From Westiellopsis prolifica IICB1 (GTDB taxonomy: Bacteria; Cyanobacteriota; Cyanobacteriia; Cyanobacteriales; Nostocaceae), in the NCBI RefSeq assembly GCF_004323185.1, contig NZ_NAPS01000002.1:1-36275 (forward strand): a DNA stretch of 36,275 nucleotides, written 5' to 3'. The notes beneath the pieces were generated by a model. It ran no database searches, had not been told where the DNA came from, and worked only from the letters and a program-made list of their open reading frames with translations. Each line of letters opens with the position of its first letter. Position 1 is the first letter of the stretch. Position numbers and translations under genes: made by a program. Positions 1 through 36,275 of the stretch are shown in pieces.

Positions 1-28
1 CCCAATGCCCCATGCCCCATGCCCAGAC
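1..28. repeat. short tandem heptamer repeat (CCCCATG type)
   Basis: About three to four copies of a heptamer close to CCCCATG lie just upstream of folB. Such short tandem repeats are common between genes in heterocystous cyanobacteria. The run contains ATG triplets in frame with folB, which makes a spurious upstream start at position 5 possible. Confidence 0.7.
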
Positions 29-73
29 CTTGCTTTACAATCCTATAAGCAAAATTCGCTCTTTCTTTTTTTT

Positions 74-433
74 ATGGACTGTATTGATGTTACGGGGATT
101 CGTGCTTATGGTTACACTGGGTATCTAGCAGAGGAACAGGTGCTGGGACAATGGTTTGAGGTGGATGTGAAGTTATGGTTGGATTTGACTTCAGCAGCCA
201 AAAGTGATGCGATCGCAGATACTGTAGACTACCGTCAAGTGATTAATTTGGTTCAACATCTGATTAAGACCTCAAAGTTTGCTTTGATTGAAAGATTGGT
301 AGCTGTAATTGCAGATTCTATTTTGCAGGAGTGCGATCGCCTTACGCAAGTTCAAGTCACCCTGACTAAACCCGCTGCACCCATCCCAGATTTTGGTGGC
401 AAAATCAGCATTTGTGTGACTAGAACTAGGTAA
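74..433 (+). CDS. folB: dihydroneopterin aldolase (FolB)
   Basis: A 119-aa FolB, the folate-pathway enzyme that cleaves 7,8-dihydroneopterin to 6-hydroxymethyl-dihydropterin and glycolaldehyde in the cytoplasm. Family features are visible: an N-terminal AYGYTGYLAEEQ strand-turn, a DTVDYRQV segment carrying the conserved Tyr, FALIERL, and the LTKPAAPIPDFGG end with the conserved Lys. The reading frame is open back to position 5, but the first 23 codons come from the tandem repeat and are not FolB-like. The ATG at 74 gives the usual family length of about 120 aa. No other folate gene is seen nearby, so it appears to stand alone. Confidence 0.9.
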   Translation: MDCIDVTGIRAYGYTGYLAEEQVLGQWFEVDVKLWLDLTSAAKSDAIADTVDYRQVINLVQHLIKTSKFALIERLVAVIADSILQECDRLTQVQVTLTKPAAPIPDFGGKISICVTRTR

Positions 434-840
434 TACCATTTTGGATTTTGGATTGGGAAACTCTTTGGTGCATAAGAGTTTTGTAAGTCCATCTGTCGCA
501 TTCTTTTTTAAAATTGGTATAAGATTATATTTATACCAAAATATGTGTCAAAACAAATCCCTATTTTTCCAAAGAAATTGGGGATTTGTGTGTTTGAAGT
601 TTCATCAATCAAATATGCTCGCTATATTTTATTAGCTTGATATTGAATGCATATGTTGATGATTTCTGGTTAATTAAAAGTTAATATAATGGTAGTTTTA
701 CATATTAATAAAAAGAAGAATAACTATTTCAGTTAATTAAGACACAGTAATATAGGCAATTTACTATGATAGGATTACGGTCTTCCAAGCTAATCTATCA
801 TCGATAATAAATTCGCTCCAATAGAACTGGTAATTTTAGT
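434..840. other. intergenic region with two inverted repeats
   Basis: No convincing gene. A perfect 9-bp inverted repeat (TTGGTATAA at 514-522, TTATACCAA at 531-539, 8-nt loop) and a second hairpin (CAAATCCC 554-561 with GGGATTTG 581-588) follow folB and could end its transcript. The rest is AT-rich and presumably carries the promoter of the GGDEF gene at 841. I see no clear promoter boxes. Confidence 0.5.
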
Positions 841-2142
841 ATGAACGCCCCAAAAATCCTAGTTATTGAGGACAAAGAAATTATTGCTGTAGATATTAAA
901 AAAAGTTTAATAAAGCTAGGATATCATGTTCATAAGATTGCTAATTTGGTTGAAGACGCTATACAAAGTATTGTAGAAATTAAACCAAATGTAGTATTAA
1001 TTGATATCTGTTTAGCAGAAGAAATAGACGGTGTACAAGTAGTAGAGATTATTCAAGATAATTTTAAAATTCCAGTACTATATTTAACAGACTGTTTAGA
1101 CTGTCAAATATTAAATAAAAATAAATTACAAGAGCCTTTTAGCTATATTGCTAAACCTTTTGCTGAGAAAGATTTATATAATGCAATTGAAATGGCTCTT
1201 TATAAAGATAAAATTCAAAAACAGTTGCAACGTGAAAATCAAAGACTACTGACGGTGATTAATAGTATGGGCTGTGCAGTAGTAACGACAGATATTAGTG
1301 GTTACATCCAAATGATGAATCCGCTAGCAGAAATACTGACTGGTTGGGAGCAAAAAGCAGCGTTAGGAAAATTTTTGAAAGAAGTTTTAAATTTAGTTGA
1401 TAAAGACACCGGAGAAGATATTGTTCATATTGCAACACAAGCAATAAAAGCAGGTGTAGTTTTGCAGCTACCAGAAAACTGTATTCTTATAACTAGAAAT
1501 GGAACAAAAATTCCGATTGGGGATACTGTGTCGCCAATTCGTGATCATATGAGCGTGATTACAGGTGCTGTGATTGTTTTTCAAGATATTACTGAACGCA
1601 AGCAAAAAGAAGCACAACTAGTTCGCAATGCTTTTTATGATGGACTGACAGCATTACCTAACCGAATATTATTTTTGGATAGGCTAAAACAAGCATCAGA
1701 ACGTTGCAAAAGACGCCTGAATTATCATTTTGCGGTTTTGTTTTTAGATTTAGATGGCTTTAAAATCATTAACGATCGCTTTGGTCATAAAATAGGTGAT
1801 GATTTATTGGTAGCGATCGCTCGACGTTTGGAATCATGCTTGCGTAGTGGTGACACTGTTGCTAGATTTGGCGGGGATGAATTTGCAGTGTTGTTAGAGG
1901 ATATTAAAGACGTTAGCGACGACGCTATCAACATTGCTAAACGCCTTCAAGAAACTTTAAGTTTACCTCTTCACCTCAATGGACAGGAAATATCTACAAC
2001 AGTTAGCATCGGGATTGCTTTAAGTACTAATGGTTACGAAGAATCAACTAATTTATTACGGGATGCAGATATAGCAATGTATCGCGCCAAAGAAAAAGGA
2101 AAGGCTAAATATATTGTTTTTGATAAAAATTTTACAGATTAG
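841..2142 (+). CDS. response regulator with PAS and GGDEF domains (probable diguanylate cyclase)
   Basis: A 433-aa cytoplasmic signalling protein. Residues about 4-120 form a CheY-like receiver (ILVIEDKEIIAVDI at the start, phospho-acceptor Asp55 in LIDICLAE, Lys in YIAKPF). Residues about 135-255 form a PAS domain (VINSMGCAVVTTD, MNPLAEILTGW) ending in the usual VFQDITERKQ linker. Residues about 262-430 form a GGDEF domain with the intact motif RFGGDEF (GGDEF at 344-348) and an RxxD product-inhibition site (RSGD, 335-338) five residues before it. It should therefore make cyclic di-GMP, with feedback control. No EAL domain and no membrane segment are present. No partner histidine kinase is encoded next to it. 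The ATG at 841 fits the receiver start. Confidence 0.9.
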   Translation: MNAPKILVIEDKEIIAVDIKKSLIKLGYHVHKIANLVEDAIQSIVEIKPNVVLIDICLAEEIDGVQVVEIIQDNFKIPVLYLTDCLDCQILNKNKLQEPFSYIAKPFAEKDLYNAIEMALYKDKIQKQLQRENQRLLTVINSMGCAVVTTDISGYIQMMNPLAEILTGWEQKAALGKFLKEVLNLVDKDTGEDIVHIATQAIKAGVVLQLPENCILITRNGTKIPIGDTVSPIRDHMSVITGAVIVFQDITERKQKEAQLVRNAFYDGLTALPNRILFLDRLKQASERCKRRLNYHFAVLFLDLDGFKIINDRFGHKIGDDLLVAIARRLESCLRSGDTVARFGGDEFAVLLEDIKDVSDDAINIAKRLQETLSLPLHLNGQEISTTVSIGIALSTNGYEESTNLLRDADIAMYRAKEKGKAKYIVFDKNFTD

Positions 2143-2151
2143 ATGAGACCC

Positions 2152-2184
2152 AGATCCCCGACTTCTACAAGAAGTCGGGGATCT
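2152..2184. terminator. 15-bp stem hairpin after the GGDEF gene (terminator-like, also a dispersed repeat)
   Basis: AGATCCCCGACTTCT (2152-2166), a 3-nt loop, then its exact reverse complement (2170-2184), ten bases after the stop codon. It lacks a clean T-run. The same GATCCCCGACTT / AAGTCGGGGATC arms recur at 36010-36042, so it is also a member of a repeat family. Confidence 0.6.
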
Positions 2185-2308
2185 TGAATCCTAAATAATA
2201 AAAAAGATTACGTTTTTTGTTAATTTTCTCCTAACCACTTAACAATTAATCAAATTACCTGCTTTTTCAGAGTAAAGTGAATACTTGACTGTTTAGCCAA
2301 CAAAGCTA

Positions 2309-3592
2309 ATGGTAAAAGTTCTCACAAAGTTTAAATGGTTAACAGTAATTTTTGTTTTGGTATTGTTGGGTGTTCTATTTATATCTATTCCTTCTGCTCA
2401 AACCCAACAGCCAGTAGTCCTCAATTTGTTGATGACAGCTCCTGATGCTCAACCTTGGAAAGAGGGGATTATCAAAGATTTTGAGAGTAAAAATCCTGGT
2501 ATTCGCATCAATATAATTGAAGGACCAAACGCCACTAATTTACTTGAAGACCTGTATACATCAGCTTTTATTTTAGGTGATTCTCCATACGACCTCATCA
2601 ATATGGATGTAATTTGGACACCTAAATTTGCTGCGGCTGGGTGGCTGTTAGATTTAACAGATAAGATTACAAAATCAGAATTGACAGCATTTTCACCCAG
2701 AGATGTCGAAGGAGGTCGTTACAAAAGTAGACTGTATCGAATTCCCATGCGGAGTGATGTGGGAATGCTTTATTATCGGGAAGATTTACTCAAGCAAGCG
2801 GGGTTTAATCCACCAGAAACTTTTACAGATTTAATCAAGATTTCCCAAAGTTTAAAACAACAAGATCAGGTAAATTGGGGATATGTTTGGCAAGGTCGCC
2901 AATATGAAGGTTTAGCGGCGATGTTTGTCGAAGTTCTCGAAGGTTTCGGCGGATTTTGGGTCAATCCTAATAACCTAGAAGTAGGATTAGATAAACCAGA
3001 AACCTTAAAAGCGATCGCTTTTCTTAAAGAAACAATTCAAACAGGGATTTCTCCCCCTGGTGTCACCACATACCAAGAAGAAGAAACCAGACGCATTTTT
3101 CAAAGTGGACAAGCGGCTTTTTTACGTAGCTGGCCTTATGTTTGGCCTTTAGCTAATGCCAAGGATTCCCCGATTAAAGGTAAAATAGCTATCAAACCAA
3201 TGGTTAGCACCTCTGCTAAAAGTGGAGGAGCTTGCTTAGGTGGATGGGGTTTAGGAATTTCTAAAACTACCAAGCATCCCCAAGAAGCTTGGAAAGCAAT
3301 TCAATACTTTACCAGCGAAGAAGCACAGCGTCGATTTATTCTCAAAGCTGGTTTTGTACCCAGCAGACGTTCACTATTTACAGATCCGCAAATCGTCGCC
3401 ACCTATCCCTACTATCCCCAATTACTAGAAGTAGTAGAACAAGCAGTTTTGCGTCCACCCATCGCCCAATATGCTCAAACATCAGATATTTTGCAACGTT
3501 ACCTGAGTGCAGCATTAACAAATCGCATGATACCAGAAGCAGCGATGAAAGCAGCAGCACAGGAGACAAGGCGATTGTTGGGAAATGCGTGA
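2309..3592 (+). CDS. sugar ABC transporter extracellular substrate-binding protein (family 1)
   Basis: A 427-aa MalE/UgpB-type binding protein. Residues 1 to about 32 form a signal peptide or membrane anchor (FKWLTVIFVLVLLGVLF, then SIPSAQ). The mature part shows the family pattern: VVLNLLMTAPDAQPWKEGI, then IKDFESKNPGIRINII, a DLINMDVIWTPKFAAAGWL segment, and a GWGLGISKTTKHPQEAWK region typical of cluster-1 sugar binders. It would act in the periplasm. The permease at 3685 follows on the same strand after 92 bases of repeats, so the two are probably one unit. The sugar cannot be told from sequence. Confidence 0.88.
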   Translation: MVKVLTKFKWLTVIFVLVLLGVLFISIPSAQTQQPVVLNLLMTAPDAQPWKEGIIKDFESKNPGIRINIIEGPNATNLLEDLYTSAFILGDSPYDLINMDVIWTPKFAAAGWLLDLTDKITKSELTAFSPRDVEGGRYKSRLYRIPMRSDVGMLYYREDLLKQAGFNPPETFTDLIKISQSLKQQDQVNWGYVWQGRQYEGLAAMFVEVLEGFGGFWVNPNNLEVGLDKPETLKAIAFLKETIQTGISPPGVTTYQEEETRRIFQSGQAAFLRSWPYVWPLANAKDSPIKGKIAIKPMVSTSAKSGGACLGGWGLGISKTTKHPQEAWKAIQYFTSEEAQRRFILKAGFVPSRRSLFTDPQIVATYPYYPQLLEVVEQAVLRPPIAQYAQTSDILQRYLSAALTNRMIPEAAMKAAAQETRRLLGNA

Positions 3593-3596
3593 GGAG

Positions 3597-3632
3597 GGAC
3601 AAGGGAGACAAGGGGGACAAGGGGGACAAGGG
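3597..3632. repeat. 9-bp tandem repeat, four copies
   Basis: Four consecutive 9-mers of the form GGACAAGGG or AGACAAGGG. The same repeat family occurs in frame inside the large synthase gene (23414-23448). Confidence 0.85.
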
Positions 3633-3641
3633 AGAAAAACT

Positions 3642-3690
3642 AATGACAATTGACAATTGACCAATGACAAATGACCATTGACAAATGACC
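3642..3690. repeat. heptamer tandem repeat running into the permease start
   Basis: Seven consecutive heptamers of the form AATGACA / ATTGACA / AATGACC. The last copy supplies the ATG at 3685 used as the permease start, so the repeat forms both the leader and the first codons. Confidence 0.85.
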
Positions 3691-4584
3691 AATTTAAGTA
3701 AAATCCGTAGTCGAGAACAGAGAACAGCGTGGCTTTTTTTATTACCTGCGCTGCTGTTGTTGTTGTTAGTATTTGGTTATCCGATTCTGCGGGCTTTTTG
3801 GTTGAGTTTGTTTGCTAAGAATTTGGGAACTCAGCTAGAAGCTAATTTTGCTGGTTTGGATAATTATGTGCGGATGGCTGGAGATGGGCGTTTTTGGCAA
3901 AGTTTCTGGATTTCATCTGTATTTACAACTGCATCGGTGATTTTTGAGCTGTTGTTAGGGTTGGGAATTGCTTTAGTTCTCAATCAACGATTTTTTGGAC
4001 GAGGTGCGGTACGTACGATCGCGATCATACCTTGGGCTTTACCCACTGCTTTGATTGGTTTGGCGTGGGCGTGGATTTTTAATGATCAATTTGGGGTGGT
4101 AAATGATATCTTGCTAAGGTTGGGTGTGATTCAAACTGGTATAAATTGGCTGGGAGAACCCACTCTAGCAATGGTTGCAGTTGTGTTTGCAGATGTGTGG
4201 AAGACTACGCCATTTATTAGTATTTTGTTGCTGGCTGGCTTGCAGTCAATTTCCTCAGATTTGTACGAAGCACATGCAATTGATGGGGCTACGCCTTGGC
4301 AAAGTTTTTATAAAATTACCTTACCACTGTTGATGCCGCAAATTTTGATCGCAATGTTGTTTCGGTTTGCCCAAGCTTTTGGGATTTTTGATTTAATTGC
4401 TGTGATGACGGGCGGTGGGCCTGGTGGCGCTACGGAAGTTGTATCTATATATATCTACTCGACAATCATGCGTTATTTAGATTTCGGTTATGGAGCGGCG
4501 CTAGTAGTAGTGACATTTTTATTATTGATTGCAGCTGTCGCGATCGCAAGTTGGTTGTTGAAAAAATCTCGTTTAACGGTGTAG
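3685..4584 (+). CDS. sugar ABC transporter permease, MalF/UgpA type
   Basis: A 299-aa inner-membrane protein with about six membrane segments, the first at about 17-37 (TAWLFLLPALLLLLLVFGYP). It carries the family EAA loop (EAHAIDGATPWQSFYKI) that docks with the ATPase. It fits the first of the two permeases of a carbohydrate importer with the binding protein upstream. The partner MalG-type permease and the ATPase are not in the window; downstream lie tandem repeats and an insertion sequence. The start lies inside a heptamer repeat with no clear ribosome binding site, so the exact N-terminus is uncertain, but the first membrane helix follows closely. Confidence 0.87.
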   Translation: MTNLSKIRSREQRTAWLFLLPALLLLLLVFGYPILRAFWLSLFAKNLGTQLEANFAGLDNYVRMAGDGRFWQSFWISSVFTTASVIFELLLGLGIALVLNQRFFGRGAVRTIAIIPWALPTALIGLAWAWIFNDQFGVVNDILLRLGVIQTGINWLGEPTLAMVAVVFADVWKTTPFISILLLAGLQSISSDLYEAHAIDGATPWQSFYKITLPLLMPQILIAMLFRFAQAFGIFDLIAVMTGGGPGGATEVVSIYIYSTIMRYLDFGYGAALVVVTFLLLIAAVAIASWLLKKSRLTV

Positions 4585-4625
4585 GGGATTGGGGATCGGG
4601 GATCGGGGATCGGGGATCGGGGATC
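4584..4625. repeat. GGGGATC heptamer repeat, six copies
   Basis: Six perfect or near-perfect GGGGATY heptamers begin at the last base of the permease stop codon and end 13 bases before the IS630 left end. Confidence 0.9.
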
Positions 4626-4715
4626 TATTGGCGGAGTAAGTAAGTCGGCGCGAAAAAACCAAACTATGTAAAGATAAGTAAACAGGCAAAATACACCTAC
4701 CGAGGTTATTGAAAT

Positions 4716-5183
4716 ATGGGCGCTCGTTTAAGGGTCTTTCTGACTCGTAAACAAGATCAAACCTTGTTAAACCTGAGAAAAGAAGATGTACCACAGAAAG
4801 TCAAAGACCGAGCAGAAGTGATTAGATTAAATGCACATGGCTGGTATGTTGAAAAAATAGCTGCTCACTTTGCCTGGACTTCAGAAACAGTGAGAGAAGT
4901 TTTACATAAGTGGCAAAAGCTGGGTATAGAAGGACTTTGGGATAAACCAGGTAGAGGCGGGAAAACAAAGTATAAGGAAGAAGACATAGTTTTTTTGGAA
5001 GAATGCCTCAAAAAAGAACCTCGTACATACAACAGTCTTCAACTAGCTCAAAAATTTTATTGCGATCGCAAAATTAAATTGAGTCCCGACAGGTTAAGAC
5101 GGGTACTCAAAAAAAGGGGGTCATTTGGAAGCGAGCAAGAAAAAGTCACAAAGGTAAGCAAAACCGAAAAACCAGAGAAATAA
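4716..5183 (+). CDS. IS630 transposase, N-terminal frame (orfA)
   Basis: 155 aa. Contains the helix-turn-helix DNA-binding half of an IS630 transposase: AEVIRLNAHGWYVEKIA, then FAWTSETVREVLHKWQ, then GLWDKPGRGGK and a second winged part ending VLKKRG. The homologous reading leaves this frame at the run AAAAAAAGGGGG (5109-5120) by a -1 shift; the residues after that point in this frame are not transposase-like. By analogy with the family, a fused product from programmed frameshifting is the likely active enzyme. Confidence 0.85.
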   Translation: MGARLRVFLTRKQDQTLLNLRKEDVPQKVKDRAEVIRLNAHGWYVEKIAAHFAWTSETVREVLHKWQKLGIEGLWDKPGRGGKTKYKEEDIVFLEECLKKEPRTYNSLQLAQKFYCDRKIKLSPDRLRRVLKKRGSFGSEQEKVTKVSKTEKPEK

Positions 5184-5200
5184 AGCAAGCAGACTTAGAT

Positions 5201-5770
5201 ATGCTGGAATTGTCTGCTGCCACTGGAGAAATAGACCTGAAGTATTTAGATGAATCGGGTTTCTGCATGTGGAGTGAACCAAGTTATACTTATTACCAAC
5301 GAGGAGAGCAAAAATCCTTAGAACAAACCAAGCGTCGTGGTCGTAGATTAAGTATTATTGGACTTCTTCAACCTTTAATCAGCTTTGTTTACGGTTTAGT
5401 GATTGGCGGTGTTAATCGTAAGTCTTATATCCAAATGATGGAGCAAGAAGCGGCTGATGCAGAAAGGATTGGACGTATTAGAGTAATCGTGCAGGATAAC
5501 GGTCCAATACACCGATGCCACGAAGTTCAACAGCTATGGTCAAAGTGGGAAAGTCAGGGTTTATACATCTTCTTCCTACCTAAATATTGTTCCCAGATGA
5601 ATCCAATTGAACTGGAGTGGCAGCATCTCAAAAAAAGCGAACTAGCAGGAAAAATGTTTGACGACGAGTTAGACCTAGCCTATTCAGTAATTGGTGGTGT
5701 TCAAGCTAGAGGAGAAAGAGGTAACTACAGCACACGGCGTGTTAAATTTAACTCCAATCATTGTTCTTAA
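5201..5770 (+). CDS. IS630 transposase, C-terminal DDE frame (orfB)
   Basis: The catalytic half. The first ATG is at 5201, but the -1 frame is open and transposase-like from about 5114 (GVIWKRARKSHKGKQNRKT), so the true product is probably a fusion with orfA. The DDE residues are visible: Asp in YLDESGF, Asp in VQDNGPIHR, Glu in NPIELEWQHLKK. It ends with a basic tail just before the right inverted repeat. Normal length for the catalytic half, no internal stop. Confidence 0.85.
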   Translation: MLELSAATGEIDLKYLDESGFCMWSEPSYTYYQRGEQKSLEQTKRRGRRLSIIGLLQPLISFVYGLVIGGVNRKSYIQMMEQEAADAERIGRIRVIVQDNGPIHRCHEVQQLWSKWESQGLYIFFLPKYCSQMNPIELEWQHLKKSELAGKMFDDELDLAYSVIGGVQARGERGNYSTRRVKFNSNHCS

Positions 5771-5855
5771 TTTTTCGTTACATAGTTGGAAATTTTCCTG
5801 CCGACTTACTTACTAGATTTTTGGCGTTGCTGAACGCGGTATGAATTTAGTGTAG

Positions 5856-5875
5856 AGACGCGATATATCGCGTCT
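5856..5875. repeat. 20-bp perfect palindrome (dispersed repeat)
   Basis: AGACGCGATATATCGCGTCT is a perfect palindrome next to the insertion sequence. A close copy sits at 34351-34370, embedded in similar flanks (GTAGARACGCG... then GTCTRGTAC), so this is a dispersed repeat rather than a gene-specific operator. Confidence 0.75.
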
Positions 5876-5950
5876 AGTACAAAGGTTTTGGAATTACCTA
5901 AAATCATTTTCATACATGAAATCAGTAACGCCAGATTTTTGATTAAAAGT

Positions 5951-5983
5951 AAAAAAAAAGCCAGTGTGAAAAATATCACTGGC
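5951..5983 (-). terminator. intrinsic terminator of the minus-strand biosynthetic block
   Basis: Read on the minus strand: GCCAGTG, a 10-nt loop, CACTGGC, then nine T residues. This is a textbook rho-independent terminator about 150 bases after the DUF2141 stop, and the best terminator seen downstream of the twelve-gene block. The remainder of 5813-6132 has no gene. Confidence 0.75.
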
Positions 5984-6132
5984 GGGAATGAATCCAAGAG
6001 CACAAGGTTCGCTGAGCTATAACTAAGAATTCCAGAAAATCATGATTTTTTAAAGGTATATGCAACTTTCATGCAACATTTATAGCCGTTTGTCTTTGGT
6101 GAGACGCTTCGGATGCACTTTTGCTTGATCTT

Positions 6133-6603
6133 TTATGGATCTAGCGAATATTTCATCGCAATTCTAATTGTTGCATTCTTCTTAAGTGGGAAACTTGAGT
6201 CTTGAAAATTTGGTATACCAGTTCTGACTGATATTGTTGGATTATTGGAAAGACCAAAACCCTCTTGTGGAATACCTAACAAATCTCTGTTGAGTTTGTA
6301 ATCTCCATTTTGATCATCTACTGCGGCGACAGCATAAGTTCCAGGTTTTAATCCATAGAATTCTTTTTTGAGAGAATTTCCCTGAATTTGAACGCAACCA
6401 CTTTGTACTTCACTACTATCACTCAGAGGAAATCCTTGTTCATTATTATAAATTCTCAGGCAAACTTGCCCATTTTGATTACGGATTCCATTGACTACAA
6501 CAGTTAGGTTGATAGTGGAATTTTGATTTGCGGTAGCCAAGCCTAAGATGACAAAATTAGAGACTAAAAACAGATTAAGTAGACTAATTTTTTGTATGAT
6601 CAT
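6133..6603 (-). CDS. DUF2141 family exported protein
   Basis: 156 aa with an N-terminal signal peptide (LLNLFLVSNFVILGLATANQ) and a single DUF2141 beta-sandwich. Family hallmarks are INLTVVVNGIRNQNGQVCL, then YGLKPGTYAVAAVDDQNGD, then YKLNRDLLGIPQEGFG. The two Cys residues (QVCL and SGCV) could form a disulphide in the periplasm. The biochemical role of DUF2141 proteins is not known. It starts 26 bases after the SDR gene and is the last gene before the terminator, so it is probably co-transcribed with the lipid pathway. A part in handling the exported product is only a guess. Confidence 0.85.
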   Translation of the reverse strand: MIIQKISLLNLFLVSNFVILGLATANQNSTINLTVVVNGIRNQNGQVCLRIYNNEQGFPLSDSSEVQSGCVQIQGNSLKKEFYGLKPGTYAVAAVDDQNGDYKLNRDLLGIPQEGFGLSNNPTISVRTGIPNFQDSSFPLKKNATIRIAMKYSLDP

Positions 6604-6629
6604 GCCTGTTTACCGTTTACTGTTACCTC

Positions 6630-7631
6630 TTAAATTAATTGATGAATATCTGTGATTTGCAGCCATTTATGAGTGAGTTGCATTCCTGCTTCAAGGTCAA
6701 TTTTTGCTTCAAAATTTAACATTCTTTGGGCTTTGGAAATAGAATAAGCGTAGGGACGAGAGAGAAAATCCATAGTTTCTGGTAGCAAATCGGGTTTTTT
6801 CCGAAAAAGTTTTTGTCCCTGTTCGCGTATCCGAAGAAATAATTTAGCTTCATCTTTTGATAAAGAAATGGGCACGGGTAAATCTGCTATTTCAGCTAAC
6901 TTGGTAAAATATTCTTTCCAAGAAGTATTCTTCCCATCAGTGATATTAAAAATTTCTCCGTGTGCTTCTTTTTCCATAGCAAGAAAGATGGCATCAATTA
7001 GGTTATCAATGTATAAATGGTTGATAACTCCTTGTCCATCGTTAATCAATGCGAATAATTTTCGCTGCATCATCACTATTGGTCGGACTATCCAGGGAAT
7101 ACTCCCTGGTCCGTAAACATCTCCTGGTCTAATAATGATGATTCCAAAACCTGGTGCAGTTTCCAGTTGTAAAAGTGCTGTTTCGGCTTCTATTTTTGTC
7201 TGACAGAAAGGATTATTTTCACCGCACAGTGGTCCATCTTCGGTAACACCATCGGGATAGTTGAAACCGTAAACCATCGCACTAGAGAGATGAGTGAAGG
7301 TTTTGACACCAGCATTTTTAGCAGCTTTAGCCATATTTACGGTTCCACCCACATTTACATCACGAAAATGCTTGATTTGTCCAGTTTCTTGGACAACACC
7401 AGCCGTATGCAAAACGATGTCTACTCCCTGACAAGCCTTATCAGCAATTGCAGGATCGGTTACACTACCAACTATGACTTCAGCACCTAGTTGTTGGGCT
7501 TTTTTGACTTTTTCTGGGGAACGTCCTAGTCCCCGAACTTTCATCCCTCGCGCCATGGCTAGTTCAGTAGTCCGCAAGCCAATAAAACCACCAATTCCTG
7601 AAATGAGAAGTGTTTGTCCAGAGAGGTTCAT
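6630..7631 (-). CDS. NAD(P)-dependent epimerase/3-beta-HSD-like SDR
   Basis: 333 aa, extended short-chain dehydrogenase fold. The N-terminal nucleotide site is clear (ISGIGGFIGLRTTE; GxxGxxG), followed by DPAIADKACQGVDIVLHTAG and the HLSSAMVYG segment. At the catalytic YxxxK position the sequence is FCQTK: Phe142 replaces Tyr while Lys146 is kept. The C-terminal half (YIDNLIDAIFLAM, EIFNITDG) matches sugar epimerase and sterol-dehydrogenase-like members. It could act on a keto group or sugar of the lipid product, but the missing Tyr makes ordinary SDR catalysis doubtful. It lies 53 bases after the second acyltransferase gene. Confidence 0.85.
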   Translation of the reverse strand: MNLSGQTLLISGIGGFIGLRTTELAMARGMKVRGLGRSPEKVKKAQQLGAEVIVGSVTDPAIADKACQGVDIVLHTAGVVQETGQIKHFRDVNVGGTVNMAKAAKNAGVKTFTHLSSAMVYGFNYPDGVTEDGPLCGENNPFCQTKIEAETALLQLETAPGFGIIIIRPGDVYGPGSIPWIVRPIVMMQRKLFALINDGQGVINHLYIDNLIDAIFLAMEKEAHGEIFNITDGKNTSWKEYFTKLAEIADLPVPISLSKDEAKLFLRIREQGQKLFRKKPDLLPETMDFLSRPYAYSISKAQRMLNFEAKIDLEAGMQLTHKWLQITDIHQLI

Positions 7632-7684
7632 AAGAAAGTCGGTGTAGGGGTGTAGGAGGAATCTGTATTTTCATCAGGACTGTT

Positions 7685-9073
7685 TCATGAATGGCGACGT
7701 TTAGGGACTCGACGAACAATACTCAAAGCAGGATATCGGGGAATTGTAATCATTTGATCAGCAAAAGTGAATTTTTTATTGTTACAAGCTTCAACAATAC
7801 AAGCAAGGACATTATCGGCGAGAATTTCTGCTGTTTCCTGACTAATTGCAGGCTCAGAAAACATGAAATTCAAATACATTTTTTCTTCAAAAGTGAGAAC
7901 CGCAACACATAAACCTCTAAATGCTGCATTAGAAGTAACGAAGCTAATTTCTTCAAGTTCAAATACACCATAATTTGAACGAATATTGACTCTACCTATA
8001 TTTGTGACACCAACTGTTGAAAATACTTGATGAGGGTAAGCGAGAAGAAACTTAATCAACAGCTTGGTTAACAAGGGTAAACAGAAGACGCGATCGCTTT
8101 CTAAAGTTTGTTGCATTTGTTGTCTTCTGTTGCGAGCTAAATTCCAAAAGCGTGTATTTAATTTTAGGGTATGACAGGAAATATCACCGGAAACCAAGAT
8201 ACCTAAATTTTCTTCACTGACTTCTAGTTTGAGTCGATGACGCAAATTGATAGGAGACCAACAGCTAACACTCAAATCTGTTTTTTTACCAGCACCGATT
8301 TTTCTACCTGTTGCAAACAACATTGCTGCACACAAAGCAGCATGTACTGTTGTCCTGTTCTTTCTACAAACATTGATTAATTGTGTGGTTTGTTCCTCGT
8401 CGAGCTTTCTATGAACAATACCAGTACGGCGTGATTCTATGGGTACGAATTTTTCAAAGTTTAAGGTTTTTGGTCGGTATCGAATATCTCTTAATAAAAG
8501 TCTCAATATGCCTAAAAAGATATTTAGCGCACCTTTCCATCCCTGCATTGAGTTTGGTAAGAGTTTTTTAATCGGTGGTAATGCAGGTAAAGTGATAACT
8601 TCTATTGGTTCTAAAGATATGAGTTTTTGGCAATATCTCAAAAAGTCTGAATGCAATTGCATACATGATAAACCGTCTGCGATCGCATGATGTATTGTTG
8701 TGATCACATAATTGACGTTGCTCTCATTTTTCAGACTAACAAAAACAACTCGCATTAAACTTTTGTCACTCTCAATTTTTTGATTGAGTTCTTCTTGAAC
8801 AACTTCTCGCCACTGTTGTGAGTGCAGCAGTGTCACAACACGTAAAGGAATTTGGATGTCTCCAGTTTCAAAGCGTAAATTATTTAATCTACCGATAATC
8901 CGCGATTTCAGACGAGGATGACGCGCCTGTAACAATTCCAGAGCTTGTTTAACAATTTCTTTGCTGAAGATTCCATTAATTCGACAAATCGTAACTATAT
9001 TGTATGTTGTAGCACGACGATTCAAAATCTCCATCGCTTGCTCGTAAGAAGAAAGTTTTCTGTCATAGAGCAT
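7685..9073 (-). CDS. condensation-domain-like acyltransferase (PapA5/WES type), copy 2
   Basis: 462 aa. It has one HHxxxDG active site (HHAIADG, His128-His129 and Asp133) in the fold shared by NRPS condensation domains, PapA5-type diester synthases and alcohol acyltransferases. No carrier or adenylation domain is attached. Later conserved parts are RKNRTTVHAALCAAMLFATG and VTNIGRVNI. The expected reaction is transfer of an acyl chain from ACP or CoA to a hydroxyl. A strong GAAAGG ribosome binding site precedes the ATG at 9073. It is a close paralogue of the gene at 9150-10553 (same motif positions), so the two may acylate two hydroxyls of one product or use different acyl donors. Confidence 0.85.
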   Translation of the reverse strand: MLYDRKLSSYEQAMEILNRRATTYNIVTICRINGIFSKEIVKQALELLQARHPRLKSRIIGRLNNLRFETGDIQIPLRVVTLLHSQQWREVVQEELNQKIESDKSLMRVVFVSLKNESNVNYVITTIHHAIADGLSCMQLHSDFLRYCQKLISLEPIEVITLPALPPIKKLLPNSMQGWKGALNIFLGILRLLLRDIRYRPKTLNFEKFVPIESRRTGIVHRKLDEEQTTQLINVCRKNRTTVHAALCAAMLFATGRKIGAGKKTDLSVSCWSPINLRHRLKLEVSEENLGILVSGDISCHTLKLNTRFWNLARNRRQQMQQTLESDRVFCLPLLTKLLIKFLLAYPHQVFSTVGVTNIGRVNIRSNYGVFELEEISFVTSNAAFRGLCVAVLTFEEKMYLNFMFSEPAISQETAEILADNVLACIVEACNNKKFTFADQMITIPRYPALSIVRRVPKRRHS

Positions 9074-9149
9074 AATTACCTTTCTATTAAAAATTAATTA
9101 AAATTGGATAATCAAAATAATTGGTGTTATGTCCAACTACTTATCGCTA

Positions 9150-10553
9150 TTAATAGCGTCCAGAACCTCGACGAGCAACACTCAAAGCAGTAGGAACAGT
9201 AGAGGGTAAGTGATGCTGAGGAAGTGCAACAATTTGATCGGAAAAAGTAAATTTTGCGTTGTTGCAAGCTTCAATAATACAAGCAAGAACATTATCGGCG
9301 AGAATTTCTGCTGTTTTCTGGCTAATTGCAGGCTCAGAAAACATGAAATTTAAAACCATTTTTTCTTCAAAAGTGAGAACCGCAACACACAAACCCCCAA
9401 ATGCTCCCCATGCAGGAACGAAGCTAATTTCTTCAAGTTTAAACACATCATAATCTGAAGGAATGTTGACTCTACCTATATTTGTGACACCTACTGTTGC
9501 AAACATTTGGCGAGGAAATCTGAGTAGAAAATTGGTTAAAAGCTCAATTAATAAAGCTGAACAAAAGACCCGATTACCTTTTGTACTTGCTTCCATTTGT
9601 TGTCTTCTGTTGCGAGCTAAATCCCAAAAGCTTGTATTAATCTTTAAGGTATGACATGAAATATCGCCGGAAACCAACACACCTAAATGCTCATTACTAA
9701 TTGTTGGATGAAGTCGGTTACGCAAATTGACGCTAGACCAACAGCTAACACCCACATTTGTTTTTTTACCACTATTAATTTTTCTACCAGCTGCAAACAA
9801 CATCGCCGCACACAAAGCAGCATGTACTGTTGTTTTATTCTTTCTACAAACATTGATTAACTGTGTGGTTTGGTCTTCGTTAAGCTTTCTGTGGACAATA
9901 CCACTACAGCGTGATTCAATTGGTACGAATTTTTCAAAGTTTAAGGTTTTTGGTCGGTATCGAATTTCTCTGACCACATGTCTGAATATGCTCAACAAGA
10001 TATTCAGCGCACCTTTCCATCCCTGCATTGAATTTGGTAGAAGTTTTTTCATCGGTGGTAATGCAGGTAAACTGACGACTTCTATTGGTTCTAAAGATAT
10101 GATTTGTTGGCAATATTTTAAAAGTTCTGAATGCAGTTGTATACATGATAAGCCGTCTGCGATCGCATGATGTATTGTTGTAATTAAATAATGAATGTTG
10201 CTGTCATTTTTGAAATGAACCAGGACAACTCGCATTAAACTTTTATCACTCTCAATTTTTTGATTGAGTTCTTCCCAAACAACTTCCTGTGACTGTTGTG
10301 AGTGCAACTTTTCAACTACACGTAAAGGAATTTGGATATTTCCAGTTTCAAAACGCAGACTATCTAGCTTATAGACAATTCGAGAGTTAAGGCGAGGATG
10401 ACGTAGCTGTAGTAATTCTAAAGCTTGTCTGATGGTTTCTTCGTCGAGGAATCCGTTGATTCGACAAATCGTGACTATATTGTAAGCGCTAGCACGACGG
10501 TTCACAATTTCTATAATTTGCTCAAAAGGAGAAAGTTTTCTGTCGTAGAGCAT
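9150..10553 (-). CDS. condensation-domain-like acyltransferase (PapA5/WES type), copy 1
   Basis: 467 aa from the ATG at 10553. The start was chosen because the protein then begins MLYDRKLS exactly like its paralogue and places HHAIADG at the same residues (128-134). The frame is open to an ATG at 10595, five bases from the upstream stop, so a 14-residue extension by translational coupling is possible. It has the same fold and inferred ester-forming role as copy 2. The paralogues differ most at their C-terminal ends and in short loop segments. The order of the two genes directly after the docking-domain gene suggests joint action. Confidence 0.85.
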   Translation of the reverse strand: MLYDRKLSPFEQIIEIVNRRASAYNIVTICRINGFLDEETIRQALELLQLRHPRLNSRIVYKLDSLRFETGNIQIPLRVVEKLHSQQSQEVVWEELNQKIESDKSLMRVVLVHFKNDSNIHYLITTIHHAIADGLSCIQLHSELLKYCQQIISLEPIEVVSLPALPPMKKLLPNSMQGWKGALNILLSIFRHVVREIRYRPKTLNFEKFVPIESRCSGIVHRKLNEDQTTQLINVCRKNKTTVHAALCAAMLFAAGRKINSGKKTNVGVSCWSSVNLRNRLHPTISNEHLGVLVSGDISCHTLKINTSFWDLARNRRQQMEASTKGNRVFCSALLIELLTNFLLRFPRQMFATVGVTNIGRVNIPSDYDVFKLEEISFVPAWGAFGGLCVAVLTFEEKMVLNFMFSEPAISQKTAEILADNVLACIIEACNNAKFTFSDQIVALPQHHLPSTVPTALSVARRGSGRY

Positions 10554-10600
10554 AAGTTGTATGTATTGTATTTCATGTTTTGTACTCAGTCTCATTCAAT

Positions 10601-12472
10601 TTAGCGATCGCTCACTTTTGCTTTCAAAGAAGCAAAATGCTTTCCACCAAGTTCAATTTGATTTTGTTGACACCCAGTTTTCAATCTTTCTACTAGATAT
10701 TCCAAATCATGAGCTATAAAATTTGTGCCATGATCTGGTTCTACCAAACTGACTAAAGCTGTATTTTCTACCTCTTGATTCGCCAAGCTAGAAATACCCA
10801 GAAAATTTAGTACTCCTGATTCATAAGTTCCACAAGGAACTGAAGGGTTGTTTACTCCAACATAATATTCATTTGCTTGAAACCAGTCAGATCCTGGATA
10901 GCCGTGAAAATGAACGATTGGCGCACCATTTTTAATAATTTCTGGTGTATATAAGGCAGCAGATAAACTAATAGCAAGCATGACATAGATATCATAAGAA
11001 GGTTTGATATCTACTAATTCTGGATGAATACCTTCTGGTAATTGCAAAAATAACTTTTCCTTCAAACCAATCCGAATAATATCGCTTTCAAGTTTTAAAT
11101 CTGTTTTGTTTGAGCCGGAACGAGAACTGACAAGCCATATATCTGGAATTTGTTTAAATCTAAATTCTCCTTTAATCTTAGTTTTAATGTAATATCTACC
11201 TTTGTCATTTTGACGAAATTCATCACTACTAAATCCCACAACTGATAATAGATTTTGCCATTCATTTTCAGTTATTTCTGGTTGACCAACATATTGCGGA
11301 GGTTCAGCATAAGCAACAAAACCATAAGAGACACCCGTCCTCCCATTCACGATGACGTTAACAATATCTCTATGAGATTTTCTTTTAATAACTTCGCACA
11401 GTTTAAAGCCTGGTGGAAATAAACCTGTTGATGCTAGTTCATTACCTAATTTTACCAGTTTTGCAGCATAGTTAGATTCATGAGGATTATACTGTCCTAA
11501 AGTAAATCGACTCATTAAAAGTGGATATATTGGTACAAAAACTTTAGGTACTAATGAGTTTAAAATAAAGTGTTCAATCTCATTTTTAGGAAACACAGAA
11601 TCAGAAAGATTCATATTTAAGATGGAGATTTTTTCATGAGATACCCCAATTACCATCTCTGAAAATGTTCTGATGAGAGTGTTTAAGCCAATATTGATTT
11701 TTTCTTGATAAGAAATTAAAGGATTTGTAAAATCTTTATCTATTTCTGTTAAGGTAATTACTTGAGTGTTAGTAGGGTCTTCAATGTATTTTGCTACATG
11801 GTCTTCAGCCCAACTACTCAATTTCGCTATTCTAGAAACAGAAATTTCTCGATTTTTCAAGATCAAACGAGAATACATTTGATACAAACTCTCTGCTGCT
11901 AATATACCCAATTTTTGGATGCAACGAGGAGATTTTCCCACATCAATTACTGCATCTATTTCCGATTTTACACTCCTGAATTTGAAGCTTTTATTTAATT
12001 TAGTTATTGGCAAAGTAATTTCATAGCTTAATTCGGTTGTTGCTTCTTCCCATGGTAAAACTTTTACTCCATAATCCTTAAGTTTTACTGCTAATTCCTC
12101 TTGGAATTTAATCACTTCTAGCTGCTTGTAACCTTTTGGTAATGGTCTAAATGTAATTGTTAGCTTTTGAGCCATAACTTTAGGATCAATCACTGGTGGT
12201 TTATATTCCACACTTGATTCTTCAATAAATCCTCCAATTAAACGACCAATAGTTTGTAAACTCAGTCCAATACTTAAGGGAACAGAAGCAGCTTTGAGAG
12301 CTACATCTCTATCGCGTAGCAAAGTTAAAATTTCGGTTTTATGAGCAGTTAATTCCGCTTGTATTTCTGGTGTCATTACCCCCTTGGGAGAACGAAGATT
12401 TAATTTATTATTGTTCACCCACAAATCAATACCGTTTTGAGTCAGATTTTCTAAAAGTTCATGTACGTTCAT
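10601..12472 (-). CDS. unknown 623-aa protein with N-terminal TubC-type docking domain
   Basis: Residues 1-57 are a clear TubC_N docking domain (MNVHELLENLTQNGIDLWV, SPKGVMTPEIQAELTAHK, EILTLLR), a module otherwise found at the N-termini of NRPS/PKS subunits, where it binds the C-terminus of the preceding subunit. The remaining 560 residues match no family I recognise: a hydrophobic stretch near 63-83 (VPLSIGLSLQTIGRLIGGF), a central alpha/beta-looking region, and a His/Cys-bearing part near 518-549 (PIVHFHGYPGSDWF, NNPSVPCGTYESG). No PKS, NRPS, thioesterase or transferase signature is visible. It sits between the ACP and the acyltransferases, whose first copy starts almost at its stop. It may be an assembly-line accessory enzyme or scaffold. 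Function unknown. Confidence 0.8.
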   Translation of the reverse strand: MNVHELLENLTQNGIDLWVNNNKLNLRSPKGVMTPEIQAELTAHKTEILTLLRDRDVALKAASVPLSIGLSLQTIGRLIGGFIEESSVEYKPPVIDPKVMAQKLTITFRPLPKGYKQLEVIKFQEELAVKLKDYGVKVLPWEEATTELSYEITLPITKLNKSFKFRSVKSEIDAVIDVGKSPRCIQKLGILAAESLYQMYSRLILKNREISVSRIAKLSSWAEDHVAKYIEDPTNTQVITLTEIDKDFTNPLISYQEKINIGLNTLIRTFSEMVIGVSHEKISILNMNLSDSVFPKNEIEHFILNSLVPKVFVPIYPLLMSRFTLGQYNPHESNYAAKLVKLGNELASTGLFPPGFKLCEVIKRKSHRDIVNVIVNGRTGVSYGFVAYAEPPQYVGQPEITENEWQNLLSVVGFSSDEFRQNDKGRYYIKTKIKGEFRFKQIPDIWLVSSRSGSNKTDLKLESDIIRIGLKEKLFLQLPEGIHPELVDIKPSYDIYVMLAISLSAALYTPEIIKNGAPIVHFHGYPGSDWFQANEYYVGVNNPSVPCGTYESGVLNFLGISSLANQEVENTALVSLVEPDHGTNFIAHDLEYLVERLKTGCQQNQIELGGKHFASLKAKVSDR

Positions 12473-12550
12473 AGCTTTTGATCTCTTAATATGCTAGTGT
12501 TTATGCAATTTTAAAAACAATTTTTCTAGATAAATACAGTTAGCTAAAAA

Positions 12551-12620
12551 TGAAATTGACCTATCATTCCGAGCAGGGTACAAGCCCACCCCCAATTTCG
12601 GGGAATGTGGGTCAATTCCA
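12551..12620. repeat. 70-bp foldback repeat inside the biosynthetic block
   Basis: Nested inverted arms: TGAAATTGACC (12551-12561) pairs with GGTCAATTCCA (12610-12620) with one mismatch, and CCCAC/CCCC pair with GGGG/GTGGG around AATTTC. It also contains ATTCCGAGCAGGGTACAAG (12566-12584), found in reverse orientation at 35933-35951, so it belongs to a dispersed family. It lies in the 195-bp gap between the ACP and the docking-domain gene and could lower read-through there. Confidence 0.65.
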
Positions 12621-12667
12621 TTTTCCAAAATCCCAAATCGAAGGACTTTCCAAAGGGTAAGTTATCT

Positions 12668-12955
12668 TCAAATCTCAAATGATTCAGAATCTACAAATTC
12701 TTCTGCTAAACGCTTGCTTAAGGCTTCAATAGTGGGATAATGCCACAACAGAATTAGAGATATTTTAAATCCAAACAATTTCTCTGCTCTACTAACAATT
12801 ACCATCCCTTGTGCTGAATCTAAGCCGTAACTATCTAAAGGTTCTCGGATATCTATTTCATCTGGTTCAACTCCTAGCATCTCAGAAATATTAGAGACTA
12901 ACCAGGCTTGTATTTCTTCTGCTGTATGAGACTGTTTAGCAATAGATTGACTCAT
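12668..12955 (-). CDS. free-standing acyl carrier protein
   Basis: 95 aa, one carrier domain. The phosphopantetheine site is Ser47 in [11 protein letters not shown]. Flanking helices are typical ([20 protein letters not shown], then [19 protein letters not shown], then [12 protein letters not shown]). A GAGG ribosome binding site precedes the ATG. Its place beside DarB/DarA-like genes fits a DarC-type carrier. It could feed a beta-ketoacyl chain to the DarB-like enzyme, or an acyl chain to the acyltransferases. No dedicated acyl-AMP ligase or phosphopantetheinyl transferase is seen in the window. Confidence 0.9.
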
Positions 12956-13160
12956 TTGTAAACCTCGGAAGTAAAATAAATGGAACGATACTAATATAAA
13001 TTAGAAAACTATAATAGTTAATTTTTATCAGTATCATTGTCATACTTGCAAGCTTGATTTTTGAAAGTTCATTTAGTTTTTGATTAACTAAAAGCATATT
13101 AACTCTTGAAAAAAATACATTATTTGAGAAAATACACAATTATTTCCACATATTTAAAGT

Positions 13161-14195
13161 TTATTTTTCGGGAGGAATCTCATACAAGAATGGTCTGATA
13201 TTTTCAGGCTTAGAGTAATATTGCATATTTCTCAAGCTCATCAAACAACGGAAATAACCTGTTACTACTGCATATGGCTGTTCATGCTTCGTAGTTTCAA
13301 AAATATCAGGAAGATATCGGTGAGATAGATACGGATATCGATGATGTACTTGCTGATAATTAATATGTCCCCACAGCCAATTCATCAAAGGGTTAGTTAG
13401 AATCACCCAACTGTCAACTTGTAATAGATCACCTTGAAGGTTCTGATACTCATCTTCCCTGTCTGCTTCCCGTTCAAGGCTTTTGTGAACAGCAGGTGAA
13501 ACGGCGGGTGCAAAAGCATAATGATCGCACAAAGCACGGAAAGAATATGCAATTGGTGCTAACAGAAAAGTAGGAATGACTGTATACCATGGGGAAATTT
13601 TTACCATTGGCAGAATATAAAAATAGAAAGCTACAGCCAAACTTACAAAGCCAACATCTTTTACACCTCGAAATATCTTATTCCATTTACCTGAAAATAA
13701 AGCGATTGTTACTATTTTGTAGTGTTCATAAAGAGCGATTAATCCTCCCAAAGTAAATGCATACCAAAAGGGATGGTTATGCAATTTTTCCTCAGGATCT
13801 AGACCAGGTTGATGTGTGTAACGATGATGGGTCAAATGAAACTTTCGATTAGCATAAAAAGGGAGCAGCACGACTAAAGCAGAGAGTATTCCGCCCCAAA
13901 GATCATTCCAAAACTTGCTTTTGAATAATACTCCATGGATACCTTCGTGTGCCAATACACCTATACCTGTTAATAACAAGCTATTAAAAACTACGAAAAT
14001 CGTAATAAATGCCCACTTCACAACCAAATGTGTTGGATGAGGATGAGCAAAGAAGTAGGTATCAATGGCGGTAACACCTATCTGCGCTAAAGTAAAAGAA
14101 CTGACTAGCAAGCTAATGAAAAAAACTGATTTGAACAGATTTTCTGCCTGAGGAATTACCTGTTCAGCTGGTTTAGGAATTTTAAAGTCTTTCAC
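13161..14195 (-). CDS. membrane fatty acid desaturase family di-iron enzyme
   Basis: 344 aa with several membrane helices (about 22-40, 60-82, 100-115, 180-215). Three histidine boxes are intact: HEGIH (83-87), HLTHH (120-124) and QQVHH (281-285), with further His residues at 128 and 277. It should use O2 and ferredoxin or cytochrome b5-type electrons to desaturate or hydroxylate a lipid chain. The start is GTG, with AAGGAA eight bases upstream; no better ATG exists near. Placed between DarB-like and ACP genes, it probably modifies a chain bound to ACP or the finished lipid. A hydroxylase role cannot be excluded. Confidence 0.87.
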   Translation of the reverse strand: MKDFKIPKPAEQVIPQAENLFKSVFFISLLVSSFTLAQIGVTAIDTYFFAHPHPTHLVVKWAFITIFVVFNSLLLTGIGVLAHEGIHGVLFKSKFWNDLWGGILSALVVLLPFYANRKFHLTHHRYTHQPGLDPEEKLHNHPFWYAFTLGGLIALYEHYKIVTIALFSGKWNKIFRGVKDVGFVSLAVAFYFYILPMVKISPWYTVIPTFLLAPIAYSFRALCDHYAFAPAVSPAVHKSLEREADREDEYQNLQGDLLQVDSWVILTNPLMNWLWGHINYQQVHHRYPYLSHRYLPDIFETTKHEQPYAVVTGYFRCLMSLRNMQYYSKPENIRPFLYEIPPEK

Positions 14196-14368
14196 AAGTC
14201 TATTCCTTGTTAGAAAATCAATCTATGGATACTTTCAGATTCTTTCAGTAATAACAGTTTTCAAATATTAAAAGTATTGAAAAAGCTATACTTCAGTTAT
14301 TGAACAAAAAAATATTTCATTTTTTGCCTAAAAAACTTTATTTTGCTAGGCAATGATCAGCACATTAA

Positions 14369-15520
14369 TTAAACTACTGTTAGGTGCATATAAGCATATG
14401 AAAACCTAGCACTTTCGGGAATCAAGCAAAATATTTTATCGCCTTGTTCAAGTTTTCCTGATGACATCAATTCCTCCAACATAACAAAGATAGAAGCAGA
14501 GCCTGTGTTACCCTTGCATGTTAGGTTAGTAAACCATTTCTCCAACGGAATCTCAAATCCGATTGCTACTAACTCATCATAGAGTGATTGTTTAAAATGT
14601 TCTGATGAGTAATGAGGTAAATACCAATTGATCTCATCTGGTTTTAGGTTATGTTTGTCGCGGATTTGTGCAAAACCTTTTTGTATTCCGTAAGGAACTA
14701 CATTTTCCCCTAGCAGTTTTGCATCCTGTTTTAAGGCAATATAATTTTCTTTCCAGACTTCATGTGGATTTTCAACATCTCGTAAGCCTTGTAAAGAACC
14801 ATCCGCTCTCTTCACAGCTCCAGCATACATACAAGTCTCTAGCTCATTGGCAAAAGAGATGATATCAACCCAGTCTACCCTAAGTGAAATACCATTTTGA
14901 CGAGGTGTATCCGTTATCAACACTGCTGCTGCTGCATCGGACAACATCCACCTCAAAAAATCCTTCTCAAAAGCTATGATCGGTTTTGCATCCAATTCCT
15001 GAATTTTAGCTTCTATTTCTGGTTGAAAAAACTTCGCCCTGAATTGGTTTGACACAAGTTCTGAACCTGTAGTTACAGCATTTTTGGTCAACCCACAATA
15101 AACACTCATATACCCATACTTAAACGCGGTCATTCCGGAGCAGCAAACTCCACTTGTAGATATAACTTCACAAGGAGGACACCCAAGCTCCCCATGTACC
15201 ATCAGACCATGGTTAGGAACAATCTGATCTGGAGAAGATGTTCCACAAACTAAACACTCTATTTCCTCTAAAGGAAAATTAGAGTTTGTGGAAAGAGTAC
15301 GCACTGCTTCGGCTGTTAATTGTGCATTAGTATGAGTTTGCTTACCAGTCTTGGGATCTATTGCATAATATCGAGATTTTATGCCGTTATTTTTTAGGAT
15401 GCGATTTTTGCACCGTGAGGGCTTTTCGTTGATTAAGCCAAGGACATTTTCGATCTCGTCATTATTCACAGGTTCATTTGGTAGAAAAACTCCTAAACCT
15501 GTGATGTATACTGAAGCCAT
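14369..15520 (-). CDS. darB: DarB-like ketosynthase (KASIII family), dialkylresorcinol/cyclohexanedione forming
   Basis: 383 aa. FabH-type thiolase fold with the full triad: Cys127 in GVCCSGM, His303 in YLPHYSS, Asn338 in CKGNTGSAS. The N-terminus (SVYITGLGVFLPNEPVNNDE) and the SRCKNRILKNNGIKSRYYA block match the DarB-type KASIII group found in flexirubin and dialkylresorcinol clusters rather than housekeeping FabH. In that group the enzyme joins two acyl thioesters, at least one a beta-ketoacyl chain, and closes the ring to a cyclohexanedione. The ATG at 15520 is chosen: GGAGG lies eight bases before it, while the frame upstream offers only a TTG. A small inverted repeat (14324-14353) follows the stop. 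The DarA-like gene lies directly upstream. Confidence 0.78.
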   Translation of the reverse strand: MASVYITGLGVFLPNEPVNNDEIENVLGLINEKPSRCKNRILKNNGIKSRYYAIDPKTGKQTHTNAQLTAEAVRTLSTNSNFPLEEIECLVCGTSSPDQIVPNHGLMVHGELGCPPCEVISTSGVCCSGMTAFKYGYMSVYCGLTKNAVTTGSELVSNQFRAKFFQPEIEAKIQELDAKPIIAFEKDFLRWMLSDAAAAVLITDTPRQNGISLRVDWVDIISFANELETCMYAGAVKRADGSLQGLRDVENPHEVWKENYIALKQDAKLLGENVVPYGIQKGFAQIRDKHNLKPDEINWYLPHYSSEHFKQSLYDELVAIGFEIPLEKWFTNLTCKGNTGSASIFVMLEELMSSGKLEQGDKIFCLIPESARFSYAYMHLTVV

Positions 15521-15595
15521 AATTTCCTCCAATTAGACTGACAATACTCAAAAAATTACAGTAACTTTTGTGAGGTTTTCAGTTAGCCTTAAGTT

Positions 15596-16513
15596 TTAAA
15601 TAACACCCGATGGTGATTTTAAATTCTCAACATAAGATGCTAATTTTCGATTAATCAAAAAACCAAAAACAAATTGCACGAGTGTAGAAAATAGAAGAAC
15701 TATCGGAATAGCAAATAGAAGATGAGCTGCAAATATACAGATAATTGGTATTCTTCTCCAGCTTCCCTGCTTACCAAAAAAACGAGCGAACTTGGCCCAT
15801 GGTCGATATAATACCCGCCCAATTAATTCCGGAATCACATAGCGTTTATTAACTTCAACAGCCCCAAGTCCTTTAAGCCTTGGCTGATGAGAATAATCAT
15901 TTAACGCCTCGATATTGTTGGCTAAACGCTTGCCAAATCTTGATAGTGCATAGATATCTTCATCTGTAACTCCCGCAGCTGGTAATACTCGCAAAAATCT
16001 GTTTTTTTTCCCAGTAAACAATAGTCGGGGAGTGGTAATGAAGGTAGCTAAAGGTGGCCCTTGATGAGTTAAAACTACATTGTCGATATGAATACCTCCG
16101 ACTTCAGCAATCATTCTCTTCATAATTTCTGAAGCGGAGTGCCACATATTGCGACAAACTATTAAAGTGATAACTTTTGTATTCTTCAAAACTTTTGCAT
16201 ACTTGGATTTTAAAAATCCCTGAATTGGTAAAGATGGTGCTAAAAACCAAACCTGATAAGCAAGAATAACCAAATCGAATTTATCATCTTGGCTAAATTT
16301 TGGTGGATAAATTTCTGGGGGTTCCTCGTTCACACACTCTGGAAAAACATCAAAAAACTTATATAATCTCCAAGGATAAGGATAATTATCTCTTGGTTTA
16401 ATGCATTCCCAGGTAAGCTCGACTTCTGGTATCTTGAGATATTTGGTAAAAGATTCGGCTGCGCGAGTCACATCCCCCGATTGTGAGTAATAAACTATCA
16501 ATACACGTTTCAT
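15596..16513 (-). CDS. darA: DarA-like dialkylresorcinol aromatase (flavodoxin-fold, membrane-anchored)
   Basis: 305 aa from the ATG at 16513, chosen because MKRVLIVYYSQSGDVTRA is a flavodoxin-type first strand and phosphate loop, preceded by AAAGAAG. The frame is open to 16564, but the added residues are not family-like. Other marks of the group annotated as dialkylresorcinol condensing enzyme are YPYPWRLYKFFDVFPE, the LVILAYQVWFLAPSLPIQGF region and CRNMWHSASEIMKRM. The C-terminus has a long hydrophobic segment (IPIICIFAAHLLFAIPIVLL and following), suggesting membrane attachment. In characterised systems DarA converts the DarB product to the aromatic resorcinol. The PfaD-like gene lies 85 bases upstream and DarB 75 downstream. 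Confidence 0.75.
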   Translation of the reverse strand: MKRVLIVYYSQSGDVTRAAESFTKYLKIPEVELTWECIKPRDNYPYPWRLYKFFDVFPECVNEEPPEIYPPKFSQDDKFDLVILAYQVWFLAPSLPIQGFLKSKYAKVLKNTKVITLIVCRNMWHSASEIMKRMIAEVGGIHIDNVVLTHQGPPLATFITTPRLLFTGKKNRFLRVLPAAGVTDEDIYALSRFGKRLANNIEALNDYSHQPRLKGLGAVEVNKRYVIPELIGRVLYRPWAKFARFFGKQGSWRRIPIICIFAAHLLFAIPIVLLFSTLVQFVFGFLINRKLASYVENLKSPSGVI

Positions 16514-16598
16514 GACCACAACTTCTTTGATGGTACAAGCCCCCGGATCAATTCTGGGTGTCAATCCAAAATCTAAAATTGTTTGACTTTGGTAATTT

Positions 16599-18248
16599 CT
16601 ATTTTGGCTGATACTGAACGTAATTAACTGGCATTTGCAATCCTTGGATTTGCAAACTGTGCATTCGGAATAAAAATGCAGAACCTTTCATAATATGGTT
16701 AGCAACATCAACCACTTTTCGATTATTTGGTTCAGCGAGATAAGTACCTTTTACCCAGTCATTAAAACTACCCATTGCTGGACCACACCAGATTTGATAA
16801 TCAATTTCTCGACCTTTTTCTCCAGAGTTAGACCAGCGAGAGGACAATCCAAGATACCAACGGAAAATTAAAGCCATCTTCAGTTTAGGATTGTTGGCAG
16901 CCTTGATTAATTTATCAGGATTTCTTTGAGATAAATAGGCTGCTGTTTCCTTCCAAACAACTTCCAGATTATTTCTAAAAACTTGTTTTTCTAGTTTATC
17001 TTTTTCTTCTGATGGGATATCTTCAATTGCATCATATGTCTTGTATAAATCCAGTAATTTTTGCGCCCGTAGAGGAAAGAAAGTTCCTCTTTTTAAAACT
17101 TGAAGTTTTACCCCCATTTCAAACATATCTGCTGCCGGAGCCATCATTACATCAGCCATTTCGGCTTGAGCTAATAATTGTTTTGTATGTTGAGAAGTTC
17201 CAGCTTCAATACAAGATTGGTTAATAGAACCAGTAACAACATAAGCAGCACCCATCATAAAAGCGGCTAATGCTGATTGAGGAGTTGCAATTCCTCCTGC
17301 TGCTCCGACTCGAACAGGTCTTTCGTAACAGTATTTATTTTGAATTTCATCTCTCAATTCTAAAATTGAAGGTAACAGGCAAACTAGAGAACGATTATCT
17401 GTATGACCACCAGAATCAGCTTCTACAGTGATATCATCTGCCATGGGAACTTGTTCGGCTAATTTTGCCTGAAATTCGCTGATTAAACCTTGTTCAACTA
17501 ATTGCTTGAGAATTTTTATAGGAGCAGGTTGAAGAAATTTGTTTGCAACTTCTCTGCGAGAAATTTTAGCAATGACTTTATTTTTGATTTCGATTTGATT
17601 GGCTGCATTTAAACTAAGCCCAGCAGCTCGATAGTAGACGATGTTGTCAGTTAAATCTAGGAAAGCAGAAGCTTCTATTGTTCTGACTTGATATTTGAGA
17701 TACAAATCAACAGCACTACGTTCAATCGCGGGTTCGCTGGGGCTATGCAGTAAGTTAAAAACGTAAGGGCCTTCTGGTAAAGCTTGTTGAATGCGCTTAA
17801 TGGCTGCTTCGACACGGGAAGGAGATAGTCCTCCTGCGCCAAATGAGCTTAAAATTCTTTCTTTACCAAGAGCAATGACTAGTTCTTCAGAAGCAATACC
17901 ATGAGCCATCGCACCAGTCATGTAGGCATATTTAACATTGTAAAAATCCAAGAAATTGCGATCGCCTAACTGTTGAATAGCTAGGGGTGGAACAGCCATG
18001 AGCATTTCCACTTTTCCTGTTTGTCCATTGGAATGGTACAAGTAACCTTCATTGGTTACACCAATTTCATCATCTACTCTAATAATGTAACAAGGTTTCT
18101 CTAAATTCAGTAGCTTAGTTTTTATACCTTCTTGATCAAAAGAGATAGAATCTAAAGAACCTTGCCAAACTTGATTTGGCTTGTGACAAAATTCTGAAAA
18201 TTTGAGATTGTTTTGTTTTTTAGGAATTATAGTGTTTAAAATACTCAT
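16599..18248 (-). CDS. PfaD family enoyl reductase / nitronate monooxygenase-like protein
   Basis: 549 aa, the trans-acting FMN enoyl reductase of PUFA synthases and related polyketide systems. A TIM-barrel of the 2-nitropropane dioxygenase type is marked by AYMTGAMAHGIASEELVIAL, FGAGGLSPSRVEAAI, VEADSGGHTDNR (about 275-285) and VRVGAAGGIATPQSALAAF. The C-terminal third (MADVMMAPAADMFEMGVKLQ and EIDYQIWCGPAMGSFNDW) is specific to PfaD-type proteins. It should reduce enoyl intermediates made on the PfaA-like synthase. AGGGGTAAG precedes the ATG. It follows the PfaB-like gene, the usual pairing in these systems. Confidence 0.92.
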   Translation of the reverse strand: MSILNTIIPKKQNNLKFSEFCHKPNQVWQGSLDSISFDQEGIKTKLLNLEKPCYIIRVDDEIGVTNEGYLYHSNGQTGKVEMLMAVPPLAIQQLGDRNFLDFYNVKYAYMTGAMAHGIASEELVIALGKERILSSFGAGGLSPSRVEAAIKRIQQALPEGPYVFNLLHSPSEPAIERSAVDLYLKYQVRTIEASAFLDLTDNIVYYRAAGLSLNAANQIEIKNKVIAKISRREVANKFLQPAPIKILKQLVEQGLISEFQAKLAEQVPMADDITVEADSGGHTDNRSLVCLLPSILELRDEIQNKYCYERPVRVGAAGGIATPQSALAAFMMGAAYVVTGSINQSCIEAGTSQHTKQLLAQAEMADVMMAPAADMFEMGVKLQVLKRGTFFPLRAQKLLDLYKTYDAIEDIPSEEKDKLEKQVFRNNLEVVWKETAAYLSQRNPDKLIKAANNPKLKMALIFRWYLGLSSRWSNSGEKGREIDYQIWCGPAMGSFNDWVKGTYLAEPNNRKVVDVANHIMKGSAFLFRMHSLQIQGLQMPVNYVQYQPK

Positions 18249-18289
18249 GTTCTTACCCCTTTGGTTTTTAACATTAGGAAGTAGTGATG

Positions 18290-18336
18290 CCTAGCTTTAT
18301 ATTTTTTCATAACGAAAATTGAAGCTAGGTTTTTTT
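18290..18336 (+). terminator. hairpin with T-run on the plus strand, inside the minus-strand block
   Basis: CCTAGCTT (18290-18297) pairs with AAGCTAGG (18322-18329) across a 24-nt loop, followed by seven T residues (18330-18336). It reads as a terminator only on the plus strand, opposite to the flanking genes. On the minus strand it is just a hairpin between the PfaB-like and PfaD-like genes. It could stop antisense transcription or be chance. Confidence 0.35.
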
Positions 18337-18365
18337 GTTTCAGCAATAATCTCTCAGTTATTACA

Positions 18366-21300
18366 TCACTTACTCATTTTCCATTCATCCTCTAAAACTG
18401 ATGATTTGGCTTTAAAAATATGCTGCAAACAATCTAGTTGAAGCTGAATAATTGCACTTATTTGAAGTAATGATTCTTGTCTAACTTCTAAAAAATTACT
18501 GTGAGTTTTTGTGAGTCGAGAAGTGTTTTCAATCAGATTTTGATATAATTGATTTCGGAAATTTATCATCTGCTCTTGCTCTTCATAACTATGAGTGTTT
18601 GAACTAGAAACGGATAAAGATTGAGAATTCTCATGCAGTCTCGTATTAAAATTGAAATTTTGTGATTTTTCTGCAAATTCAAAAATTTTTCCAGAATTCT
18701 GTTTATAATAATGATCCAAGCGTTCAAATTCCTTAAAATCCAGTAGTTTAGACTGTTGTTTTTCATGACCTGAAATCGGAAGGGTTGAAAATGTATCTTG
18801 AAAAATTTTTTTGTCTCTATCGTTTAATCTTGTGATGTTTAAATCATTGCTGTTCCAAGTTATCTTTTTAAGCTTTTGTCGGCTTTTTTTGGTATTTTCT
18901 TTGACTTGAGAATACAGTGATGACAAGTCTATTTTTACTCGATGACTGAGAAGCTTTGCTAATGCTTTGACAATACAACTATGCTCGTCTATCCCTCTCT
19001 TGTTAAGAGAAACTATTATGTGTTCTTTTTGCCTCAGATTTCCACTAATCCATCTCGAACAGTTACTTCCAGCACCAACTTCAATAAATATTCTGGCGCC
19101 GTCTTCCCAGACGCGCTGAATTAGCCGAGGGAAATCAAGCTGTTGAACAAGCATTTTGGCAATGTTGTGTCCAATAGAATCACTGTTGAGGGTTATAGGT
19201 TTGTATTCTGCGGCAGAATAAAAAACGGTATTTGGTATGTTTTGGGTAGGTAAGGTATTTAGTTTAAGAAGTGCATCGTATTCAGAACGTATTGGATCAC
19301 AATGAATTACATGATTGAAAGGAGCGCGAAAAGCATCACAATTTAGGGTTTTAATCACTCTTTGACAAACTTTTGTATCACCAGCGATCGCCACTTCTTC
19401 TGGAGTGTTGATGATAGATAAGTAGACATGCTCCTCATGTTTAAGAACTTCTCGAACACGGGAAACTGGACACATGAGAACGTACGTACTCCAAAACTCT
19501 TCACCCTTTCCATCATGTATCTGGGGTAATTCCCAATATTTGCGAACTGCATTTTTAGGGCCGGATAACTGGGTTTTGAACAGAGCAGATGAGCTTAAAT
19601 CTTCACTACCTTCGTGAAAATTTGTCCAGATACCCTGAGAAAGCATCATACTAGTTTCGCCCAGGCTATACCCAAAAGCACATTGGGGCCGTAGTTGGAA
19701 ATAATTTCTCAGAACAGCAGTCAATAATCCAGCAATACCAACCTCAGATTCGAGCATTGCAACTGGATCATCTATAAATTGCTGTTCAAGCGTTTCTAAT
19801 TGTCTTGTTGATAATTTCCTCAGGCTTCTGGGATAGAGAATTTTCTCTATATTGTTGACACGAGTGTAAACACTTTTGATGATCGGATCTTCGTAAATTT
19901 TGGGAAACAAGCGGAAGAGATTGCGGGCGATACCGAGATAAGAACTGTAAGCACCAGGGTAAACAAAGGCAACATTGCCTTTGTTACCCAGTGGTTTCGG
20001 CGTAAAATAACTACCGACAGGTGTTTGCCACTCTTTACCTGTATTGAAAGCATCACCAACACCCTTAAGAGCGCGCTGAATTTCTCGTGTCAATTCTTGT
20101 TGATTGCGTCCGAGAATTGCTAGTGCGTAAGTGGCATTTTGACGCTGTTGAAAAGTTCTAAAAGTAAGGCTTGCAGCAGCAGATAGAGAAGAAGAATTGG
20201 CAATTGTTTGTTGTAGAGTATGAATCTGTTCTAGTAGCGCCGAACAATCATCCGCTGCTAGAGCAAAAAGATAAAAAGGCATTTGCTCTAAATATCTGCT
20301 GCTACGCTGTATCTGAGTTGCTTCCTCTGACAAAATTAAATGTGCGTAACTGCCATCTATCTCCATACTATTAATGGCTGCAATTCTTTTAGTAGCTCCT
20401 TTCTCTAAAAACCAAGGCTTTGATTCAGGAGCAACATAAAAGGGACTATCCCGCCAGATATGCGCCATTTTGGGAGCAGACCACTGGGGAACACCAGGAA
20501 TATAACGGTGATACAAACAGAGTGCTGTTTTAATTAAACTGACTATTCCTGATGCAGCATAGGTATGACCAACATTGGCTTTGACACTACCAATCGCACA
20601 ACACAGATCAGCCTCAGAAGTCCGATAAGCTCCTATCAAACCTAGCATTTCTGACTCATCTTGCTGGGGAACTCCACTGGCAAAAACTTCTAGATAGCCA
20701 ATGTCCTTGGGTTTAATACCTGCCAAATCAAAAGCCAGTTGACATACTTGCGTGACTGCTTTTGAGTCAGGGATTGTGTAAGAGGAAGAATTAGGCTTCA
20801 AGATATTGAGAGCATCAACTACCGCATAGATGCAGTCATGATCTTGTTGTGCTGTTGTGTGGAGCTTTAATACTACTGCGGCTGCACCTTCACCTAGCAT
20901 CCAACCGTTAACATTCTGGTCATAACTTAAAGTATTAACGCCTGTGTTGGATTTTGCGGTTTGATTTTGCACTAAAAGACTAAGGCTATTTTCAGCTAGC
21001 TCGACAGCACCAATAACAACAGCGTCTACTTCTCCCATAGCAAGTAGCTTTTTTGCAACCTCCAAAGCTTTGAATATAGAATGTTGTTCAGCTACTAGTG
21101 TGAATAAAGGACCAGCAAAATTCCAGAGATTGGAAATCGTGTCTTTCGCTTCTGGTTTAAGAATACGAAGAGAAAGTTCTGTTGCGGCAACAATAATAAC
21201 TGCTACCCTGCTACCTTTGCTTAGTTTTACATCTTTGATAGCATTGTCAGCAACCTTGAGCATTAACAGTTCTTGAGGTTTTAATTTGTCTTCCTCAGAT

Positions 21301-21563
21301 GCTAATTTTAAATCAGACAAATCTATTTCAAAATCTTTAATGTACGCTCCTAAAGGTGGAAAGTTGGTATCAAAATCATTGTTTTTTAGCAAATGTTCTT
21401 GAGTTTTAATTTCTTGCCATCGTTGAGAAGGAAAAGTAGTAAAGTGTTGATTTAATTCATAAATGCTGCGTTCCAAAGCATCTAATCCTTGACAACCACC
21501 TAAAAAACAATCCATACCAACAATGGCTAGCTGAGGATCTTTAATCTGTTCATATTTTTCCAT
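18366..21563 (-). CDS. PfaB-like subunit: inactive ketosynthase (CLF-like) plus acyltransferase
   Basis: 1065 aa. Residues about 10-420 follow a ketosynthase from LAIVGMDCFLGG to GSVKANVGHTYAASG, but the catalytic residues are lost: at the Cys position the sequence is LVAEQHSIFKALE (Glu159 region), and the EAHGTGT His is replaced (EVFASGVPQQD). Only the second His, in NVGHTYA, remains. This fits a chain-length-factor-like or scaffolding role. Residues about 530-860 form an acyltransferase with GYSLGE (Ser633), preceded by VAFVYPGAYSSYLG, as in PfaB. The last about 200 residues are low-complexity and end in a helical segment (MINFRNQLYQNLIENTSRL, then HSNFLEVRQESLLQ) that may bind the synthase linker. 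It starts 92 bases after the large synthase stop. Confidence 0.85.
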   Translation of the reverse strand: MEKYEQIKDPQLAIVGMDCFLGGCQGLDALERSIYELNQHFTTFPSQRWQEIKTQEHLLKNNDFDTNFPPLGAYIKDFEIDLSDLKLASEEDKLKPQELLMLKVADNAIKDVKLSKGSRVAVIIVAATELSLRILKPEAKDTISNLWNFAGPLFTLVAEQHSIFKALEVAKKLLAMGEVDAVVIGAVELAENSLSLLVQNQTAKSNTGVNTLSYDQNVNGWMLGEGAAAVVLKLHTTAQQDHDCIYAVVDALNILKPNSSSYTIPDSKAVTQVCQLAFDLAGIKPKDIGYLEVFASGVPQQDESEMLGLIGAYRTSEADLCCAIGSVKANVGHTYAASGIVSLIKTALCLYHRYIPGVPQWSAPKMAHIWRDSPFYVAPESKPWFLEKGATKRIAAINSMEIDGSYAHLILSEEATQIQRSSRYLEQMPFYLFALAADDCSALLEQIHTLQQTIANSSSLSAAASLTFRTFQQRQNATYALAILGRNQQELTREIQRALKGVGDAFNTGKEWQTPVGSYFTPKPLGNKGNVAFVYPGAYSSYLGIARNLFRLFPKIYEDPIIKSVYTRVNNIEKILYPRSLRKLSTRQLETLEQQFIDDPVAMLESEVGIAGLLTAVLRNYFQLRPQCAFGYSLGETSMMLSQGIWTNFHEGSEDLSSSALFKTQLSGPKNAVRKYWELPQIHDGKGEEFWSTYVLMCPVSRVREVLKHEEHVYLSIINTPEEVAIAGDTKVCQRVIKTLNCDAFRAPFNHVIHCDPIRSEYDALLKLNTLPTQNIPNTVFYSAAEYKPITLNSDSIGHNIAKMLVQQLDFPRLIQRVWEDGARIFIEVGAGSNCSRWISGNLRQKEHIIVSLNKRGIDEHSCIVKALAKLLSHRVKIDLSSLYSQVKENTKKSRQKLKKITWNSNDLNITRLNDRDKKIFQDTFSTLPISGHEKQQSKLLDFKEFERLDHYYKQNSGKIFEFAEKSQNFNFNTRLHENSQSLSVSSSNTHSYEEQEQMINFRNQLYQNLIENTSRLTKTHSNFLEVRQESLLQISAIIQLQLDCLQHIFKAKSSVLEDEWKMSK

Positions 21564-21655
21564 TACTTCATCTCTGGTTATGTATATTTTGGAGAAAAAT
21601 TAGGAGTGGGAGGAGACAAGGTAGAATAAATACTACTTGTCATTTATTGAACCTT

Positions 21656-24600
21656 CTAATCCGGAAATATTTTATGCAAAAGAATTCCCTTTGCTCCAAT
21701 CATGCGATTATATATTTTCCCTTGATTATCATGTGTAATCACATCAGCAGTCACAAATGATTCTGTTTTTGATTTTATTTCACAAGAAACATAAAAAGAT
21801 TTATCAAATGGTATAGGTACGAACTGTTCAAAAGTTTTAATTTCTGATGGTAAACAACCTTGTTTATGAAAATATTGAGTCCAGAGCCAAAGTGCATGAA
21901 CCTGAACATCTGCAATATAGGGATTAAAAGTTTTTACAGGAAATTGTCCTTGTTTTTTTTCCTCAACATTTGACAAAGCACATTCTATAGTTATTTTTTC
22001 GGGCCTAGCATTTAAGATAGTTTTTACACCCTGAAAACAAGCTCCATGAAATAAGCTCGATGCCCCGTTTTGATAAAATGATTGACTAGAATTGAAAATT
22101 ATTTCTTCCTGTGTTAAATTCAGCGAATCATAATGAGGAGAAACAGGAATTTGCTGCTTAATATTTATCTGGCTGCTGAAATGATAACGAATTTTACCTT
22201 CTAGATTCTTACTCCATATTTTAGCATCAAAGTATATCTCATCAACATCGTTTTTAGAAATTTCTTGCAAATCTAAAATGTATTCAGTTGGCTGAGTTTC
22301 ATCAAAAATAATTCCTTTCAAAACTTTGAAGTTTGAGCAAGTAAATGATTTATAACCAGGATAGAGTTGTTCACAGGAATTAGCTATCCACGTGAGAGCG
22401 CAAGTAGCAGGTAAAACTGGACGACCAGCAATGACATGATCTTGTAAAAATGGATTAGCTGCTAAGATTAATCGGCGCTCGATACGATATTGTTTCAGAT
22501 CTGGGTTAGACGACTGGGGTATGTACACTAAGGGACTACCTATTACTACTTGGGTAGTTTGTTGATTTACTGGTGCTAGTTCATCAACTAACATTTGACT
22601 TCCAATTTCTATAGGAATAGCCTCTATACCCCTTTCGGCAAAAGCTTTTTTCAATTCTGGTGTTACCATGCCACTATCCCAAGGTCCCCAATTAATCGCA
22701 ACGACATGACAATTTGGATAGTTGCGTTTAACAAGATGAGCGGACTTGTTGAGAATTTCATTCGCAATTGCATAATCTGACTGACCAATATTCCCGTAAA
22801 AACCTGCTACCGAGGAAAACAAGACTAAATAATTGAGTTGGCTAGGTGGCACACAACGCAGCAGGTTTTCTAGACCTGCAACTTTGGCAGTATAAACAAT
22901 TTCAAAGTCCCGTTCTGATTTATTTTCAATCCGCTTATCTGCTAGATTACCAGCTCCGTGAATAATTCCCGTGACTGCACCCAAACGCTCAACTGCTGTA
23001 GCAACTTGCTCTTGGAGTTGTGTTGCATCGGTGATATCCACGCTCAGATATTCCGCTTGTCCACCAGCTTCCTCAATTGCTCGCAGGGTTGCTTGAATTT
23101 CTCGTCTAGATGAAATAGCCTTGTACTTTTTCTGCACCATTAGAGGTGTAGGCTTTTCTCCTCTGGCGATAAAATCGTCCATAATCCGCTTTTTCAATTC
23201 CCCTTCAGTCGAACAGCCTTCAGCCCATACAGGTTCAGGCTCTACAGGCGAACGACCCAGCAAAATGAATTTGCATTGATAACGCTGCGCCAACTGGATC
23301 ACACATTGAGCGGTGATTCCTTTTGCACCACCACTAACCAGAAAAACTTGAGATTGGGAAGAAGACACGGTCAGTGGAAGACGCGATGACCCAGAGAGTA
23401 TTTCATCTGTATTCCCCTCGTCTCCCTTGTCTCCATGTCCCCGTGTCTTTGGCTTGCATACTAACGTTGTTCGTCCTTGTGAGCTATATCCAACTTCAGC
23501 AATTAACCGATTGGGATCATGAAGTTCGTTAAGGATATACCGTACTGATGTTTGAGTATCTATATCAGGACTCAGATCAATTGCACGGCAAAATACAGCT
23601 TCCCATTCCTGATTCAGGGTTTTGGTTAATCCAAATAATCCGCTACTGATGACACCAAAGTTGGTTTTGCAGCCTAGTCCAAACTGACCATCAAGACGAG
23701 CTATGGTAACAAAGCAACTGCGTCCTTGAGATGCTGCTTGATTGAGTGATGCTTTGAGGTGTTTGGCGATGAGAAAAACGTGACGCAGGAGTGCTTTCTC
23801 GGTTTCCAAGTAACGGACGTGATTACTTAGATCATCATGGCTATCGGGATTGAGATGGATAAAAGCAGCAATTTGACCATACTGAGAAGCGATCGCTTCT
23901 AACTGATTTTGCAAATGCTCCTCGCTCAAATTTGCTAGCACAACTCGATTAATTCCTTCTGGTAAAGGTAATTGATCTGCAATTAAAGTTTTAGGAAAAC
24001 TCAATACAACTACTTTCCAGTCACGCTGCAAAAGAGCTAGAGCTAATTCTGAAGTCGTGGGGGTGCCATCATCAGTAAGCAAAGCAATATGCTTCTCAGG
24101 TAAGGAAAAATCCAATATATCTGGTTCAGGAAGGAATTTGAGATGAACTGAACTGCGGAGAATATTATGATTGACTTCAGATTGCTGGTTGTAAGGCTCG
24201 GCTAGAAGTGTTTTTTTTTCCAGCACATTAGCCTGTTGTGTCATATAGTCAACGATTTGACCAAGGGTACGTAATTCTCCCAGTTCTTCAGGATTGGGCT
24301 TAGGCAAATCTGGGCATAACTCCAGTAGTCCTCCCAAAATCTCAACTCGTTTAATGGAATCAATACCTAAATCCGCCTCCATATCCATTGATAGCTCCAA
24401 CATCTCAACTGGATAGCCCGTCTTGTCACTGACTACATTTAGCAGAATTTGACTGAGGTCAGTGAAATCAAGGGATGGAACAGAGGAAGTTGATTCTTCT
24501 GAATTAGCAAGAGTAACGGGAACTACGGAGGAAGAAGTTATCTGTAGATCTTCACTCTCCGTGTGCGTCACCGCCTCACTCTCCTGATTCAAAGCAACTT

Positions 24601-27600
24601 CTTGTGCTGTCTTTGCAGGTGCAGATTCAACATTAGTATTTCCTGGGATCAGACTCCGCAAATATTCTACGATTTGACCAAGACTACGTCGTTTTTCTAG
24701 TTCTTCGAGATTGGGTTTGGACAAATCCGGGTACAATTCCAGTAATGCTCCGAGAATTTCAACTCTTTTAACGGGATCGATTCCCAAGTCCACTTCTATA
24801 TCCATCGACAGTTCCAGCATTTCTACCGGATAGCTCGTCTTTTCACTAACTATCTTTAGTAGAGTCTGAATGAAGCTGGATTCATCAATGGTTATAGGTA
24901 ATGACGGTACATATGAAGATGGAATGACAAGAGTATCACAGGTAGTTATGGAAACTGGTTTGGTGTCATGACTAGTGCTATTGTAAGTACCATTACTTAC
25001 ACCATTGCTAGTACCATTACTTACACCATTGCTAGCACCATTACCCCCACCATGGCTGACACCATTGGTTGTGCCATTGATTAAAACAGGCTCAAAATTA
25101 GTTATAAAGCTGTGAGTGGGTACAGTAACAGATGCGGTAGTTCTACCATTAACTGCGATTGGAGCAGCAGAAGTCTGTTCATCGCTAAATACAGCAGGCT
25201 GTTTCATGTTTATGGTAGCAAGCAGCTGACTGTAATGCTGCTGGAGCAATTGGAAATACTTTTTGGTATGTTCTGTTTGATCGTTTAGATATTGCTCGTG
25301 GACGCGCAGTGTCTCACCATGATGTTCGTGAAAGCGCATAATGCTGCGCTCAGAGTAGGAGAGGGCTATTTGTTTTGTTTCCGCATCTTGATGAGGAAAT
25401 TTATCATTTACCAGCAAAGAATTCTGTTGCTGCATCAGTTGGAAAAAGGTTTTGGTATATTCCGTTTGATGCTTTAAAGATTGTTCATGAACACGCAAGG
25501 TATCACGTTGATTACGATTGAATTCTATCAGGCTGTATTCTAAACTATCTAAAAGTAGTTGATAATTTTCAGTCACTTCTGAACTTGTTTGCATTTGTGT
25601 TTTAGGATTTGCTTGAGGATATTTCTTCAGATCAGAAGGTTTTTCTGGTTGATTACCGTTTGCAACTGGTGTGGACAGGCTACGGTGTGTATTATCAGGT
25701 TGGGAGATGGGTGTCTGATCTATCTTTTGAGTCGGGGGAGTAGATAGGGTATTTACCTCACAAGAGTTATCTTTTGTATGTGGGAGACTAACTTTATGCC
25801 CGTTTTGCAAAGCTTTTTCAAAAGCCTGTTTTCTTTTTTCTGAGACGTAGTTAGAACCATTTAGCTGGACAATCAGCTGCTTATTGTGTTTGACTTCTGG
25901 TGTTTTCTGCTCAAGTTGATAGGAATCAGGGTTTTTTAAAGATAAGCCAGCGACACGTAACTGTATAACAGCTTCTCGAAAATAGCGATCGCTATCTTTT
26001 TGATAACTACCATTCAAAGCCACAGCTAAATGAGGTTGATCACGCAGGATATCTTTCACTAAGTTGGTCAGAATGCCTTTAGGGCCAAACTCTATAAAAC
26101 AATACCCACCTTGAGCGTAAATATTTTCAATCTCTTGCTTAAAATGTACCTGATTAATCAGGTGTTGTTTGAGAATTTTTTGAATCGCTTGTGGTTCTTT
26201 CGGGTAACATTCTCCTGTCACATTAGTGTACACAGGGATTCTTGGCTCGTTGAAATGAACTCCCTCAATTGCTTGGGCAAAAGGTTTTTGAGCATGAGCT
26301 ACCAATGGTGTATGAAAAGCTGCTGAAACAGGTAGCAAAACGGTAGAAAAAGCTTTAGCTTTCAGTTGTTCCTGTACTTGGGTGATCTCAGCTTTCGCCC
26401 CTGCCAAAACTACTTGAGTTGAAGAATTCAAGTTAGCAATGGTCACTAGAGGAAAATTCTTAATAATTTCTTCAACTTGACTGACATCACCTTTAACTGC
26501 TAGCATGGCTCCTGCATCAAACTGAGGATCGTTTGGTGCAGACATAGCTTGACCCCTAGCTTTAACCAGGAAAAAGTAATCTTGCTCATTGAGAACACCA
26601 GCAGCCCACAGAGCTGTCAATTCTCCAAAGCTGTGTCCGACAAGAAAATCTGGCTTGAATCCTCCCTGTTGTAATAGCTTATACAGACCAACGCTGAAAG
26701 CTCCAATTGCTGCTTGTGCATATTCTGTCTTTTGCAATGCTTCAACCTGTGACTGCTTTTGAGCTTGATCAAAAACAGGTGGAGGGAAAACTATTTCAGA
26801 AACCGGTTTGAGACCATCTTTGCAGAAAAGGTTATCTATCTCGCTATAGGTCTGTCGCAAGCAAGGAAAGTTGATGACAAGTTCTCGACCCATTTCCAGG
26901 TATTGAGAACCTTGACCAGAAAACAAAGCAACTACTTTGCTTTCAGTTGGCAAACTCGTTTTGCGGTAATAAATTCCTTGGGGATGCTCCCAAGATTCCG
27001 CGTGTGAATTATTAGTGAGCAAGTCAATACTGATCTGCAATAATTTGCAAGCTTCAGTCAAAGATTCGGCGACAAATCCAACTCTCGCATTTGTGACAGG
27101 AATTTCTGATGATTGACACGTCGCAATTAGTTGTGAATAATGCTGTTCTTTTTCTGAGGATTGCAACTGATCCAAAATTTCTTGACAGCGTGATTTTAAC
27201 TGCTCAGGTGTTGATGCAAATAAGAGTACTGATTGGGGGGTATTATGTAAACGATAAGGGCGATCGTGTTCACCAGAGTACTCTTCTAAGACTATGTGGT
27301 AATTTGTGCCACCAAAACCAAAGGAACTCACTCCTGCACGTCTTGGTAGTTCTCCTTGAGAGCGCATCCAAGGCCTAGTTTTTGTATTCAAATACAAGGG
27401 CGAGTTTTCAAGACCTAGTTTAGGATGTGGTTGAGTGATGTTGATGGTTGCTGGCAATACTTTGTGGTGTAGAGCTAACGCTGTTTTGATCAGGCTTGCA
27501 GCACCCGCAGCAGCTTTTGCATGTCCAATCTGTGATTTAACACTTCCAAGTGCAATATGTTGTGTTCGGGAATTGTTTTTGCTAAAAACTTCTTTGAGAG

Positions 27601-28801
27601 CTGTAAATTCAGCGGGATCTCCAACCATAGTACCTGTACCGTGTGCTTCAATCAAACCAACACTGGTAGGTGAAAATCCTGCATCTTCATAAGCATGATG
27701 CAAAGCTCTGACTTGACCTTCTGGACGAGGTGCATAAATGCTTTTATAGCGACCATCACTAGAAGCACCAATACCTTTGATCACTGCATAGATCCGGTCA
27801 TTATCCCTAATCGCGTCTTCCAGTCGTTTTAACACCAACATGCCAATACCTTCAGCCAGCATCATGCCATCCGATTGAGCATCAAAAGGCTTGGTGTTCT
27901 GGCTTGGGGAAACAGCAGGTGTTTTGCTGAAACACATATAGGCAACAATTGAGTTGTCAGTGTCAACTCCACCAGTGAGCATCATGTCGGCTCGATGATC
28001 GACTAGTTCACTGATTGACATTGCTAATGCTCCTAATGAACTCGCACAAGCAGCATCGACTACACAGTTCATTCCTCCTAAATCTAAGCGATTAGCAATT
28101 CGCCCAGAAACTATGTTTGCTAACATACCGGGAAAAGCGTTCTCTTCCCATGGTACATATGCACTTTTGATTTTCTCGATAATTTTTTGCGTATCTTCGT
28201 CAGATAAGCCACTACTTTGTAAGACTTTTTCCCATATGGGATACTCTAATCTAGTAGCCAATGGCATTGCTAATTGTCTTGCTAGGGCTACACCCAAAAT
28301 TACCCCAGTACGCTCTCGGTTAAATTGTTTTGTTTCCCCATAACCTGCATCTTCGATAGCTGCTTTTGCAACAACTAAACCTAGCAACTGAGAAACATCT
28401 GTGACTTCCAAAAGATTTGGAGGAAGTCCAAATTCCATTGGATTGAATTCGATTTCGGGGATGAACCCACCACGTTTGCAGTAAGTTTTATCAGGGGCTT
28501 TGGGGTTAGGATCGTAGTAATCATCAATATTCCAGCGCGATGGAGGAACATCGGTAATACAATCAACTTGGCGAATAATTTTTTCCCAATATTCCTGTAA
28601 ATTTTTAGATTGCGGGAAAATAGAAGCCATTCCAATAATAGCAACAGGATTTTGTTGCAATTTTTTATTGATATTATGAGTTGGCGTTGCATTTGCAGAC
28701 ATCATTTTTTTTACCTTTATCAATTTGTGCAAAGCTTGTTCACAATTGCTAACTTCTTTTTGTAATTGTGCAAAGTCAACTTCAATTCTAGAAGCAGCCA
28801 T
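21656..28801 (-). CDS. PfaA/HglE-like iterative polyketide synthase, KS-AT-ACP-ACP-KR-DH
   Basis: 2381 aa. KS about 51-480: Cys252 in DAACASS, His in EAHGTGT and in GSVKSQIGHAKA. AT about 635-930: FSGQGSQYLEMG and Ser724 in GHSFGE. Linker about 990-1280 has two copies of a 43-residue helical repeat and an Asn-Gly-Ser run. ACP1 near 1343 reads LGIDPVKR, with Pro in place of the pantetheine Ser. ACP2 has intact Ser1482 in LGIDSIKR. KR about 1815-2060: SGGAKGI, and Tyr2010 in SDYAIAN. C-terminal hot-dog dehydratase: His2122 in HVIAGRPVLP and Asp2298 in DVQVH. The order resembles PUFA synthase PfaA and heterocyst glycolipid synthases. It is the first gene of the block. No TE or reductase release domain is present. 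Confidence 0.92.
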   Translation of the reverse strand: MAASRIEVDFAQLQKEVSNCEQALHKLIKVKKMMSANATPTHNINKKLQQNPVAIIGMASIFPQSKNLQEYWEKIIRQVDCITDVPPSRWNIDDYYDPNPKAPDKTYCKRGGFIPEIEFNPMEFGLPPNLLEVTDVSQLLGLVVAKAAIEDAGYGETKQFNRERTGVILGVALARQLAMPLATRLEYPIWEKVLQSSGLSDEDTQKIIEKIKSAYVPWEENAFPGMLANIVSGRIANRLDLGGMNCVVDAACASSLGALAMSISELVDHRADMMLTGGVDTDNSIVAYMCFSKTPAVSPSQNTKPFDAQSDGMMLAEGIGMLVLKRLEDAIRDNDRIYAVIKGIGASSDGRYKSIYAPRPEGQVRALHHAYEDAGFSPTSVGLIEAHGTGTMVGDPAEFTALKEVFSKNNSRTQHIALGSVKSQIGHAKAAAGAASLIKTALALHHKVLPATINITQPHPKLGLENSPLYLNTKTRPWMRSQGELPRRAGVSSFGFGGTNYHIVLEEYSGEHDRPYRLHNTPQSVLLFASTPEQLKSRCQEILDQLQSSEKEQHYSQLIATCQSSEIPVTNARVGFVAESLTEACKLLQISIDLLTNNSHAESWEHPQGIYYRKTSLPTESKVVALFSGQGSQYLEMGRELVINFPCLRQTYSEIDNLFCKDGLKPVSEIVFPPPVFDQAQKQSQVEALQKTEYAQAAIGAFSVGLYKLLQQGGFKPDFLVGHSFGELTALWAAGVLNEQDYFFLVKARGQAMSAPNDPQFDAGAMLAVKGDVSQVEEIIKNFPLVTIANLNSSTQVVLAGAKAEITQVQEQLKAKAFSTVLLPVSAAFHTPLVAHAQKPFAQAIEGVHFNEPRIPVYTNVTGECYPKEPQAIQKILKQHLINQVHFKQEIENIYAQGGYCFIEFGPKGILTNLVKDILRDQPHLAVALNGSYQKDSDRYFREAVIQLRVAGLSLKNPDSYQLEQKTPEVKHNKQLIVQLNGSNYVSEKRKQAFEKALQNGHKVSLPHTKDNSCEVNTLSTPPTQKIDQTPISQPDNTHRSLSTPVANGNQPEKPSDLKKYPQANPKTQMQTSSEVTENYQLLLDSLEYSLIEFNRNQRDTLRVHEQSLKHQTEYTKTFFQLMQQQNSLLVNDKFPHQDAETKQIALSYSERSIMRFHEHHGETLRVHEQYLNDQTEHTKKYFQLLQQHYSQLLATINMKQPAVFSDEQTSAAPIAVNGRTTASVTVPTHSFITNFEPVLINGTTNGVSHGGGNGASNGVSNGTSNGVSNGTYNSTSHDTKPVSITTCDTLVIPSSYVPSLPITIDESSFIQTLLKIVSEKTSYPVEMLELSMDIEVDLGIDPVKRVEILGALLELYPDLSKPNLEELEKRRSLGQIVEYLRSLIPGNTNVESAPAKTAQEVALNQESEAVTHTESEDLQITSSSVVPVTLANSEESTSSVPSLDFTDLSQILLNVVSDKTGYPVEMLELSMDMEADLGIDSIKRVEILGGLLELCPDLPKPNPEELGELRTLGQIVDYMTQQANVLEKKTLLAEPYNQQSEVNHNILRSSVHLKFLPEPDILDFSLPEKHIALLTDDGTPTTSELALALLQRDWKVVVLSFPKTLIADQLPLPEGINRVVLANLSEEHLQNQLEAIASQYGQIAAFIHLNPDSHDDLSNHVRYLETEKALLRHVFLIAKHLKASLNQAASQGRSCFVTIARLDGQFGLGCKTNFGVISSGLFGLTKTLNQEWEAVFCRAIDLSPDIDTQTSVRYILNELHDPNRLIAEVGYSSQGRTTLVCKPKTRGHGDKGDEGNTDEILSGSSRLPLTVSSSQSQVFLVSGGAKGITAQCVIQLAQRYQCKFILLGRSPVEPEPVWAEGCSTEGELKKRIMDDFIARGEKPTPLMVQKKYKAISSRREIQATLRAIEEAGGQAEYLSVDITDATQLQEQVATAVERLGAVTGIIHGAGNLADKRIENKSERDFEIVYTAKVAGLENLLRCVPPSQLNYLVLFSSVAGFYGNIGQSDYAIANEILNKSAHLVKRNYPNCHVVAINWGPWDSGMVTPELKKAFAERGIEAIPIEIGSQMLVDELAPVNQQTTQVVIGSPLVYIPQSSNPDLKQYRIERRLILAANPFLQDHVIAGRPVLPATCALTWIANSCEQLYPGYKSFTCSNFKVLKGIIFDETQPTEYILDLQEISKNDVDEIYFDAKIWSKNLEGKIRYHFSSQINIKQQIPVSPHYDSLNLTQEEIIFNSSQSFYQNGASSLFHGACFQGVKTILNARPEKITIECALSNVEEKKQGQFPVKTFNPYIADVQVHALWLWTQYFHKQGCLPSEIKTFEQFVPIPFDKSFYVSCEIKSKTESFVTADVITHDNQGKIYNRMIGAKGILLHKIFPD
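23414..23448. repeat. 9-bp tandem repeat inside the synthase gene
   Basis: On the coding strand the units read GGGGACATG, GAGACAAGG, GAGACGAGG, the same family as the intergenic repeat at 3597-3632. The 9-bp unit keeps the frame and encodes GHGDKGDEG (about residues 1786-1796) in the linker before the KR domain. Confidence 0.75.
24965..25075. repeat. Asn-Gly-Ser tandem repeat in the synthase linker
   Basis: A 12/24-bp period repeat on the coding strand encodes repeated NGVSNGTS units (about residues 1243-1276) between the helical linker and ACP1. It looks like a flexible, length-variable tether and is prone to slippage. Confidence 0.75.
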
Positions 28802-29348
28802 GGCTTAATTTTCATTATTTACTTGGAGAATGTAGGGAAATAGCCAAGATTTGTAGGCTCTATACAAAATAATCTTGAAGTAGTAATTAGGAGATAAATC
28901 ATTGATTATTTTTACAGAGCGAGTTAGAATTCATATCTTTTAGGCTGCTACATAAGTTTTGAGATAGCTTTATGTTGGATTACTTCATAGAAATAAATTA
29001 ATTTGATTAATTTATTTCTGTACGTAATATAATCCATGACTCTTGCTGCTTATTCTAGACTCCTTGCTTCTGTGTAGCAACTTATATGCAACAAACCAAC
29101 TATTGTGATATAAAATTCTAAAGAAGTGTTTTTTATCAGGTAAGTGTCAATTCATATATCGGATTCCTATTTAATTTTTGAAAGTAAATAATTACAATTT
29201 ATGTTTCATGTTTAGAGTTAAGTTCTCCCTACCTCAACTACTAAATTTATCAAACAGATAGGATTCCTATAACTACATTATTGGTCATTGATTCGTTGTT
29301 GATAATTTGATACATAATTGAGGAATTATGTCACAATTTCAACGTAGT
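28802..29348. promoter_or_regulatory. intergenic region upstream of the synthase, with a long hairpin
   Basis: No gene seen. It should carry the promoter of the twelve-gene block. A perfect 14-bp inverted repeat (AGAAATAAATTAAT 28989-29002, loop TTG, reverse complement 29006-29019) sits inside outer arms TGGATTA (28976-28982) and TAATCCA (29030-29036), about 175-235 bases before the synthase start. Further out, TGCTACA (near 28945) and TGTAGCA (near 29074) also pair, so the whole may be a small foldback element of about 140 bp. GGATTCCTAT occurs twice (near 29161 and 29264). No promoter boxes can be assigned with confidence. Confidence 0.45.
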
Positions 29349-29621
29349 TCATTCTGATTCAGTATCACTACTTTTCTTTCTAGATTCTGTCTGTTCTTGA
29401 GCAGCGGTTAATAGTCTTCGTTCAAGTTCGCTAATACTAATTCCAAGCTCAGAAGCGGTTTTGGTTTTCCATTCTTCCAGTTCAGAATCATGTTGATTGA
29501 GCCATTCATGCACTGCGATACGTGCCATTTCAGCTTTACGAGCCGTTTGGCGGGCTGCATGAAAAATTAGCCGCTGGTGATCAAATCTAGTTAATGAGAG
29601 CATGAATCGCTGTAATTTCAT
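29349..29621 (-). CDS. small hypothetical protein, basic N-half and acidic C-half
   Basis: About 90 aa from the ATG at 29621. The frame is open to a TTG at 29666 (105 aa) and a GTG in between, and no start has a convincing ribosome binding site. I recognise no family. The N-terminal half is rich in Arg, His and Lys (FDHQRLIFHAARQTARKAE) and the C-terminal half is charged and probably helical (SELEEWKTKTASELGIS, then ELERRLLTAAQEQ). It points the same way as the synthase gene, 548 bases upstream of it. It could be a regulator or a nucleic-acid-binding protein, but nothing proves this. Codon use looks like a real gene. Confidence 0.55.
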   Translation of the reverse strand: MKLQRFMLSLTRFDHQRLIFHAARQTARKAEMARIAVHEWLNQHDSELEEWKTKTASELGISISELERRLLTAAQEQTESRKKSSDTESE

Positions 29622-29666
29622 TCTCTTGAGGACGCGAATAACTTTAGCCACATCACCTATGTCCAA

Positions 29667-30429
29667 CTTTTAATAACACTATCTCATCTACCAAGAGTTT
29701 ATCTTCCAAAATTGCATATAAATTGTATATTCCCAGTCTTTCATGTCATGTTAATGCCATGAAAATCCGAGAATAAGACAAAAAATAACAGAAAATAAGT
29801 TAATATTCATCCTTGATTATTAAATCAGCTTACATTATTTATTCTGAAAATATCTAATCTATGAGTTTTGATTCCAAATTTATGTACTATTTATTACTAT
29901 TTATTTATGCTGTTTAAGGATCTACTTCTAACTTGTTTTATTCAAGGATGGCGACATGAGATAGTTATACGCAGATTAATGTATAAACATCTACGAACAA
30001 AATTTGATATTTTAAAAATAGATTGTACAAGTCTAGATTTTAGAGAAAATTTATATTGTTATTTCCATTACAAATAAATGATACAAATTATTCTGCTTGA
30101 TGATAGATGAATTAATTACAGTTTTCACTAAATTCTATTAATATATTTGCTTGCGAAAAGATGCTTGTTACTATTCATGCTAATAAATTACTTGCAATTA
30201 TTTTTTGATTTTAAAGTTGTTGCATAGGAGTTGCATTTGAGTATCAAAAAGACTATGGTTAGTGATTAAATTGAATAAAGATAAAACTCCGTGTAGGAGG
30301 TAATGAGATTGCACATATTATCTACTTTAATAACTCTATTTCTTCATCTACCATTAGATATGATTACCACCTTGTGACATTCAGCTTTTACTTGATTAAA
30401 ATTCCACTAGACTAAACGGAGTTGCTGGC
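29667..30429. other. long AT-rich intergenic region
   Basis: 763 bases with no convincing gene. An open frame at 29868-30077 is AT-driven and not protein-like. AGGAGG (30295-30300) lies two bases before an ATG that opens a 24-codon frame (30303-30377) of mostly hydrophobic residues (MRLHILSTLITLFLHLP); the spacing is too short for normal initiation. The region presumably holds the promoter of the gene at 30430. Confidence 0.5.
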
Positions 30430-30744
30430 ATGAGACTATCTGAGCTAGATCCACTCATACCACTATCTAATTTAAGAGAAGAACTCCTCAAATTGCCAAA
30501 AGGCTACTGTTTTTATGAACAAGAACTTATAGAGTTTTTATCGAGACGACGATGGCCTGAAAACAATCGCCGTATTGATCGAACAACTTTTTGGCGATGG
30601 AGAAATGATAATGGAATTGAGCATCAGAAAGTTTTTAGTCGATTAGATCTTTTAAAACTCTGTCAGATTTGCGATCACTATCGTATAGATGGAACTCGCA
30701 GCGAGTACTTAGACATCATGAAAAGGAAAAAAGAGGTGTGCTAA
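30430..30744 (+). CDS. small helix-turn-helix-like protein, possible regulator
   Basis: 104 aa, basic, no membrane segment. The middle reads YEQELIEFLSRRRWPEN, then RIDRTTFWRWRNDNGI, which looks like a helix-turn-helix with a Trp/Arg-rich recognition helix. The C-terminal part (RLDLLKLCQICDHYRIDG) is helical. I cannot name a family. GGAG lies eight bases before the ATG. It precedes devBCA on the same strand with a 243-base gap containing a hairpin, and lies between the exporter and the divergently read biosynthetic block, a typical place for a pathway regulator. The regulatory role is an inference from position and the HTH-like segment. Confidence 0.65.
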   Translation: MRLSELDPLIPLSNLREELLKLPKGYCFYEQELIEFLSRRRWPENNRRIDRTTFWRWRNDNGIEHQKVFSRLDLLKLCQICDHYRIDGTRSEYLDIMKRKKEVC

Positions 30745-30791
30745 ATAAATAAGTAAAAATTTGAAGACAGAAATTCCTGATTGGCTGCTAC

Positions 30792-30838
30792 TGCTACAGA
30801 GTGATGGATATTTTTCTGTAATCCATCCTCTGATAGCA
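30792..30838. repeat. imperfect inverted repeat between the HTH-like gene and devB
   Basis: TGCTACAGAGTGATGGAT (30792-30809) pairs with ATCCATCCTCTGATAGCA (30821-30838) with small mismatches across an 11-nt loop. The right arm is followed by A residues, not T, so it is not a standard plus-strand terminator. It may be a small foldback element or a site controlling devBCA. Confidence 0.5.
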
Positions 30839-30987
30839 ACAAAAAAATCCGAAATGATCAGCCAATTTGATCTGGTTTACTTTCTACTATCAATATGACT
30901 GTAGAGGAGAGCTATTGCTATTCATCTCTCTTAAATTACATGAATAATTGCAAGAGAGTAGTATCCTTAACTAGGAAAACATAAATC

Positions 30988-32193
30988 ATGGTGCAAAAAC
31001 AAAAGCAGCCAGTTACGATACCTATAAATCAGTTGCCTATAATTTTGGCAATTGCTATGGCTCTAGGTATCAGTGCAATTTCTCTCTACGGCCTTTCTAG
31101 ATTTAGACCACAGTCTGCAAATAATACTTCAGCTACCCCAATTAATTCCCCTGCGATTACTAATGTTGCTGCTCTTGGACGTTTAGAGCCTCAAGGAGAA
31201 GTGATTAATTTGTCTGCTCCTAATTCCCAAGGTGGTGTCCAAGTGGCAAAACTCCTTGTAAATAAAGGGGATAAAGTACGTAAAGGACAAGCAGTTGCAC
31301 TGCTTGACAATTTCTATGTCCGTCTTGCAGCTTTAGAAAACGCTAAACAGCAAGTTCTAGTATCTCAAGCTAGTCTCAATCAGGTAAAAGCAGGGGCGAA
31401 AGCAGGAGATTTAGCTGCCCAAAAGGCGACTATTGCTCGTACAGAAGCTGAGTTAGATGGAGAAATGTCTACACAAAAAGCAACCATAGCTCGCTTACAG
31501 GCAGAATTACGTAATGCCAAAAGTGAAAATCAACGATATCAGATGTTGTACAAACAGGGAGCCATTTCAGCATCCGATGCGGATACTAAACGCTTGAGAA
31601 TGGATACTGTCCAACAACAGCTCAATGAGGCAAAAGCTAACCGAAGCCGTATAGTAGACACTCTTCAAAAACAGTTAAGCGAAGCCAGAGCTAGGCTGGA
31701 AAGTATTGCTGAAGTTCGTCCTACCGATGTCCAAGCAGCTCAAACTGAGGTTGAAAAGGCAAAAACAGCAGTAGCACAAGCTCGTGCTGATCTGGATTTA
31801 AGTGTAGTGCGATCGCCTGTAGATGGGCAAATCATCAAAATTTATACTTGGCCTGGAGAAATTATTGGTAATCAAGGAATTGCTCAGATAGGTTACACAG
31901 ACCAGATGTATGTGGTAGCAGAAGTCTATGAAACTGATATTAAAAAAGTGCATCTAGGTCAGTCAGCAATTATCACTAGCGATGCTTTTTCCGGCAAAAT
32001 ACAAGGAACAGTAACAGATATAGGCTTACAAGTTACCCAACAAAATATCTTTAGCAACAATCCAGGAGCAGATACAGATAACAAAGTAATTGATGTCAAA
32101 ATTCGTATCAATAATCCAGAAGATAATCAACGAGTTGCAGCCCTTACTAACCTACAAGTAGAAGTGCTTATTAATCTTGTAAAATCTCAATGA
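30988..32193 (+). CDS. devB: DevB-family membrane fusion protein of an ABC exporter
   Basis: 401 aa HlyD-type periplasmic adaptor. One N-terminal membrane anchor (about 19-37, PIILALAMALGIS-like stretch), then the first half of a biotinyl-lipoyl-like domain (VAALGRLEPQGEVINLSAP, VNKGDKVRKGQAVALLDN), a long alpha-helical hairpin (about 105-255), and the second half beginning SPVDGQIIKIYTWPGEIIG, followed by the beta-barrel (VVAEVYETDIKKVHLGQSA). It should link DevCA in the inner membrane to a TolC-type outer-membrane channel; no TolC gene lies nearby. DevBCA of Anabaena exports heterocyst glycolipids. Cyanobacteria have several paralogues, and this one next to a lipid pathway is likely dedicated to its product. 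Confidence 0.9.
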   Translation: MVQKQKQPVTIPINQLPIILAIAMALGISAISLYGLSRFRPQSANNTSATPINSPAITNVAALGRLEPQGEVINLSAPNSQGGVQVAKLLVNKGDKVRKGQAVALLDNFYVRLAALENAKQQVLVSQASLNQVKAGAKAGDLAAQKATIARTEAELDGEMSTQKATIARLQAELRNAKSENQRYQMLYKQGAISASDADTKRLRMDTVQQQLNEAKANRSRIVDTLQKQLSEARARLESIAEVRPTDVQAAQTEVEKAKTAVAQARADLDLSVVRSPVDGQIIKIYTWPGEIIGNQGIAQIGYTDQMYVVAEVYETDIKKVHLGQSAIITSDAFSGKIQGTVTDIGLQVTQQNIFSNNPGADTDNKVIDVKIRINNPEDNQRVAALTNLQVEVLINLVKSQ

Positions 32194-32286
32194 TACATAC
32201 TTTTTGAGCAGATAAATCCTTCAGAAATATTTTGAGGATTTTCTTAAAAAAATTGCATTTTTAATCTCAGTTTTGAGGTTTACAAG

Positions 32287-33459
32287 ATGATTAACAATAT
32301 ACCTGTAGCTTGGTTACAACTGGCTCGACAAAAACTTCGGTTTGTAGTAGCTTTGGCTGGTATTACGTTTGTTGCTGTTTTGATGTTCATGCAAATTGGC
32401 TTTCAAGATGCTCTCTATGACAGTGCTACACAAGTGCAGAAAAACTTAGCAGGAGATTTATTTATAATTAGTTCTCAATATAAATCTTTGACCTCAAATC
32501 AAAGTTTTCCACGTGTTCGTTTATATCAAGCATTAGGGTTAGATGATATCAAGTCAGTCATTCCTGTATATGTCCAATTTGCTAAACTCAAAAACCCAAT
32601 TAATGGTCGTAAATTCCCTATATACGTGCTGGGTTTTGACCCAGCAGAATCTGTTTTTAGATTACCAGAAGTCGAGATTAATAAAAATCTTCTCAAACGT
32701 CCGAATGTAGTTTTATTTGATCGTGGTTCTCGATCAGAGTTTGGACCAATTGCAGAGAAATTTGAGCAACAAGAACCTGTCAGAATTGAAATATTTGGAT
32801 ATAATTCAACAATTGGCTACAAAGTTAAAGTTGGTGGCTTGTTTAAGCTTGGGCCTTCCTTTGGAGTTGATGGAAATTTAATGATTAGTTATTCAACTTT
32901 CATCAAGGTATTTGGAGACCGGACTGCTGATTATATAGATATAGGATTACTTACTCTCAAACCTGGTGCTGATCGCCAAAAAGTTTTAGCAAGTTTATCA
33001 GATCACTTACCCCAAGATGTAAAAGTGTTTACACGTCAGGGTTTTATTGATTTTGAAAAAAGCTATTGGAGCCTAAGAACACCTATTGGATTTGTATTTA
33101 ATCTAATGGTAATTATGGCATTTATTGTTGGTGTAGTTGTTGTTTATCAAATACTTTATAGTAATATATCTAGCCACTTAGCCGAATATGCAACATTAAA
33201 AGCCATGGGATTTAAAAATAAATATTTGCTAGCTGTAGTTTTTCAACAGGCTGTAATTTTAGCAATCATAGGCTATATCCCTGGCATTTTTATATCTATG
33301 AGTCTATACGATTTGGCTAGTAATGCTACTAAATTACCAGTATTTATGAGTTATGACAAGGCATTAATCATTTTATTCTCTACACTTTTAATGTGTTTAA
33401 CTTCAGCATTTTTATCAACAAATAAATTGCGGGCTGTAGATCCGGCGGACATTTTTTAA
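32287..33459 (+). CDS. devC: DevC-family ABC exporter permease
   Basis: 390 aa, MacB/FtsX-type permease. One N-terminal membrane helix (about 18-36, VVALAGITFVAVLMFMQIG), a large periplasmic domain (about 40-260), then three C-terminal helices (about 265-290, 312-335, 355-378). The characteristic ISSHLAEYATLKAMGF coupling segment and the RAVDPADIF end are present. It works as a dimer with DevA as ATPase and DevB as adaptor. TTTGAGG lies before the ATG. The gaps are 93 bases from devB and 25 bases to devA, one operon. Confidence 0.92.
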   Translation: MINNIPVAWLQLARQKLRFVVALAGITFVAVLMFMQIGFQDALYDSATQVQKNLAGDLFIISSQYKSLTSNQSFPRVRLYQALGLDDIKSVIPVYVQFAKLKNPINGRKFPIYVLGFDPAESVFRLPEVEINKNLLKRPNVVLFDRGSRSEFGPIAEKFEQQEPVRIEIFGYNSTIGYKVKVGGLFKLGPSFGVDGNLMISYSTFIKVFGDRTADYIDIGLLTLKPGADRQKVLASLSDHLPQDVKVFTRQGFIDFEKSYWSLRTPIGFVFNLMVIMAFIVGVVVVYQILYSNISSHLAEYATLKAMGFKNKYLLAVVFQQAVILAIIGYIPGIFISMSLYDLASNATKLPVFMSYDKALIILFSTLLMCLTSAFLSTNKLRAVDPADIF

Positions 33460-33484
33460 TTTCATCACATAACAGAATAAATTC

Positions 33485-34180
33485 ATGTTTCAACAAGAAA
33501 TTGTTGTTTCCGTTAGAAATATCAATCACTATTTTGGTCAAAAAACATTACGAAGCCAGATTTTATTTGACATTAATTTGGTGATAAAATCTGGAGAAAT
33601 TGTAATTATGTCTGGTCCATCTGGCTCAGGAAAAACCACTTTACTAACTTTGATTGGCGGTTTACGATCTGTTCAAGAAGGGAGCCTTAAATTTCTAGAT
33701 TGGGAATTGCATGGGGCCAGTAATGAAAAGTTAGTGCAAGTACGACGCCAGATTGGCTATATTTTCCAAGCTCACAACTTACTGGATTTCTTAACAGCCC
33801 GCCAGAATGTACAAATGTCACTTGAACTACAAAAAAATCTTTCTTACCGACAGGCTCGTTTGAAATCAGAAGCAATGCTTCACGCTGTTAAATTGGGACA
33901 TCGAGTTAATTACTATCCTACCCATCTTTCGGGAGGACAAAAGCAACGGGTAGCTATTGCTCGTGCTTTAGTCAGTCAGCCCAAATTAGTCTTAGCTGAT
34001 GAACCGACTGCTGCTTTAGATAGTAAATCAGGTCGAGAAGTTGTAGAAATAATGCAGCTACTAGCTAAGGAACAGCGATGTGCTATTTTAATGGTTACTC
34101 ATGACAACCGAGTTCTAGACATAGCAGATAAAATCATCCATATAGAAGATGGTCGGATAATTAAAGAAGAATTGTTTTAA
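33485..34180 (+). CDS. devA: DevA-family ABC exporter ATPase
   Basis: 231 aa, LolD/MacB-type nucleotide-binding protein. All motifs are intact: Walker A GPSGSGKT (44-51), Q-loop in YIFQAHNLL, signature LSGGQKQR (148-155), Walker B LVLADEP with catalytic Glu (168-174), D-loop ALDS, and the switch His206 in VTHD. It powers DevC. The operon devBCA has the same gene order as the heterocyst glycolipid exporter. After the stop come repeats only. Confidence 0.93.
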   Translation: MFQQEIVVSVRNINHYFGQKTLRSQILFDINLVIKSGEIVIMSGPSGSGKTTLLTLIGGLRSVQEGSLKFLDWELHGASNEKLVQVRRQIGYIFQAHNLLDFLTARQNVQMSLELQKNLSYRQARLKSEAMLHAVKLGHRVNYYPTHLSGGQKQRVAIARALVSQPKLVLADEPTAALDSKSGREVVEIMQLLAKEQRCAILMVTHDNRVLDIADKIIHIEDGRIIKEELF

Positions 34181-34222
34181 ACCAATCCGCCGGAATTCCC
34201 TATCCTTCTTGCTTGGATAAGA

Positions 34223-34319
34223 TCAGGACTTACGCAAGATGTGACCGAAAACCTTATTCTTGCGTAGCGGTAATTCATGAATTACCGCAAATGCGCGTTA
34301 TGTTTTGCGTAAGTCCTGA
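34223..34319. mobile_element. MITE-like element with 15-bp terminal inverted repeats
   Basis: TCAGGACTTACGCAA (34223-34237) and its exact reverse complement (34305-34319) bound a 97-bp non-coding unit. Inside is a 22-bp perfect palindrome (GCGGTAATTCATGAATTACCGC shape, 34267-34288). These ends resemble insertion-sequence termini common in Nostocales, so it is likely a non-autonomous element. No clear target duplication is seen. Confidence 0.75.
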
Positions 34320-34350
34320 AGATAAATCAATTGACATTTAAATCATGTAG

Positions 34351-34370
34351 AAACGCGATATATCGCGTCT
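34351..34370. repeat. second copy of the ACGCGATATATCGCGT palindrome
   Basis: Core 34353-34368 is a perfect palindrome, and the flanks match the copy at 5856-5875. It lies 31 bases from the MITE-like element in the 275-base gap after devA, where no gene is seen. Confidence 0.75.
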
Positions 34371-34455
34371 GGTACAACCCCAAAAATATGACGAAAAATC
34401 CTATTCCTTGCAGTATTGGGGATGGGAGCATCCTTCTACAGTAGAGTTAAAGTAT

Positions 34456-35715
34456 TCATTTCTTAACTAAAATATATGCCGTGGCATATTCAGGTAATTG
34501 ACTAATGTACTTGGTAAAATCTTTATTAGTCTTAAAAATACCTGCCAAAAAATCGAGCTGATAAAGATTTGGTAAAAATGCTCCGCCTGTATCGGCTATT
34601 ACTCCCATTTTTAATTGTTTACTTTTACCTTGACCATACTCAATCACAATTACCCGACCTAAACCGATATTCAATACATCGCCTGCGAAAGTTACTCCTG
34701 GCTTAATGGAAATTTTTGCGTCAATCTTATATCCATAGCCTTTAATTGCATTCACTTTTCTAAAATACCAATAGCGCTTTTGTGCTGTTGGTTTCACACC
34801 TCGCACATAAGACATGCCGTTGTTTCTATCAACATTAAAAAACTCTCTCGTACCATCTGTAAAATTAATTAATATAGTTCCTTGCATCAAGGCTTCTTCT
34901 AAACCTTTGCGAGTCAAATAAGCAAGAGGTTCAACTTTACCATATTCTCTTCCACCAGGTTCATATATACCTGATAAAACATCCTGCTTGGTATATCTAG
35001 TATAAAATTTATCGCTCGTCAAATTATCTTTTAAACTGTAAATTGGTATATTATAAGTAGAAGTTTTTTTATGAGATCCTGTATGGGTGAAAACAGCATA
35101 CTTAGTAATTCTGAGCCGTTTTTGCTGAGGGTTCTGTGGCTTATAAGCAGACCATTTAATTACTTTAAAATTAGTATTAATAAAATTAGGATCTTGTAAG
35201 CGAGTCGTACGATTATTAGCGATATCTTCTTTTAATACCGCAATCATAAAATCTAGGGTTTTCAGTGTGTCTTGGACACTAACACCCGTAGTTCCTAGTA
35301 ATCCTGTTCGGAGAATATCTGGATCTTGATTAGCGTGGTCTTGATAATATTTTCTCGTGTTAGTAAGGACAAATAATAAATCTTTTTGATTGAAATTAAC
35401 TTTATTCTTTGGTAAGTTGGCAGCAGAAATAATTTTATTACCGTTAACGCTATATTTATACTTTTTAAATTCATCAATAACCTTATATGGTGCAGAAGCT
35501 GAAATCAATTCTGCTCTTGATAGAAAATCATTTTGTTTACCTAGATTATTTCCTGGCAATTTTGTAGTAGTTATAGGTTTTGGTGGAACAGAAGCTAGAG
35601 AAATTTGCTGTTGAGTGTTGGACTGAGTATGTAAACAGTCACCGACCAAACCAGCAGATAATAAAGTAGCAAAAGCAATAAGCAGACGAAATGTTTGATT
35701 AAATAAAATACTCAT
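34456..35715 (-). CDS. MltA/3D-domain-like cell wall protein (putative lytic transglycosylase)
   Basis: 419 aa with an N-terminal signal peptide (FRLLIAFATLLSAGLVGD). A Cys follows at about residue 27, but the lipobox is poor. The C-terminal third resembles the MltA/3D double-psi barrel: KIDAKISIKPGVTFAGDVL, then MGVIADTGGAFLPN with the ADTGGA signature whose Asp375 would be catalytic. The middle part (RKGLEEALMQGTILINF) fits the MltA-type insertion. It should act on peptidoglycan in the periplasm or outer membrane. The first 200 residues match nothing I know. It is convergent with devA and separated by repeats, so probably unrelated to the lipid pathway. Confidence 0.65.
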   Translation of the reverse strand: MSILFNQTFRLLIAFATLLSAGLVGDCLHTQSNTQQQISLASVPPKPITTTKLPGNNLGKQNDFLSRAELISASAPYKVIDEFKKYKYSVNGNKIISAANLPKNKVNFNQKDLLFVLTNTRKYYQDHANQDPDILRTGLLGTTGVSVQDTLKTLDFMIAVLKEDIANNRTTRLQDPNFINTNFKVIKWSAYKPQNPQQKRLRITKYAVFTHTGSHKKTSTYNIPIYSLKDNLTSDKFYTRYTKQDVLSGIYEPGGREYGKVEPLAYLTRKGLEEALMQGTILINFTDGTREFFNVDRNNGMSYVRGVKPTAQKRYWYFRKVNAIKGYGYKIDAKISIKPGVTFAGDVLNIGLGRVIVIEYGQGKSKQLKMGVIADTGGAFLPNLYQLDFLAGIFKTNKDFTKYISQLPEYATAYILVKK

Positions 35716-35837
35716 AACTATAAAAATTTAATTTCGGAGAAAGTTTTGTGTTCTAAATTGTAATTTTAAATTATAATTTAACTGTAATTTCACATTAAAA
35801 CTTAAAATATTAATAGTTATCTTATATCTTGCACCTA

Positions 35838-35951
35838 GCCCTAAATTAAAATTTGGGCTGAAAGCTAAAGTCGGTTCAAGACCGACTGGCTCAGGTTTTA
35901 AGTCATTCAGGATGGTTTCATTTATCCGCTTTCTTGTACCCTGCTCGGAAT
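35838..35951. repeat. compound palindromic repeat region
   Basis: Three elements in a row: an imperfect hairpin AGCCCTAAATT / AATTTGGGCT (35838-35859), a perfect hairpin AGTCGGT-TCAAG-ACCGACT (35869-35887), and the 19-mer CTTGTACCCTGCTCGGAAT (35933-35951), which recurs inverted at 12566-12584. An open frame across this stretch (35728-35961, minus) is made of repeat sequence and is not annotated as a gene. Confidence 0.65.
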
Positions 35952-36009
35952 TATCGGTCATGTTGAGGTACTACTTCGCCACGCAAATTTTGACAGGTTG
36001 CGAGGGGTT

Positions 36010-36042
36010 AGATCCCCGACTTTTTAAAAAAGTCGGGGATCT
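36010..36042. repeat. palindromic hairpin repeat (GATCCCCGACTT family)
   Basis: AGATCCCCGACTTTTT followed directly by its reverse complement. The arms match the hairpin at 2152-2184 apart from the loop, showing a repeat family rather than a single terminator. Confidence 0.75.
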
Positions 36043-36074
36043 GGCCAACTTGTCAAAATCAATATGGTGAACTA

Positions 36075-36200
36075 GTACTTCAAACTCGTGTTGAGGTACT
36101 TCAAAGTCGTGTTGAGGTACTTCAAACTTGTGTTGAGGTACTTCAAACTTGTGTTGAGGTACTTCAAACTTGTGTTGAGGTACTTCAAACTTGTGTTGCT
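36075..36200. repeat. 21-bp tandem repeat, six copies
   Basis: Six head-to-tail copies of a 21-bp unit starting GTACTTCAAACTTGTGTTGAG, with one to three base changes in the first copies. There are no spacers, so it is not a CRISPR array. Because 21 is a multiple of three, both strands stay open: the plus strand reads VLQTCVE units and the minus strand HKFEVPQ units. The minus-strand frame continues to a stop at 35971 but has no start codon. Confidence 0.85.
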
Positions 36201-36275
36201 GTACTACTAGCTCAAATTGCTTTATGACTACTTCAAAAAATCAAAAGATCTCCTTGAAACATGCTTTAGCTTGCA

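Follow-up and report, generated by a model that had tools for sequence, protein, structure and literature searches.

Organization of the locus

The window, i.e., the whole stretch of 36,275 nucleotides from a filamentous cyanobacterium that was analyzed, carries at positions 6133-28801 a block of twelve genes, all on the minus strand, with intergenic gaps of 5-205 bases. The sequence-only reading had described a co-directional block of Pfa-like and DarA/DarB-like genes with these same outer coordinates, and the gene count, the family scores, and the domain order confirmed it. A divergent DevBCA exporter at 30988-34180, outside the range first noted, was found to be part of the conserved unit. 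The features are listed below, with the basis of each assignment in brackets.

21656..28801, minus: PfaA/HglE-like synthase, 2381 aa, KS-AT-ACP-ACP-KR-DH (TIGR02813, catalytic residues, likeness to the genome's own HglE)
18366..21563, minus: PfaB/HglC-like protein, 1065 aa, Cys-less KS-fold domain followed by AT (TIGR02816, residues)
16599..18248, minus: PfaD-like trans enoyl reductase, 549 aa (TIGR02814)
15596..16564, minus: DarA-like putative aromatase, flavodoxin/WrbA fold plus C-terminal helices (identity to DarA, structure model)
14369..15532, minus: DarB, StlD/DarB-family putative cyclizing ketosynthase, Cys130/His307/Asn342 (NF005293, tree, StlD alignment)
13161..14195, minus: membrane fatty-acid-desaturase family protein, three His boxes (family match, motif)
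12668..12955, minus: discrete acyl carrier protein, Ser47 (family match, residue)
10601..12472, minus: 623-aa protein with N-terminal TubC/beta-hairpin docking domain (domain match, structure model)
9150..10595, minus: PapA-like O-acyltransferase 1, HHxxxD (family match, motif)
7685..9073, minus: PapA-like O-acyltransferase 2, HHxxxD (motif)
6630..7631, minus: NAD-dependent SDR/epimerase-family protein (family match, likeness to hgl-cluster SDR)
6133..6603, minus: small DUF2141 protein, conserved at the 3' end of the cluster (family match, relatives' loci)
30988..32193, plus: DevB-type membrane fusion protein of the divergent exporter (TIGR02971, 359.7 bits, cut-off 129)
32287..33459, plus: DevC permease (TIGR01185, 457.4 bits, cut-off 290.35)
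33485..34180, plus: DevA ATPase (TIGR02982, 369.8 bits, cut-off 295.8)
30430..30744, plus: conserved 104-aa ORF between devB and pfaA, without family match (relatives' loci)
29349..29666, minus: conserved ORF of ~105 aa upstream of pfaA, no family match over cut-off (relatives' loci)

DevB and DevC are presumably the equivalents of hgdBC.

The chain builder resembles a heterocyst-glycolipid-type synthase

The three synthase proteins scored above the cut-offs of their families: 2198 bits for the PfaA-like protein with TIGR02813 (cut-off 1010), 159.7 for the PfaB-like protein with TIGR02816 (cut-off 144.3), and 665 for the PfaD-like protein with TIGR02814 (cut-off 449). The PfaA-like protein has the active-site residues KS Cys252, AT Ser724, KR Tyr2010, and DH His2122; in ACP1 the Ppant serine is replaced by Pro1343, and ACP2, with Ser1482, is the only intact carrier domain. 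The KS-fold domain of the PfaB-like protein is devoid of the active-site Cys, and its AT bears the GYSLG serine, Ser633. The 15 genes scanned in the window unit include no PfaC (KS-CLF plus FabA-like DH), and no further large ORF lies inside the block in the nine genomes with contiguous pfaABD-darAB. The label of PUFA synthase was dropped because PfaC is missing.

The PfaA-like protein is 57-59% identical to two HglE/KR-DH proteins of the hgl-type cluster of the same genome, the PfaD-like protein 73% identical to the PfaD of that cluster (G000:C1:1852825), and the SDR at 6630-7631 58% identical to its separate SDR. The chain builder is thus, judged by its sequence, an Hgl-type synthase, a paralogue of the genome's own heterocyst-glycolipid-type cluster and not a full PUFA synthase. 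Of the earlier description as a PUFA-synthase-type builder, the domain order KS-AT-ACP-ACP-KR-DH stood, and the enzyme type gave way to the missing PfaC, the single active KS seen in the residue check, and the Hgl paralogy. The correspondence between Hgl and Pfa names is partly our own assumption, the PfaD-like protein being taken as HglA. Homologues of DevB/DevC, HglE-F-G-like, HglC-like, and HglA/PfaD-like proteins occur together at the locus, which matches the definition of an hgl-like island given in section 6 of PMC11804610.

The canonical hgl markers, the HglB ACP-reductase fusion and the HglT glycosyltransferase, were not found among the 15 scanned genes. The SDR scored 112.8 bits with Epimerase and 49 with Pfam NAD_binding_4 (cut-off 20.1), and missed the NCBIfam model Thioester-redct (41.4, cut-off 213); the HglB-like ACP-reductase of the genome's own hgl-type cluster scored 239 bits with NAD_binding_4. 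Since this reductase has no counterpart in the window, chain release must differ from that of the own hgl-type cluster.

DarB and DarA

DarB scored 578.8 bits with the StlD/DarB subfamily model NF005293 (cut-off 450) and 516 with the stricter resorcinol_DarB model NF053539, under its cut-off of 550. When six control proteins were scored with the latter, two from Chitinophaga passed and four failed, including the brt-type DarB of Synechocystis salina (505), so the miss does not single out the window DarB. Its Cys130, His307, and Asn342 align with the Cys-His-Asn triad of StlD, which we take to be the catalytic residues of StlD/DarB proteins. The match to StlD structures reached 445 bits, and identity to Chitinophaga DarB proteins was 53-55%. 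In the tree, into which one KASIII of the same genome was entered (four others differed too much to be included), the window clade is sister to the brt-type (bartoloside) DarB within the StlD/DarB family and far from the own-genome KASIII, leaving the earlier DarB assignment in place. Based on sequence, the enzyme is predicted to form a cyclohexanedione from two acyl thioesters.

The StlD/DarB family appears to be wider than the resorcinol makers, as suggested by a long-frame class without DarA in the loci read.

For the DarA-like gene, no Pfam or NCBIfam model matched at E <= 0.01. The protein shares 49% of its residues with DarA of the brt-type cluster and 33-35% with two Chitinophaga DarA proteins, and its modeled structure showed a flavodoxin/WrbA fold, with 3edo as the best PDB match (E 2.5e-6). 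In agreement with the initial proposal, identity and modeled fold both place this flavodoxin-like protein inside the DarA group. A DarA homologue adjoins DarB in 14 of the 14 genomes with the window DarB clade.

Occurrence in relatives and exchange of darB

The window DarB clade is carried by 14 of the 217 family genomes, and the gene arrangement of the window recurs among them. In nine, window included, pfaA-pfaB-pfaD-darA-darB are contiguous and co-directional, with pfaA split into two ORFs in one of them (G429); other genes lie between the five in G417 and G390, and G438 has PfaA-like pieces only, on the opposite strand. Genomes G420 and G434 keep darA and darB with no pfa genes within the 20 kb read, so DarB of this clade can probably use other chain sources. 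Across the nine genomes of the same order and strand, the pfa and dar genes are 69-95% identical to those of the window. Whereas the backbone genes follow the genus, lineages have exchanged darB (p-AU 3e-86). A separation of the two DarBs within genus g20 (G413, G414) was not significant (p-AU 0.105).

Tailoring genes

The desaturase of the window sits in a slot held in relatives by CylK-CylC-type genes: nine of the 14 genomes have both of these types next to darB, and the window and two others have a desaturase there. Fischerella PCC 9431 has genes of the CylK, CylC, and flavin halogenase types. The CylK-type proteins keep CylK Arg105 and Tyr473 in all nine relatives, and the position of Asp440, a residue tied to aromatic activation (PMC8916777, in part), is Glu in all nine and in the brt-type BrtB. 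Such genes beside darB fit a resorcinol lipid, since resorcinols are the substrates of CylK and a dialkylresorcinol is that of BrtB (PMC8916777 and PMC7081238, in part). The CylC label is based on 48-52% identity to the BrtJ-position gene of the brt-type cluster, a comparison with that gene and not with CylC itself; the AurF match of this protein was below its cut-off, and the PDB search returned chance matches only (E 0.9). No relatives of the desaturase were found in the PDB at E <= 1.

Between darB and the 623-aa gene of the window, no remnants of CylK, CylC, or flavin halogenase were detected at E <= 1; a 30-residue desaturase remnant is present in Chlorogloeopsis PCC 6912, whose cluster has neither CylK/CylC nor an intact desaturase. 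The window strain's genome gave no CylK-like match at E <= 1e-80 and has one CylC-like gene, outside the cluster (G000:C12).

The docking domain of the 623-aa protein is certain; the remainder is a conserved part, and relatives occur in 110 of the 217 family genomes, with an HxH and a later His-Gly invariant in 25 sequences. Its AlphaFold model (mean pLDDT 73.5) gave with Foldseek the class II aldolase/epimerase structures 2irp and 1jdi (E 0.018, TM 0.49 by target) and no match at E <= 0.001. An assignment as class II aldolase was not adopted: the profile comparison with 16 Aldolase_II sequences was empty for the whole protein and for the C-terminal part, and no aldolase turned up in the PDB profile search or in Pfam. 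The modeled aldolase/epimerase likeness is a lead only.

Proposed pathway and alternatives

The reading that best explains the locus, to which we give a probability of about 60%, is that the Hgl-type synthase feeds DarB and DarA to yield an acylated, exported long-chain dialkylresorcinol, desaturated here and halogenated or alkylated in relatives. An hgl-like island, with a paralogue of the heterocyst glycolipid synthase, would have come together with a module for dialkylresorcinols. A long acyl chain would grow on the only functional ACP within the PfaA/PfaB/PfaD-like synthase, and DarB would receive, directly or via the discrete ACP, a beta-ketoacyl or enoyl thioester. Michael addition and Claisen closure by DarB would couple this with a second acyl thioester, and DarA would oxidize the cyclohexanedione to a 2,5-dialkylresorcinol. 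In the window strain, the desaturase may modify one chain, perhaps at the stage when the discrete ACP carries it; the genes that occupy the desaturase slot in most relatives would act by chlorination (CylC-type) and alkyl-halide substitution (CylK-type). The PapA-like enzymes would acylate a hydroxyl, and DevBCA would export the lipid.

We infer that the synthase supplies the ring chains rather than the ester acyl group. Otherwise, DarA and DarB would use primary fatty acid thioesters, the acyl group from the Hgl-type synthase would be esterified by PapA, and the pathways would meet at esterification. Among 11 hand-picked neighborhoods, seven hold Pfa/Hgl-like clusters similar to the window synthase and free of DarA/DarB, and PapA-like genes lie beside the synthase in six of these seven, so PapA, and not DarB, might be the recipient of the synthase's chain; G420 and G434, as well as the derivation of bartoloside chains from fatty acid derivatives (PMC7081238, in part), are consistent with this. 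However, the slot directly after pfaD, occupied by papA or an ACP gene in six of the seven DarA/DarB-free clusters, holds darA-darB in 9 of the 14 genomes, and family scans of the window block detected no acyl-AMP ligase or other additional enzyme for chain loading; we regard esterification as the meeting point as rather unlikely. Two unrelated lipid pathways side by side, with promoter and exporter alone in common, would agree with the separate antiSMASH counts of 'hglE-KS' and 'Resorcinol' in Chlorogloeopsis genomes (PMC11392904, in part), but are improbable in view of the order and strand kept in nine genomes at 69-95% identity and of darA beginning 34 bases from pfaD in the window. That the product of the KASIII is a different ring or a linear head-to-head compound, reduced by the flavodoxin-like protein, would suit the missed NF053539 cut-off and the breadth of the StlD/DarB family, yet is highly improbable with a DarA homologue adjacent in every genome of the clade and the nearest DarB clade belonging to a dialkylresorcinol-yielding pathway.

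The pairing of an Hgl-type synthase with resorcinol-forming enzymes suggests a so far undescribed family of exported phenolic lipids, with finishing steps that vary among related species. More tentatively, and at somewhat less than even odds, the products of hgl-like islands in some true-branching and related cyanobacteria may be exported long-chain dialkylresorcinols, DarB being fed directly by the synthase, and a cassette of darB plus tailoring genes (desaturase, or CylK/CylC with or without flavin halogenase), exchanged between strains, may turn one backbone into envelope lipids that are desaturated, chlorinated, or cross-linked by CylK (cyclophane- or polymer-like). The swapped darB region offers a natural experiment on the different endings that one lipid backbone can take.

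Comparison with known systems

The nostochloroside ngl cluster of Nostoc punctiforme also encodes a cyanobacterial PKS lipid with CylC/CylK, but its PKS works with a FAAL, its head group is a sugar, and there is no resorcinol, unlike the window (PMC10849952). Three ngl-like loci share the 623-aa-type docking-domain protein with the window.

The flexirubin/dialkylresorcinol clusters of Chitinophaga and others have the DarA/DarB pair of the window, but no Pfa-type synthase. The aryl polyene of flexirubin is made by type II enzymes. In flexirubin, the dialkylresorcinol is esterified with an aryl polyene acid (PMC3992019, in part).

The bartoloside brt clusters of Synechocystis salina share with the window the DarA/DarB homologues, the nearest DarB clade, and a DevBCA-like exporter; they have CylK/CylC-type genes, as do most window relatives, whereas the window cluster has none. 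The brt locus used here (L014, strain LEGE 00031), tied to the cluster by a match to the published brtB primers (exact for the forward primer, two mismatches for the reverse), has a glycosyltransferase-position gene, and the 21 kb read of it contain no Pfa/Hgl synthase. The window block itself was rejected as a bartoloside cluster, as it contains no BrtB/BrtJ-type gene and no glycosyltransferase. A 2022 survey reported finding no CylK+CylC clusters with DarA/DarB besides the bartolosides (PMC8916777, in part), and CylK+CylC-type clusters with this pair now extend beyond them. Another study counts eight 'dialkylresorcinol' CylC clusters (PMC8406957).

With the hgl-like islands of heterocytous cyanobacteria, the window shares the DevB/DevC, HglEAFG-like, HglC-like, and PfaD-like proteins (PMC11804610, in part). 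This 2025 survey left their product open; its section on the islands does not mention DarA/DarB, and the word resorcinol is absent from its main text. A testable product class can now be offered for at least some of them.

The closest precedent is the ars system for phenolic lipids of Azotobacter vinelandii. Its head group arises by the addition of malonyl units to a long chain. As in the window, a PUFA-synthase-like type I synthase is encoded alongside resorcinol-type head-group enzymes (PMC13291983, in part); there, a type III PKS and one long chain are involved, whereas the window has a StlD/DarB-type KASIII and DarA and would use two chains. The sequence-only reading knew of no described pathway with its combination of genes, but a PUFA-type synthase with a resorcinol-forming enzyme as such has this precedent in Azotobacter, where a type III PKS takes the place of DarA/DarB (PMC13291983, in part). 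The window would represent a second route, besides that of Azotobacter, joining a PUFA/Hgl-type synthase to a resorcinol-forming step.

Organization and Distribution of the Gene Block

The twelve genes at 6133-28801 are all encoded on the minus strand and are spaced 5 to 205 bases apart. Their contig measures 2.65 Mb and the whole genome 7.3 Mb. The taxonomy scheme used places this genome in one genus with Pelatocladus HA4357-MV3 and Fischerella PCC 9431.

6133-28801, minus: PfaA-like, PfaB-like, PfaD-like, DarA-like, DarB, desaturase family, discrete ACP, 623-aa docking-domain protein, two PapA-like acyltransferases, SDR, DUF2141 protein
10601-12472, minus: 623-aa docking-domain protein; conserved HxH, NPSVPCGT and EPDHGTN (alignment A1)
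30988-34180, upstream of the block, divergent: DevB-DevC-DevA exporter, each of the three above its family cut-off
Upstream, divergent side, with the exporter: two small conserved ORFs

A two-ORF transposase (HTH_32 and DDE_3; 4716-5770) lies directly downstream of the cluster 3' end.

A DarB-like protein was found in 16 of 217 genomes of the family, and 14 of these formed the window's clade (76-100% identity). The genes pfaA-pfaB-pfaD-darA-darB were contiguous and co-directional in nine of the 14 (the window, G505, G506, G507, G413, G414, G350, G429 and G430); G417 and G390 contained all five, interrupted by other genes, and G420 and G434 had no pfa genes within the 20 kb read. In G438, PfaA-like pieces were on the opposite strand, PfaB and PfaD were not found in the stretch read around DarA/DarB, and the darA neighbours were an AMP-binding ligase (PF00501), an ACP and a KS-like gene (L144, G438:C118; L011:4179-5978). 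Between the Pfa genes and darA of G417 there was a KASIII of chalcone/stilbene-synthase fold (L140:12709-13833), weakly DpgA-like (127 bits against a cut-off of 425), which suggests an additional ring-making step in that genome.

In the phylum sample, a threshold of E <= 1e-100 left three of 386 genomes: that of the window and two with bartoloside-type (brt-type) clusters. The order sample gave matches in 41 of 388 genomes (E <= 1e-50), four at 61% identity or higher. The remaining 37 represent a second cyanobacterial StlD/DarB class, 38-47% identical to the window DarB; their open frames are longer, at 439-669 aa. A single member was scanned (L091:2-2628): it carries a haem-oxygenase-like domain (PF14518) as a fusion, and the next gene encodes a DUF6999 protein; no DarA was present in the three loci read for this class (L091, G481 and G482).

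DarB and DarA

The window DarB scored 578.8 on the StlD/DarB model and 445 bits against StlD structures, and retained Cys130, His307 and Asn342. It fell below the strict resorcinol_DarB cut-off, as did four of six controls, the brt-type DarB included. In a tree of 54 hand-picked rows, the 14 family DarBs formed a single group (SH-aLRT 99) with two brt-type DarBs as its sister (SH-aLRT 99), and a different cyanobacterial DarB class was separate (SH-aLRT 100); of the five other KASIII proteins of the same genome, a single one entered the tree, where it has a very long branch and carries the root. The window DarA was 49% identical to the brt-type DarA and 39-43% to the DarAs of four non-cyanobacterial loci (L036, L020, L073 and L056); for five further DarAs, of Bacteroidota or Pseudoalteromonas origin, identity was 33-39%. 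Its structural model (mean pLDDT 84) matched FMN flavodoxins and WrbA. Receptor structures also appeared among the matches, most likely through similar helices or because the crystallised receptor was a flavodoxin fusion.

Exchange between lineages has given darB a history unlike that of its neighbours. Identity of the window DarB to its counterpart in Chlorogloeopsis PCC 6912 (G413) was 91%, against 70-90% for the remaining cluster genes, whereas to the DarBs of the congeners G506 and G507 it was only 77% and 83%, against 84-95%; the break in similarity is near the darB start. A tree of PfaB, PfaD and the 623-aa protein united the four genus members (100/100), a clade that the DarB data rejected (log-likelihood difference 124, p-AU 3e-86). 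The two DarBs of the genus containing G413 and G414 were also apart in the tree, but their union was not rejected (p-AU 0.105).

The Slot after darB

CylK- and CylC-type genes were directly 3' of darB in nine of the 14 genomes, four of which additionally carried a flavin halogenase-like gene with a WxWxIP motif. A desaturase occupied the slot in the window, G414 and G434, and a 30-residue remnant of it was left in G413; in the stretch read, none of the 14 had both types, and G438 had neither within the region read. Co-transfer of darB with the tailoring genes was not universal, since in G505 a window-type darB is followed by CylK/CylC.

The CylK homologue of G505, the one tested, matched the solved CylK with 541 bits. 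With residues numbered by offset from the alignment to that structure, Arg105 and Tyr473, linked in PMC8916777 to activation of the alkyl chloride, were retained in all nine, and the Asp440 position was Glu in all nine and likewise in brt-type BrtB. CylK relatives occurred in 50 of the 217 family genomes, these nine at 69% or higher and 41 more distant. These genes are labelled CylC-type because they have conserved ExxH motifs and are 48-52% identical to the gene that takes the place of BrtJ in the brt-type cluster, which served as the reference; AurF matches were below the cut-off. That cluster (L014, Synechocystis salina LEGE 00031) was assigned as brt-type via published brtB primers. A separate cluster of the window's genome (G000:C12:230000-262000; L164 and L165) contained, by BLAST, a CylC-like gene, an ACP, a PapA-like gene and PKS-like pieces, and, by eye or weak match, ORFs resembling a P450 and an acyl-AMP ligase.

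The Chain Builder and the 623-aa Protein

The window PfaA retained the KS triad, AT serine, KR tyrosine and DH histidine. In the first of its two ACP domains, the Ppant serine position was Pro (residue 1343); this site was Ala in the other three read genomes of the genus, and Ser in all seven other relatives with a readable site and in the HglE-like protein of the same genome. The serine is thus gone in all four genus members read, with the surrounding motif kept. The PfaB-like protein had an intact AT and a KS-fold domain without the catalytic cysteine, and no PfaC-type protein was present in the window unit. The paralogous hgl-type cluster on another contig of this genome contained:

HglE-like (57% identity to the window counterpart), KR-DH piece (59%), PfaD (73%)
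PfaB-like (49-50%), split over two overlapping ORFs, with an additional KS whose cysteine is present
SDR (58%); DevB/DevC (51-60%)
502-aa ACP-reductase of HglB type (PP-binding and NAD_binding_4)

The missing PfaB KS cysteine, the absence of PfaC and this comparison indicate that the window chain builder is an Hgl-type synthase with one active KS and without an HglB-type release enzyme. When Dev/Pfa names are equated with hgd/hgl names, the window unit matches the gene set of hgl-like islands. A 2025 survey gives no product for these islands, which it defines by five ORFs with hgdCB and hglEAFGCA homologues (PMC11804610).

Relatives of the 623-aa protein were found in 110 of the 217 family genomes. 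Among 11 hand-picked neighbourhoods, seven were Pfa/Hgl-like clusters with no DarA/DarB in the stretch read, three were modular PKSs with a CylK-like gene (ngl-like), and one was a KASIII-SDR-ACP-DevBCA contig of G438. The docking domain assignment is certain; the remainder had no Pfam family match despite strong conservation, and although its model faintly resembled a class II aldolase fold, profile comparison did not support this. We regard the protein as a partner, so far without a name, of both Hgl-like and ngl-like synthases.

Proposed Pathway

The genes are present as described, and from them we infer as most likely a flow in which, as the sequence-only reading had proposed, the PfaA/PfaB/PfaD-like synthase would supply a long chain. 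DarB would couple two thioesters and DarA would carry out aromatisation; tailoring would be the work of the desaturase in the window and of CylC/CylK in relatives, acylation that of PapA and export that of DevBCA. In the main competing reading, DarB uses primary fatty acids and the synthase product is the ester acyl group. Two observations keep this reading live: PapA-like genes lie beside the synthase in six of seven clusters without DarA/DarB, and DarA/DarB occur in G420 and G434 with no synthase nearby. The G438 locus hints that the chain source of the DarA/DarB module is interchangeable.

Comparison with Known Systems

Among the literature matches listed (titles and abstract starts, with subscription journals largely outside), none described a Pfa/Hgl-type synthase combined with DarA/DarB. 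A CylC survey reports eight 'dialkylresorcinol' clusters, Nostocales included; its main text mentions neither Fischerella nor Chlorogloeopsis, and its Fig. S8 may contain some of the window-type loci (PMC8406957). According to a CylK survey, DarA/B-like enzymes were not found with CylK outside bartolosides (PMC8916777), and a Subsection V genome-mining paper gave no match for resorcinol or glycolipid (PMC4558948). antiSMASH entries for Chlorogloeopsis genomes include both 'hglE-KS' and 'Resorcinol' (PMC11392904), so the component parts are detectable by software. Among the matches listed, the nearest systems include the phenolic lipids of Azotobacter, where a PUFA-type synthase is paired with a type III PKS (PMC13291983, PMC3098273), the bartolosides (PMC7081238) and the nostochlorosides (PMC10849952).
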